From the NCBI GenBank assembly GCA_001247695.2, contig LGRX02035246.1:62001-126000 (forward strand): a stretch of 64,000 nt of DNA, in the 5' to 3' direction. Numbering within the stretch: position 1 is the first letter of the stretch; every line of letters begins with the position of its first letter. A model generated the notes under the pieces. It was not told the origin of the DNA. It saw only the letters and a list, made by a program, of their open reading frames with translations, and did no database searches. The position numbers were made by a program, and so were the translations under genes. This document shows positions 1 to 64,000 of the stretch, in pieces. Source of the DNA: Cymbomonas tetramitiformis. Taxonomy: Eukaryota; Chlorophyta; Pyramimonadophyceae; Pyramimonadales; Pyramimonadaceae.

Positions 1-1229
1 GTTATGGTAAAGAAGTATGAATGATGAATGTGTCATTTCAATGCCGACAGAATTGTGACTTGTTGATAACTATTTGCCACTAATTTAAAGTTTCTGTAAC
101 TTTCCAGAATAAGAATGAACTGAGCTTGGAAACCATCTGCATATTGCGGGTTCGAGTCCCGCCATGATTTTCCCCAAGACTTCGTGGCCTAATGGTCGAG
201 GCAACAAATTTCTAAACATTCCAGAATGAGCTTTCACAGAGTCATAATTCCTCAATGAAGTAGCGTGTCTTATATGCCAAAAATGATATGAAACCACAAA
301 AATGATGTCAATCTATATGTGGATGGTTTATACCATTGTATGCTATTCCACAAATAAGTAGTGATGTCAGAATAAAACTTTGGACAATTGCAACTCAGTA
401 CAAACCTGAGTGCATTCAAGTCCAATTGTGTGCTCAGAATCTGAATCTAATGTACTTTCTATATGCACAGGATAGAATATATTTTCTATGTGATTCTGGA
501 TTCAGGAACTAGAGTCAATGAAAAACTCCTTTCCTATTTCAGAGGATGAAACCTTTATTCCCTTAGGTGCAATACCTTATCTTAAGGAATAGCCATTTTC
601 AATACAAGTTTCAATCGATTTTCTCAAATCTGTCACTTTATGATGATTAGACTGGTCAATTTTACAGCATAACCACTTCCCCTTGTTGAAGGAGATGACT
701 CCTGTCATAGGGCGGTATGTTGGCTGTTTTCATATGGCACATGGAAAACATGAGTGGCTCAACAATCTTGGAGAATTTCGGGATAAATATCCTGAATTGG
801 CCGACTATGCCCAAGAATGACCGAGAGATTATTTGCCATCTTTAGCCATACGGCGTAGAGGCTGCTTACCAACGGTTGGGTCATAGGCTGGATAGCTATG
901 TTAGCTATGTTGGAGGCTGAATAACCATGATTGCACGGATTCTGTCTTCCATGATGGATAGACTTCTGAGATGTGTCCGATAAATCAATACATCTGACAA
1001 CACCTCAACTTTAAAAGGTCTGAAGAAGAGCTGATGATCCCTGTTGCACTATATTTTTTTGATTTGCATCACTGAAATGCCTCGTGATATAATAATCTCA
1101 CTGAATAGGCATTGCGTAATGGCGGTATGATCAGATATGTAATGATCAATGAAGACAAGATGACCGGTATGGCTTATTCAGCAGGCATGACTACCTCAAA
1201 GAGATGCCAATACACGGATACATTTCAAG
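1..1229. other. AT-rich stretch without a recognisable gene
   Basis: No reading frame here looks like a protein. The only notable item is at about 130-215, where a tRNA T-arm-like segment (stem GCGGG/CCCGC around TTCGAGT) is followed by a tRNA D-arm-like segment (TGGCCTAATGG). That is the reverse of the usual order. The acceptor strands do not pair, so no tRNA is called. The rest may be decayed transposon sequence, because a gypsy relic begins just downstream. Confidence 0.5.
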
Positions 1230-1570
1230 ACATAAGGGCAATAGACTTATTATGAAGCCTTCAAAGGCAGCTAGCATTAATGCTGCATTGGTCAGCTCAG
1301 TGGCTTTGACCTATCTAGGTGTTGTACTCAGGCCGTAGCCTGCATATTGCATTGAGTAATCTTGACACCTTTAATGATCCAATCAGATGATATGTATGAA
1401 ATATCTAGAATGGTTGCCCTTTTCAATGATCATTGGTGGCAGAGGCTATAGTGCTTGCACCGAGTCAATATACAATTCTAGTCTGGATACATACTAGACC
1501 AGATGTATACAAATGTCTAGGTCTTCAAAATCAAGCTCATATGTATGGCATGGCTGATGACCTTAGAAAT
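1230..1570 (-). pseudogene. Decayed Ty3/gypsy integrase tail and chromodomain
   Basis: The DNA is clearly similar to 33600-33960, which encodes the end of a gypsy integrase and its chromodomain. Shared words include the stretch for the chromodomain helix (GCTGCATTGGTCAGCTC) and the GGCCGTAGCCTGCATAT block. No open frame survives, so this is an old relic in the same orientation. In chromoviruses this domain directs integration towards particular chromatin. The call rests on nucleotide similarity to the other copy in this window and not on a translated product. Confidence 0.6.
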
Positions 1571-2435
1571 GTTTGATACATATGTGTGTCAACTTCATGG
1601 AGTTCTGCATGGTTTGACTGTATATAGTCATAATTACCAAAACAAAAAACGATGATGCAACCTATTTGTTTTATTATTTGTCTTTATTATTTATTTGGTT
1701 TTTAGTTGTATTTTTAGCTTATCATCTTCCCCCCTCAAGGAAGTGTATCGCTAGGCGGTTGTCAAGCGCCGTTTAAATACACCAGAGGTCCGACCTCTAT
1801 GTGATGACGTGGAAGCTTACTATGAAGCTGGATAGCAGTTCTCGGGTTGCAGCCCATTGCACCGAAGGTGCATCGCAGTTCTTGGGATGCAGCCCGAATC
1901 CACGTCATCAGCGTGGGTCATATAGTGCCCATGCATGTGTTGTATAAAATACAACACTACCCTCCAGCGGCGAAGTGGTTTGATTACCATCATCGTATGC
2001 TGTGGGATATCAAATATATGATCAGAGAGCATGGTAATATGTGTACCATGTTTGTCATTATCGGAGGGACTGTGTCTTCTTTAAACTCCTCATGACTATA
2101 TGTATAATGGTGTTGTACTGATGTCAACACCTTCTCTCTGAGTGATTTATTGATTTCAGATGTGATGTCGTGGCAGTCAACCTTGTCCGCTTGTACCGGA
2201 GGTTGTATGAATTGTGTCCACGTCATCGGCACGAGTCATATTGTGTCCATGCATACGCGATCTTAGCGCAGGTCACAATACAGTGCCCGAGCATACGCGA
2301 TTTTAGCGTAGGTCACATTGTGCCTCAATTTATTACATCTGAGAAAATCTATTACTCATCTTTGTGAGTTTAGACAGCATTGTACTGATTGCAATGTTTT
2401 TTCTGATGATTTATATATCACAGATTATAACAAAT
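1571..2435. repeat. Non-coding stretch with short repeats
   Basis: No gene is seen. At 1722-1745 a block with CCCCCCTCAAGGAAGTGT matches blocks at 4635 and 9515. At 1835-1890 there are two copies of a short hairpin-forming unit (CAGTTCT-GGG-TTGCA-GCCC) that recurs at 5349-5444 and 9610-9640. At 2245-2325 a unit of about 40 bp containing GCATACGCGAT and TAGCG is repeated twice. This may be the edge of the long repeat annotated at 4560 and 9455. Confidence 0.5.
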
Positions 2436-3900
2436 GTGGTGATCAGTGTCGCAATCGGTTGCAAACCGATCTCGATGGGACCAAATGAGCATATCCTACC
2501 AACAGTTCCGGTTCGCCACGGTTTAAATGGTGCCATCTACTTGACGGTATCGGTCCCGGACGGTTTAATGCTGGATGATGTCCTATCGGTATCGGTTGCT
2601 TACGGATCAACGTGCTGCAATATACCGGGAATATCGGTTCTGCGCGGTTCTAAAGTCTAAATGTACCGATAATATCGGTTCTACACGGTTCAAAGTCTAA
2701 ATATACCGTGAATGTCGTGTGAATATACTGTGTTACAATATGCCATCATACTAGTCACACACACACCGAAATATATAATGTCTAAAATGAGGCAGAATTA
2801 ATGTTATGCATGCAAGCTGCAAATATTAATTAAGATTGTCCTGCACATAAGTTAACGTCATACGAACGTGTTCACTCACACGCTATCAGAGTCAGACTCC
2901 TCTCGCCGCTGTCTTCTGGAGCAGTGGCACCATATTTCTTTTGGTACCTCTCTAAGATCTGTTCAGTTGAGGAACGCAACAAGGGAAGCTTCCAATTGCA
3001 TCTAATGGTCATGTATGCCTCTAACAGATCACTGCATAGATTATTGTGGGCATGAAAATCTGCAAGCAGGCTACCGGCACTACTAAACGTGCACTCAACA
3101 TTCGACGAGGTTGCATTCATGCAACCCACATCTGCACGAAAGCACGCGCAGTGCACTCGTAGAGCTGCTCGATGACCTCGGAGACCACGACGTACACGCA
3201 TGCAAGCGAAGACAATCAGGCAACATATATTTGAACGAAAGGAAACACGCCGGCAGTCGAATAAAATAACAGACATGTGACTACACTTGTGGACATACTT
3301 GTAAACTGCGGTTCGTGCCCTTTGATGGTCATCCTCGTCAGTACCGTCTTCATTGTCAGGTTGTTCAAGCACCTCCACAGAAGCAACGGCCTTGATGAAA
3401 CGAGTATCGGCATCTACTTTGGACCTTTTATCGATTTTAATTCCAAAATGAGGTTTATGAAATGATTGCTAGAAAAAAGTAGCAGGTGCGGATTTCAGTC
3501 GCGAGTTAATTAATTTTTAATTTTAAGTGTTAACCTTTTCGTTTTTCAACGGCTCCGAATTATATAATTCCTACTATTTTTCTACATTTTTGGCTCTCAT
3601 AATTCTCATCGGTGCACTCGCTCTTCGGCATACATTACATTATCGAGAATGCGAGCACGGTTCATTGATGGTAAACAAACCATCGGGATCGGGATAATGC
3701 GGTTCAATTTCGGGAAAATCTCATCGGGATCGGGATGAGACGGATCAAAATTTCTCAACCCCCCGTTGAGATCGGTGCCGTCCGGATCAAAAGCACCCAG
3801 GGTCCTGTCGGGGACAGTTGATGACGGATCATCGAGCAGGATAAAAACCGTCGTCGGTATTTCGGTTTCAACCGAAACCGATTGCGACTCTGGTGGTGAT
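2436..3900. mobile_element. hAT DNA transposon, non-autonomous, with TSD
   Basis: The element runs from 2444 to 3892 (1449 bp). Its ends read CAGTGTCGCAATCGGTT at the left and, in reverse complement, CAGAGTCGCAATCGGTT at the right, the CAGNG form typical of hAT elements. The 8-bp duplication GTGGTGAT flanks it exactly at 2436-2443 and 3893-3900. Both subterminal regions (about 2450-2700 and 3660-3890) are dense in copies of ATCGGT/ACCGAT, as expected for transposase binding sites. Inside, the minus strand keeps only the C-terminal dimerisation region of a hAT transposase, so the copy cannot move alone. The boundaries are well supported by TIR and TSD together. Confidence 0.9.
2872..3378 (-). 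pseudogene. hAT transposase C-terminal (dimerisation) fragment
   Basis: The 168-codon open frame has no ATG at its start. About residues 88-131 carry the hAT C-terminal dimerisation signature: a Ser/Thr-rich lead, Val-Glu-Cys-Thr-Phe-Ser-Ser-Ala-Gly, a variable loop, then an amphipathic helix ending in Arg-Cys-Asn-Trp-Lys-Leu-Pro. In intact hAT proteins this helix completes the RNase H-like catalytic fold and makes the oligomer. The zinc finger and the catalytic Asp regions are absent. The fragment lies between the subterminal repeats of the enclosing hAT element, which explains its presence. Confidence 0.7.
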
Positions 3901-4559
3901 CAGTCCAGTGCAAAATATGTCACCGGAATGTACAGGGATTGTGAATGATTGCAATCCAGCCGGAGAAATAATCTCAGTAGTTGTTCTGTACTAATGAATT
4001 CATCGGAGTTATACTCATTTCGATGATTCGAAACCCATGTCATTTGAAGTGACGACAACTCATATGAATATATAAGGGTTTCCTCAGAATGCTTTTATGT
4101 GATGTCAACATATTATGAACAATTCACTTGCATCTTAGGATAAAGGAGTTACGCTTGGAAGCCACATTCGGATGCCACATTCTGCCTTAAGTATTGGGAC
4201 TATATCAACCAGTTCTACAGCGATGTACCCGTCCTTCCCACTCTTATGTACGGCTATAGTGCCAAAGTGTATCAGGTGGGATATATCTATACATTATATA
4301 ACGATCATCTTCTGATCCAGGATATGCAATTAAGCATGGTATCAGGTTATATGTTATATATATAGTTCAGCATTCCGCACTTACTCGAGGATGTAAATGC
4401 TGAGCAATAGTCAACTTATAGTCATTGGGATGTAGTTTCCCATCCGAATTTACACTTTGTTAGTGACGGTGGGTTTATTTTAACGTTGTACAGATTTCAA
4501 CGTTACTTGTGGATGCAGTGGTTTTATCAAAAGCAATCCATCAGAAATCACCAGATCGA
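3901..4559. other. AT-rich intergenic stretch
   Basis: No coding frame is recognised. A TGGTATCAGG word at about 4338 resembles an LTR primer-binding site, but no LTR end is visible beside it. Confidence 0.4.
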
Positions 4560-4659
4560 AATATATAATGAATATGTGTGTATATTATGTCTGTACATTA
4601 TATAATAAGGTGATGTATGTATATATGGTTCCACCTTCTTCCCTCCTCAAGGAAGTGTG

Positions 4660-4664
4660 AACAC

Positions 4665-4695
<31 letters not shown>

Positions 4696-5286
4696 CATTT
4701 ACGTCGATGAGTAAGGCGACGCCTTCGGAACGATCTACTCGAGTCTGTTCCCCTCATACATGACAGTCTGCAAAGGCAGGAAGCATTCCACAGAGCATGG
4801 AAGCATGGGTGACAAGGCACTAATGTGAGCGTGTCTGCCACCAGCGTCGGAAAAAACATCAGCAGGTCGTGGAGCTGGTGCACGATGGAGATGGAGGCGG
4901 AGTGGGCGGTGGTGGTGATGAAGTGAGAAAAAACCCAGGGGTGCTCCGGCCCCTGGGCCGGTGGTGCCCCCGCAGGGCCGGGGCCCTACGGGGCCCCAAC
5001 CCCATGGGGGCTGGGGGGAGGGTGGGGATTCACATAGTTGCCTAGCACTTCCCCTGCGGCCTTTACAACCTCATTTTCTTTCCTATTTTTCGTGCAGAGT
5101 TCCTGAATGCTGGGTGCTTCCTCTATGGTGCCACTCTCAGGTGGGACTCCCGTTTCATGTATTATGCATCTTTCCCTTGCATGACGCCTACACATCCTGG
5201 ACAATTTTTTCAAAAATGTCTTCACCCCATGGTGTGGAATAACCCCGATCCCTTTCAGCACCTTGCCAAAGCCTTCTGGTAACACA
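4660..5286 (-). mobile_element. 5'-truncated non-LTR retrotransposon with TSD
   Basis: The insert at 4666-5280 is flanked by AACACA at 4660-4665 and 5281-5286. The uninterrupted relative at 9535-9555 shows the empty site. On the minus strand the insert ends in an (ATT)n tail, as non-LTR elements with simple-repeat tails do. The frame from 5285 to 4986 matches the C-terminal part of the larger element at 58155-58600 almost residue for residue (for example GFGKVLKGIG, CRRHARGKCI and SIQELCTKNRKE). Truncation at the 5' end with only the 3' tail kept is the usual product of incomplete target-primed reverse transcription. Confidence 0.85.
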
Positions 5287-5348
5287 GGCAGTTGTCAGTT
5301 GCCTTTATACCTCATAATGTAGCATGCAGTCCTTATAGGAAGCAGCTT

Positions 5349-5444
5349 ATACAGTTTTAGGGTTGCAGCCCTACAGTCCTTGGGTTGTCGCCCTACAGTT
5401 TTTGGGTTGTTGCCCGACAGTTCTTGGGTTGTTGCCCGATATAT
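5349..5444. repeat. Hairpin-forming minisatellite, about 24 bp x 4
   Basis: Four tandem units follow the pattern CAGTYYTTGGGTTGYYGCCC. Each contains a self-complementary core (GGG-TTGYYG-CCC), and the first core, TAGGGTTGCAGCCCTA, is nearly a perfect palindrome. One unit occurs in the equivalent place of the right-hand repeat (9610-9640), so the array has expanded in this copy. Confidence 0.75.
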
Positions 5445-5685
5445 TGTCATGATTGTGCTGATTTCAGCATGACATAATGCCAAATACAGAGTGTTTTGCT
5501 AGTATTTAGCGGCATTTCAGGGTATATAGTGTTACAATGACCCTTATCTTCCACAGTGATATTAGGGTGTTACTTGGTATCAGTAACCCTAAATTATGTC
5601 AAATTAAAGCAGTATGAACATTTTTCAAAGAAATTGAAGCAAAACTGCATTTAATATATCACTGTGTATCACGTGGTTTTTAGGA

Positions 5686-6658
5686 GGTATGTTTTGGCCT
5701 AAACAAGAATTTTGAAAAATTTTATTCAAAATTTAGGTCAAAATTCAGCAAAAAAAAAATGTCAAAATTTTGAAAAATATAGGGGGTCCGTAGGAAAAAT
5801 ATCCACCCCCGTCTGCAATTTTTAAAGTTGGACCCCCATCGATCGATATTTTTCGAAAATTTGTCGAAAAATCTGACAGAGACGGTCGAGACGGTGTCGG
5901 CTGTCGATGTCGATGTCGCCGCCCTTCCTTTCGTTCAGATTTACAATATTCTTTGTCGTCAGTAAGACGCAGGATAGTTGCCTGGCAGACTACCTGCAAG
6001 CAGCTTTAATGCTCAGGTACAACAAGAGAGTGTTGTAAACCCGAAATATTCTTGAGATATAGTTTCTGTCATATCAAATGCATAATGTTATTTGTTCTTT
6101 TTTGTTGTGAATAATGCTTTCTGTTGTGAATAGATCTTGTTTAAACGAACATTTTGATATGTCGTTTGTTATCATAGGCGCAATTTTTCATAAATGGGAG
6201 CAATATTTGTAATGTGACATTGGTTTTGCAAATACAATGCATTTTCCCTAACTTTTGACACACTTATCCTTTCCGGATAAAATTTGGTGTTGCCAACCTT
6301 GATAACATCTCACCGCGACATAACAGCTCACCGCAACATAACATCTCATTGCGACATAACATCTCACCGCGACATAACATCTCACCGCATTATTTCATCT
6401 CACCGCATTACCACATCGCAGCGCCTCCGCGCCTGCGCGCCTGCGCGCCTGCGCGCCTGCGCGCCTCCGCACCGCCGCACCGCCGCGCCTCCGCGCCTCC
6501 CTCAGCGGCTCTACGGCTCCGAAAAAAAAAGGAAAATTTTCATCAAAATTTAGGCATCCTGAAAAAAAGGGCAAAAAAATATAGGTTCGGCCCCGAAAAA
6601 TGGGTCAAAAAAATTTAGGCGATTTTTAAAAAAATTCTTGTTTAGGCCAAGGTATGTT
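5686..6658. mobile_element. 957-bp DNA transposon with perfect 20-bp TIRs
   Basis: The ends are TTGGCCTAAACAAGAATTTT at 5694 and its exact reverse complement at 6631-6650. The 8-bp duplication GGTATGTT flanks them at 5686-5693 and 6651-6658. The uninterrupted relative near 9880 shows the empty site (GGTACGTTACACCCC). No transposase is visible, so it is non-autonomous. The interior has A-rich subterminal blocks. At about 6305-6415 there is an array of roughly 18-bp units of the type CATCTCACCGCGACATAA, and at 6421-6500 a GC-rich array of GCGCCT/GCGCC. An 8-bp TSD fits hAT or related superfamilies, but the TIR lacks the CAG start, so the superfamily is open. Confidence 0.85.
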
Positions 6659-6781
6659 ACACCCCTGTAACTGTACACGTGAATATATATAGTTATAGGG
6701 TGTTACAAGTGTTGTACTATTTTAAGCATATTTTTCAATAGCTAATAAAATGGAGTAACGAAAAAAATGAAACCCAAATTT

Positions 6782-7882
6782 TCATTTTGAAATCACACGT
6801 ATTGGGTGAATGGGAATTTGGTGGAAAAACTGGTAGAAATCAAATCTACTGAACCAGTGTGCTCCCTTAAGCTGTTCAAGAAGGGTATCATGGGGTGGCA
6901 ACGGATATGTGTCCTTTATGATGATATTGTTAAGGGCACGATAATCGCAACACATCCTCCACTTTCCCCCTGGCTTAGGAGCGAAGATGATTGGGCACCC
7001 ATATGGTGATGATGATGGACGAAGGATACCCAACTCGACATATTTAATGATTTGCCGTTTGAGCTCCTCCATCATGGGTACTGGGATGGTACGTACTGGC
7101 TGTGATGGTGGCTTATGTCCAGGTTCAATGTTGATTCGATGATAACCACCTTCAAACCGTTCTGGCCTATGACCAGCTGGAAGATCCTCCTGGAATATGT
7201 CTGAAAAGTCTTCTCTCACTTGATCACGTGCTGTTGTGACCTCGGGGTCTTCCATAGTGGTGTCTGTGTCTGATGTTGCAAAGACCGGTTCACCGTCGAC
7301 CTCTGAGAGAAAGAAAAGATAAGCTACGGCTTCTTCGGCTGAACCACTGGATCGAATGCGACGAAGATGCTTTCTCATGGTGGTGGCGCTGACCAATTCC
7401 ATTTCAGGAAGGTCATCTGAGTCTGGAGTCTGCTCAACTCTGGACAATACTGTGCGAATACTGAAGCCTGATGAATGCTTCCTAGTGATCGTCAGATTTT
7501 TGGTCTGAAAGTCAATGTGTGGATTCCTCCTCTCCAACCAATCTTGACCCAGAATGACAGTGAATGGTTTCATGTCAATGATGTAGAAATCTTCTGTATC
7601 CTTATACTTGCCCAAAGAAAATGTAGCCTTGGGAAGATAGGATGTGCATGGTAGTTGGCTTCCTCCAGCCAATCCCACTGAAAATGATGAAGAATCTGTG
7701 GGAGCTATACCAAGCTGAGCAGCGAACTGTCTGTCGATGAAAGACGATGTGGCTCCTTGATCTACCAAAATGTGAGTACTCTGTCCATATACTTTCCCTT
7801 TGTACAACAACAGCTTCTTCTGTGATTTCAGTTGTGCTGTTTGAGACTGCATCTGTGCGATGTGCTCTGAGGGATTGTTCAT
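6782..7882 (-). pseudogene. pol: Ty3/gypsy protease and reverse transcriptase, truncated
   Basis: The frame begins with a retropepsin-like region: ILVDQGATSSFI carries the Asp-Gln-Gly form of the active site, near residues 36-47. A linker and the first RT blocks follow: SSSPYGCPIIFAPKPGGKWR, then CCDYRALN, then DTYPLPPHDTLLEQLKGAHWFSRFD. Coding similarity stops after the FHQIPIHP block, before the YxDD catalytic motif, so the RT palm, RNase H and integrase are lost. The break coincides with the repeat whose relative lies at 10020-10050. The gag frame lies just upstream at 7972-9363 in another frame, as is common in gypsy elements. Confidence 0.85.
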
Positions 7883-7971
7883 CTGCTGAAACTGTAATGT
7901 CAGACTGGAAAGGACTTCTTCTGAGATACTCTCAACCCGGCCACTTGCTTCAGTGGCATCTTCAGGCTGAT

Positions 7972-9363
7972 TTACCCTCGGGGTGCTCTCAACACCGGTA
8001 CCTGTGCAGTACCCTGAGAGTTTCCCTGAGGAGCTGGAGCTGAAGCTAGAGCTGGAGTTTCAACTGTTGCATTGATGCTGTGCTGACTCTTCATTTCCTT
8101 GACCAAGGTGTTGATCGTATTGATGAGTTTGCCAGACCCATCCTTAACACCCTGATTCTGCTGCTGCTGTCTCCGATTCGGGAAAGGATTCTGAGCTGGT
8201 GGCTTTCCTTTGATCTCTTTTCCATCATCGGTCTTGGTGGCATAACAATCCTTATCGATGTGACCAATACGACCACAACGATGGCAAGTCTTATCATTCT
8301 GTGATTTTCCTTTTCCTTTGCCCTTGCCTTTACCACCTTTTCCCTTGTTCCGATTCTGATTGGAGTTCTGGCTGCCACTCTGATTCCAATTCCGATTTCT
8401 GTTGGATCTGTCATATGGCTTCTGGCCACGTCCTCTGTCCTTATCCTTCTTGGCTGGACCTCCAGATGACTGCTCCTTCTGACCCCGATAGTGAAGGGTT
8501 TCTGATTGCTTTGAGTGAATGACGTAATTCAAATCAAGCAATACCTGTGTGGTTTCTTGCCACGACAGATTGTTCCTCTGCTCTTCTGTCAGGTATCTGA
8601 GCTGGAACTGTCTGCGGAGATCAGAATCCATACTGGTGACGAATCTGTCCTTTATTAGCACATCATTTAAATCAACTGCTGCTAGAGAAGCCAGTGATGT
8701 AAATGTGCGCAAATAATCTGCAAAGGTTTGGGTTCCTTGAGTCAGTGCCATAAGGTGTTTCTTGGCTACTGATCTCTTATGAGGATTACCAAATTGTCTG
8801 AGGAATGTCTGTCTGACCATCTCATAAGTGGTATATGGCTGTTGTGCCAAGACCTAGAAATAGTGTCTGTCGTTAATCTGTATGAGAGTCAAAAACACTG
8901 TGATCAAATCCTTATCATTGACACCTGGCTAAGTGAACTGGAAATATCTGTCCACTGTATCCAACCAGACCTCTGCGTCCTGTCCTGCTTTGAATTCCCT
9001 AGGTGGTGTCATTTTCACCTTGGGGACCAAACTGGCTGGAGCTGGTGGAGCTGGTGCTGGTACTGAATCTGCATCTGGATCTACAAAGACCATCGGAGGA
9101 CTGTCTTCTGTATACTCTGCTTCTGGTGCCTGAGGCTCATTGGCAGGATCCTTGTACCGGCTCATATCTGGTTTCATGCGACTGACATTGTCATAATAGC
9201 CTATGTGGTCATATCTGGTTAGTGTATCGGCATAACCAGCGATCCACTTCGGGATTTTAAACCGACTGTATGCATCGTATGAACCAAGTATGTCGAAAAA
9301 CCAAGTCGAATGATCTGGGTTGATATCAGGAATCTCATGCTCTTCCTCTTCGATAGTAACCAT
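7972..9363 (-). pseudogene. gag: Ty3/gypsy gag (capsid-nucleocapsid), broken
   Basis: From ATG at 9363 the frame encodes a gag-like capsid: an acidic N-terminus, REFKAGQDAEVWLDTVDRYF, and the later block TYEMVRQTFLRQFGNPHKRS. One frame is interrupted by two in-frame TAG codons near 8929 and 8854. Near the C-terminus is a zinc knuckle, CHRCGRIGHIDKDC (Cys-X2-Cys-X4-His-X4-Cys), after a Lys/Gly/Asn-rich stretch suited to RNA binding. The product would coat and package element RNA. The stops make it non-functional unless read through. The sequence TTTGTTTTTAG lies immediately before the ATG and looks like a splice acceptor, which is inference only. Confidence 0.85.
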
Positions 9364-9454
9364 CTAAAAACAAAACACAGCACAAAAATACCTTCAGCTA
9401 ATTGCCTAACTGAGTGTGTGTGATTTATATGTTATATGTGGTATATCGGTATGT

Positions 9455-10050
9455 TTACATACATGTAGTATATTCGTACATAATAATGAGGTAAGTATAT
9501 ATATATATATCCACCTTCTTCCCCCCTCAAGGAAGTGTGTGATATAGTGGCAGTTGTCAATTGCCAATACCTCAAAAATAGCATGCATTCCATATAGGAA
9601 GCATCTGTCACAGTTCTTGGGTTGTTGCCCGATACATAATCATGTCTGTGTCGAAAACAGCATGATATGTTAATGCTAAATACGAAGTTTATCGAAATTA
9701 TAGTAGCATTTTAGGGCATGTAATGTTACAGTGGCCCATACACCCAATAATATGATTAGGGTGTTACATGGTATCAGTAACCCTATAATAGGTAAAAAAT
9801 AAGCAGTATAATTTTTTTGCAAAGGTTTTTAAGCAAAACTGCATTTAATACCTAAATGAATATAAGGTGGTTTTCAGAGGGTACGTTACACCCCTGACAC
9901 ACATATTTATTTTTAGGGGTGTTACATGGTGTTACAAGTGCTGTATAAATCAGGGAATATTCGTTGATAGCTGAATAATCAGATCAGCAAAAAAAAAATC
10001 CACACACATTTTTCATTTTGAAATCATACGTGGAGGATTTTTACGTATTT
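9455..10050. repeat. Long non-coding repeat, right copy
   Basis: This is the uninterrupted relative of the sequence at 4560-6800. It defines the empty sites for the two insertions in the left copy. It contains GGGTGTTACA followed directly by TGGTATCAGTAACCC (about 9762-9786). In the opposite orientation this reads as an LTR-like TGTAACACCC start. No gene is present. Confidence 0.6.
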
Positions 10051-12459
10051 TGTTACAGCCAACATGTATACCCCTATATAATTCAAAATAAAATGGGGTC
10101 GAAATTTCAATTTTTAAATCATGCGTGGAAGTTTTTTACCCATTTTACAGCTTTTTTGGCTATTTAATATATTGCCCCGGTGACATATCTCAGTGTATAT
10201 GTGGAATGTAAAGTACAGAATCACTGCAATAAACTTCACTTGTGCACATGATAAATTTCATGGCAAATAAGTGAATTGTGCTGTATATCAACATCTATGG
10301 TTGATAGCATTTTTGGGTTTTACTGATTTAAACCCATGGCAGCAAATGTACATTCTGGTGATATATAAGTTATCAACTTAAGTGGGAACATCCAGTTAGG
10401 AACATCCACTTTAGTGATATTTGTCAATCTATGATCTGTTCTGAGCATAGGTCTGTGCTCTAAGATTTATCAAAATGATATTTCTTATTTAGAACATATC
10501 TGGACATTGCTTGATACAATCACAGCAATTTAACACAACACATTTGTATGTGTGTGTTGTCCTTAACAACTATTATCAGATGTCATGTAGATACTGATCT
10601 GAGAGTTGCATGCATTTGAAATGATCATATCTGAATCAACTGTCAATATGCAACGTAGTTGTCGGTATTGCTCCAGCGATGATATGTGGAATGACGAATG
10701 GACTGCACCCAACAGTTACCAGCTGTTTCATGGGTGCAGTATCTTGCCTTCGGGTCTGGAGATAACTCCATCCAGCCCTACAACATGTTGTCTTATCCTG
10801 CTCCCTTATCTATCGCAATCGCTGACATTTTCCACGCACATGTGTTTGGAAAATGGTATGTACATTACCATACACATAGTAGATATTTAAGTTAATCAAT
10901 TCACTTTAAATCAGTGAATGTTAATACATACAATGCAGTGTGTGTGCATGCATGCAGTGCTTACTGATTAGCACTTTTGTCAGTGTGTGTGTGTGTTAAC
11001 TTTTACACACTTTACAGTAAGATAACTTCTGGACATTACAACATTTCCAGACAGTTCATCATGCAGGATTATCAGCATACCATGCACCGAATACATCTAG
11101 CATGATATATTAAGCTTAGGAGTATTGTAATTCCATGATGATCTCATTACAAAATGAGTTGCTGGGTATATTTCACATACAGCTCCGGTGAGTATCCTTT
11201 CAGTAATCCACAGTAGAACAATATGTTGTCCGAGGAGTATCTCGACTCCACCGGGTCACATTGAGCTAATTACTGTGTTAAGATTATTGAACAGGCACCT
11301 TATACTGTATGGGTTCTAATATAGTTTAGCATGCACTGCAATGTGCTTATGCAATATTCATGTATTACAGCATGATGCTAGTATACCAGTTGCTAACGTG
11401 ATCAAACTGATATATATATACACTACAGCTGGTATCGTGATCAAGCTGTATTATTAATGCATGCACAATTCACAATGTTGCAATCACTCAGCATAAAATG
11501 TATACATGGTATAATAATGCATGTACTGCATGTTGGTGATTGCTGCGCAAGTGATGTGTGTGCATGTGTGCATGTGTGCATGTGTGCATGTGTGCATGTG
11601 TGTGCGTGTGTGTATGTGTGCTGATCCACACACACATATTGTGCACACATTATTATATTTCTGATGAGCATGAATGCTGATGATTAAGAATATTTGTGCA
11701 GTTGATCTTAGCAACATCTCGACATCATCATCATCGCAAATTGAAATCTTTCATAGCACGCTGCAAATAACTTATGCAAAAGGGCGCGCTGCTGATGAAA
11801 AGCATGTATTGTCGTCGCCATTAATCAGCGCATTATACGAGCGCTGACATGTATACGGATCAAAATTCCGTCGATGACCACTATGCCATATATCATTCTG
11901 AACAATTTTCGAGCGTGATTCATACAAGCGCGCGCATGTAATTGGCATGCATGCTGTAAGCTGCGATCCACTTCTGCAAAAATATGCGACCATCGCGCAT
12001 GCTGCCAACTGCAAATTAGTGACCATCGCGCATGCTGCCAACTGCAATTAGTATATCGCGCATCAACATGTATGAAGCCGTACAAAAAGCAATTTGGTGT
12101 AATCACGAAAATTGTAATGCTGCGTTGATGACTTTCCGCGCGGAAACGATTCCGCTGATGATTATGCTTTCACGTCGCATCTGCGAACGTGTATACATTT
12201 GCGAACCATTTATGCGAGTACGTCTCATTGCTGCGCGGATGTATGCCATATGCACACCTTATCGTGTAGTATGTGCGATCAGCTGTTTCTGCGAGTGCGC
12301 TTCTGTGAACGCGAAAATTTTCTCGCACGCTATCTTCGCTATTGCAGCAGATATATCAATATTCAATTTATGCGAGTGCGTCGCCTTATATGCTCCGCAA
12401 CCTGTCAACACAAATTAATGATATCTATGCACTGCACACAATTGAGTTCTCGTTCGTGC
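10051..12459. other. AT-rich intergenic stretch
   Basis: No convincing gene. Several frames between 11770 and 12480 are open but show no domain or repeat-free composition typical of protein. At 11988-12056 a 33-bp unit (ACCATCGCGCATGCTGCC...) is duplicated in tandem. Confidence 0.45.
11556..11630. repeat. (TGTGCA)n / (TG)n microsatellite
   Basis: About 75 bp of TGTGCATGTGTGCATG-type repeats. His/Thr/Cys-rich frames on the opposite strand are only translations of this repeat. Confidence 0.9.
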
Positions 12460-13112
12460 CTTGACGAGCTAAATTAGAATACCATTATGTTAGGGCTGAT
12501 ATGCGAGCCCACAAATATTATACAGTATATTAAATAAACACTGTGCTGTTGAACGGCACACACAAGTGTAACAGTCAAGCGGGTTGTGAGTTGCAGTCTC
12601 TCAATGAATAACTGCTGAAGCACAACGCTTCCTCACTTTGTATCATACGTCTCCCATCATCTTAGACGGTACCGCCATTGGGTTGTGAACCCGAGACGTA
12701 GGTTGAACGACCAGTATTGTAATAACGACTAGTTCGTTCATACTGTGCATGCGTGTTCCGCACATGCTTAAAGCAAGATGGTTCTTGTTTGTATTCGAGA
12801 TGTATCTTTGCTTTGCCATCTTCGAGTTCGACGTACGAACTCTCGATGACAGGGTCATTCAAGTCTTTCCTTGAATAATGACAGATGATGTGACATTATC
12901 ATCTGGCGACATGTACATTCATCGTCGACCGTACTGACGACTGTCATAATAATATATGACGCGACTCGACATGTACAGTCATGGTCGACCGTACTGACGA
13001 CTGTCATAATAATATATGACACGACATGACATGACATGGTATGACATGTCTGACAGGTATGACACGTATGACATGTATGACACATATGTCATCGGTCATG
13101 ACCCTGACATCC
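12460..13112 (+). repeat. Structured dispersed repeat, copy 1
   Basis: One of three related units (others at 13113 and 32225). It starts near a CCTTGACGAG word and ends in a TGACA-rich tail closing with ATATGTCATCGGTCAT. Three hairpins are conserved in position: GTGC-TGTTGAACG-GCAC at 12543-12559, GAAGC-ACAAC-GCTTC at 12617-12631, and TTGGGTT-GTG-AACCCGA at 12678-12694. The last sits inside an outer stem, ACGTCT...AGACGT. Stems differ between copies but still pair, which suggests an RNA structure. The family is unknown to me. A non-coding RNA, a SINE-like element or part of a retroelement leader are all possible. Confidence 0.6.
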
Positions 13113-13705
13113 TCAGTTCGTCGCCTTGACGAGTCAGAGAATACCACTCTTAGGGCTTCGCTAGGAAGCGATAGGATATATGATATATAGCGAGGCTATT
13201 ATGGAACGTTAATAGCTCACGCAGCGTCTGTGTGGGTATGAGTGCAGTGCTTCTTCAGAAGTGACTGCTGTAGCTCAACGCTACCTCATTTACGCAATGC
13301 CCCGCATCTCATAGATGCCACCACAATTGGGTTGTGAACCCAAGGCATTGGTTGAACAATCGGTATCGGCTGAACGAATAAGCCATATGATACTCGCATG
13401 CTTGTTCAGAACATGCGCTAGAAGCGAAGATGAGTTTTCTCCGAACACTTTCGGTTCTTCAAGACTTCATCTTGCTTTGTCATCTCGATGCCACAACCTG
13501 GCCTCTCGATGACAGGTGTCACTCAAGGTGAGTGAATGACAGATGGTATGACTGTACATGTCATAGTCGACCGTACTGACGATTGTCTGTCATTATAATA
13601 TATGACATGACACGACATGACATGACATGACATGACATGGTATGACAGGTATGACACGTATGACATGTATGACACATATGTCATCGGTCATAACCCTGAC
13701 ACCAT
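13113..13705 (+). repeat. Structured dispersed repeat, copy 2
   Basis: This unit follows copy 1 directly in the same orientation. Its hairpins are GCTATTA-TGGAACG-(T)TAATAGC at 13195-13216, GTAGC-TCAAC-GCTAC at 13270-13284, GCATCT-CAT-AGATGC at about 13303-13317, and TTGGGTT-GTG-AACCCAA at 13327-13343. The last two lie inside an outer stem AATGCC...GGCATT, giving a plausible three-way junction. The unit ends in the same (TGACA)n tail and ATATGTCATCGGTCAT block. Confidence 0.6.
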
Positions 13706-13945
13706 TTTGTCAACTGGCGAATCTACGCGGTCAGCGCGCAAGCGTCTCCAGGGTTAGCCTCGATGAGCCGCGCATAGTATTTACTTTTGCGCGTCGCTGG
13801 GCCGCGTTAGTGTCGCTTGACACCAACAAATACACACACAGTGACAAGAAAGAGGGTAAATATGAACATCATAAACTTCATTCCGCTCTCCGTCCGAGCT
13901 TTGTTCGCTTATCAGGGCGGTTTGCCGCTGCCGTGGAGGCGGAGA

Positions 13946-14173
13946 TGCTGGATATGACATGGTGATTGTCATTTCGTCACCTGTCATAACCGTTGTCAGA
14001 TTCGGTGTCCAGTAGTGACCGACAACTCTCGTGCTATTTAGCTCGCCAGTCCGTATGTCTCCGCCCTTCTAATATCATAATATTCCGAGTATGTAGCCTG
14101 CCACTGCTTTCCGACCTGCTTAGACCCTCTGTCCGCTTGGAATATTATTACCCTCACGGTATAATATCCAGCA
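13946..14173 (+). repeat. 5' LTR of the TRIM-like element
   Basis: It begins TGCTGGATAT and ends ATATCCAGCA, a perfect 10-bp inverted terminal pair with the standard TG...CA ends. It is nearly identical to the 3' LTR at 15543-15770. Confidence 0.93.
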
Positions 14174-14188
14174 GGTTATGGTACCACC
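14174..14188 (+). promoter_or_regulatory. Primer-binding site, half-tRNA(iMet) type
   Basis: GGTTATGGTACCACC starts at the first base after the LTR. Its first part is complementary to the anticodon-loop side of initiator Met tRNA (CAUAACC), the half-tRNA priming used by copia-like elements such as Drosophila copia. The match beyond the first 8 bases is partial. Confidence 0.55.
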
Positions 14189-15542
14189 TTACGCTTGCGT
14201 TATGTCTTTGCAGGTTGGTTGGTTCGTGGTTCGGTTTTTTAGGTTGCGTGGGATTTTTGCCGCTTTCGGCATCATTCTTTGGCCGAGGACGTGCGCTCAC
14301 TTGATCCTGCTGGGACGTCGGATTGAGAGCCCTGTACGACCAGTTGTTACCTCTTTTGGAGCACGCATCTTTCGCTACCTCTTTCTTTGGGTTTCACGTT
14401 ATCATCTTTGCCGCAGCTCTCATTAGGCTGCGTCTTAGAGTAGAACTTCGTGGAGTTCTGCCACGAGTTAATTTCCGTTTCGCACAAGATCGTTTTTTAT
14501 GTTTACGTTGGCATTTCAGGCTTTGGAGAGAGCGTTGCAGCAGCTATGGGGGTGATCTCCCTATGGTTCGTCATTTTTCGGCTTCGTTTGACGACTCAGC
14601 ACTACATCCGACATTGCATTCATTGCGTGATGCCGTTTTGTTTCTTTTTCGCCTTCTCAGATTCCCGCGTTTTAAGTAATTTGGAACGTTTGGTTTTACG
14701 TTGCTTATAGTGGGTTTCTCTCTCGCTATTGGAGGAATGGACGAATTCTGTGGCCTCGCTTTCTGTCGGGCAGTTTTCTCCGCTGGGACCTCTAGCTTTG
14801 GCATTACATCTTACTCGTTGGACTTATGGACTTCTGGTTTTCTGGGCGCGTTGTCACCCTGTGGGTGGTGCTTTGGTGCAGTTTGTTATCATATTGTGGA
14901 TTACCTTCGTTTCGTCACGTTGTGGGCTTGAGACCCTGCGTCGGATTGGCATTTCTACGTGGTCGTTGCTGCTCCGCTTTGGGTGGTGCTTGTTCGGAAT
15001 GTTTTGTTTGTTTGACGTGCAGTATCGTTGGCAGGAGTGGTACATGTTGGTCAGCGCTACACCACTTGTCACCAGCTAGCTCTCCACTAGTCCACACGAC
15101 CTCCCAGGCATCTGATTTTTCCGTGCGATGGCACCGTCCTGGCACTGCAGTTCTCTGGTCTTTGGCATGATCGACCACTTCCTTGACGGCTCGCCTATGG
15201 CACGGCGAGCATGACGTTGATTGGTTGCGTCTTTCTTCATCTATTCGACTCTACATTTTCGGATCCCCTTTCGTTCGCTGCTTTCTCAGTCGGTGGTGCT
15301 TAGCTGGCATTGCACTAGCAGCTTACGGTGGAGATTCGTTCCTTTAGGTTCTTACACTAGTTCGTGGATGCTTCCGATCTTGTGGTTTGCTTATGTATTA
15401 TGGCATGCGTTTAGCCACGAGCTCCGGCTCGTGCATCTTGCATCTCCCCTAGCTGACTAACAAAATGACTTATCTCTAACACATTTAGCTAGCCAGGGTG
15501 GTGTCGGTCACTCGTGTCTGTTCCACCTCATCTGAGGTGGTG

Positions 15543-15770
15543 TGCTGGATATGATATGGTGATTGTCATTTCGTCACCTGTCATAACCGTTGTCAGATTC
15601 GGTGTCCAGTAGTGACCGACAACTCTCGTGCTATTTAGCTCGCCAGTCCGTATGTCTCCGCCCTTCTAATATCATAATATTCCGAGTATGTAGCCTGCCA
15701 CTGCTTTCCGACCTGCTTAGACCCTCTGTCCGCTTGGAATATTATTACCCTCACGGTATAATATCCAGCA
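15543..15770 (+). repeat. 3' LTR of the TRIM-like element
   Basis: A 228-bp direct copy of the 5' LTR with the same TGCTGGATAT...ATATCCAGCA ends. The visible differences are in the first 20 bases (GATATGATATGG against GATATGACATGG), so the insertion is recent. Confidence 0.93.
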
Positions 15771-15828
15771 GGAGACACCCCGTCATGCTTCCTGAGACAC
15801 TCTTCCCACTTTTCTTTTAATGGCCTTA

Positions 15829-16519
15829 TACAGTAAAACGCGATATATAAGAAACTGGCCCGAAAACGCCAGCCGCTAGTTTCTTAATGGGTGGGTCCGA
15901 AATTCCCCAAGTCAGCGGGCGATTTTCTTAAATTTGGGTCGTTGGATTTATCGAGTTCAGCGTGTCAATTTCTTAAATAGGGATAATGTTCGGCATTGGA
16001 TTTTGCTCGAAACGGCTGTAGCGCCCAGTTTCTTATGTGGAGGTAGGTGCGCAGCTCGCGCTATAGCGACAAGTTTTCTTAATTTGCCAAAGTTCACATC
16101 TCTTCTACCGTCTCTAGCGTGCAGTTTCTTAATTCAGTGGGGAAAAGCATGGACGCAAGAGTAAAAATCACATTGAAGTCCCTAAAACGTTTAGTAGGGG
16201 CATTAACGATCGTGGGTAGGGGCAAACAATAATGGCAACCTTGTACTTCGATCACTATCGATAACACACACTAGCATGTTAGCTTATGAATTATTGAATC
16301 TGAATTGTTTTCAGCGGTCAGTTTTTTAAATAGGCTAATTATCTCAAACGGGGAGTTCTCGTTTTCTAGCGGTTTACTTTCTTAATCCATAGCTTTTTGA
16401 ATGGCGAGCGGTGCATCATGCTAGCGGCTAGTTTCTTAGAGTTTCTTAGATAAATACGAAAAAAAACTAGCGGCTAGTTTCTTATAGACCCAATTTCTTA
16501 TATACCGCGTTTTACTGTA
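15829..16519. mobile_element. TA-flanked MITE with internal TTTCTTAA repeats
   Basis: The element at 15831-16517 (687 bp) is flanked by TA. Its inverted ends, about 26 bp with one mismatch, begin CAGTAAAACGCG and continue into a TATATAAGAAA block. TA target sites and CAGTAAAAC-type ends fit Tc1/mariner or pogo-like MITEs. About ten copies of TTTCTTA(A) recur roughly every 50-70 bp, mostly in the form GTTTCTTA or TTTTCTTAA. No transposase is present. Confidence 0.88.
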
Positions 16520-17202
16520 ACGAAGGTTCTTGAGTAAAGTTTTATCTAATCTGGGGACTCACGGAAGTGTCACGGATGGGGGTGCGCTATGGGCACCAAT
16601 GACGGCATGGAACCTCGTGGTCCAACGCGGGCGATAGTGCTAGATCCTTAACGAGTATAGTCCCAGGTCGTGTCCCAGGCGGGGTGGTATGGTTAATCTG
16701 GAAATCTGGAGTACTAAGTACCCAGGGTTGCCATGGGTCAAGCCGAAAACTGGTAGTGCTAGGCCTAGGGTTGCCATGGTTCCAGGCGGAACACGATAGT
16801 ACTAGACGAAAAACCCAAGGTTCCCCCGAAAATATACCGTAGTGTTATCCAGCGCAGGGTCCCGGACCCTGGCATTGCACCCCTCGCCTGTTTCTGGTGT
16901 AGATGCCGAGTAATCCATTGGTCGATCGTGCTACTTCAACTTCTTGCTACTTCTTACAGTTAGTGCTGCTGCACTTGCTGCACCTCTCGTCTGCTCTCAT
17001 CACCCATACGATAGGTAAACGTATCATTTAAATCATATGATTCTCTCCGAGTTGTAGAAAACATGGTTTTGTTCGCATTGAATGAGGACAATCATAGCTA
17101 AATCAGAAAAACAAATTTCGTCCACGCGGGCGTCCATACCTTTAGTCCATACGTTTAGCTGCCAGGTCTGCGAGTGAGAATACCAACCCCTGTTCTGAGC
17201 AT
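16520..17202. other. Unassigned stretch upstream of the three-copy family
   Basis: No gene is recognised. Words such as CCCAGGGTTGCCATGG and CTAGGGTTGCCATGG recur at 16725-16785, suggesting an old local duplication. Confidence 0.4.
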
Positions 17203-17676
17203 ATGGCGCTCGACCACCTACCTGTTGTGATCCGTGAGATGGTTGCCACCAATGTTGTACCCGCGCCCGTTGATTCGGATGACTATAAAAATATCATTAA
17301 TGCTCGTTTCTCTGTCTGCGCGGTGACTGGGGTTCGAAAACAGCAACTCGCAAGCCAAATCCAACTGTTCAAATGTCTGAAAGGAAAAACGCGCATACCT
17401 GAATCGCTTTGGAGTGCTTTGGCATCTTATGGACCACAAGCTCCATGGGATGCGCTTCGATATTCGCGCGCATATCAATACCACTTGCGTGCGAACTTGA
17501 TTCCCCCAGCAAGTCTGCCTACTGCACAAAGTCGCCAAGCGAACGCTGCGCAGCTTCCTCACGGTGCGCTTCTTTTGGAATCTTCATGGAGTTGGCTATG
17601 CCTTGCGTTTCTTCGCTGTTTCACAGCTCCAGGTGTGCATAGTTCTTTGCAGTCCTACAAAAGAAGGTTTTGCTAA
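17203..17676 (+). CDS. Hypothetical reading frame beside the RING-type family
   Basis: A 157-codon frame from ATG with balanced composition for about the first 105 residues. No domain is recognised. It lies directly upstream of family copy A and could be its 5' exon(s), or an independent fragment. The final 40 codons look less protein-like, so an intron donor before about 17520 is possible. Function unknown. Confidence 0.35.
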   Translation: MALDHLPVVIREMVATNVVPAPVDSDDYKNIINARFSVCAVTGVRKQQLASQIQLFKCLKGKTRIPESLWSALASYGPQAPWDALRYSRAYQYHLRANLIPPASLPTAQSRQANAAQLPHGALLLESSWSWLCLAFLRCFTAPGVHSSLQSYKRRFC

Positions 17677-17679
17677 GCT

Positions 17680-18000
17680 GAGCTTCATGCCTTTAACAGA
17701 AGGGCAACCACGTCAGCGGCAACCGTCAACCATAAATAGTTCGGTGATACCGCCAGGCATAGCCGCGCAGGAGCAGGGTTTGGAGGAACAGGTTCCGAGC
17801 ACACCCACGCTTCTTCAGCGTATGGTGCCGCAGCATCATGGCGTAAACAGCACTGTGAGTTCCGCTTCCTCCCGGCTAAGCTTTTTCAGTGCTGTAGAAT
17901 GTCATCTGCACGATTCCTTGGAAGGAAGCACACAGCGCGTTGCACGCTGTGTAGGCAAGAAGTCATGGCCGGCGAGTTGCCACGCAGGAATTCGTAATAA
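17680..18000 (+). pseudogene. RING-type family, copy A, internally deleted
   Basis: From about 17697 the frame reads EGQPRQRQPSTINSSVI and then PPGIAAQEQG...MVPQHHGVNST, followed at 17855 by a GTGAGT donor. The first part matches the start of copies B and C. The second matches the end of the long exon of copy C (ISPGIGAQHQG...IMAPQHHGSSNT, before its GTAAGT donor). The middle exon shared by B and C is missing. Downstream at about 17949, CTLCRQEV in another frame resembles the last Cys-X2-Cys of the RING, with the rest lost. This copy is therefore a deleted relative. Confidence 0.5.
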
Positions 18001-18302
18001 GTTACCTCGCAGCAAGTCTTTGTGCGTTCCCACGCAGCAAGTCCTGGTCGGTCGCCATCTGGAAGTCGGGCAGAGCAGCCGGCTTCTGGTGGCCATACCC
18101 AGGTATTCAGAAATCATGTGTCGCAGGCGCAGCCGGCCGCGACAGAAGCGAAACAACCGAGAGGTATTTCCTTATGTCATCGCAGTGGAAAACGTGACTG
18201 TGCCTGTCGTTGCCCTGGTGTTTCATGAAGCCGAGTGAACGCAGTTTAAGATACGCCTCTGCGCGGTCAACTTATCTTGAGCTGAGCCCTCGACGTACGA
18301 CA

Positions 18303-18927
18303 GGTGCAGACGGGCAGCCAACTCAACCACACCAGCCACGATCAACTATAAGCATTAACTCAGTGATCAACCACCTTAGGCAGATTTGTACTGAAGATAA
18401 GAAGAACGAACTTGAGAGGATCTATGCAGAAATGAAGGTGCTCCATTCCACACGCTGACTGATCTCCGGTGCTCTGGTGACTTAATGCACCTGACACCTT
18501 CGCGAAACGGAAACCCTAAATTTGTGCCTTGCCCTTTCCTGAAGAGTCAGTTCCCCTACCTGAGGCACGGGCAGCTTTTGAAGTAAGAATTTACCGCGTT
18601 AGGCATGCTTATCGAGCCACTACCGCCACAGAGTACCGCGTCTTACAAAGGGCTTTCTGCCTTGACCGCTTGGGTCCTGCCTGGGTCGTGGATATGTTGG
18701 CGCAGGCCGTGAGTAAGAGTGGGAGTCAAAAAAAGGAAATGCTGCAAGCTATTCAGAAGGTTGTCGGAAGGCAAGCGCTGATCCAGGCAGTGGAGAAATG
18801 TCTTCCGCAAGCTTCTTCTGCTCAGAGGAAGCGGCCTGCAGAGCAGCCGACCGCAGTAGCCGGAACCGCAGGCAGCGTGGGGATGGGTGCACCCGTTATG
18901 CAGCAGCAGCTCGGAGGAGGCAGTGCC
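18303..18927 (+). CDS. RING-type family, copy B, exons without RING
   Basis: Exon 1 (about 18303-18437) encodes GADGQPTQPHQP... and a helical segment, INHLRQICTEDKKNELERIY, ending at a GTGCTC donor. Exon 2 (about 18547-18927) encodes LPEARAAFE, VLQRAFCLDRLG, a helix VVDMLAQAVSKSG...EMLQAIQKVVG, then a basic KRP linker, and ends at a GTGAGT donor. Copy C carries the same segments in the same order. No RING exon follows: a minisatellite lies downstream at 19110. Function is unknown apart from kinship to copy C, and the splice sites are inferred from the shared donors. Confidence 0.5.
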
Positions 18928-19109
18928 GTGAGTTCCCTGCTCTTCAGTCCCTGTGAAATATCCGGTGTGTGCAGAAGTCGACGTATGCTGTATGTAGCGG
19001 CTTCAACTGAGACTAAAGCCTCGGATCCTCTACCAAGTTAAACCATTTGCTGTGCTTCCTGATATTTCATATGCAGCTCTTAACAGAAAATTCGCAATAG
19101 CTCGGATCA

Positions 19110-19262
19110 GAGTCGTGCACTCTGTGCTGCAGTAACTGGACTCGGATTGGTACACACTCTGTGCTGCAGTAGCTGGACTCGGATTGGTACAGTCTGTGCT
19201 GCGGTAGCTGGACTCGGATTGGTACACTCTGTGCTGCGGTAGCTGGACTCGGATTGGTACAC
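19110..19262. repeat. Minisatellite, about 38 bp x 4
   Basis: Four units of the type CTCTGTGCTGCRGTAGCTGG followed by ACTCGGATTGGTACA. The units are nearly identical, so the array is young. It sits where the 3' exon of family copy B would be expected. Confidence 0.9.
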
Positions 19263-20151
19263 AGACCTCATGAAGTGCGATGCGCGAATCATGTTGAAAC
19301 GCAAAGCGCTTCGTGCAAAACCCAATTTGATAGTCTGCTGCGTTCCTTGCTAGCAACGATTTCCGTGATTGCAGCAATCCCTTGTGCACCACCTCTGATT
19401 GGTGCACCAGCAGCTACCCTTCATTTAATGCCCCCCCCTCTGCAACGGATCTGTAGGCACATCGACTTTCTTCCTCTCTATTGAAAGTGAGACGTGCGCC
19501 GCACACCAGGGGATGTTTGAGGTGAAGCCTCCCCTGGCGCACCAGGAAGAAGTACACCAAGAAGCCCCTCTGCAACATCAGGGCACGCCCGCAGTGATGG
19601 CAACGGCGTGCGAACCTGGGGCCAACACAATGCCTATGCAGCCCGCACAGGCCCTGACGGTCGTCCCGGTGCAAGTGGAAGGTGCGCGTGCTCTCTGCTG
19701 AGCACATTGGATTTTTTCCGGCAGCTGGAGCCGGCGTCCAGACACTTGTTATACACCTGTGTGTGGCTCTGCGTGGGCGTGACCCTGCTATCTTTCGAGT
19801 CACTGAGTCGGATTGGGCACAAATGGTTTCAACAACATCATAATGATTGGTTGGCTAGCAAAGAGACATTCCCTCCTTGCTATAGTGGATGGCCGCGCTA
19901 TTTAGTATGCCGGGTGGGAGTATTAAAGACAAGACCGTATAAAAGAGTAATGGGAGGGATGTCCTTGCTACAGTGGGCGGGAGGGCGAGCGCAGCACATC
20001 AATCCGGAGGTACGGTACGGTTCTTTTGGAATTATGACAGACAACATATTCTAGTGCCTTACATCGCAGTAGTGATTCTGCAGTGAATGCAGATTTGGGT
20101 GATTTTCTGCCTGATGAAGTTCTGTTAGATTGAGCCCTTGACTCGTGACAG

Positions 20152-21271
20152 GAGGAGATGGGCACCCAACTCAACAACGGCAGTCAGGAATACGCATTTC
20201 AAAAGTGATCCACGGCTTGCGGGAGATTGTGGATCGGGACAAGAGGCAAGATCTCGAGAGCCTCTATCAAAGCTATAAGGTATTCCCAACGTCCACATCG
20301 AGAAATTGTCGCATGCCGAAGGTATCACAGTGTTCTCTCTTAGCAAATAGTTGCAAGGAAGCCTACGGTTGTATGGCTCGCACGCATCTGCAGTTTCGTT
20401 TCCTGTGGCTAAGGCACGGCTAGCGTTTCAAGGAAGCACTGATAATCAAGTGAAGCGCGCTCATCACGCACCTCTCCGGATCATCACAGGCCGCCCAAAT
20501 GACGCGATGTTGCGTCATGCAAAATGCGTTCTTGCTGCCTTACTGCTTGGGTGGTGTACGGGTGTTGGAAATGTGGGCGCAGGCTGTGAAGCACAGCGGG
20601 GTGCCGAAAGAGGAAATCTTGGCTTCTATCCAAGATGTTGTCGGCAAAGAAGTATATGAGATGTGTGTTCACAAAGGCGACTGTATTCGGCAGCCCAAAA
20701 AGCGGCCTAGAGAGCAGCCGGCCGCTGGATCCAGTCCCACGGCTGGCAAGGGATTGTGTGGTCCCATATCTCCCGGGATAGGCGCACAGCACCAGGGTGC
20801 AGCGGCATCAGGGCATGATTCAATTCTGAAGCGGCGCCGTATCATGGCGCCTCAGCACCATGGCTCAAGTAACACTGTAAGTTCTCCTTCCTTCGTGCCC
20901 GGGGATGCATAGTTTGTGGCAGGAAGTGCATGATGATATGCACGGTTCGTGGGCAGAATGTGACATCAGTAGGACTGGTGCATGGGTTGACGCAGACGCC
21001 TGGAGCAGCAGTTCTGGAGACGGGACTTCCTGTCACATCGGAGAGTGCGGTCGTGCCGTATCTGGGAGCAGGAAGCTTGAATGTGGCAACAACAGAGCAA
21101 GACAAAACTTTGTGTATTTGTTGCATGGAATCCCAACGTGAGATAGCAGTCTTTCCGTGCAGCCATTTTGTGCTTTGCGAAGCCTGCAGCAAGCATTCTG
21201 CTATGGTGTCAAAGCCGTGCATCATTTGCCGGAAACCTATAGAAGAGATTCGGAAGGTATTCTTGTCTTAG
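20152..21271 (+). CDS. RING-finger protein, copy C (likely E3 ubiquitin ligase)
   Basis: Likely exons: 20152-20279 (GDGHPTQQ..., helix VIHGLREIVDRDKRQDLESLY, donor GTATTC); a second coding block to 20876 (AKARLAFQ, VMQNAFLLPYCLGG, helix VLEMWAQAVKHSG...SIQDVVG, KKRPREQP, RRRIMAPQHHGSSNT); and 20957-21271. The last intron, 20877-20956, is 80 bp with GTAAGT...GGGCAG and keeps phase 0. The final exon ends in a C3HC4 RING: CICC at 21113, then PCSHFVLCEAC, then PCIICRK, closing IRKVFLS. This arrangement and ending resemble the C-terminal RING of IAP-type ligases, which recruit E2 enzymes. A frameshift is needed near 20510 within the middle block, so the copy may be decayed or have an unrecognised small intron. 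The basic KRPREQ stretch could be a nuclear signal. Confidence 0.6.
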
Positions 21272-22740
21272 GGCAACACTGTAGAGTTGTGACATCGAAC
21301 AGAGTACGCCATAGAGCAGTCAATAGTTTTGTATGATGATCTGGGATGGCTCAGAGTACAGTAGAGTATATTGGGTACTCGGCCAGTAGGATGATGACAG
21401 GTAGTGCACTTTAGTATTGAGTACACACTTTTGCAATGGCCGATGACGGTGCAAAGTCTGATGACCAGGCCCCGTTTCGGTGTAGAACGGGCCCGGTGCT
21501 GTGACCCAGGATGAGAGCACTTGCAAGGAAATAGTAATGACGATGATGGCGCGTGATGATGCACCAACAATAATCGTCCGAACATTTGTGTGTAGCCTAG
21601 CATAATTATAGGTAGCGCATAAATATATAGGATATATCCACATATTTTGTGTACAGCATGCATCATATTACCACTTCCATGACTGCTCAAATATATATGC
21701 TGAAACTACCCAAATATCTCATCACTTATGGGCCATCTGCAAGGGTAAGTATCAAATCTGATTGGGAGTACAGTTTTCTTTCGATAAGTATATTAAGAGT
21801 ATCGATGAATAACAATAGGTAGTGCCTATAACTAGTGAGGTACAAATAGGTATCAGCTCGTGATAATTGAGTAACAATAATTTGAAGTGAGAAATCTCGA
21901 TAATTGAGTAACAATAATTTGAAGTGAGAAAACTAGCAATCTATGACTCAGTGGACGTTGGTCATCAACAAATAACAATAGTTACACGGCCAACATTATA
22001 AAGCAACCAATCGGATGCATCTGGAAGGTATTCGCACGACTATTTCTTCTGCATGTCATGATTTTCATATTTGAGACCAACTTGCTTATAATAATTATCT
22101 TCTCAACATGTTTTGATTGTCTATTTGCATATCATGAAGCGATCATCTGATTCCAGAAGGAATTTGTCCACTCGTGGGAATGTAGGCATGCGCCTGTACT
22201 AATTAAAGAGAAATGTGCTATCGACGAGCCCCCAAAGAGGTGTGAATGTGCACCATTGTGCAGTTATTTTATCCAAATTGCATCATTTTTGTCCATTGCA
22301 TCCGCCATTTCTCTAGGTCCGGCCTTGTGTGTGCAATTAATGACGTGGGTGATCCTAATGGCATCAGCATGTGATTGCGAAGAATTTCGGTAATAGTTGC
22401 TCAGTAGTAACTATTATTCAGGCTACTTGTCCCCACGTATTCTTGAGGATGTCTGACCGTCATAAAGAACCAGGATTCACGTGTAAACCTTCAAAGGTTG
22501 TTACAGTTGAGGTTGCTTATCATGGGGAGAGTCATCACAGTTCCTCGCGAGGTGGAGGTTGTGGTAAGTATCTATCAATCCATTTTCCACCTTCAAATTT
22601 GATTGGTCCAGTGTGATTCAAGCCTACTGTGAGGTCAACCCATACCTGGATGTTTACCACTCACCCCATCCGCAAAATGAACCGATTAAAGATTTTGGGA
22701 AAAGGCTGGTCGACACATAACTTAACAAAGCCACCGGTGC
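21272..22740. other. Unassigned stretch
   Basis: No gene is recognised. At 21862-21932 a 37-bp unit (GATAATTGAGTAACAATAATTTG...) is duplicated in tandem. Confidence 0.4.
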
Positions 22741-22884
22741 AAACATGCAACCAGTGGATCTCACTCCACTCACAGCACCCTGCTGCACGATGCACATGAT
22801 AATGGTTTTGGTCTTCCTTCAGCGACGGATCTCAAACCATAGAGGGAAGAACCCGCATCAGAGAAAGCGGCCGTCGTACCCTCC

Positions 22885-23110
22885 TCAGAGGATCAAACCA
22901 CTTCACACACCCTTTGTGGTTGGCCAACGTTCACCAACCACCAACGCTGGATGCACTAGCCATGGGCACCCTAAGCCCAGGGCTCAAGCTCGCCTAGACT
23001 CATAGATACTCGGAGGATCAAGCCCTTTCACACACATTTATTGGTCGCCTGACGTTCATTAACCACCACCACTGGAATAACCAGCCATGGGCACCCAAAT
23101 TCCGCCGTAG
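22885..23110. repeat. Imperfect tandem duplication, about 120 bp
   Basis: Two diverged units share GAGGATCAA-CC-CTTTCACACAC, an AACGTTCA/GACGTTCATT-AACCACCA block and AGCCATGGGCACCC. Divergence is high, so this is an old duplication. Confidence 0.6.
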
Positions 23111-23483
23111 GTTCCAGCTTGCCCAGACTTCACTTGTACATGTGAGAGTCTGGGTGCCGCCACAGCCAGGCCCGCAAGAGTTTGAGGAACGGGCATCCCC
23201 GAATCCCACCAAGCCTCACTGTGGCCTTCCCAGGTTATATCGTTGCCACGTCAGCCGGCTGGCGCCTATCATCACTGCTAACGACCCGCATTTGCCGCGA
23301 AGCCGCGCAACTATCGAGCCAACGTGCCGTGTGTGGCGTATTTTAGAACCGACTCCTTTAGCACCACGTAGCCACACATGATCGGCAGCACTATGTACCC
23401 ACACCCGAGATCAAAGGATTCAGCACACACTTCGGGACCCTTATCCGGATTCTCCGGAGCCCATTAGTGAAGAATCGGACCCC

Positions 23484-24490
23484 CTAAGCCTCATTGAGCC
23501 ACCGTCTAGCACGTTCACATGGGCTATTGCACAATAAACGACTGTCAAGGAGAATGCAGTTTTTAAGAGAGGGGGCAACAACGTACAGACTCGACGGCAG
23601 GGACCCATGGATCGTAAAGCGTACCTCGCCATTCAATTTGCGCCATCGGTCACAAAAGGCAAAGTCTTCGCTGACCTGCCCCCACACCACACCAGCAACC
23701 TCGTTGATGGATGCTGTCGAAATGATATGGAAGTCCCTCACTATCACAAAGCATCGAACTCAGCTTCCAATGCAATCCACGGGTCTGGGAATAAACAAGT
23801 GTGGATCCAAGTCTTAGATGTGCGGTCGATTTACACCTTGGTGCCCCCAGGTCTTTCTTCCCCCCTATCACATACATTGTAGTCAAGCACAGAACCATGG
23901 CATGCTGAGCGGCGGGGCCCACCCAGTGGGTGGAGTGCGCATTGGTTTCCAGGACAGTGTGGAAGAACGCATAATGCGTCTGACCACTATTTAGATCCGT
24001 ATACCTGATCCGCACCATCCAATCGCAGCTCATCCGTACTCGATGCACGCGCACATTGCAAACACGCGCCAGGGCCCTAGCACAAACCACACTCTGGACA
24101 TTCCCAAACCCTGCGATTTCTACACCTGCACGCGGGACTTGCGGCAGCCCTCGTGAGGATTAAAGAGGCATTCTTTTGATGGATGATGAGGGCGCACGCT
24201 AGCTCAGGGTATCCCTTGACCATGGCCTCAATCGCACTCCGTTTCACCTGTCTCAACAGCCCCCAAAACAAAAGCACTTCGACCTCTTTTCCAACCCAAA
24301 CCAGATGGCGCAACAGGTGACACGCAAACACGCAGATCATGCGTGACCCGCCACCGCGCACACCTCCTGCAGGTGAGAGCAAGAGCGCGGCTCGCAATAC
24401 ATCATCCTCGAGGGGGGTCTCGGGGCAAATTGGGGCCACATCTTTGTGAGTGCAGCACCAATCTCTGTCATGCGAAGCCCCAGGTTCCAT
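23484..24490 (-). CDS. Hypothetical minus-strand exons
   Basis: Three minus-strand frames (24490-24077, 24090-23650 and 23747-23484) have protein-like stretches, such as EAMVKGYPELACALIIHQK, DWMVRIRYTDLNSGQTHYAF and STASINEVAGVVWGQVSEDF. No domain is recognised. They may be exons of one gene that continues from the frames at 25153-26012, but no joined model can be proved here. Function unknown. Confidence 0.3.
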
Positions 24491-24751
24491 ACATCAAGCG
24501 ATCAACAGTCAAGAGGACATCTGTGCACTGCATCCGACACGTGGCTGGTGAGAGAAATAGTGCGGCAGGCGTGAGGCACACAAGAGCCCTTGCGTCAGAT
24601 GCATGGCAAGCGAGAAAAACAGTTCATCGGGCGTGAAGTGGGCAAGGGGTGGGCACCATCATGAAGCCTGCGCCTGCGCGGCTCACACGCGCAAATCCTG
24701 CCTTGTCCGTGACGACGCTGCCCTGCAGGGTTGCGCACCGACCGGATAATC

Positions 24752-25098
24752 GGCAGGTTAGAGTACTCAACCCCACACAAGACAATTGGCAGGTCAGAGT
24801 AGTCAACCCCACACAGGACAATTGGCAGGTCAGAGTATTCAACCCCACACAAGACAATTGGCAGGTCAGCGTATTCAACCCCCACACAAGGCAATTGGCA
24901 GGTCAGGAGTATTCAACCCCACACAGGACAATTGGCAGGTCAGAGTATTCACCCCGACAGGACAATTGGCAGGTCAGAGTATTGAACCCCACACAAGACA
25001 ATTGGCAGGTTGGAGTATTCAACCGCACACAGGACAAATGGCAGGTTAAAGTATTCAACCCCACACAGGAGAATTGGCAGGTCAGAGTATTCAAAGTC
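24752..25098. repeat. Minisatellite, 36 bp x 10
   Basis: Ten units of about 36 bp of the type GGCAGGTCAGAGTATTCAAC followed by CCCACACARGACAATT, with one-base indels in a few. There are no unique spacers, so this is not a CRISPR array. The period is a multiple of three and gives 12-residue repeats on both strands. Confidence 0.92.
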
Positions 25099-25152
25099 TT
25101 ATGCGGCCCTGAGAGCGCTCCGCGCGCTTCCTGGGGCGTGCGATATACGGCA

Positions 25153-26012
25153 TCAGGCAAATGTGCGGCGTACGGCTTCAGCGTCTCCGGCGGCTTCAAA
25201 CTCCCACTCCACCGGATAGTTCAGCCCAATCCCCTTTAGCTTCTCCAGATCAAACACCTGCCAGCCCGTCCAGACAGCAGTGAACGTGAGTACTGGCTGT
25301 GGATCCTGCCCATCACTTAGGGCATGGACCGCGTCTACTCGCTGTGGATCCTGCCCATCACTTAGGGCATGGACCGCGTCTACTGGCTGTGGATCCTGCC
25401 CATCACTTAGGGCATGGACCGCGTCTACTCGCTGTGGATCCTGCCCATCACTTAGGGCATGGACCGCGTCTACTCGCTGTGGATCCTGCCCATCACTTAG
25501 GGCATGGACCGCGTCTACTGGCTGCCCTCTAGCCTTCATGCCTGGCAATGCCTCGCAGCTTGGCGGGCATCTACGGAGTCTGCGGTGCTCAGAGCATCGG
25601 GATGGGGCACCACACACCTGGCGGCTCCCGGCGCGTACAGCTTCTTGGATGTTCCCCCTGAAGGGGAATGTGTGTCACCGTCCCTTGATGCCTCGTCAGT
25701 GCCTGCTGCTATAAACTGTGGAGCCGATACCTATGTCTGCCGTCAATCCCAAATGGCATGATGGAGGGATGAAATGGAGGCTGCCACATACCATTCGATG
25801 GCCTTCTTAGGATACATCACGGTGACAACATCTTTTCCAGAAGCTATACAGCGTTCAATCATCTGCGGTGTGAACTGTATCCAGCCGTTGGGCGTTCCCT
25901 CAATCCTCAGTGCTATCGCAGGACTCACAAGAAAAGCCTCCGCTCCTGAACCTCGGACTTTGAGGATCAGTCCACTGCCATGGCGGCCATAGAACACGCC
26001 AAATTGCACCAT
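25153..26012 (-). CDS. Hypothetical minus-strand gene with 15-residue repeats
   Basis: Two frames look like real coding sequence. At 26012-25743 a stretch includes GWIQFTPQMIERCIASGKDV and VTVMYPKKAIEWYVAAS. At 25617-25153 five copies of a 15-residue unit (VDAVHALSDGQDPQR) are followed by a unique segment with LTFTAVWTGWQVFDLEKLKG and LNYPVEWEFEAAGDAEAV. No family is recognised. The two frames may be joined by splicing. The repeat block is the 45-bp minisatellite at 25297-25526. An equally open plus-strand frame exists, so orientation rests on the unique flanking segments. Confidence 0.35.
25297..25526. repeat. Minisatellite, 45 bp x 5
   Basis: Five almost identical 45-bp units containing GTGGATCCTGCCCATCAC and GGGCATGGACCGCGTCTACT. 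The only alternation is C/G before GCTGTGG. The period is a multiple of three. Near-identity means recent expansion or ongoing homogenisation. Confidence 0.92.
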
Positions 26013-26277
26013 AATATGAGACCAGTTGCACCAGCCTCACAAGTCTCTTAGCCAACAAAGCATTGCCACCTAGAGTGAATCCGTATCGGGTCCTGTGACA
26101 AGCAATGTAGCCGCTTACTTACCAGATTGGTCCGACAGGTCCGAGCCATGAACTGGAATGCGCAGGAGTAATGCACGGATGCAAACTTAGCGCATGGGTC
26201 CTTCACTCTTGAGTTCGCCAGCAACACTCAAGGGCATTGACAAGCCTATCACGAATCAGGGCTGTCGTTGCGACGCT

Positions 26278-26372
26278 GGCTGCAGGATGAGAAATGCGGC
26301 CTTCGTTCGAAGCCTGCTGCCGGATGAGAAATGCTGCCTTCGTTCGAAGCCTGCTGCCGGATGAGAAATGCG
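26278..26372. repeat. Tandem repeat, about 38 bp x 2.5
   Basis: Units of the type GCTGCCGGATGAGAAATGC followed by GGCCTTCGTTCGAAGCCT. Confidence 0.85.
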
Positions 26373-26399
26373 GTCTGCATACAAGAACTGGACGGCCTA

Positions 26400-28370
26400 C
26401 TGGATACACATATAAGGTGGTCCTAAGTGGTCGAAATAGCCGGGGCCCGGTCTAGCAGCTTGCAACACCTCTTGGCCAGCATCGCCAGAACCCCTCAGAA
26501 TGGCGGCTGCTTTCTTCGAGCACACAAGGGTAGCTCCAGCGAAGGGAAGACAGCAGCGGGCACCTCGATATCTGCATCAACGAACAACACGTGTGTGTAG
26601 TGCTTGTGCGCGAGAAACTGGTAGATCAGAGCGCCTCTGGCCTGTCGTGGCACCCAAGCTTTTCACGCGAAAGGCTTTGGACCTCGACCCAAAATTAGGC
26701 ATCAGCCCGGCATTCATTCTGGTCAAGGGCACAGCCAAGTTAACGCACGACTTCTGAGGATGGCAACAAGCTGAAAAACTTTGGTAAGGACTGAACTACA
26801 ACAGTGCGCACGGCAACTGGAGCCTATACCGGCATGCATTCTAGGCATACGAAGACAACCAACAATATTCTACTCCTCCCTGGCGTCGTTACGGCGAGGA
26901 AGATGCTCGTATTCGTAGCAAGCTGCTGTCTGTGTTCGGCCCAGCGAGGGCAAAATGATTTTGCTGCCGTTTTGAAGTAGCTCGCTCCCTACTTGGCTTC
27001 AACCACCTTAAAAGCACAAGTGAACTGCAAGGCGCGTACGAGCTAACCCGCTATGCGGTGCATCACCTTGGGCAAGTCGGCAATACCAGGAACCGTCGCT
27101 GCGTGGATCTGAACTTTCCTGGCACTCAGAAGAGATGCGCGTTCAGCCGGAGGCCGCGGCATATCGTGCCGAAAGCAAGCAATCACTTTGCAGAGGTTCG
27201 GAGCCTAATGCACAGAAAATGCAAGAGTATCCTGCCCACATACAAGGAGCTCATAAAAGTTGCCAATGCCAACAAGATTGCCCACCCAAGGGAACGAAGT
27301 GTAGTGGCTGGAGCTGTTCGTTTCGGAGCAGAATGACTTCTGCAAGCAGTTTGCATCGTGACTACAGTCTACAGAGTGCCTACGCACAATACATGAAACT
27401 TATGCCAAGATTCTACTTCTGACACCACCCACAGTGCTCGAAAATTATGAGTGAAAGCAATCAGTGAAATATGCGTGGAGAACACTGATCATACGGGACT
27501 GATACTCACTTGTCACGGTAGTAATTCATGGCTCGCATCACTGACAGAAAGAAAGAATCGTAAACGAGCCCTGATAAACTTGGAGCTTGTGTTAGATATG
27601 CGCATAAACACATGTTTACATAATGACGTGTATACAAAAAAAAGTGCTCAAACCAGTAATAAATAAGAATCCAAAAGTCTCGAGGCAAGAGCGCTAAGGA
27701 ACCATGAAAAAGACATAAAAATGAGAAGCGGGACGGGAAAACCAACACAGCGTTTATGTAACTAACCTCCATAACAGGGCGTTGCGAGCATCACGTGCGC
27801 CACTCCGCCCTCTAGTTGAATAAACACATAAAAATATGAGAAAAGGATATCGGAAGTGAAACGTTGCGCAACAGCTTCTCAATACGGAAATTTATCTCAA
27901 AGAGCTTCATGTTTTCCTTTTGAGTTGTATTGGGAGGTCGATTCCGACGCCAAGCCAACAAGGGGGAAACCATACCTCCTCCCTGAGATAAAACTTCGCC
28001 GTTGCACAAAAACACCGTGAGGAAACCAAGGAGCGCCACCGCCAAGCCTTTTCCACTGAGTAAGATGCGAAGCACCATCGTCTATGGTACAAGAATCTGA
28101 GTTTCGAAATTGCAACCTTTCAGGCGTGTCTCCTTTTTCAGTGTCCATGTCCCACAGCTTGGTAACAAATTATACCCGCTGGCGTGGGCTTCGTGGTGCA
28201 CGCGACGGACCGGACCGAAGCTGTCAAAAAAAATCCCTTTTGAAAGCAAACCCTAAAATCAAAAATGACCAGCACCGCAGGACCGCGACCGCGACCGGAC
28301 AAACCTCGAGGAGTCTTCCACACGGACAGCAGCAGCATGGGAAGAGTGCTATCGAGCCCAGTGCTATCCT
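26400..28370. other. Unassigned stretch with scattered short frames
   Basis: Short open frames at 26500-26757 and 27058-27422 have no recognisable domain. The second includes a Cys-rich run (CQCQQDCPPKGTKCSGWSC) that loosely recalls CXC-type motifs but is too short to assign. At 28280-28320 there is a GACCGCGACCGCGACCGG simple run. Confidence 0.4.
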
Positions 28371-28715
28371 AAGGGCTGTTCCATTAATTGTCGCAAGGGG
28401 GTTAGGATTTTCGTTTTTTGTCCGCTGGGGGTGGGGTCGAGAGATGCTTCTGTCCGCTGGGTGGGTGGGGGCAAGAGATGCTGCTGTCCGCTGGGGGGGG
28501 GTCTGCGAATCCAGCGTGTCCGGAGGGTGACACGCCAAGATGTCCGGAGGGTGCATGCCATGTCATGTCGACACGTCGGTTCTCGTTCACAATTGGCACA
28601 TGGGATGGCACGCGGGAGTGTACTTGACCATATTCCAGAGTGTTTCTAAGTGTCTTTCCCACTAGCTGTGGGATATTCTTTCATCTCTTTCAATATCTCT
28701 TGCTCATCCCACACA

Positions 28716-29109
28716 ATGTCGCTCCCCTTGACAGTCGAGAGCGTGCTTGGCGGTGGGCTTTTACACCGGCATGTCGTTGCCTTCACGGAAGAAGGCTTCA
28801 CAACAGACATTTTAAAAGGCCACATCCCTGATGATGACCTGGAAGAGCTCGGTCTGTCACAAGTGGGCATTAGCGTTTTCTGCATGCGTATCTGGACTTT
28901 AGCCGCGCTTGGCGACGACTTGTTTCAAGAGAAGATTGATGGCGCTAGTTCAATAGATCTATTAGAGCAGCGCGCAACCAACAAAAATATGCTCATGAAC
29001 CTGACGAACAATTCGTTAAAGAAAATATTTAAGCGCATGGCGACGCGTCGGGTATTCCTTAACGCTGTTGAGTGTGAGCTCAAGAAACAGTCTGCAGCCG
29101 TACCTACCG
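28716..29109 (+). CDS. SAM-like domain protein, first exon
   Basis: From ATG at 28716 the exon encodes about 131 residues. Residues 5-65 resemble a sterile alpha motif: VESVLGGGLLHRHVVAF, then EEGFTTDILKGHIPDDDLEE, then LGLSQVGISVFCMRIWTLAA. They match the SAM pattern of a helix ending in Phe, an Asp-Leu-Glu-Glu-Leu-Gly core turn and a Gly before the last helix. SAM domains mediate protein-protein or RNA contacts. A second helical, Lys-rich part follows (NSLKKIFKRMATRRVFL). The exon ends at a consensus GTAAGAG donor (29110). No acceptor or second exon is identified, and a MITE lies 180 bp downstream. An upstream in-frame ATG at 28650 is possible but gives no domain. The SAM call is by pattern only. 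Confidence 0.5.
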
Positions 29110-29290
29110 GTAAGAGCTTCTTGTTAATAAAGTGTGCTCTAATTCGATGTGTTGTGTTGTGTTATATTATAAATTATTACAAGAAGGTGGGGAAGTCGAT
29201 CCACAAAAAAATATCGAACGGAGTCGCCGGATGAACCCTTCCTCGCGATGTCTCTAGGGGCTTCCAGCCGATGTGTCCGAAGGGTCCACT

Positions 29291-29635
29291 TACAGTAATC
29301 GCCCATATTTAAGAAAACAGGGATTTTGGGCCAGCCAGCCGTACTCATCGAGTTGGGTACCCCCGCCAGCGTCAGCGTCATAAGAGAACTCGAAGAATAG
29401 TAAGCCATTTTCTTTCAATTAGCCAGCTATTTTCTTAAATTTTCATTGATAAACGCTTAAAACGGCCATAATTTCAGGAAAAATCGCCTGCGCGGCGCCA
29501 GCACAAAGGTTGCTTATTTCGGGAATTTTCTTAGCCGAAAAAGCCAGCCAGCCGTACTCATCGAGTTGGGTACCCCCCCCAAACGCTGGCTGCTTTCTTA
29601 ACGTCGGGTTTTCTTAAAAGTGAGTGATTACTGTA
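29291..29635. mobile_element. TA-flanked MITE, copy 1
   Basis: The element at 29293-29633 (341 bp) is flanked by TA and has ends CAGTAATCGC and, inverted, CAGTAATCAC. It contains several TTTCTTAA/TTAAGAAA words and two copies of GTACTCATCGAGTTGGGTAC. A second, inverted copy is at 31139-31466. Confidence 0.88.
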
Positions 29636-30147
29636 TGTGTCCGGAGGGAGGGTGGGGTGCTCCGTCGAGTTTGTCCGGAGGGGGTGGGGTCAACAAAGAT
29701 GATGTCCGGGGAGGGGGTCAAGGGCATGTCCTAACCCCCCCTTGCGACAATAAATGGAATTTAAGTATGGGATCGCATCGATGCGCTCAAAATCAGCTAT
29801 CAGGTCTCGTGGCATGGACCATTGGAAAGCCCGTCGATAACTGGTCTAGATAGAACTCTAAAAAAGTATTTTTAGAGCACGGGGCGACCCGTGAGGCCTG
29901 AAACGTACTTTGTAATCGTACTTGAGCTGCGTCCCGCTGAGCTGTCGAATTTTCAAGTACGATGGTGCGTCACTTATGGATGAATCCAGTGGTCCCTGAC
30001 CATCTGGGGGTAATCGTAGTCTTTTTTGCGTCGATTGGACGCTTAATTGCGCCGTACTTCCGCTGCGGGGGCACCAAAAGTACTTTGGCTGGATGAATCG
30101 ATACCCCCACGGGACGCAGCTAGTACGCATGAAAGACTCCTTGAAAC

Positions 30148-30258
30148 CTCCATCTCCATCGCCATCGCCATCTCCATCTCCATCTCCATCTCCATCTCCA
30201 TCTACATCTCCATCTCCATCTCCATCTCCATCTCATCTCCATCTCCATCTCCATCTCT
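30148..30258. repeat. (CATCTC)n microsatellite
   Basis: About 110 bp of CATCTC with some CATCGC units. The Pro-Ser frame across it is only the repeat translated. Confidence 0.93.
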
Positions 30259-30584
30259 CAGGACCCGCTGGTCTCGGAGGAAGCATTCTCCACGGTCGAG
30301 AGCTCTTACACTTAGCCCATCTGAAGTTCTTGAACCCGTGATGAACCGCGAGATGCAGCAAAATCAGATCGTTCAGCGAATTTGGCGACTTCGGTACAGT
30401 TCATAAGCGTTCCCTCAACGCGAATTCTCTATTCTCAATTCTCTATTTTGTTTCACATCCAAACATCCTTGCACTTCCTTGAACACTTTCGCCGGATGAC
30501 GTGGATGAATCTCACGGGAATTTTTTTCTCTCACATCGCATCACGTCGCTTGCGGAGGGGTGCCGACAAGAATGAAGTGAGGAG

Positions 30585-30735
30585 ATTCGGTAGTTCAGTA
30601 TGCCGTATTGTGACGTATCACAGTGACAGTGACAGTGACAGTGACTTCCTACCTGTACTCAGTAGTTCGACTTCGGTAGCTTAGATTGTGACACACGGTA
30701 TGATTGCCTAGTAGTGACGGCCTCGGAGCTTTTAT
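30585..30735 (+). repeat. Relic of a copia-type LTR
   Basis: The reverse complement of the copia LTR at 35407-35662 aligns here. Shared words include GGTAGTTCAGTA-like, (GTGACA)n, CTTCCTACCTGTACTCAGTA, GTTCGACTTCGGTAGCTTAG and TATGATTGCCTAGT. It is diverged and lacks a second LTR, so it is a fragment or a solo LTR. Confidence 0.8.
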
Positions 30736-31136
30736 AGCGTTTCCTTCACCCTTTGGATGAATCCTTATTCTTGACAATATCATTGATACCGGATGGTTCG
30801 GACTCCGGTTAGCAGCCACCCTACTTACGGTTGCCACAACCTATCCTTGCGGACGGTAAATTCTGAGGTGAGCCCATGCGTCTCGTCGGCGGGTGCCTGT
30901 TTATCGCAGCATGGTCTTCGAGTCGGCAAGGATGTTAGGTCAGGTGTGTTGTAGAAATTTCACCCCCAATATCTCGAATAGTTGTTGCATTCTTGCTGTT
31001 GTACGAAGCCCACTCCGCTCGACGCTGAAACGCGTATTGTATGCTTTAGATCCCTCGGCCGGCTTGTTGACGCTACGCTCGTTCACTCCGGATCTCTATT
31101 CTTGGTGCCGGTTGCAATGAGAGACCTCTGCTGGAA

Positions 31137-31468
31137 TACAGTAATCACTCACTTTTAAGAAAACCCGACGTTAAGAAAGCAGCCGGCGTTTGGGGGGGTA
31201 CCAACTCGATGAGTACGGCTGGCTGGCTTTTCGGCTAAGAAAATTCCCGAAATAAGAAACCTCGGTGCTGCGCCGCAGGCGATTTTTCTGAAATTATCGC
31301 CGTTTTAAGCGTTTATCAATGAAAAATTAAGAAAATAGCCGGCTAATTGAAAGAAAATGGCTTACTATTCTTCGAGTTTTCTTATGGCGCCGACGCGGGG
31401 GCCCAACTCGATGAGTACGGCTGACTGACCCAAAATCCCCGTTTTCTTAAGTATGGGCGATTACTGTA
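31137..31468. mobile_element. TA-flanked MITE, copy 2, inverted
   Basis: The element at 31139-31466 (328 bp) is flanked by TA and is the reverse complement of the copy at 29293 with moderate divergence. Its ends are CAGTAATCAC and, inverted, CAGTAATCGC. Confidence 0.88.
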
Positions 31469-31887
31469 ATCACCGTGACTACTCATGTGACTCTTCCCGT
31501 AGTAGTGCTTGTGACTGTCACCCGAACCAGAACCCTAGCTGCTTATGCCCATATAACGGGCTAACTTATCTGTTTTAATACATTCTGATGAACCGACCAC
31601 TGAGTGTAGTATATCCCGGCCTTAGGGGTATATCCCACAGGTTTGGTCCCACGCACTCTTTATTAGACACTGCGAAGTTTTAGTCATGTCTGGCTAAACA
31701 GCGACGCTTGAGATGGAGTGAAGGGCTCTACTAGAGGCGCGGCGGCGGGCGGTATGGCCTAGACGGATGCCTAGTTGATTGGATTTACGGGAGGCTCGTG
31801 CACGAGGCGCACTTCATTTTCCTCGCTACGCGTTGGTTGACGTTGGAATTTTTTGGTCGGATCCGGCACCACTTTCCTTGGCCGCGT

Positions 31888-32222
31888 CGCTATAAATCCA
31901 CATGCACGTGGGGCAATATTTTACGCCGCAGCTTTCCTTGCTTTCCTCGACAACCGCATTACGATTTTTGGCCGCCGCTCCTTCCACGCCTCGTCCCATT
32001 TCCCCTCACTTCGTCTCTACAATCTCTTTCATCATGGTTGCGACTAGATTGACAACGAGTATGGCGTCACGCCGACGTTCCCTAGCGACGATTTTCGACT
32101 CTACTGCCGCACGCAATTCAGTGACACCAGCTACGCCGGCACCTGCTGGTGTTCCGGCGGCGAACACCAGCAGCTGGTGCTCAGGCAGTTTTCTCACGGT
32201 TCTATACGAACAATATATGTGA
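31888..32222 (+). CDS. Promoter and start of a truncated gene
   Basis: A TATA box (CTATAAATCC at about 31889) lies 145 bp before ATG 32034 (ATCATGGTTGCG). The intervening pyrimidine-rich stretch (TCGTCTCTACAATCTCTTTC) fits a 5' leader. The frame gives about 62 residues (MVATRLTTSMASRRRSLATI, then a Ser/Thr/Ala/Pro-rich part). It then ends where the third structured repeat begins, so the gene is probably cut by that insertion. No domain is seen. It could be a host gene or the start of a retroelement gag. Confidence 0.4.
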
Positions 32223-32224
32223 CG

Positions 32225-32735
32225 TTGCTGTTATTGAACGGTAACAGCGAAACGCAATAGTTTGGTGGGATATGAGTGCAGCAGTCTGTAGACCAGAAGT
32301 GCTTGCTTGAGCCCAATGCTCCTCATATACTCTAATCGGCTCTCACGCATCTCATGCGTTACCACCATCGGGTTGTGAACCCGAGAGCACTAGATGAACT
32401 TCCCGCATCGGCTGGTCGATATAGCCTTTGATGCTCGCATGATGTTATGTTCATGCTAGAAGCGAAGATCGTCTTGTCAGAACAAGTCAGTTTGTTCTTT
32501 TCAAGATGTATCTTGCTTCGCCATCTCGATGCCATATACTTGGCCTCTCGATGACAGATGTCACTCACCTTAGGTGGATGACATACATTATGACTGTACA
32601 TGTCATAGTCGACCGTACTGGCAATACTTGACGACTGTATGTCATTATGACACATGACATGACATGACATGACAGGACAGGTATGATAGGTATGACATGT
32701 ATGACACATATGGCATCGGTCATATCCCTGACAAA
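32225..32735 (+). repeat. Structured dispersed repeat, copy 3
   Basis: Same landmarks as the copies at 12460 and 13113: GCTGTTA-TTGAACGG-TAACAGC at 32227-32248, GAGC-CCAAT-GCTC at 32309-32321, ACGCA-TCTCA-TGCGT at about 32345-32359, and TCGGGTT-GTG-AACCCGA at 32368-32384. The last two lie within GCTCT...GAGC. The unit ends with the TGACATGACA tail and ATATGGCATCGGTCAT. Base changes in stems are mostly paired changes. Confidence 0.6.
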
Positions 32736-33642
32736 TCTCCCCTCTTAGAAGTGTTGTGGCCTCACAATATAGGGTGCATACCTTTTGTATATGTCTCTGA
32801 TGTATTTGTTGTTGAACTGGCCAGTCTTCTTACACCGATGAGGCGTCCCTCAAGGTGTTTTTAGGATATCGGGGGGAACTGAGTCCACTTTAAACCCCCA
32901 CCTTAGGCTTTTAGCCCTACAGTTCTTAGGATGTAGCCCCCCTGATTGCTTGGCGTTTCGTATTTCAGAGTGACGCTCAGGGTATCTCTTGTCCGAGGTT
33001 TACGTTACGGAGAGATATGCGCATGCCGTCGACGATTTAACGAACGATGCACGGCGATATAGTGCATCCACCCCTTCCTCCCCTCCTGGAACTGCTATGG
33101 AGGATCAACGGTGGAATGGATAAGATTTTTAATGCAGGCGGAGAAGGCGCTGCTTACGAGATATCGGAGGGTCTCTATGAGTCCACTTTAAATCCTCACC
33201 CGATCTGCCAAACTCCTTTTTCGGTCCGGTGTGTTGCGCTACTGTATTGCCGCAAGCCAGGTCAGTGGTTTGCCGACAAATCACACTAATGTGAATTTGT
33301 GTTAGTCATGTGTGTCAAGCACGACTCAGGATCACAACTCCATCTACCTCAGAACATTCCGGCAGTTCAGAATGACTGGCCATAAGATCCGAATGACAAA
33401 TTACGGTCTGGCAAAGGCAGTATAGCAGCTTTTATTATCCACAGATATGGTACCCGCATGTATGCGTATCTGTGCAAGGGTATGAATTTGTACAAGGCTC
33501 ACTACACCTCAGCAAGGAAGGATCAATTTCCTGCTCCTGATACAACATACTGATACAACATTAAGAGCAGGGTATACAGATGATCGACATGTATAAGTAT
33601 ATATTACAAGAAGTAAGGGCAATAGGCTTAATAATATATTGT
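32736..33642. other. Unassigned stretch
   Basis: No gene is recognised. At 32915-32940 two units of the CAGTTCTTAGG-TGTAGCCC hairpin type occur, related to the minisatellite at 5349. Confidence 0.4.
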
Positions 33643-34657
33643 TCAGCCTTCATAGGCAGCTATTATGTCTGCTGCATTGGTCAGCTCTGTGGCTTTGACC
33701 CAGGTGTCATGTCCAGGGCCGTAGCCTGCATATCGCACTAAATAGTACTTGACACCTCTAGTGATCTTATCTGAGAGAATGTGATTCTGTGATATCTCAA
33801 ATAATGGTTGCCCTTCTTCGGTGATCATCTGTGGTAGAGGTAAAGGTACTTGGATCGAGTCATTATATGACTCTAATCAGGATACAGGCTGAACCGGATG
33901 GATACGAATGTCGAGATCCCCGAAATCTAGCTCATAAGCACGTCCATGGCTGACTTCTTTAGATATGGTAAACGGCCCGATAAATGGCTGCTTAAAGTGT
34001 CTGCCTGCCTCCGTCAAACCAGTCCATTGGATACACTCAGTCCGTAGAAGAACGTTCTGCCCTAGTGCAAATTGTCGGGGCATGTGAGTCTCATTGAATC
34101 TGGCTCGATTGATTTATGTTGCTCGGGTAATATTGTCTACCGCATTGGCATGAACAGCCCAGTACTGGTCAAAGTGATCTCGAATAGCATTCTGTATTGG
34201 AACAGGAGCTTCTGGCGGAATAGTGATTGCCAGATCATGCGGCGAAAGTGGCTGCGCCATGGAGTCGAGATAAAAGGGTGTGTAACCAGTCGTAGCAGAA
34301 ATTGTGTTGTTGATTGCAAACTCCAATAGAGGCAACTTGTCCTCCCATGAATTGGCTGAAGTATAATTGCAACAACACCTGAGGAAAAAATAATTTCTAA
34401 TCAGTAAGTATAAACCAGAGGTTGGTGAATCATGCATCAAACAAAATGTAAAATACCTGAGGATGTCCTCAATGAAGGCATGGCTTCGCTCATTGCTTGC
34501 ATTCGACTGTGGATGGTGTGAAGATGCCATAGACAATCTCGTACCAGTAGACTTCCACAGTGTTTGCCAGAATGAAGAAGTAAATCTGGGATCTCGATCT
34601 GAAATGATGTTCCTCGGAAGACCATGGATGGCTACTGCCCGAAGGTCCTGTCCTCCC
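33643..34657 (-). pseudogene. pol: Ty3/gypsy (chromovirus) integrase and chromodomain
   Basis: Reading down the minus strand: the integrase core keeps the second Asp (IHGLPRNIISDRDPRFTSSF) and the Glu (HHPQSNASNERSHAFIEDIL). Next come LPLLEFAINNTISATTGYTP and the GPF-like region (PFIGPFTISKEVSHGRAYEL). A chromodomain ends the frame (YYLVRYAGYGPGHDTWVKAT and a closing helix). All segments share one frame, broken by TAA near 34114 and TGA near 33877, and a 78-bp GT-AG intron-like insert lies at 34379-34456. The zinc-binding part and first Asp are lost at the junction with the next element. The chromodomain would bind modified histone tails and steer integration. Confidence 0.88.
34379..34456 (-). 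other. Intron-like 78-bp insert in the integrase gene
   Basis: On the coding strand it begins GTATTTTACA and ends TTTTTTCCTCAG, and removing it restores the expected integrase sequence (EDILR joined to a Cys-rich start of the next block). Its length is a multiple of three and similar to the 80-bp intron of the RING gene. Spliced introns inside retrotransposon integrase genes are uncommon. Confidence 0.6.
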
Positions 34658-34659
34658 AC

Positions 34660-35396
34660 AAGGACCGAAGTGAATTTGGGCCTTTCCCCGGTAAAACTGG
34701 ATTATAAGAATTGGGGTTCGGTCCGGTTCACCAAGGGCAGGGAAGAAGTCGTCATCACCGGCTGTTCGCCGGGATCCCCGGACCCCAGTCGCCCCAAGAA
34801 CACATCAATGGCACTGGTACAGGGAGTCATTTTGAGTCAACGTCGAGCTCGTCGGGACCTGCGGGCCCTCCGAAACAAAGAGGAGCAAGCTTTCGTTGTC
34901 TACCTCGCCCCCGATGGGTCTTTTGGCGCGTCGGCTTGCAACAAGGGGGGGGAGATTCCGACGAGGATTCCCCCAACGATGTCGTAGCAGGCCTAGCGTC
35001 AGAACCCTCCTCCGGGTCCGAGGATAGTGAGGTCAGCGTGCGCCCCAGCACAACGGTGCCGGACGGAGCAGGGGAGTCTGAGGAGCCGGGAGGGTTGGTT
35101 TCGGACAGCTCCGATTCCGGCTACAGTGACGTGGACGGGGCGTGTCATTTGCGGAAGGTAGGGGCGGTGGTCGAGGATATTAGGCCGAAGGGATTTGCAA
35201 GTACGGTTGACGAGGCCGGGGATCATCCTGACCCTCTCAGCGTTTTCGCTAGCAAGCAGGAGGCGAACGGGGCATTTGCATTGCTTCCGCCAGCGGTGCG
35301 TAGACAGGCGATAGAGGATCACGCAGCCGGGAAGCCACCCACCTGGCACGCTCAGGCGGCCGCGGCGCTCCAGCAGGGCCGAGGTCTGGTCGCGGA
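34660..35396 (+). pseudogene. pol: Gypsy protease end and protease-RT linker
   Basis: The first frame (to about 34945) reads LDYKNWGSVRFTKGREEVVI, then GVILSQRRARRDLRALRNKE and EQAFVVYLAP. This is the pattern that links the retropepsin to RT in gypsy polyproteins. At a run of eight G (about 34945) the coding frame shifts by one, then continues in an acidic, Ser-rich linker (NDVVAGLASEPSSGSEDSEV and beyond) up to LQQGRGLVA at 35390. There it is cut by the MITE. It resumes at 44619 with ERRPRARRKRVRW. The G-run shift is a typical decay mutation. Confidence 0.65.
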
Positions 35397-35406
35397 CAGG
35401 GTATAT

Positions 35407-35662
35407 TACTAGAATGTCCTAGTGACACAGTGAAAACGCTGAACGCCGTAGGGTTTGAGCGAGGCAATCGGGTATATCAAAAGATAGAAATGAATACACG
35501 ACTCTCAGGCTATCTAAGCTCTGAGGCCGTCACTAGGCAATCATATCGTGTGTCACAGTCTAAGCTACCGAAGTCGAACTACTGAGTACAGGTAGGAAGT
35601 CACTGTACTGTCACTGTCACTGTCATACGTCATACGTGATACTGAACTACTGAATCTCAGCA
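35407..35662 (-). repeat. 3' LTR of the copia element
   Basis: On the element's strand it begins TGCTGAGATTCAG and ends GGACATTCTAGTA. It contains (GTGACA)n. It is preceded on that strand by the inverted pair CCACCTCA-GCC-GAGGTGG and GTG, a purine-rich tract that should prime plus-strand synthesis. Confidence 0.92.
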
Positions 35663-36205
35663 CACCACCTCGGCTGAGGTGGCACAAGAATGTGAAACAG
35701 GTAGCTAATGCAAACTAAGAGGTCCCCGTCCACGGATCAGAACAACATCAACCAAAGGGCCGACCTGCCGCCATCCCCGCTTCCGGCTAACCCTCTAAAC
35801 CGAATGCTAAAGTACTAGTATATGCATGCCAACTAGGTGGACTGCCACAAGGATATGAAAATAGTAACTGGTCTCCGCCAGATCTCGCTCCCCGATAGAT
35901 ACTCTCATCCGATGCTGCTCAGCCCGACGGTCAACCAGTACTCAAGGTCATAGAAGATGTCAAGGAAGTACAGGATGTAGTCAAAGGCCAGAATCCAGTC
36001 AGATGTGCTTAAGGTCAGAGTAGAGCTGTCGGTGTCTAAGGTCTCATAGGGCAGGTCATAGGTACCAGTCTGTCCACGAACACAAAGTCCAGTCCAGAAG
36101 GGCACCACGTCAAAGGGCATCAATCCAGTCAGACCAGAAAGACCCCTTGCCCGACCGCTGCCGGCTCACAGGCCTGCAGCTCAGCCGGACAGAGGACCAG
36201 AGAAC
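35663..36205 (-). other. Copia 3' untranslated region
   Basis: Non-coding sequence between the pol stop and the 3' LTR. Besides the polypurine tract next to the LTR, nothing is recognised. Confidence 0.6.
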
Positions 36206-39200
36206 CTAGGAGTCACCCGCACCACTGGGGTGCGGGCGGATCACGTCCATGAAGGACTCGATCATGCTGATGATCACCCGCACCTTGTCCTTGAGCCCAG
36301 GAAGAGGTTTGGTGAAGATATCAGCCAGGTTGAGTAAAGTGTTGATGTAAACAGGCACTAGGTACCCAGCACACACCCACCCCCGAAAGCAGTGAAAACG
36401 GATCAACACATGCTTAATCTTGGTGGATAGCATGACATTCCTCAGAATGGAGGAGGCCGCCTGGTTGTCAATCATGACAGCCACCGGGAGCTCCAGCCTG
36501 GGAATGAAGGGTCCAGAGGTACCATACATGCCAGACCGCTGAGAGTGGTACTCCCGCGGACCGTCCTCGTAGCCTGTGCCATCAAATGGTACTGGCACCG
36601 CGTGAGGCAGGGCATACAGGCTGCTGTCAGGAACAGGCTCAGCCTCCCGGTAGTGCAGGGGGGAGGCGGGGCCCATCTGACCATAACCCATAGCATGATT
36701 CTCGAAGAACGTGGCCGCCCTCTGCATCCAAGAAGTGTCAGCTGCAGGGAAGGCCGTAGACAGAGCCAGAGCAGACACACCCGGCTCCTGCTGCGTGATT
36801 CTGATAAATCCGAACATCTCCACAATCATATGGATAGCAGACATGGCCCGCTGCCCAACCACAGAGGCGGCCACATACTCAGATCCAGTGGAGGACATCT
36901 CAGCATCAGTCTGGCGGGCACATACCCAATGAAGCACCATGCCGTTGAGGAATACAATGCCCCCCGAGTAGGAGAGGCACCCGTTGAATTTGTCACGAGC
37001 ATGGTCAGCATCCGAATATACCTGTATTGTGAGCACAGAAAGCGGTGCACTGGGGTAAGCATAACGGATACGGTAGTGCCGTGTGAAGTATAGATACTGA
37101 GCCACTCTCTGAAGTGCCTCCCAGGCCTGAGCCGAGGGGCATGAGGAGAACTGCGCCAGATATATGACGGAGTAATATACATCTGGCCTGGTGCACCGTG
37201 CAATCCACAGCAGGGACCCAAGCAGTGAGAGATACGGGGTGACAAGGGTGAAATCAGGGTGCTCCGGCTTCTGGATAACGAGGTTCACATCCATCGGATT
37301 GTGAAAGGTTTTGGCCGGAAGCTTGAACTTGGACATGAGCTCCTTGATCTGCCTGGTTTGGGACAGTGCAATGCCCCACCGATCATAGTCAACCGCAAGC
37401 TGCAGGACGGCTGTCATACGGCCAAGATTCTTGCTCTTGAATGCCGCCTGGAAAGCTGCCCAGAAAGCCTGGTGGAAGGCATCATCACATGTCAGCCCGA
37501 AGTCATCCACGTAGACAGCCACGAAGGCCACGAACACAGAGGTCACAATATAGTATAGGCACGGGTCATATGTGGACTGGGTGAAGTGCATTCCCTGATA
37601 GGTGAAGGACTTCATGAATTTGTTGGCCAGCTTTTGCCAGGAAGCACCAGCCGTCCGTAGCCCGTAGAGAGCATAGAGCAGCTTGGCATAGCCATATCTG
37701 CCCTTATACATATACCCAGAGGGGAACCGCACATATATAGGAACCTCCAGACGGGCATGAACAAAGGCCTGACTGACATCAAAGTGATAGACCATAACCC
37801 CCATACCAGCAAAGATAATAGACAGGATGAAGAGAAGGCGGAAGGTGGGCAGGTCTGCTACCGTGCATGCGGTCTCAGCTTGGGTGTAGCCCCAGTGCCA
37901 TGTGGCAGCCACGGCCATCCGAGCTTTATGAATCTGGACGGGCGGCAGACCATCCCGCGGCTTCCAGGGCTTATTCAGCACAAAGATGGTGCTGGTGGCG
38001 ATCTCACCGTCGGGTAGCACCTCCACCGGCTCTATCTTACCCTGGTCAATCAGAGGCTGTACCTCCCCACCGGCAATAGCCTCCTCCCACTGAGCCCCAT
38101 CAGGCATAGACAGTGCCTGGCGGTACCCACCCGGCAGTGGCAGATCAGGAGCCGCAGTGTGGTATAGGCGCTCGGCGAGGTCAGCAGAGATATGACAGAA
38201 GCTGAGTGTGCCGCTGGCAGGCAACGTACCGACCGTGTCCTCTGGTGGGACCACATAGTGCGGAAGGAGCCACTGGTCCTGCTCCGGGTGGTCGGAGAAG
38301 GGAAGGTGGCAAGCACTGTGGGTATCAGGGAACACCACCAGACTGGCACGGAGGTCCATGGCATAGGCACGTGGGGCAGTCACATCACCGTAGGCCATAG
38401 GCCGGAAGAGTACCCCATAGGACCTGGACCGCCTCATGTCCGTGGACACAATGAGTGCCGGATACAGCGGATCACCGCGGGCCTCCTGAGCCTTAGCCAG
38501 AGTCCAGAGCGGGTAGTATTGATTGACACAGTCAATGACCCTGCGGCGGTCCAGCCAGTGGACCAAGTCAAACCAAGCAGTGCCCGCAGGGTCAGCCATG
38601 ACATACTGCTGGGCGGTGGTCCAGAAAGTGTCGGCTGATGAACCAGTGTCAAGCAACTGTACGGTGACATAGGTCTCACCGTCCCGGGTGTCATAATAGG
38701 CAGCCACGGAATGGACCGTCACCACCATGTCAGTGGTGTAGTCCCCCCACGGCTCCGGCCTGTCACTGGGCACGGGTGCGGAGTGCTGCTCGTCGGGAGC
38801 GGGGGCAGGGAACGATGACATCACCTGCCCGAACTCTGAGTAGTTTCTGATGAAGTCCGGCCGGCCCTCGGAAACAACCTTGTTTCTCTCCAGGTCCAGT
38901 ATCTTGTAGGCCGAGGACCTGAGGCTGATGCCCACAAACCGCCCCTGCCAGGCCCGGGGGGTCCGCTTCTTGGAGACCCCCGGATGGCGGGCCCGCATCT
39001 GCTGAGCATCCATGGCCACAGTGCACAGGGTGCCGAATATCTCGATACGGGAGTAGATAAAATGATAGCCCATAAGGTGATAGAATGGCACCACGGCGTC
39101 CCGCCCATGAGGCAGGATATCCCATAGCAAGCAGGCATGACTGTCTGCAAGAGGCCAGTAGGTGAGGTCCATACCGGCTGTCTCCGTGAGTGCACGGGAG

Positions 39201-41134
39201 ACCGACGAGATCTTACCAATCACATATTCAGCCATGAAGTTCTGCCAGTGCAGGGTGGGTGACGACTGCAGGTGTTTGATGCCATGGTGTTTGTACAGAG
39301 CCTGTGCTGCAGGGTCACACAGCTCCGGGGCACAATCAGTGCGGAGGACCAGGCCAGTGCAGGCAAAGCCGTGATGAACAACATCTGCCAGGAACTGAGC
39401 CAGAATGAAGCTGTATGCTGACTTCTCAGCAGAGAAGTAGCAAAGTGTAAACCTCACAGTGAACTCCACAAAGGTCCAGCGGTACCTCGACCCGTCATAG
39501 CCAATAGGCGTGATCGGGCCTGTAGCATCAGCCGCCCACATAGATCCAGGCTTCTGAGCCCTGTATCTGTCAGCCGGAGGGTGCTTCGGACTCGGCTGTA
39601 CTGTCCGCATACGGGCACACACAGCACAGGCCTCAGCACAGGTCCTGTGAGCCAGCAGCTGCTCCCGGGTAACTGTAGTACCAGGCCGGGCGATCTCAAC
39701 ACCAAGGTCCATGAGCTGAGCCAGCCTGAGACCATGAGCATGAGCATATGCGGAATGGCACCACCTCTCAGGGGTGAACCTCATGGACGTGTACTGATCA
39801 CGGTAGATGATAGCCACCGGGAACGGGGTACCAGCAATGAAGACACGGTCCCCCCCGCCCTCCGAGCCAGCCGACTGAAGGGGCCGTCCAGCATAGGTGT
39901 GCTCACGACGGTAGCTGAATATGCCCTCTGTGCCAGCCGGATACACATGTAGTACCTCCCAGTGAATAAGGTGCTGCCTGAAGGTACTGAGGTGTGACTG
40001 GGGGATCAGGAAGAGGAATACCGTGTGCTCGGGGTCGGTTGCAAAGTCTCGGTTGGCCTTCTTGAGCATCCGCTCACAGGTGAGTCTGTCAAAGGGCGGG
40101 TTGCCGTATATATAGGCACCGGCCCAGAGGTGACCCCAGCAGGAATCAGACAGTGAATACCTGACTGGGCAGGTCTGGTTGTTACCCACGCCGGGGGGGA
40201 GGTCGTCTCCGAAGAGGGAGATGTCAAAGTTGTGTTCCCCGGTCTTGGCCAGTGCAGCGGGCGAGCCCTTCAGGAAAGCCCACTTGGCATACTCTGAGCG
40301 TGCCCACATCCAGTCACAGATCTCACCGGTGCGGACACGTGAGACAGTCTGGGTGAGTGCACTGGCTGCCCCCTCAGGGACCTCCGCCCACATATAGTCT
40401 GTGCCAGAGTCAATGATCCGATAGACACGGCCAGTAGGCAGGTGGGTGTAAGTGAGGGATACAAGGTCGGGGGACCCGAAGCCGAGGGAAAGCATAACCC
40501 GAGAAGACAGGAGAGTGCGGCAGCCGGCCTTATAGTGTGAGTTTGGGAGAACGAAGTGGTCGATGGCTCCGTCCTGGATACAGACCCCATACAGATGGAA
40601 TGTCACAGTAGCATCCGTCCGGTGAGACCCAGCCGTGACCATGGTGAAGGCCACCGTACGGGTGTAGTCCACGTCGGTGCAGGCCGACAGGTCCCCGCAC
40701 ATGACACATGTGGCTCCAGAGTCACACACGATGCCTCTGTCAACCCGGACGGGTGCAGGGACAGCACTGGCCAGAGAACTGAATCCAGAAGCAGCCCACT
40801 CCTCGTCGGGCACATAAAATGGAACTGACTCTGCACTGCCATAGACCAGAATACCAGTATAACCAGCGGGTACCAGAGGGTAGACCACTGTAACTGACCC
40901 AAGCTGACCAGACAGTACACCAAGCTCCACCGAAGCATAAGTACCCACAGCATAACCAGAGACCAGACATAAGCCGGTATCACCGGTAGCCAGTCCATCA
41001 GCTGAGAAAAGCTGACCAGCAGAACGGCCGACGGACCCCCCTGCTGGTGGGGTAAGCTGACTGACTGACTGACTGACTGACTGACTGACTGCCGCAGACC
41101 CAGAGAGTACCCAAACAGTAGTGCCGAGGTACAC
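36206..41134 (-). CDS. pol: Copia pol polyprotein with inserted methyltransferase-like domain
   Basis: 1642 uninterrupted codons. Domains in order: aspartic protease (IVCDSGATCV, Asp138); Dam-like domain about residues 300-450 (NPPF at 345-348, FLFLIP at 373-378); integrase zinc region (WCHSAYAHAHGLRLAQLMDL, then CAEACAVC near 499-506); integrase core with Asp536, Asp600 and Glu636; a long linker (about 760-1000) with no known domain; RT (VYHFDVSQAFVHARLEVPIY, YVDD at 1208-1211); copia RNase H (VYSDADHARD near 1373, SSTGSEY, then DN at 1556). About 95 residues (1452-1546) are inserted in RNase H before the last Asp. The product should process itself, copy the RNA and integrate the DNA. The start lies just after an in-frame TAG at 41146, so pol is probably made as a gag-pol fusion. 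Confidence 0.93.
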   Translation of the reverse strand: MYLGTTVWVLSGSAAVSQSVSQSVSQLTPPAGGSVGRSAGQLFSADGLATGDTGLCLVSGYAVGTYASVELGVLSGQLGSVTVVYPLVPAGYTGILVYGSAESVPFYVPDEEWAASGFSSLASAVPAPVRVDRGIVCDSGATCVMCGDLSACTDVDYTRTVAFTMVTAGSHRTDATVTFHLYGVCIQDGAIDHFVLPNSHYKAGCRTLLSSRVMLSLGFGSPDLVSLTYTHLPTGRVYRIIDSGTDYMWAEVPEGAASALTQTVSRVRTGEICDWMWARSEYAKWAFLKGSPAALAKTGEHNFDISLFGDDLPPGVGNNQTCPVRYSLSDSCWGHLWAGAYIYGNPPFDRLTCERMLKKANRDFATDPEHTVFLFLIPQSHLSTFRQHLIHWEVLHVYPAGTEGIFSYRREHTYAGRPLQSAGSEGGGDRVFIAGTPFPVAIIYRDQYTSMRFTPERWCHSAYAHAHGLRLAQLMDLGVEIARPGTTVTREQLLAHRTCAEACAVCARMRTVQPSPKHPPADRYRAQKPGSMWAADATGPITPIGYDGSRYRWTFVEFTVRFTLCYFSAEKSAYSFILAQFLADVVHHGFACTGLVLRTDCAPELCDPAAQALYKHHGIKHLQSSPTLHWQNFMAEYVIGKISSVSRALTETAGMDLTYWPLADSHACLLWDILPHGRDAVVPFYHLMGYHFIYSRIEIFGTLCTVAMDAQQMRARHPGVSKKRTPRAWQGRFVGISLRSSAYKILDLERNKVVSEGRPDFIRNYSEFGQVMSSFPAPAPDEQHSAPVPSDRPEPWGDYTTDMVVTVHSVAAYYDTRDGETYVTVQLLDTGSSADTFWTTAQQYVMADPAGTAWFDLVHWLDRRRVIDCVNQYYPLWTLAKAQEARGDPLYPALIVSTDMRRSRSYGVLFRPMAYGDVTAPRAYAMDLRASLVVFPDTHSACHLPFSDHPEQDQWLLPHYVVPPEDTVGTLPASGTLSFCHISADLAERLYHTAAPDLPLPGGYRQALSMPDGAQWEEAIAGGEVQPLIDQGKIEPVEVLPDGEIATSTIFVLNKPWKPRDGLPPVQIHKARMAVAATWHWGYTQAETACTVADLPTFRLLFILSIIFAGMGVMVYHFDVSQAFVHARLEVPIYVRFPSGYMYKGRYGYAKLLYALYGLRTAGASWQKLANKFMKSFTYQGMHFTQSTYDPCLYYIVTSVFVAFVAVYVDDFGLTCDDAFHQAFWAAFQAAFKSKNLGRMTAVLQLAVDYDRWGIALSQTRQIKELMSKFKLPAKTFHNPMDVNLVIQKPEHPDFTLVTPYLSLLGSLLWIARCTRPDVYYSVIYLAQFSSCPSAQAWEALQRVAQYLYFTRHYRIRYAYPSAPLSVLTIQVYSDADHARDKFNGCLSYSGGIVFLNGMVLHWVCARQTDAEMSSTGSEYVAASVVGQRAMSAIHMIVEMFGFIRITQQEPGVSALALSTAFPAADTSWMQRAATFFENHAMGYGQMGPASPLHYREAEPVPDSSLYALPHAVPVPFDGTGYEDGPREYHSQRSGMYGTSGPFIPRLELPVAVMIDNQAASSILRNVMLSTKIKHVLIRFHCFRGWVCAGYLVPVYINTLLNLADIFTKPLPGLKDKVRVIISMIESFMDVIRPHPSGAGDS
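39784..40237 (-). other. Dam-like methyltransferase domain inside copia pol
   Basis: Residues about 300-450 of pol: EHNFDISLFGDD, a variable stretch with Asn-Asn and Tyr, then AGAYIYGNPPFDR (NPPF encoded at 40102-40091). About 25 residues later comes TVFLFLIPQSHL, then EGIFSYRR and a final strand with PFPVAIIYRD. In phage-type N6-adenine methyltransferases NPP[Y/F] is the catalytic motif that holds the target adenine and S-adenosylmethionine, and the hydrophobic strand ending in Pro follows it. Here the acidic motif before it is FDIS and not FDVD. Copia elements normally have nothing but a short spacer between protease and integrase. Activity is unproved. Confidence 0.65.
41056..41087. repeat. 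(CTGA)8 tetranucleotide repeat at the gag-pol junction
   Basis: Eight perfect CTGA units, read as (TCAG)8 on the coding strand and translated as SQSV repeats near the start of pol. All three frames of this repeat are open, so gain or loss of a unit shifts frame without creating a stop. Confidence 0.93.
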
Positions 41135-41200
41135 AGGGCCAGGCTACAGATAACCAGAACAGCAGTCCAGACTGGTGAGGAGCGGCGAGAGGCACGGGGC

Positions 41201-43405
41201 TCACCCGCCGGAGGCTGGGTTGTTGAAGGCTGGGGCTTGCCCGCTGGTGACTGCCGGTTGACAAGGCGTCGCCAGGTGCGCACGGGAGTCCTGGCACCAA
41301 CGGCAGGAAGACAAGCCGAGATATATAGCCAGACTCCAGGTGATAGCATGCCAAAGCACCAGAGCCCGCGGGTGCAACTCCAGCACAGCACCGGAGGCAC
41401 CACCAGACTGCACCGCATCTGCCGTGCCAGAGAATGCTAGAATGCACAGCAGACTCATGTAAATGAAGTGACCCGCCCCATAGGGCCTGCGGCCCGGGCC
41501 ACCCGGACCCCTGGGCCGGGACGGCGGTGCCGTGCTCACCAGCTGCACAGCTCCAGGGAATTCGGTGTTGGTTGTTGTGATCTGCACGTCGGCTGCCGGC
41601 ACCGCTGGCTGCTGTGGCTCAACACTGAAGTGCTGTAGAGACATGGCAGGGTCCGAAGGCTGGTGCACGGCAACGTGGAGCTGAGCAGGTGTCATCTCAC
41701 CGTCGGGGCAGTCCCCATCGCCAGGGTCCTGGTACGAGTTGAAGCGGTTGACAGCGTCGTAGTACTGCTCCTCCGAGCGGCCACATGAGTCCCAGATAGC
41801 CCACTCCGACTCAGTCCACGGCTCCTCACTGTCAACGGCAGAGTGCGGCACAACGGCAGCCGCTTGGGCCGCGGGGAGGTCAAGCGGTGCCTCCCCGAGC
41901 TCCAATGAGTAAGAATATAAGCATGACTCGTAAACCTCCTCCTCCGGATCGAGGAAAGCCTCATCCAGCTCTGACAGGATGTCCGCAATCGGCGTGCCCT
42001 CGGGGTGGAACCCCGCCACATGCGCACTCTGCACCCCTCCAGGGCAATCACGGCGGAAGTGAGGGCCGCCGCAGTCCCAACACTGGACCGTGTGGCGGCC
42101 CTGTGCATCTCGGGTCACTCTCAAGGCAGTCGGTGAACCACCGGATGCAGGCTGCCGCTGCCCCTGAGTCCGCGGTGGAGGGGCATGAGGGGAAGGGTGA
42201 GAGCCCTTCCTGTGCCCCTTCATGTTCTGTTGTCGATTCTTCCCGCCGCGGGCCGGCCTGGCGCGGGGAGCTGTACCCCTGTCGCCCCCAGACCGGTGAG
42301 CACCCTGCCCGGATGCCTGCGGCTGAGCATCCCGAGTCTGTGGCGGGTGTCTGGGCTCGTCACGCCTGCGGCCACCAACAATGCGAGTCTGCGGGATGCC
42401 CGCACGGGCCATAAGGGCGGCAGAAGGGGACTCCCCAGAGAGGAGGAGTGAGGCCGCCAACGCGGAGACCCCATCCTTTTTCTTCTTCTCTTTAAGCAGC
42501 TTCTTTTCCTCTGTCCGCTGCTGGTGGAAGGCCTTCACGGCCAACGTGAACTGCTGAATGCCGAGAGCCCTCTTCAATCTACCATCAGCCGTCTTGGAAC
42601 TCCACTCCTGCAGAAGATCCTTATAATACAGAGGGCACATGCGAAGGGTGAGGAGGTCCAAGGCGAACCCCACACCCCACACATCGTCAGGCTCTATACC
42701 AGGCCTGAGCTCGGACCGGACAGCGGTGTGGTGCTGCATGAAACCCTTAATATAGGGCTCGGGGTCAACATCCTCCAGCAGCTCGATCGCTGGCGCTGTC
42801 TCGAATAAGTAGCCATGGGACACCCACGGCCTGCGTCGCCTGGCAACGGCCCGGCAGATGACGAGCCATGCACGGCGTCCATCATCCGGAGACACCGTAG
42901 CCGACTCCTCAATGAGCCGAAGGCATGATCCTCGCACCAATGACGTCAGGATGCGGTAGAGGATACGAGTGGCCTCAGGAAGAACAGATGTAGTGAGGTC
43001 TGTCGGGTGAAATACCGTGGCAAACTGGAGATTGAAGTCAGTTAGGTGGGTTTTTACCGCCTGAGTGAAGCGGTCCAAGGCGATTTCCCGAGGCACTTGG
43101 CCCTTGATTTTGTCGATGTCGAATACCCACTCCGAGGCTTTGATGTGGGTGGGCCGGCACTGGTCACGAACTTGCTGAATGATACTGGCGCGGTGACCAG
43201 GCTCGCGGAGAATAGTTTGGCAGTCCTTAAGGAATTCCCTGATAACCACAGCACCGCCTGTCTCATCACCCGCAAGTGGGCGATTCTTCACAGGCGTAGG
43301 GGGCACAGGCTCCTCAGGGCCGTCGCTGAAGGGAAGCGCCCTCCGCGTGTCGATCCCAGCCGGGACCGGAGTGGTGAATCCATCGGAAGAATCCACGGTA
43401 GTCAT
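41201..43405 (-). CDS. gag: Copia gag polyprotein
   Basis: 734 codons from ATG 43405. A helical capsid-like region (about 120-330) has spaced Trp residues and ends in a Lys-rich helix. A long basic Gly/Arg/Pro region follows, then a zinc knuckle at about residues 440-452, CWDCGGPHFRRDC, which is Cys-X2-Cys-X3-His-X4-Cys (one residue shorter than usual). An acidic region follows. Near the C-terminus are two hydrophobic stretches (HFIYMSLLCILAFSGTADA and LVLWHAITWSLAIYLGL) that look like membrane segments, unusual for gag. It ends at TGA 41203-41201 in the same frame as pol; a second in-frame stop, TAG, lies at 41146-41144. Confidence 0.85.
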   Translation of the reverse strand: MTTVDSSDGFTTPVPAGIDTRRALPFSDGPEEPVPPTPVKNRPLAGDETGGAVVIREFLKDCQTILREPGHRASIIQQVRDQCRPTHIKASEWVFDIDKIKGQVPREIALDRFTQAVKTHLTDFNLQFATVFHPTDLTTSVLPEATRILYRILTSLVRGSCLRLIEESATVSPDDGRRAWLVICRAVARRRRPWVSHGYLFETAPAIELLEDVDPEPYIKGFMQHHTAVRSELRPGIEPDDVWGVGFALDLLTLRMCPLYYKDLLQEWSSKTADGRLKRALGIQQFTLAVKAFHQQRTEEKKLLKEKKKKDGVSALAASLLLSGESPSAALMARAGIPQTRIVGGRRRDEPRHPPQTRDAQPQASGQGAHRSGGDRGTAPRARPARGGKNRQQNMKGHRKGSHPSPHAPPPRTQGQRQPASGGSPTALRVTRDAQGRHTVQCWDCGGPHFRRDCPGGVQSAHVAGFHPEGTPIADILSELDEAFLDPEEEVYESCLYSYSLELGEAPLDLPAAQAAAVVPHSAVDSEEPWTESEWAIWDSCGRSEEQYYDAVNRFNSYQDPGDGDCPDGEMTPAQLHVAVHQPSDPAMSLQHFSVEPQQPAVPAADVQITTTNTEFPGAVQLVSTAPPSRPRGPGGPGRRPYGAGHFIYMSLLCILAFSGTADAVQSGGASGAVLELHPRALVLWHAITWSLAIYLGLSSCRWCQDSRAHLATPCQPAVTSGQAPAFNNPASGG

Positions 43406-44063
43406 GGTAACCGTAAGCGAAGCACCGACGCGATGAAACCCTAACGATAAGGGTGAGCCCCCTTCAAGGAAGGGGCCAAATCCGAGATAAATTCAAAATC
43501 TGCTCCGATGCCCACGAAACTCGGTAACACGGCCGGGATTGGCGAAGTAAAAATACCCTCCAAAGGAAAATGTCTGAGCCCAAGCGCTCCGTAAGTTATA
43601 AGCGGTCAAAAACGGCCAAGTCGCCCGCAAGATTTCAAAATCCGCTCAAAGTTCACAAACAAGCGGCAAGCGTGGCAAATCAAGGTAAAATGATACGGGT
43701 AAAGACGTATAGAGTAGTGAGGGAAAATGCGGAGCGGCGGGGGTGGGCGGAAAGTAGGAGCGTAAGGTCGAGGTCTCCGCACTTGTCGATGTCCGAGGTC
43801 ATGGTCCTTTTAACGTGTCGCGATCCACTTGGTACCAAACTCTGCGCAATGCTGCATACAATCGGGGGCCCCAGCGCTCTCTGACCCATCTTCTCCGTAC
43901 TTTCCTCCGCCACTCGTCGCGCTTATTATCTCTCCATCCACGCAGTCAGTTGTGCCGCAAAAACGCGGCACCCCGCAACATTCTACCTACTCAGCCACGC
44001 TCGCCCCTCTACAGCTTTAGCCAGCCATTTAGTGGCTTTAAATCAAAACCACTTTAGGCAAGT
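43406..44063 (-). other. Copia 5' leader
   Basis: About 660 bp between primer site and gag ATG with no supported gene. It would contain packaging signals. Confidence 0.5.
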
Positions 44064-44078
44064 GGTGGGCCTATAGCC
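44064..44078 (-). promoter_or_regulatory. Copia primer-binding site, half-tRNA(iMet) type
   Basis: GGCTATAGGCCCACC lies directly after the 5' LTR on the minus strand. It resembles the copia-type site complementary to the anticodon side of initiator Met tRNA (GGTTATGGGCCCA) and the site at 14174 of the TRIM-like element. Confidence 0.55.
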
Positions 44079-44335
44079 TACTAGAATGTCCTAGTGACAC
44101 AGTGAAAACGCTGAACGCCGTAGGGTTTGAACGAGGCAATCGGGTATATCAAAAAGATAGAAATGAATACACGACTCTCAGGCTATCTAAGCTCTGAGGC
44201 CGTCACTAGGCAATCATATCGTGTGTCACAGTCTAAGCTACCGAAGTCGAACTACTGAGTACAGGTAGGAAGTCACTGTACTGTCACTGTCACTGTCATA
44301 CGTCATACGTGGTACTGAACTACTGAATCTCAGCA
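44079..44335 (-). repeat. 5' LTR of the copia element
   Basis: Differs from the 3' LTR by about two substitutions (GAGCG/GAACG and GTGATAC/GTGGTAC, plus-strand view) and one A insertion. As the 5' LTR it should hold the promoter. Confidence 0.92.
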
Positions 44336-44618
44336 TATATTGCTTACCGTGGCGGGCCGGCCCGGGGCCGTAGCTCACCACTCCGGGCCGCATGCGGGCC
44401 GATGGAATATATGGATGCGGGCCGTCACGTTTGATATGAAAATACCGAAATTTATGCAAAATTATGCGATTTTTACAATGTCACCATACTTAAGATTAAA
44501 ATTTCGCGCCTGCGGCGGGCAATTTTGGAGATTGGCCGTATTGGCCGAAAGCGGGCCAGTGGATTTGCCGATTGCGGGCCGTAAAGGAAAATATAAAGCA
44601 ATACACACTGGTCGCGGA

Positions 44619-45640
44619 GCGTCGACCCCGAGCACGGCGTAAGCGAGTGCGTTGGCGTGACCAGGTCGCAGCAGTCGGTCAGCCTGGTGCTGAAGGTGGC
44701 CCCTCCACTGAGCAGCCGCCGGGACCAAAAGTCCCCACCGTTCCGAGCCCTCAGGGGCAGAAGTCGAGAGCCCCGGCACTAGTCGTTCCGCCAATCACTA
44801 CCCCGCCGCCAGCTCCACGGACCACAGACCAGCCGGCACCAGTCGTCCCGCAAGTCACTACCCCGCCGCCGGCTCCACACACCACAGATCAGGCCTCCCC
44901 GGAACCGCCGGAGGACGAAATAGACGAGACAGTGTCGCCAGAAATCTGGCAGCAGCTTAGGGACCTGGAAAAGGAATTCGCGGATGTCATTTGCACAGAG
45001 CTGCCAGACTCGGTCCAGTCAAGGGAGTACAAGGCCGGCATCCGGCTCCGGCCAGATTGGAACGGGAACCCCTTACACCGGCGAGGATACACGTTGTCGC
45101 AGGAGGAGTTGCGGCAACTCCGGCAACAGCTAGACGAACTCTTAGCCAAAGGGTACAATCATACGACCCTCGGCCTCTCCGTGGGGCTGTCCCGTGTTGA
45201 TGGTCCCCAAGCCAAGTAACCCCAAGGAGCTGCGTCTAGTCATCGACTACAGACAGATCAATGAGATCACGATCAAAGATAAGTACCCCCTTCCGGATGT
45301 GCAGAGTCTCTTAAATGACCTACAAGGGGCTACCGTCTTCTCTACGATGGATGCCCTTTGGGGATTTTGGCAGGTCCCTATGGGAGCGGATGACGTGGAG
45401 AAGACTGCAATGCCTACGCACTTTGGAGCGTACGAGTGGTTGGTCATGCCTATGGGATTGTCAAACTCCCCAAGCACCTGGCAAAGGATGATGACCCAGT
45501 ATCTCGGGCACCTGCCCTTTTGCAGGGTATTTGTAGATGACATCATGATTTTCTCAGCTGAGGTTCCGAGTAAGAGCGCCCATGAGGTACATCTCGACCA
45601 CCTCCGCCAGGTCTTACGGAGGCGTGTCGAAATAATTCCG
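44619..45640 (+). pseudogene. pol: Gypsy linker and reverse transcriptase
   Basis: A Pro-rich linker has two near-identical units (VVP-TTPPPAP-TTDQ). Next is the RT start: ELPDSVQSREYKAGIRLRPD, HRRGYTLSQEELRQLRQQLD and ELLAKGY. A small indel near 45155-45168 shifts the frame before PSASPWGCPVLMVPKP. RT then continues with LRLVIDYRQINEITIKDKYP, FSTMDALWGFWQVPMG and VFVDDIMIFS (catalytic Asp pair). Another frameshift lies near 45625. The RT copies element RNA into DNA; this copy cannot make it in one piece. Confidence 0.85.
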
Positions 45641-46974
45641 TCTATCTTAAGAAGTCAAAAGTCAAACTGTGCAAACGAGCAGTCCGGTTCCTAGGGCACG
45701 TGGTGGATCGGGATGGATGTCGCCCACAGCAGGATAAGGTCGCGTCGGTGCGCGACTGGCCAGACCTAGAGACTGTCACACACGTGCGACAGTTCCTGGG
45801 CATGTGTGGCTTCTACCGAAGGTACATCCAGAACTTCGCAGCAGACCTCGCGTACCCGCTGACCCGCCTCACCAAATCCGGCGTGGAATGGACCTGGGGC
45901 GAGAATGAAAAAGCAGCATTTAAACAGCTGAAAACTGCTTTGATTTCCTCCCCAGCCTTGGCCCTACCCGATCAAAAGGGCGCCGCAGACGGTTCCAGAC
46001 CCTTCTTCGTGCAGACAGATGCCAGTGGAGTAGCACTAGGGGGTGCACTCATGCAGGATCAGGGACGAGGCTTGCAGCCCTTGGCCTTTGAAAACCGGTA
46101 GTTCTCCAGCGCAGAGCAGAACTATCACGCTGGGGAACGAGAGCTTTGTGCCATCCATCATTGTACCACAGTCACCTGGAGACATTATCTGATTTTTACA
46201 TCATTTAAGCTCATGGGGGACCATAAACCCCTCAAGTGGCTCTTCGCCCCAGCTAGGGAGCTCAGCCGACGTCAAGCTCGCTGGTACGAGGACTTGGTAG
46301 AGGTAGGAGTCCATCAGATGGAGCACGTGCCAGGACGCTGCTTGGTAGTACCGGATGCGCAGTCCCGGCGACCAGACTATCAGGAAATGTCAGCCAGGGA
46401 AGGCTTGAAGGAAAAGGGGATAGTGGATCGCGCCACGGATGGACGCAGAGACTCTGAGCCGAAAGGCAAGGGGTCCGAAGAGGACGAGGATCCTACCTCT
46501 GTCCTCGGGATAGTGGATCGCGCCACAGATGGACCCAGGGACTCTGAGCCGAAAGGCAAGAGATCCGAAGAGGACGAGGATCCTACCTCTGTCTTAGGCG
46601 CCACCTTCGAGTATAGTGATTCCGAGGACGAATCCTTCCCTCCCACCAGTCCGGCACCGGTCATTGGTGAGCTCACCCATCTGAACGGGCTCACGTGGGT
46701 AGAGACGCCGGCCCTCTGGCTGGACGCAGCTGACACCCTAGCAGTAGGCGAGAAGTCCTTAAGGGATGCCGAATCGCTAGCAGTCATGACCAGAGCAGAC
46801 CGAGCTAGGGAACAGGCCGCAGCAGAAGTCCAGAGTCATCCGGAGGCAGCGAGAGAAGCACCGGAAACCGACGAGTTCCCCCATCCTGAGACCCAGAGTC
46901 ATCCGAAGGCAGCCAGAGAGGCACCTGAGCCCGTTAAGCCCCCAGAAGGTAGCTCCCACTACGACCAGGTCGTG
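45641..46974 (+). pseudogene. pol: Gypsy RT end, RNase H and acidic linker
   Basis: After the frameshift comes the RT thumb and connection (VYLKKSKVKLCKRAVRFLGH, QFLGMCGFYRRYIQNFA). RNase H follows (FFVQTDASGVALGGALMQ, AEQNYHAGERELCAIHH, DHKPLKWL) with one in-frame TAG at 46099 in place of the usual Lys/Arg before FSSAEQNY. After LVVPDAQSRR an acidic linker contains a 90-bp tandem duplication (46419-46598) with unit IVDRATDG-RDSEPKGK-SEED. A second Ala/Glu/His-rich repeat (QSHPEAAREAPE) precedes the methyltransferase-like domain. Confidence 0.85.
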
Positions 46975-47419
46975 GATCGCCAGGACTGGAAGCTGATCAG
47001 GGAGCGCTTTGAGGAGATAGCGGCCCAGTACGGGATGTTTGACGTTGACGCGTGTTGCGACTCCATGGGCGTTAACCGGCAGGTTGACACCTATTGGACC
47101 GATTGCTTGAAGGAAAAGTGGCGCGGGAAACACGTTTGGTGTAACCCCCCTTACACGAAGGATTCGGACTTGATAGAAAGAATTCTTCGGCATTTCCTTC
47201 CTGAGTGGCGCGCCGATCCGGAAAACACCTCGGCAATGTTCCTTCTACCAGACTATGACGCTCCCTGGAGGCGGTTGATTCACCCCAAATATGGGCTTCA
47301 TCCGGTCAAAGTCTTTGATATGAAGGACGAGAGAGGTCGTCCCAACCACCTCTTCGAGTCTCCCGATGGAGGTCGGCCCCCGCTGCGCTGGCCGGTCCTT
47401 CTGGTTTGGGCCCCCGCAG
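46975..47419 (+). other. Dam-like methyltransferase domain in the gypsy element
   Basis: About 148 residues, open throughout: DRQDWKLIRERFEEIAAQYG, then FDVDACCDS, Asn and Tyr-Trp further on, CLKEKWRGKHVWCNPPYTKD (NPPY encoded at 47143-47154), TSAMFLLPDYDAPWRRLIHP, and a late PPLRWPVLLVWAP strand. This order (FDVDAC, Tyr, Leu-Trp, NPPY, LLP) is that of phage-type DNA N6-adenine methyltransferases, which use S-adenosylmethionine to methylate adenine. DIRS retrotransposons are known to carry such a domain, but Ty3/gypsy elements normally go straight from RNase H to integrase. It is flanked by low-complexity linkers, as an inserted module would be. Confidence 0.78.
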
Positions 47420-47511
47420 CCAGTAGGGCGAAGCCCCGAGCGCCACCTGCGCGAAAGGACAGTGAGACGGAACCCGACGAGCCTTTAGTCACTACAGGGG
47501 TTGCAGCAAAG

Positions 47512-47791
47512 GTCAGAGCCAGGGTATATTGCTTACCGTGGCGGGCCGGCCCGGGGCCGTAGCTCACCACTCCGGGCCGCATGCGGGCCGATGGAATATA
47601 TGGATGCGAGCCGTCACGTTTGATATGAAAATACCGAAATTTATGCAAAATTATGCGATTTTTACAATGTCACCATTTTAAAATTTCGCGGGCAATTTTG
47701 GAGATTGGCCGTATTGGCCGAAAGCGGGCCAGTGGATTTGCCGATTGCGGGCCGTAAAGGAAAATATAAAGCAATACACACTGGTCAGAGC
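47512..47791. mobile_element. hAT-type MITE, copy 2
   Basis: The element at 47520-47783 (264 bp) lies between 8-bp duplications GTCAGAGC at 47512-47519 and 47784-47791. Its ends are the same as copy 1. Compared with copy 1 it lacks a short GC-rich stretch around CTGCGGCG. It is inserted between the methyltransferase-like and integrase regions of the gypsy element and shifts the downstream frame. Confidence 0.93.
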
Positions 47792-49136
47792 AGCGTTGGG
47801 GCCACTGAAGGCTGATGAGTTCGTCCGCGCCTTGCAAGCGGAATACGAACGCAGCCCGTACCTCAATTCGTTAGGAGAAGAACTGATCGCGGCCCCACAT
47901 CAGAGAACAGACACGTTTCGCATGGTAGACGACATGATTTGGCGAGTGGCAGAAGGGCGGTATCAGCTAGTGCTAGCTCAGGATTCCCCCCTCAGAGAGT
48001 TGGTGATGCGCGAGGCACACGAGTCCCCGGCAGCAGGGCACACAGGAAGGGATAAGCCACTGGACAGAGTATCCCGTCGTTTTTGGTGGCCACGCATGAG
48101 CAAGGATGTCACCGACTGGTGCAAATCCTGCGTCGTGTGCCAGCAGACCCGGCCGCGCAACGGGTATCCAGACGGTCAGCTTAACCCCCTGCAAGACCCA
48201 GTAAGACTGTGGCAAGTGGTTAGTATCGACTTCGTTACTGGGCTGCCTCGCACAGAGCGAGGGTACGACGCGTTTGCTACCTTCACGGACAAGCTGTCCA
48301 AGATGGTGCACGTAGTCCCCATGCTTTACGCAGACAGCTCGGCTGCTCAGATCGCGCGCATGTATTTCGACCAAGTGTGGCGTTTGCACGGCGCTCCCAT
48401 GAAGATCGTCTGTGATCGGGACTCCCGCTTCAGAGATGAAATGCATCTCGAGCGACACCGGTTGATGGGAGTCCAGATTGCCTCTACCACGCCGTACCAC
48501 CCACAAGGTGATGGGCAGGCGGAGCACACAAACCACACGGTCGAACGTATGTTACGCGCGTATGTCGACGCCAACCAGTACGATTGGGATTTGTGGTGTA
48601 CCCCGGTCGAGTAAGCCATCAATGACTCTCGTTCCGCCGTCACGGGCTTCACCCCTTTTGAACTGACATACGGTCACGCTCCGGCCTCTCAGCTAGACTT
48701 CTTCGTGGAGGCAGCACTTGCATCACGGAGAGGCCGAGCTAAGGGGGGGAGGGGCGCAGCAGTAAAAAAGGGTACAGCCCACGAGACAGCCCGCCAATTT
48801 GTTCGCCAGTTGCAGCTCGCTAGGGAGAAGCTGCTCTTAGCTCAGCAGCAGCAGATCGCCCAGTACGACGCGCGTCACAAGGCCAGGAGTTACGCAGTAG
48901 GCGATGAGGTGTGGGTAGACGCCACGTACCTCACCCAGCCGGGCGACCGCGGGTTGCACAAGAAACTGCTTAAGAAGCGCCTCGGCCCCCTTCGGGTGCT
49001 GGAAGTCTTTTACAGCGACTGGCAGATGGCCCTCCCCGCGAGCGACAGGGGCGCACCGTCGGCCTATATGTTTGAGACGCCTAAGCAGGGGGAAGCGCAC
49101 GATGTGTTCACCGTGGACGGCTTTCGCCGGTCCTAG
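47792..49136 (+). pseudogene. pol: Gypsy integrase
   Basis: The zinc-binding region is present (EAHESPAAGHTG, then CKSCVVCQQTRP). The core has VSIDFVTGLPRTERG (first Asp), MKIVCDRDSRFRDEM (second Asp) and YHPQGDGQAEHTNHTVERML (Glu). An in-frame TAA at 48612-48614 interrupts, after which the same frame continues with INDSRSAVTGFTPFELTYGH and a basic C-terminal region (YAVGDEVWVDATYL, KKLLKKRLGPLRVLEVF). There is no chromodomain, unlike the neighbour at 33643. The frame ends with TAG at 49136. Confidence 0.88.
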
Positions 49137-49634
49137 TTGTAATAGTTGGCAACGCCGGTGGCCACCGGCGGAGCGAGCGGAGCGAGCGCGAGCGTAGTGG
49201 AGCGCGAGCGGAGCGAGCAAAACCCGCCCGCCGCGAGGCGCCGCTCCGAAAAAAAAGGAATATTCCTTTTGAAAAAACCATCGATTCCTTAATGAAATAA
49301 TTAACGATCATGTTAAACAAGGAATATTCCATTGGTACCATGCACATTTATGAAGTGTTGTATGCGTGCATATGCATCAATGTTTACACGATATTTTGCG
49401 GTTGATGACCATCATGAATATTCATGTGAGATAAATCAACAAGTATGGCATCGCAACATCATCATGCACCAAGCATTTACATTTGGTTGTAACTAACAGC
49501 AAACATGGGTACCATCTGTTACATATGTAAGAGTTTGAGCGACTAGCGGAATTCAAGGTAGCTAGAATACTTTGATTATTGCATGCTGAATATCATGAAC
49601 GGCTTAGAACAAACGATGCAACGATCCAAAGGCA
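49137..49634. other. GC-rich low-complexity run and AT-rich spacer
   Basis: At 49165-49225 there is a GAGCGAGCG/GAGCGCGAG run. The remainder is AT-rich and without a gene. A gypsy 3' LTR was looked for and not recognised. Confidence 0.5.
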
Positions 49635-51572
49635 TCAATCCTTACACTCCATGAATGGCAGCCTACTCCGCTTCTTCATATGCCTGTCCACCACTTGAGA
49701 CACGCCCCAAGGCTTGGCACGCCCTCTCTCATCGGCCGAAGTAAAGTGCCATGCACCATCTCTGCTCTTCTCAAAGCGCTTGTCAAGTGCCTTGATGATG
49801 AACTCTTCAGCCTCATGGCTGACGGGACCGTTGTAATCCACAAAGCTCTCCATCACATACTTCTCTTTAGTCAACCCTCGGGTCTTGTCTGCGTGACGGT
49901 CGATCGTAGAGCCTTGACCTTCGATCACAGCTTCATTTTGAAACTTGAGAGCCGCGTGCGTGAAAGCATACAGCCAATCATGCACTCCCTCATAAATTTC
50001 TGGCATTGTGAAGACGTCGCGCATGATCACCGTCTCACTGCACTCCTTGAACTTAAGCTCGTTGCCATCTGAATCCTTTGGGACCCGTACCCCAAAATGA
50101 GTCATGTCGATATCCAAGGCGGCCTTCCATCGTTGCCGGTATGGCTCCTCTTGTGCATACCTTTGCAAGCGCTCATGCAACACTGCATGTTGCTGTCGTA
50201 AGCTCTCCAATGGTGCGATTTGGATAGCATGTGCCATCCATGCATATATCTCGGGCCAGCCTTCCGCATCATCTGTACCCAAACATAATTTGCGGAGGCT
50301 GAACACCCGCTCAAGCTGCTTCAAGCGCTCAAAGCGCGTCACCTCTTGCAACCTCTCCTCCGCATGCTCCTCGACGAAACGTTCCCCCACATATTGGAAG
50401 ACCAGGTCACACCACTTCCCCAACTTGTGCTTCAACATATACTTGAATGCCTTCTTCGGATTACTCTTGTATTGAGTTTGAACTCCCGTCATGGTCAAAC
50501 GCTCCCCGTGGAATGTTCCCGCCTCTAACTCAGCTCTCGTGCGGCTGAGAGTGGGAAACACCCATTCCTCAACTTGCCCCCTCTCCAATCTAGCAGGCAA
50601 TCCATCCATCATAGCTTTGAGATTCAAAACCGCCCACATAACCTCCCACGGAACAGTGTTCACAGTTTGTTGGATTAAGGAAACATCCTTCACCTTCTCG
50701 AGGAGGTCGGTTAATGCGATGAGTAAGCATGTGAACAAATATTCTAACACCTTCGCCAAGTGTCGCTCACTTTGTTGACGAGTGTCGGATTTGGTGTTGG
50801 GGTTTGCTATCACCTCCCTCTTGTGCTGGACAATCACTCGCCAGTTCCGCACAAAGTTCTTGTACACCTTTCTCTCGGCTTGTGCAAACCGTCCCAAGTT
50901 GTAAGTACGCTTGTCTAATGCTGCATCAAACGCATACCGGTCGCTGCTAGGCGAATGAGCGGACAGTCCCACGGAATTTCCAGCGTTTGCAAGAAACACT
51001 ATTGACCTTAATGAAACAACCTTTAGAGAAAGCTTACAACGAAAAACGATACGTAATTTCTGGTACTGAATCATGTTGAAAAGGTACACGGAAAACGCTT
51101 TCTAGGCGCTACTTATCGGGCACACGCATGCGTGGCATGCGTGTATGCCACTGTCGCATACAGAACTCGGAACGCAAACAACCAAGGCGACCTTGGGTTT
51201 TAGGGACAACTTAAGCAGTATTCAAAGCTGCCTTCGGTTACAGAACGCAATGGCTTTCTTCAACTTTTACTCCGACCCAACAGACGAAAAGAAAACTTGA
51301 CCGAGACTTCAAGTTGAGTCGGTTACTAGATCTACGTTTGTGAGCTCACGCACCTGAAAACCTTGGTCACCAACTTCTGCCTCCGAAGTGGCTTGTTCAT
51401 GGTCGTGGGCTTGAGTGACTTGCGCCTCTTGATGCCGGCGAAACAAAGTCTCCACGCTGCCAGCTTCCCGATCTTTTTTTTGGTGTCGCTTCAAATGCGT
51501 GGCCATACCATCCCTGCGAATTTTCAGTGGGCATTTGGTGCACTGCAATAGTTCCCTAGGATTATACGGCAT
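49635..51572 (-). CDS. C2H2 zinc-finger protein with an unrecognised large domain
   Basis: Exon 1 (51572-51354) starts MPYNPRELLQ and holds one C2H2 finger, CTKCPLKIRRDGMATHLKRH, then an acidic linker rich in Gln and Glu. It ends at GFQ before a GTGCGT donor at 51353. The large exon runs to the stop at 49635 and is open from about 51089. Its acceptor is not fixed but should lie near 50990-51010 before GNSVGLSAHSPSSDRYAFDA. The long part is helical, charged and rich in Trp/Tyr (NLGRFAQAERKVYKNFVRNW, EVMWAVLNLKAMMDGLPARL, VVDRHMKKRS). No transposase catalytic pattern is seen. A finger plus a large domain among transposons suggests a domesticated or new transposon protein, but a host DNA-binding protein is equally possible. 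Confidence 0.55.
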
Positions 51573-51619
51573 TCTTATCCAACAACAACGTCCCTCTCCC
51601 TGGACACCTGTCTGCAATA

Positions 51620-52239
51620 TGCTGCGGCAACGTTAATTCATGTCGAAGACGAGGTTGCTGTGTGCATGATTATGAATGCTTATCGTCGGTTCACCTTTCT
51701 TGAAGAACAGTGCAGTTCAGCAGTCGGAGTGTACAAGTGCATGCCAAACTGTGACACATCTGAGGCGCGAGTGACACGCGCGACAACCCACAGTGTAGCT
51801 CACAGTGTGATGCGCGCCAACTCGCGGCACCACGCGAGTGACAAGTGAGGGCGAGATAACAATTGACGCGAGCAGACGCGAGTACTCGTGTCACGCTCTG
51901 ATACTAAGTATTTTCCCCCAGCGAAAAACAGCGTTTTTCGTTCCGCCAACTGCAACAGCGCGAGGAGAGTGCAAAAGCGCACAAGGGGGGTAGGGGGGCG
52001 TGTGTGGGAGGGGGAAAGCGGAAGGGGGGGCGGGCGTGATAATGGGGGGTCAACACGCGATTTTGCCCCGCGCGGGCTTACGAGAAAGTTTCTCGCGCGA
52101 CGAGCCCACGTTTCTCGCGCGACAACAAGGTTGACGCCGGGTGACAACTTTGGCAGCTAGGTCGCCGGTGGAGTCGAGTAGCCGCTTTGTCGAGAGAGCT
52201 AAGGAGCAGTGTCGCTGTCAAGGCGTAATTGACCGATCC
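51620..52239. other. Unassigned GC-rich stretch
   Basis: No gene is supported. At 52075-52120 TTTCTCGCGCGAC occurs twice. A G-rich run spans 51985-52050. Confidence 0.45.
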
Positions 52240-52430
52240 TGAACCTATCGGACCCCCCAAATCGTGCCTCGGACCTATTGGGGACCTGTCGCCCGTTTCC
52301 GATCGGACCTATGAGCAGAATGGGCGATTCTGGCCCTGACCGTGTGGACCTATGCGGGATCTATCCATAATCTGCTACCATTGGACCGGTCCAGATTGCC
52401 GCGTGGACCTATGGGGGACTTATTCGATAA
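52240..52430. repeat. GGACCTAT-type repeats, left block
   Basis: Several diverged units contain GGACCTAT followed by a G run and GACCT/GATCT (at about 52270, 52305, 52347 and 52402). The same word type recurs on the far side of the adjacent gene at 53860-53960. Confidence 0.65.
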
Positions 52431-52591
52431 TATGACTATGTGTGAGCATCCAAGATCAATATGTATCCGTCCGATTCCCATATTCGTCGATACTATATAC
52501 CCGTATCTGGATTTGCAGACGGGTTTCGTTTCTAGGTTTTTTCCAAGGCTACTTCACAAAACACACTCGAGTCGTCGGACTTCACTACAGT

Positions 52592-53504
52592 ATGCGGCAT
52601 TCAACACATCAGATATTTCTCCTGGCTTTATTTGGGCTACTTTACGGCTGCGCTTATGCGGTTTCTCCTCGTGCGGTTCTACAAGTTGAGCGCACCCTAT
52701 CGTGCGAAGTGGTCGAAAGTGATGGAGCTGGACCTGCCGTTCTCATTACTGAAACGCGCGTGTCCCCTCATCCTGATAGCTCTTGGGGGGATGATAGAGT
52801 CACTGTCACCCCTATCGAAGAGATTCAAAACGCTCAAAGTTTGCCAGCTAGTGATCTGGATAACGTGGAGCGCCCTGTTGCCGAAGACGCTCCAGTCGAA
52901 GAAGAACATGAGCGTAGCAACGTTACAGGCACACGGTCTGTAGTCGAAGTAGATGTTCCTCCCAAAAAGGCACAGCGAGTTTCCTTCTTGAAATTCAGCA
53001 CCGCTTTCAAGAAAGCGCCTACAACCTCACCTGCGGCTTTCAAAGATGGCACGACCTCTGCAGCTGCGAAGGAAATAAAAAAGAAACGACAACGGTCAGG
53101 CTTGCAAGCAGTTGGCACTTCTGCATCGACTGCTGAACAACCTCCTGAAAATGATGTTGGCATCGCAAAGCAACAGGTTAGTGTGTTCGCCTCTTCCTCG
53201 CCGCAAGCGCACGCATTATTACCTCGCTGAGTACATACGTATATCGATGTCAACTCATATTTCCGTTGTGCTTTTGCAGGATACTTCCGAGAAAACGTCG
53301 CAGTCGCCTGCCCCTCCACTTGATTCTCAGAGGGTTGGGATCACCCAAGAACCTGCGAGCTTGTCGCCTGATGGCGATGCTTGTGGACCTGTTACTTACG
53401 AGCGCAGAGCGCACGGACAAAAGTACGCAGATATCACTGCCGGTGTCAGAAGCACCAGTTGGAAGTTGCCAACTATGGTGTGGGTAAAGATTGGGTATTT
53501 GTGA
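52592..53504 (+). CDS. Two-exon gene for a probable secreted protein
   Basis: ATG at 52592 is chosen because it gives a signal peptide at once: MRHSTHQ, a hydrophobic core IFLLALFGLLYGCAYA and a small-residue cleavage site before VSP. An upstream in-frame ATG at 52442 would bury it. Exon 1 ends at 53176. The intron 53177-53279 (103 bp) is GTTAGT...TTTTGCAG in phase 0. Exon 2 ends at TGA 53504. The mature part, about 245 residues, is acidic first (VEVDVPPKKAQR, PVAEDAPVEEEHE), then Lys/Ser/Ala-rich, with no Cys framework or known domain. GGACCTAT-type repeats lie on both sides, so it may be gene cargo of a repeat or simply flanked by it. Function unknown. Confidence 0.6.
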
Positions 53505-53849
53505 AAAAGGCCGCAATAGCTCGAAAGGATATTTAAATAGGCTGCACTCAGTGATATTGTTTTCGTTTCTGGTTTTCGATTTGTTTTATCAGTTTGATAT
53601 GGTTTCGTGACATTATTTTCTTATGCATGGGAAATGTTTAGTTTATATCATTTCCATGGAGTTTTCACCGATTTGTTATGCTCTTACATGTGTTCTCGAA
53701 AGTGTAAATTTTCACTTCTGAAGCCCCGACGATCGTGATTTTAAACTTGTGATGTACCTTAGTTTATTCCTATAAGATATAAGCGAAGTCACATATCACA
53801 TTCGGTCCGCAAGCACGCTCGTTCTAGCGAGATCCATACATTTTTGATA
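53505..53849. other. 3' region of the two-exon gene
   Basis: AT-rich, without a coding frame. It probably includes the gene's 3' untranslated region; no clear AATAAA signal is present. Confidence 0.4.
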
Positions 53850-53962
53850 TTTTGGGACCGAATGTTTTGGGACCGCGCGGACCTATAGGGGACCTGTCGA
53901 AGTATTATGATGGACCGCGCGGACCTATATGGGACCTATGCTTTTCTCAAATCCGGACCTGT
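53850..53962. repeat. GGACCTAT-type repeats, right block
   Basis: At least three units of the type GACCGCGCGGACCTATAGGG followed by GACCT. They match the block at 52240-52430, including a downstream TATGATGG/ATATGACT word. Confidence 0.7.
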
Positions 53963-54770
53963 GTCCGATATCGGATGACAGCGACACTGAAACTGCTCCG
54001 CCAGCAAGTCGTTCTCGATGTCACCGAGGGAGAAGCTGTGGAAGCTTCCCCCAGCGCCGTTCTTGCCGCCGTGCGGGCAGTCGCGGTGCCAGTGGCGGGC
54101 CTCGTCCTTCTTGCACGTTGAATTTTGGCAGAATGGAATGAAGTCGCCGCTGCCTTTGTGGAAAGCAACGCGCTTCCTCACCTGCGACTGCGGCCAGTTT
54201 CCCCCCGTCGGGAGGTCACCCGCCGCAAAACGAACACCGGAGCCGCCTCCCCCGTTGCCGATCTTGTTCTTGTCCGCCCGCGGGGTAAAACCCCGCCCGT
54301 TGACCTTGTCCGTGAGGACCTTCAGCTGCCGCTTCACGTCGAGGATGATAGCCGTGAGGTCGGACAGCTGCGAGGTGTCGCCGTCAGTGGCCACGGCCGC
54401 TGCGGACAGGGCGAACGAGGCAGTGTGCGTACCGGCTGCCACGTGTCGGGCGTAGCACTCGAGGACCCATTGTTGAATGGTAAGAAGGTCCACGGCCGCC
54501 CGCTGCTGGTGGGTGAAGAGCCTCGACACCACCGGCGCGTAGAAACCAGGGTCCAGCGCGGCGAGGAAGAGCTCCTTCACCTCGTCATCGTCGAGGGTGT
54601 TGCGCCTCTTGGCGGACCGTAAGGCCGCGTTGAAGTCCGTGATGGACTCGGACGGGTCGGTGTGGGCCTTAAAACGGACGCCAAGGAGGTCCGATGTCCC
54701 CTGGAAGGGTGCACCGGAGTCCAGCAGACGCCTTGCGAGCTCCAGTAGGGCCCGCTTGCCGTCTAGAGGG
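53936..54770 (-). pseudogene. gag: Retrotransposon gag-like fragment
   Basis: The open frame has a capsid-like helical region (ALLELARRLLDSGAPFQGTS, ESITDFNAALRSAKRRNTLD, LFLAALDPGFYAPVVSRLF), a basic Gly-rich linker and a Cys/His cluster near the C-terminus (FCQNSTCKKDEARHWHRDCP), as in nucleocapsid zinc fingers. It resembles copia/UBN2-type gag in pattern. No pol follows on this strand, where the GGACCTAT repeats begin. Upstream (54770-54904) the open frame continues into the AGAAGAC repeats, so its first 40 or so residues are repeat-derived. Confidence 0.65.
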
Positions 54771-54784
54771 TGCAAGGTCGCAGA

Positions 54785-55095
54785 TGCCTCGATGCAGAAG
54801 ATCTTCCGGGAAGACATCCAGAAGTTATCTTCTGGACGTCTTCTGCATGTCTTCTGAATCCCGGAAGACGTCTTCTTGATATCTTTTAGGCGTCTTCTGT
54901 ACATCTTCCCGGAAGATCTTCTGGACGTCTTCTGAAACTCAGAAGATGGTAGACATTAGAAGACGCGTAGAAGACGTCTTCTGGATATCTTCTGGAACCC
55001 AGAAGACGTCTAGAAGACATCTTCCGGAATTCAGAAGATGTACAGAAGTCATGCAGAAGACGTTCAGAAGATATCTTCTGAATGCCTTCTGCATA
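54785..55095. repeat. Palindrome-rich AGAAGAC/GTCTTCT repeat array
   Basis: About 25 copies of GAAGAC/GTCTTC words at 10-15 bp spacing in both orientations, several forming AGAAGACGTCTTCT palindromes (for example near 54970 and 55000). GATATCTTCTGG and TTCCGGAA/CCCGGAAG words are interspersed. The array can fold into many alternative hairpins. Confidence 0.85.
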
Positions 55096-55507
55096 TCTAA
55101 TAAATTTCAACATTCGTATACGCACTCGCGAGGAATATTTTTAGGCTGAAATAAGTTTGCAAGAAGGATGAGTGCAAACAAGATGTAGGCATAATACACT
55201 TCTCGCCATCCTTAACAAGCATATTCTCAATGTTTGATACACGACAAGAGATGATTTGTTTGTGTGGAAGGCTAAGATGCTTTGGAGACTAAAATTGCTT
55301 TAACAATATTACTTTTCAATCAAGAATCTAATCATAAGGAGGGCCACGCATATTATTATCCTAACTAACTAAGTGTCTAGAACTACTTCACATTCATGTT
55401 CTAAACAACTAGTCTAATTACCTAGAAACGATGTTCAACTAACATGCACACATGGCATAGGTCTTGGACCACGCAAAAACATGGGTTTTCCACTCGCTCG
55501 TTTTTAA

Positions 55508-55905
55508 CCGATCTGAAAAACAACGCACACCAAAATACCAACACTTAGTAGAGTGAAAACACACAATGAATGCAAGTACAAATTCCTAGGAAGGGTAAGG
55601 TAAGTACCTTTACTCTTCTAGTTGTGGGCGATGGGCTGAAAATGCGCTTTTGCCACTTGCTCATTTTCAGCCGATCTGAAAAACAAAGCGCAACTCAAAA
55701 CCAAAGGTTAGTAAAGCGGAAAAACACAACGCATAAAGGCAGTATTTTCTAGGTGTGACACTAGGGGATGATAGAGCAAATACCTTTACTTGTGGTGTTG
55801 AGGTTGGGCTGAAAATTTACCTTTTGGACTAGGTCATTTTCAGCCGATCTGAAAAACAAAGCGCAACGCAAAACCAAATGTTAGTAAAGCGCAAAAATAG
55901 TACGA
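55508..55905. repeat. Tandem repeat, about 163-173 bp x 2.3
   Basis: Units start at CCGATCTGAAAAACAA (55508, 55671 and 55844). Each contains GTACCTTTACT or AATACCTTTACT, GGGCTGAAAAT and CATTTTCAG immediately before the next unit. Confidence 0.85.
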
Positions 55906-55972
55906 GACGAAATACAAGATTACCGAAGGAAAACAAAGCTAGGGACGAAAACGAAGGGACACCTTACTATAC

Positions 55973-56485
55973 ATGAAACCTACACATATCTGGACGAACG
56001 CCGTGCTACCCGTACCCCTGCTGCAGTGTACCCAAGCAACACCATGTCCCGCGAGAGCTGTGCTGGGAAAGCACGAGAACACATCGCAGGAAGGAGTTTC
56101 AGCGTCCAGAACACGAGCCATGGGGTCAGCGCAAGCAGTATACGCGATTCCCCGCACCTTGTTGCACCATCTGTTCTGTGGACTGAAGTTGGGTAAGCGC
56201 ATGAGCGAGGAAAGTGCAGCAGCTGTCATGGACCTCATCGCCACCCTCGCTGCCCAGCGCAGCGCAGACGGACGAGATCCCGATGCAGGAACAAGATACT
56301 GGGGTCTAAAACCCTCAGGGCGCAAAGCAGCGCAAGACCCGCAAAGCGAGAGGAGTACCAGGGCGACAGAACCGTTTAAGCGTTGGCAGCGTAATTCGGG
56401 GACGGAACCTCGGGAAACCTCCAGCGCGGAAGGGGACTCAGACCCAAGGACTGAGGGGCACGGGACCCAAGAACCCGAGGCTTAG
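55973..56485 (+). CDS. Hypothetical reading frame with charged C-terminus
   Basis: 170 codons from ATG. A central part (AIPRTLLHHLFCGLKLGKRM, SEESAAAVMDLIATLAAQRS) looks like a helical protein. The end is polar (DSDPRTEGHGTQEPEA) and is partly made by a 56-bp tandem duplication. An overlapping minus-strand frame is also open. It lies before a purine-rich tract, so it may be the 3' end of a retroelement. No domain is recognised. Confidence 0.3.
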   Translation: MKPTHIWTNAVLPVPLLQCTQATPCPARAVLGKHENTSQEGVSASRTRAMGSAQAVYAIPRTLLHHLFCGLKLGKRMSEESAAAVMDLIATLAAQRSADGRDPDAGTRYWGLKPSGRKAAQDPQSERSTRATEPFKRWQRNSGTEPRETSSAEGDSDPRTEGHGTQEPEA

Positions 56486-56552
56486 AAGCCAGGGGGACTC
56501 AGACCCAAGGACTGAGGGGCACGGGACCCGAGAACCCGAGGCTTAGAAGCCA
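56430..56552. repeat. Tandem duplication, about 56 bp x 2
   Basis: GGGGACTCAGACCCAAGGAC and GGGACC-AGAACCCGAGGC blocks are duplicated, ending in TTAGAAGCCAG. Confidence 0.9.
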
Positions 56553-56639
56553 GCATCACTGTGCATGTTTGTTGATCCCCAGACAATGTAAATACAGGCG
56601 AACACTAACGCTAGCGAGGACGTAAGCGCGCGCCTAAAA

Positions 56640-57272
56640 GGGGGGGAGAGTTGTGCTAGGGTAAGTCACGAGACAGAATGACGGCGCGTCAGAATGACGA
56701 GTGACGGGTACTATGACAGTCACCAGTGACAGGCATTTATATGACCAGATGACGAGAGGGTCTGACAGAAATGACTGACAGAAATGCCTGACCCGAAAGT
56801 GAGTTTTGGTGGGAAAACCAGCAGTCAGAGAAATTGGAGGGAAAGCCGGTAGACCTCCAATATTGCCGAGTCAGCACAGTTATAATTATTCAGAGTGATA
56901 TGGAGTGGCCCGGAATAAGTGATGATATAACTGGGCTAGTCGGCAGATTCTATGATGTGACAGATCGAGTTCTCATGAAGCATGATGGGACCTGACAGGA
57001 GTCGACATCGAGTTGTGTTCGAAAGTTCGAGATCTGAAACCATGGCATAAGGCAGCCGGGCAGGCTGAATGAATCAGTTTTGAATTTGTTACTGTGAACA
57101 GCCACACCTGGCTGTTGTAACTCCGACATTAAAGAAAGATCCGATTCACATATATGTATCATGCTTACAGCAATATATATCTCTTCGTAGGATTGAACTA
57201 GGTTCCCTGCATTGTGTAAGTAGACTTAGAGGCTCTTAGAGAGCACCCCCGAACACTTTCTACGTAATAGTA
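56640..57272 (+). repeat. Candidate 3' LTR preceded by a polypurine tract
   Basis: AAAAGGGGGGGAGAG at 56636-56650 is followed by TTGTGCTAGGG. A segment beginning TGTGCTAGG and ending AGTACA at about 57272 has TG...CA ends and a TTATAATTATT word that could be a TATA region. No second LTR is in the window, so the call is tentative. Confidence 0.35.
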
Positions 57273-57299
57273 CAGGGTGGTGTGCTGGATGTGACACCC

Positions 57300-57990
57300 C
57301 GTGTGTGTCACAATCCTTTGTCTGTACTAGTACTCCGTACAGTACGGGTGTCACAGGTTTAGGGTTTCCGGCTTAAGCCGAGCTTCACTCTTTCTAAGGG
57401 ACTTCTCATGTTATCTTAAGTGAAAGCATTCTGAGTTCTTTCCACAATATATAGTCGGCACTATATATCTGACGGTGATCACATGGAGCGAAGGTCCGAG
57501 CATATTAATGTCTCAAAAAATCAATATTGATATATACTTTGATGTTTTGCACACCATCATAGTGCTACTTCCATCACATATTGAGCTCGCCGTGCCGTCT
57601 TCTTCTCGTGGGTATGCGCAGGCTGGAGTAACGAAATAGCCCCCGAAATTGGGGTCTCCTTGTTGAAACCCAAAACGTCACAACTTCTTACTTAGAGTTG
57701 TGTGAGTTATGACATGTTATATCATGCACATACGGTCCACTTGACTAGGAAACCTTCACACGCCTGGATATAATGCATCCACGGTTCAAAATTGATGACT
57801 TGGATCATTACCCGGTACTTTTGCAGGGTCGCCACACTAAAAGAAATCCCCCAAAAATCATTTATCATCAAAAGTTGCGAATGATGGGAAATGTTCATCC
57901 CCAAGACCCTACAAGTACACGAAAATCATTATAAGTTCATAGAATATATCAGATACTCGTCTAATTGCGGCGCAACGTAGGGTTGCCCTC
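57300..57990. other. Unassigned stretch
   Basis: No gene is recognised. GGTGGTGTGCTGGATGTGAC at 57275 resembles the junction of polypurine tract and LTR start seen in the TRIM-like element (15536-15552), but the rest does not align. Confidence 0.4.
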
Positions 57991-58154
57991 TGCTGCATAA
58001 ACGTATATAATCATATATAATAATAATAAAACATTTACGTCGATGAGTAAGGCAACGCCTTCGGAACGATCTACTCGAGTCTGTTCCCCTCATACATGAC
58101 AGTCTGCAAGGCAGGAAGCATTCCACAGAGCATGGGAGCATGGGTGACAAGGCA

Positions 58155-58996
58155 CTAATGTGGCGTGCGCCACGTCGGAAAAAACATCAGCAGGTCGTGG
58201 AGCTGATGCACGATGGAGATGGAGGCGGAGTGGGCGGTGGTGGTGATGAAGTGAGAAAAGCCCAGGGGTGCTCCGGCCCTGGGCCGGTTGCCCCCCCGCA
58301 GGGCCCTACAGGGGCCCCAGCCCCATGGGGCTGGGGGAGGGTGGGGGTTCACATAGTTGCCCAGCACTTCCCCTGCGGCCTTTACAACCTCGGTTTCTTT
58401 CCTATTTTTCGTGCAAAGTTCCTGAATGCTGGGTGCTTCCTCTATGGTGCCACTCTCAGGTGGGACTCCCGTTTCATGTAATATGCATTTTCCCCTTGCA
58501 TGACGCCTACACATCCTGGGCAGTTTTTTCAAAAGTGTCTTCACCCCACGGTGTGGAACCCCGATCCCTTTAAGCACCTTGCCAAAGCCTTCTGGTAAGT
58601 ATCCCATGAGAGCAAGTTCCTCCGGCCACTCCACCGCATTCAGGAAGGGGGTTCCTCCTGCATTCCTGTGCTCGCCATCCAAGTGTGCTCCAGGGTACTG
58701 GTTTCGTTGCTCCACATTATTCCTGCCCCCAACCCACGGGCATAATCGGGGTGGCAACAGACAGTCTCTCTCACTCAGGGCTTGCTCAATCATATCCGGG
58801 TGCAGGCCCGTTTCTTTGAGCAATTTGGGGGTATAATCTTTTTATGCGGGACTACATTTACGAACCATTGAAGCAGCTTGTATTGCAGTTTCTCATTATC
58901 AAGTTTCTTACTGACGGGGCATCCCATGCTCTCACTATACATGGACATTGTGACTACATCTGAGTACTTATCTTTGTAACATCCCTCCCCTGGCAT
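58155..58996 (-). pseudogene. C-terminal region of the non-LTR ORF2
   Basis: After the methyltransferase-like domain, in shifted frames: WSGKGPYTMPGEGCYKDKYS, DVVTMSMYSESMGCPVSKKL, then a new frame with KETGLHPDMIEQALSERDCL, PEGFGKVLKGIGVPHRG, CRRHARGKC and SIQELCTKNRKET. No domain is recognised. The last part is conserved in the copy at 4986-5285, so it was coding when both inserted. Confidence 0.7.
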
Positions 58997-59049
58997 TGTG
59001 TAGGGTCCTTTACCTGACCAGTAATCATGTGTGTGGGATGAACGGTATG

Positions 59050-59400
59050 GTCCCCCTTGGGTATTTGAAGATTAACTTAAAACCTTTTCCTGTCCACTTT
59101 TTGAGGTTCTTTGGAGATAATGGCAGGATCCAGATTCCCTCGAATCCCTCCGAAGTCCTGTCCGCCTCTAAGCCACGGGACAATGTCTGCATAACAGCAG
59201 ATGCTTCCCTTAGAATCCCACCATCAAAGGGTGGGTTTCCATAGACCTTTTTCCCTTTTCCAGTGACACTGTTGATATATGCATCTCTTGCAAGTCCATC
59301 CCACCCTATTTTTCCTTTGTGGCAAAAGGGTCTCAGCGCCTATTTCATTGCTGCCGTGGGAATGCACCTCCTTGATTTGATTCCTGGGTGTGAGTTTACA
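59050..59400 (-). other. Dam-like methyltransferase domain in the non-LTR element
   Basis: Following ERGLGKDGCELFCNPVNSHP and one in-frame TAG (59342-59340), the frame reads HKGKIGWDGLARDAYINS, then GKKVYGNPPFDGG (NPPF encoded at 59237-59226), REASAVMQTLSRGL, EGIWILPLSPKNLKKW and GFKLIFKYPRGTIPFIP. The Trp-Asp-Gly-Leu, Val-Tyr-Gly-NPPF and Ile-Leu-Pro blocks are in the same order and at similar spacing as in the gypsy and copia domains. Non-LTR elements normally end after RNase H and the Cys/His knuckle. The TAG makes this copy inactive. Confidence 0.6.
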
Positions 59401-60850
59401 GGGTTACAGAAAAGCTCACACCCGTCCTTTCCTAAGCCTCTCTCATCTATGATGATGTCTAATAAATCTCTTCTTATTGCATAACAATTCTTCGGGTCAC
59501 CCGACTCAGTATTACATGCTATAAGTGCTGAGTGGATATCATTGGTCCGTTGTGTGTAATTACTGATCGATGTCTGGGGTGTATCAGTTGTTAGCCTATG
59601 CCACTCAACTAACTTCCAGAATTCTTTCTTTTTGATGTACTGTAGGTCTTGGAAGTTGTGACACCCATCGTTGTTTATGCCGATGGGTGCAGCGGCTACT
59701 GCTACAGTACCTTTCCTGGTATTTGATAGTCTGTACATGCTAGCCTCTGGAAGGGCAGCAAGCGGTCTGGAGGCTGTTAGGTCCTTGTCTATTTCTGCTA
59801 AGGGGAAAATTTCGGAGGCTCTGGTGGTGCCACCCCTTGTGTTTCTGCCTTCTATTATCAATCTCGGGTCTCCTACGGTGGCTTTCTTGATAGTCTCTTT
59901 AATTTCCTCTTGTTGGTTTTCCCTTAGCTGGTGTAGTTCATTTCCTTCTCCTGGGCAGTTCAGTTGGATATGTTTATAGGTGCACTGTGCTGTTGTGCCG
60001 CATTTCTGGCAGGTCGGGCTTTCTCCCCTTCCCATCCTGTGTGCTCTATGAGGGGATGCTTGTAGGCCTGTGAGTTCTCTGCACCTATAGGCCGTGAAAT
60101 ACTTAGATGCAATTTTTGATATATCCTTGATTGGTTTCACGTGATTCTCCTCCAATAGTCTGAGTGCCCTGCCTTGTCCATTCATGTCTTTCCATTTTTT
60201 GTGATGGCTCAATCTTTGGAGCCTCCTAATGTGGTTCCTGATGCCTCCTGTTATGGATTGTTCATGAAAGAGGAGGGAAAAATCTAAATCTCCGTCTTCA
60301 TCGAATCTAAGCTGTCTTCCGCTGTATCTAAATGCCGCTCTTTTGGCCGTTCTATCTACTTTGTCATGGAGCCTATCGTTATTGTGCCCTCTGATCCATT
60401 TAATCAGGAGTTTCGCTTGTCCTGTTGTGTTGTAAAATCCTAATTCTTCCAAAATCAGTCTAATGGCTACCAAGTCCCTTCTGTTTGGCTCTTGCATAAG
60501 GTCCCTGACATTTAGGGTTCCAGGGTCACGGTTTACAGCATTGATAGTTGCCATAGAGTCAATTACATGGGTAAGGGGAACCAAGGTGTTCAGAATTTCA
60601 TGCTTCCGATCTTGGAGTAGCTTTCTGAGACCCAAAATAGCTGCGGTGGTAGAGCTAGGTTTATGGATGTTATCTATGATTCCTGCTGTAGGTGAGGTAA
60701 TAATAGGCGTCTCCCTTGGTATGTTATGTTTGCTCATGATTGGTGTTGAGTCTCCCTCCTCAAATCTCATGTATGCTGCTCCGCAACTTGCAAAAGATGA
60801 GCTTTTGTAGAGCGATCCGTCACTTGCAAAATCAAAGCTAACCCTATGAT
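59400..60850 (-). pseudogene. Non-LTR RNase H domain and Cys/His knuckle
   Basis: RNase H begins FDFASDGSLYKSSSFASCGA (first catalytic Asp, about 60800). It continues with TTAAILGLRKLL where the catalytic Glu would be, but Glu is absent, then HVIDSMATINAVN (Asp). It ends IKWIRGHNNDRLHDKVDRTA (His and last Asp). Downstream is a knuckle, CQKCGTTAQCTYKHIQLNC, usual at the end of ORF2 proteins. A 200-residue region of unknown role with an Arg/Lys-rich start follows. RNase H removes the RNA template after copying. Loss of the Glu would impair it, and the frame is broken anyway. Confidence 0.8.
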
Positions 60851-61730
60851 CTGCGCTGTCATGTGTGTCCTGTTCTTCATCTTATGATGCACTCGGGCAG
60901 CTAAATTCACTGTTATCCGCTGCACATGCGTTGTTGCACCTTACTCTGAAAAGGTCTTTGAGTCTATTTTCAACATATGCTAAGTACGATCTCGGCTCCC
61001 GGACCAGGGGAGAAGTCCTCTCCGGAGGCCTTTCGGCCAGTTTTCGAGAAAACATTTGTTTTTTTCTTGTTTTGACATCTTTTTGCATACTTAAGGGTCA
61101 AAATTCTTTCGGCCAATCTTCGGCCAAACCCTCTTTTTGGGAGACTCTCTCGGCCAGGGGCCGGTCAATCGCGACAGGACTTCTCCCCTGTCCCGGACCT
61201 TCTCCTGTGTTGATCCTTGCTGTACTGTTGGCATTCATTCTCAAAATGTTTTGGTCCACCGGCATCAAAGTTGTACCATCCTGCAGTATCTGATATTCAT
61301 TAACTAGTAAAGTCTTCAGTCCTGTTTTGTCCGGTCTGTATATCCCTTCTTGATCCTTGGTGTACTGTTCCAATTGTAAAGTACCTAAACCGGTGTCATG
61401 TCTCTGAACTTTGACTAGCTCTATCCCTTCCTGGCCCATTCATGTCCCTTTCCAGCACATCATACCCTCCTCCGGGGCTTGCGGTGTGTCTCTGTATTTG
61501 GATTTAACCTTCCGCAGCTCTGCTCCGGACTCATCACAGATAACTTCTGTCTGAAGGGCTGAAAACCATGATGGGGGTTCTGTTCCTTGTAGGCTATGCT
61601 TTGCCCGTAGTTCTTCCCAACTAAGCATAAGCCCTCCACATGGCTGAAGAAAGGAACCCATGTATCTAAGATTCCGGGTTGCCACTAACATACTTATCTT
61701 CTCATACACAGGATCATATATATCGCACAT
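60851..61730 (-). pseudogene. Non-LTR region between RT and RNase H
   Basis: Three frame-compatible blocks are separated by stops: YEKISMLVATRNLRYMGSFL with LMLSWEELRAKHSLQGTEPP; GIELVKVQRHDTGLGTLQLE with GIYRPDKTGLKTLLVNEYQI; and EPRSYLAYVENRLKDLFRVR. Trp-Glu-Glu-Leu followed by a Trp-Phe block is typical of the thumb-to-RNase H region of ORF2. No RT catalytic motif remains. Confidence 0.6.
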
Positions 61731-61750
61731 CTTGCTATGTTGTTTCGATT

Positions 61751-62070
61751 AAGGTCCAAAAATGGGTCTCGTAGTCCACAACATCGTTACAAATCATCTC
61801 CGAGCGATACTCGGTACAAGGGTGGCCATTGGGAGAATCCATGGTATGCTACTTGTGTATGCGTACTAGTACGTTGTCTGCTAGGCCCGGGCATCTCTTC
61901 AAAACTCCAATATGCACATTAGACATCGATCGGGGTCCCAAAAATGGGTCTCGTAGTCCACATCATCGTTACAAATCATCTCCGAGCGATACTCGGTACA
62001 AGGGTGCCCTTTGGGAGAGTCTATGGCATGCTACTTGTGTATGCGTACTAGTGTGCCCGGAGGCACAGCG
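61751..62070. repeat. Direct duplication, about 181 bp x 2
   Basis: CAAAAATGGGTCTCGTAGTC starts units at 61758 and 61939. They share CATCGTTACAAATCATCTCC, GAGCGATACTCGGTACAAGG and GCTACTTGTGTATGCGTACT with few differences, so the duplication is fairly recent. Confidence 0.9.
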
Positions 62071-62164
62071 TGAGCCGATATGTCTATGCGTCTGTGTGTG
62101 TCATCGGGAGTAATCTGGGATTGACACGATGACAGTGAAATTGGGCCTGTAATCACGATGAGAA

Positions 62165-62410
62165 TGAGTACCAGATGTCCGGGGTATGACAGTATGACAC
62201 TATGACACTATGCCACTATGACACTATAGTAGTATGACAGTACTGTGGGGTGGTCATCGTGGCACTTAGTCAAACCCTCGCGGAATGGCCGGATTCGCAT
62301 CGGGATCAGAAAGACAATGAAATCGAGTATCAGATGTCGGGGGTATGACAGTATGACACTATGACAGTATGACAATATGACACTATGACAGTACTGTATG
62401 ACAGTCATCG
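62165..62410. repeat. (ACTATGAC)n microsatellite in a longer duplication
   Basis: Two blocks of ACTATGAC/AGTATGAC repeats (about 62188-62240 and 62340-62405) each follow a CAGATGTC-GGGGTATGACAG word and precede GTCATCGTG. The flanks are duplicated too. Confidence 0.88.
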
Positions 62411-63748
62411 TGTCAGTCCGTCGACGTGACATCTGAATCGAGAATGACGAATCGGAATTAGAAATGAGATCGGATCAGGAATTGAACGTTGGGCCGTGGT
62501 GTGACATCGGGTGCCGGGTGGTTGACCCTGCAGCCCGAGTGACGAGTGAATAAGTAGAGCACTTGAGAAGTGTTTAGCCTTCAGAACTCGGAACCGAACT
62601 ATCGTTTGCACCTCAATCTGGCCCTGATCCAGTATATTATAAAAACCGAATTGTGTACCTTTGCACGTTTCAATCAAAAACATCATTCCGAGTATACGTC
62701 GTAGTGCCCTTGGCACATTTGGTATCTTTGTGCGTTTGAACGACTCCGCGCGTTCAACCACGGACCTGTTATAACTTACGGAATACTGCAGGGGAGGAGC
62801 TGTACTTTTGGCTACCTTTGCGCAATTTCTACGTTAGGAAAATCGTTTTTTTTGTAGAAGGACTCCAGCAAATACCTCCAAAAGTCATTAAAAAGCAGTA
62901 TCCGGCTCCCTTAACACTGGGGGCTCAAACCGGCTCTTCGACCCAAGCATGCCTGACAAGATCTTAAAACCAAACTTCGTCTAAGGCCAGTTCCGACCGA
63001 TTTCGAGCAGTAAGGTTGGATACTAGGGTCTATCATGGCCCCATTCCAGGCATGCAACTAGTTACAGACCCCTAAAAGCAGCAAAAACAGCGAAAACAGC
63101 ACTTTTTAGCAGTTTTAGCCTATTTTTAGCCTACCCCAAACCCTTCTCCAACAGTCCCCACCACCAAAAACCTTCCCCCCAGACCCCACAGAACCGCCCA
63201 GAACCCTCCAACACTGCCCATACGGCCACCAGCAGTTGGGAAAGCCACTCAAAACAGCGCTTTTGCCAGTTTATGGCAGTTCCCCCACAAAAGCACAGAA
63301 AAGAGTGGTGGAAACAGGGACCCCTCAAGTGGTTATTTCAACCGGACTCCACTTTCCCACCGGCAGGAGCCTTCGATAACTCCCCAGAGGGCCCCCTCCC
63401 ACCTTCTCCATCCTCCTCAGACGACGAGGTGGAAGACAGCTAAGCGCCTGGACAGCATACACCCTGGCTATTCCACCAGACCGCCACTTTCGCGAGTGGT
63501 ACAACTAGGGGTTCACGGTTTTTGTCTTCAACTACCCGGACCCGTATCATCCAGACATACCTGTGCTTCCTGGTGAAACCTTGGCTGGAGCTCCACCGTC
63601 TCCAGAAGTCAGCCCTCCACCTTCTCCTCCTCCTTCCCCCCTCCACTTCGACGACTCTGAATAAATAAAAGGCGAGCACTCCCTACTTTCTGCTCACCTG
63701 TGGCTTTTGCCACACCCAGTCTACGATCTAATCAGCTCAGCAGCCAGT
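62411..63748 (+). other. Unassigned stretch with proline-rich, acidic-ended frames
   Basis: No domain is recognised. Two plus-strand segments look coding. One, up to 63442, contains EWWKQGPLKWLFQPDS and ends PPSPSSSDDEVEDS. The other, 63450-63664, contains AWTAYTLAIPPDRHFREWYN, one TAG, NYPDPYHPDIPVLPGET, a (SPPPS) run and ends HFDDSE before AATAAATAAA. Both end in Asp/Glu after Pro-Ser runs, so they may be related exons or repeats. Confidence 0.35.
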
Positions 63749-64000
63749 ATGTCACAGCATATATCAGAGTCCTTTCCCAGCATGGGGGTCAGCGCGGAGC
63801 CGTTACGCCCCCCATTGTTCTCACCCCTCACCTTTCCATCTCCCACTACATACGCTTCCGCTCACCCCCTTCCACACCCAGGCACCACCATGCCCTATAC
63901 CGCGGTGCCCCGCCCATACACCATGCCGGATGGCACCCCCGCGCAGGCTGTATGCGGCGTTGGAACGGCTCCAATTGGGTACTGCCCCAATCAGCGCCCC
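63749..64000 (+). CDS. Proline-rich frame, open to the window end (partial)
   Basis: From ATG 63749 at least 84 residues, starting MSQHISESFPSMGVSAEPLR, with many Pro, Ser and Thr. It remains open at the edge. An AATAAATAAAAGG word about 85 bp upstream could serve as a TATA-like element. The composition and position recall the start of a retroelement gag, but no motif proves it. Confidence 0.4.
   Translation, partial: MSQHISESFPSMGVSAEPLRPPLFSPLTFPSPTTYASAHPLPHPGTTMPYTAVPRPYTMPDGTPAQAVCGVGTAPIGYCPNQRP

Follow-up and report, generated by a model that had tools for sequence, protein, structure and literature searches.

A methyltransferase of the Dam type (PF05869) following RNase H is a known feature of DIRS retrotransposons, described in PMC3783388 and mentioned in PMC5890265. 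C5-cytosine methyltransferases occur in SymbioLINE-Dnmt, SymbioDIRS-Dnmt3 and KnitGypsy-Dnmt3, and the copia elements of Symbiodinium have no DNMT domain according to PMC5890265. As in the present case, several retroelement classes there recurrently carry a DNA methyltransferase under purifying selection, whereas the base modified is another one and the enzyme is unrelated. The algal Sola1 DNA transposons encode ParB-methyltransferase accessory proteins (PMC12477816); they too are algal mobile elements for which an N6-adenine or N4-cytosine methyltransferase is predicted, but they are DNA transposons in which the enzyme is a separate gene with another domain context. A further paper assigns Dam to DIRS and C5 enzymes to both Ty3 and DIRS; one of its sentences groups Ty3 and DIRS elements that encode Dam and Dcm (PMC6338049). 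A literature search from which subscription journals were mostly absent returned no report of an adenine methyltransferase in copia, Ty3 or LINE elements; Dam in DIRS is already known, and its occurrence in Ty3 and copia is without an earlier report in the literature found.

The DNA analyzed here (the window) is a 64 kb stretch from the green alga Cymbomonas tetramitiformis. A preliminary description had located the same Dam-like module in a Ty3/gypsy, a Ty1/copia and a non-LTR element. The motif [ND]PP[YFW] has exactly three matches across all six frames of the window, one inside each of these elements: NPPY in the Ty3 domain (47143-47154, + strand), YGNPPF in the copia domain (40091-40108, with NPPF from 40102, - strand) and NPPF in the non-LTR domain (59226-59237, - strand). 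The class names hold as well, on domain order and LTRs and, for the non-LTR element, through a relative in the host genome. Sameness of the module applies to Ty3 and copia; the non-LTR domain has only the motif and the layout in common with them.

The Ty3 element shows the order RVT_1, RT_RNaseH, Dam, Integrase_H2C2 and rve on the + strand, the last below cut-off. Its reverse transcriptase (45161-45942) is spread over more than one frame and is followed by RNase H (45943-46422) and by the integrase (47802-48596), with an H2C2 zinc domain at about 47985-48158 and then rve. An upstream part on the same strand (34607-35400), found by tblastn with P0005 as two pieces (34607-34975 and 35146-35400), is split from the remaining element by the copia insertion. 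Assignment to the Ty3/gypsy chromoviruses rests on the RT-RNaseH-integrase order in the window and on a chromodomain in the relatives P0004 and P0006 (precomputed Pfam) and L118, the domain calls of the window copy including none. The Dam domain (46951-47427, + strand) lies between RNase H and integrase and is matched by PF05869 (E 3.1e-9; 37.2 bits, above the curated cut-off of 28.1), by phrog_111 (E 8.5e-13) and by TIGR01712 (E 9.5e-7, under the cut-off of that model); tblastn with this domain reached 528 phage records at E <= 0.01, and the catalytic [DN]PP[YF] is present as NPPY at 47143. These family matches identify the domain of the Ty3 element as a Dam of phage type, a predicted N6-adenine methyltransferase resembling the phage enzymes (PF05869, phrog_111, TIGR01712) in motif order. 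Alignment A1 comprised the window domain and 7 of 18 proteins. The Ty3-type domain is multi-copy in the host genome and stop-free at 150 of 150 scored places; in one protein, P0020, NPPY has been lost.

The copia element, on the - strand, is bounded by LTRs at 35407-35662 and 44079-44335 that are 98.8% identical, flanked by TATAT target duplications whose coordinates (35402-35406 and 44336-44340) were taken by eye. Its pol frame of 1642 aa (36206-41134) holds in copia order the Pfam domains rve (below cut-off), SH3_retrovirus and RVT_2, the integrase (38867-39646) preceding the RT (37265-37984) and RNase H (36755-37144), as in Ty1/copia. The protease (40337-40786) gave no Pfam match and was named from a DSGA stretch and its position; the gag-like frame (41201-43405) likewise gave none, matching P0002 at 83%, with a CCHC-like CWDCGGPHFRRDC recognized by eye. 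Between protease and integrase sits the Dam-like domain (39776-40330). It has no match to PF05869 and scores with TIGR01712 (E 0.018; 14.6 bits, short of the cut-off of 97.05) and phrog_111 (E 0.019); hhalign aligned it with the Ty3 alignment (95.8%, E 6.8e-9), and HMMER gave 28.7 bits, with 2,000 shuffles of its own sequence reaching 5.5 at most. At the level of sequence, the copia domain is a diverged but homologous relative of the Ty3 Dam. This element is also multi-copy, with the domain stop-free and all its 185 residues identical at 150 of 150 scored places. A viral scan with the copia domain found no relatives.

The non-LTR copy (58007-61673, - strand) ends in an ATT-rich 3' tail at 58007, and contains an RNase H (60327-60836) whose match is weak (0.13), a Cys/His-rich region (59637-60320) and a C-terminal NPPF domain (58931-59516), a putative methyltransferase matching P0021 at 68% over 163 residues. 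A single in-frame stop (59340-59342) and, near 59030, a change of frame break the domain. Since no Pfam RT was found for this element in the three - strand frames of 57001-64000, its class was fixed from L135, a host-genome relative with an open frame of 2633 aa, in which an ExoIII-like endonuclease (4.9e-4) and RVT_1 (5.8e-22) lie upstream of an RNase H, Cys-rich and NPPF part like that of the window element. A second, shorter copy (4672-5282, - strand; 92.8% identical) covers the last 0.6 kb and has the same ATT-rich tail; this truncated copy and its A/T-rich end, with the endonuclease and RT of L135, place the element among the LINEs. NPPF is kept in all seven examined copies that reach the motif (the window copy, P0021 and L135-L139), and the multi-copy domain has no stop at 147 of 150 scored genome places.

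Membership of the non-LTR domain in the Dam family was examined by several routes, and no profile test ties it to Dam. No Pfam, PHROG or NCBIfam match was obtained. HMMER scores of the domain against three profiles ran from -0.6 to 4.2 bits, with shuffled sequence reaching 8.9; in the reverse search with a non-LTR profile the top row was a shuffle (7.3) and the best real Dam scored 5.3. With hhalign, the score from three non-LTR sequences was 25.6, higher than that of every one of 200 shuffles (maximum 21.0) and of 10 unrelated segments (maximum 18.4); eight sequences scored 23.3, exceeded by 2 of 300 column shuffles, and on masking of NPPF the score fell to 15.4 and the signal was gone. A layout pattern drawn up by eye occurs in 6 of 7 non-LTR copies and in 0 of 35,000 shuffles, but in no more than 2 of the 73 phage rows and none of the 19 from retroelements; being near-absent from the latter sets, the pattern is tailored to the non-LTR domain and carries little weight. 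PDB sequence searches gave nothing useful (chance-level rows include PCIF1, 1.4), a viral scan with the non-LTR domain yielded no relatives, and its structure prediction gave no reliable model (pLDDT 37). The earlier identification of all three as phage-type N6-adenine methyltransferases, for which profile searches had been proposed as a check, is borne out for Ty3, above the Pfam cut-off, and as homology by profile comparison for copia, and so far not for the non-LTR domain, whose HMMER scores lie within those of shuffles. The latter is probably a methyltransferase too, with unproven kinship to Dam, either distant kin or captured separately. YGNPPF is common to the copia and non-LTR domains and found in 0 of 108 phage rows; it is a lead only, as the hhalign alignment of the two spans just 12 columns.

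The DIRS-type elements of the C. tetramitiformis genome also carry Dam, in agreement with what was known of the group. The class of L111 and L117 is tentatively indicated by RVT_1 matches of 6.2e-5 (below the cut-off) and 1.1e-7 and by tyrosine recombinase matches of 0.0015 and 0.014, both sub-cut-off. Family, position after RNase H within Pol and genome are the same as here; the difference is that Dam is also found in DDE-integrase elements, between RNase H and integrase (Ty3) or between protease and integrase (copia). In trees including phage sequences, the analysis that the preliminary description had called for, the Ty3 and DIRS domains fall into a single clade (99/96) that excludes 73 phage rows, and the very diverged copia domain falls on the retroelement side (97/88). 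These rows stem from 80 viral loci, 73 of which passed the length limits for profile and tree (67 distinct sequences). From a second viral set drawn with DIRS, 35 of 45 loci were retained after a length limit and duplicate removal; four overlap the first set, and every third row of the earlier 73 was added to the 35. A strand T[SAV][AF]x[FV]x[LIV]P is present in 18 of 19 retroelement rows and absent from all rows of both sets (73 and 35) of phage Dam, which stands outside retroelements.

Repeated capture or exchange had been suggested. The single Ty3 and DIRS clade favors exchange between classes over three captures; most likely the Ty3, DIRS and copia domains derive from one lineage passed between retroelement classes, the trees being compatible with such exchange for copia. 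The rival with most left in its favor, that each class captured its domain independently from phages or bacteria eaten by the alga and that the likeness is convergence in use, is nevertheless rather improbable. It draws on the divergence of the copia domain, on the missing profile link to the non-LTR domain and on the bacterivory of Cymbomonas as a ready source, described in PMC10675990, against which stand both tree placements and the retroelement strand pattern. Among these elements, a separate capture is most conceivable for the non-LTR one.

Values of dN/dS are low among Ty3, DIRS and non-LTR copies, in most of the computable pairs (20 of the 24 Ty3 loci L087-L110 entered). Probably, a Dam-type N6-adenine methyltransferase is an established constituent of Pol, kept by selection, in chromovirus-type Ty3, DIRS-type and copia elements, of one lineage, with the non-LTR domain apart. 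Purifying selection lends indirect support to the shared benefit proposed earlier, the activity itself being predicted. Such an enzyme would be made within the Pol polyprotein, beside RNase H and integrase or recombinase, and would methylate adenines on the double-stranded cDNA newly made by the element itself, either ahead of integration or during it. The new copy might then pass for host-like or active DNA, or be shielded from nucleases or silencing. This self-marking of cDNA is put forward tentatively; no clear GATC bias was seen. Non-LTR elements copy RNA at the target and have no free double-stranded cDNA, which would fit methylation of RNA (the element transcript or primer RNA) instead of DNA, as would the best structural matches of the copia model, to RNA N6-adenosine enzymes. 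An RNA substrate is unlikely: matches of this strength cannot part RNA from DNA enzymes, and the families to which the Ty3 and DIRS domains are matched are, by name, phage enzymes that methylate DNA adenine. Less likely still is that the enzyme marks or silences rival elements or incoming viral DNA, an idea in print for retrotransposon methylases (PMC6338049) and in keeping with the many integrated viruses of the C. tetramitiformis genome (PMC10675990), since a location built into Pol would better suit action on the element's own cDNA. Least likely is an inactive relic retained for nucleic-acid binding or polyprotein folding, to which P0020 and the broken window non-LTR copy could point, against intact NPPY/NPPF in 18 of 19 retroelement rows, the stop-free non-LTR places and the low dN/dS.

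To our knowledge, no tested explanation accounts for the adenine methyltransferase of DIRS elements. The same domain family is present here in two further, DDE-integrating classes, in many copies and at two Pol positions other than that in DIRS; the DIRS recombinase is therefore not necessarily required for its use. The findings suggest that DNA marking helps these elements spread, and the distribution of Dam hints that accessory domains move from one class of retroelement to another. It is conceivable, at somewhat below an even chance, that Ty3, copia, DIRS and LINE elements all write N6-methyladenine, at least three sharing a lineage that jumped, the LINE having its own acquisition and some Ty3 elements carrying a C5-cytosine methyltransferase as well; in that case, adenine marking of new copies would be a widely shared device of retrotransposition in the alga. 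A single alga, for which nanopore data were generated (PMC10675990), would offer up to four parallel cases for 6mA on cDNA or new insertions. Some Ty3 elements of the Cymbomonas type, P0014 for example, pair Dam with a C5-cytosine methyltransferase domain at the C-terminal end.

The host assembly (G000; 851,713,466 bases in 25,745 contigs) is that of Cymbomonas tetramitiformis, a green alga of the Pyramimonadales, and holds the window at C25063:62001-126000. Proteins closely related to those of the Ty3 and copia elements are assigned to this species. Six-frame translation of the whole window gave exactly three [ND]PP[YFW] matches, at 47143 (+), 40102 (-) and 59237 (-), one in each of the Ty3, copia and non-LTR stretches named in the preliminary description and none outside them; the module order and coordinates proposed there for the three elements were right. 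In the Ty3 element, Pfam reads RVT_1, RT_RNaseH, Dam, Integrase_H2C2 and a weak rve, in this order on the + strand. The Dam domain exceeds the Pfam cut-off (37.2 bits vs 28.1, E 3.1e-9), and phrog_111 concurs (8.5e-13). This copy is broken: its RT does not stay in a single frame, it has taken up a full-length copia insertion, and its RT-Dam part is flanked by two insertions of ~270-290 bp that are 93% identical to each other. The insertions, at 35397-44610 (interrupted by copia) and 47520-47783, are interpreted as hAT-like MITEs, their ends (CAGGG...CACTG in both) being read by eye; the bordering 8-bp repeats are GTCGCGGA / GTCGCGGA and GTGAGAGC / GTCAGAGC. Further Ty3-type fragments occur at 6782-8850 (-; gag/protease/RT) and 33664-34629 (-; integrase). 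NPP[YFW] is absent from both pieces, which are incomplete, so that their families could still carry the domain.

The Ty3 Dam domain is matched by 18 protein clusters, 14 of them with a precomputed Pfam Dam. The cluster P0009 spans 96 residues of the domain, P0018 and P0019 hold only its final 64 residues, and P0020 is more distantly related, with a Dam match that falls under the cut-off (3.8e-4) and reads NADY where NPPY is expected. A Dam search of the host genome returned 7257 first-look candidates; 150 were scored, all of them (150/150) over the cut-off and without stops. Among the 30 loci cut, 22 belong to Ty3-type elements; integrase is visible in 21 of them and RNase H additionally in 15. 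In the portions of the literature searched, Dam was not found reported for Ty3 or copia elements; the Cymbomonas genome paper counts LINEs and LTR elements, and "methyltransferase" appears 0 times in its main text (PMC10675990).

That DIRS elements carry Dam, as stated in the preliminary description, is established (PMC3783388; PMC5890265). In the Cymbomonas genome, loci L111 and L117 present RVT_1, then Dam, then a tyrosine-recombinase match under the cut-off (0.0015 and 0.014), with weak NCBIfam RNase H matches immediately ahead of Dam; the recombinase match of L114 is 0.094, and L113, L115 and L116 are assigned to DIRS from domain similarity alone. Locus L112 (G000:C527) has a Dam domain (3.7e-14) in a 328-aa frame at 4305-5288 (+), and no recognised retroelement neighbour was found beside it.

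In a 92-row tree, 19 retroelement domains separate from 73 phage rows (support 97/88). Ty3, DIRS and L112 form a clade (99/96) with a single Ty3 clade (98/89) and a single DIRS clade (98/88, or 100/88 with L112 basal), the L112 domain being sister to the DIRS domains, and copia lies at the phage/retroelement split on a branch of length 4.0. The same split was recovered in a quick second tree (SH-aLRT 88), whose phage rows were 35 fetched by a DIRS query plus 25 of the earlier set. Of the 19 retroelement rows, 18 contain the pattern T[SAV][AF]x[FV]x[LIV]P, against 0/73 phage rows; it is likewise in 0/35 of the later phage rows, 31 of which do not overlap with the first 73. The split and the retroelement-only pattern argue for one domain lineage common to Ty3, DIRS and probably copia as the best reading. 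DIRS sampling covers Cymbomonas only, except perhaps P0020, in which a recombinase was not found.

Among the DIRS domains, dN/dS is 0.04-0.13 in 11/15 pairs and 0.65 in one close pair, 3 being not computable. Within the 8 widest of 190 Ty3 pairs, the widest show synonymous:nonsynonymous changes of 79:71 and 77:71 (dN/dS 0.07 and 0.09), and closer ones, for example, 11:4 and 7:2 (0.10 and 0.08).

Two methyltransferases of different chemistry are predicted within one Pol in L118, P0011, P0014 and P0017. These are Ty3 chromovirus-type: Dam follows RNase H and precedes integrase, while a C5-cytosine methyltransferase (C5) domain comes behind the chromodomain. Locus L118 (G000:C10371) is a single open frame of 2548 aa encoding protease, RT, RNase H, Dam, integrase, SH3 and chromodomain, then a C5-methylase match under the cut-off; the C5 end exceeds the Pfam cut-off in P0014 (25.8 vs 22), is a precomputed Pfam assignment in P0017 and is recognised by similarity only in P0011. 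C5 enzymes are known from LINE, DIRS and gypsy elements (PMC5890265), and Dam plus C5 within one Pol was not found reported in the portions of the literature searched. At 55970-56224 (+) the window retains a remnant of this C5 end (46% over a stretch of 85 residues), and no other part of the Dam plus C5 Ty3 element matched beside it. P0020, a protein from another source, combines (residues 480-780 and 1058-1240) a weak RT match, a C5 methylase (3.8e-9) ahead of RNase H and the Dam match under the cut-off.

The non-LTR family (P0021, L135) is laid out as ExoIII-like endonuclease, RT, RNase H, Cys-rich region and NPPF domain. The window copy occupies 58007-61673 (-), and a second copy of the last 0.6 kb, with the same 3' end and ATT-rich tail, lies at 4672-5282. 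In the host genome, 150 of 3555 first-look places were scored (72-96% identity), 147/150 without stops. When P0021 is compared with L135, conservation is highest in the NPPF domain (75.6% over its core), ahead of RNase H (64.2%) and of the region preceding the NPPF domain (37.7%); the comparison with the window copy gives 68% for the NPPF domain and 51% for RNase H. Synonymous:nonsynonymous changes between copies are 14:2, 17:2, 5:2 and 103:24 in pairs (dS saturated in 7/10). Conservation and the excess of synonymous changes indicate that the NPPF domain, a putative methyltransferase and a candidate member of the Dam type, is a retained part of the element.

The Dam enzyme would be made inside Pol, after RNase H in Ty3 and DIRS and before integrase in copia, and would therefore be on hand at completion of double-stranded cDNA, whose methylation could set a mark in place ahead of integration. 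Since 6mA in related green algae lies near the starts of active genes, self-marking of element cDNA as active DNA is plausible; shielding of the cDNA from nucleases would also fit. Non-LTR elements synthesise their DNA at the target site, so in their case a methyl mark would be laid on the insertion site or on RNA.

Elsewhere in the window, two adjoining tandem arrays at 24702-25569, with units of 36 nt and 45 nt, are open in translation as NWQVRVFNPTQD and DAVHALSDGQDPQRV repeats.
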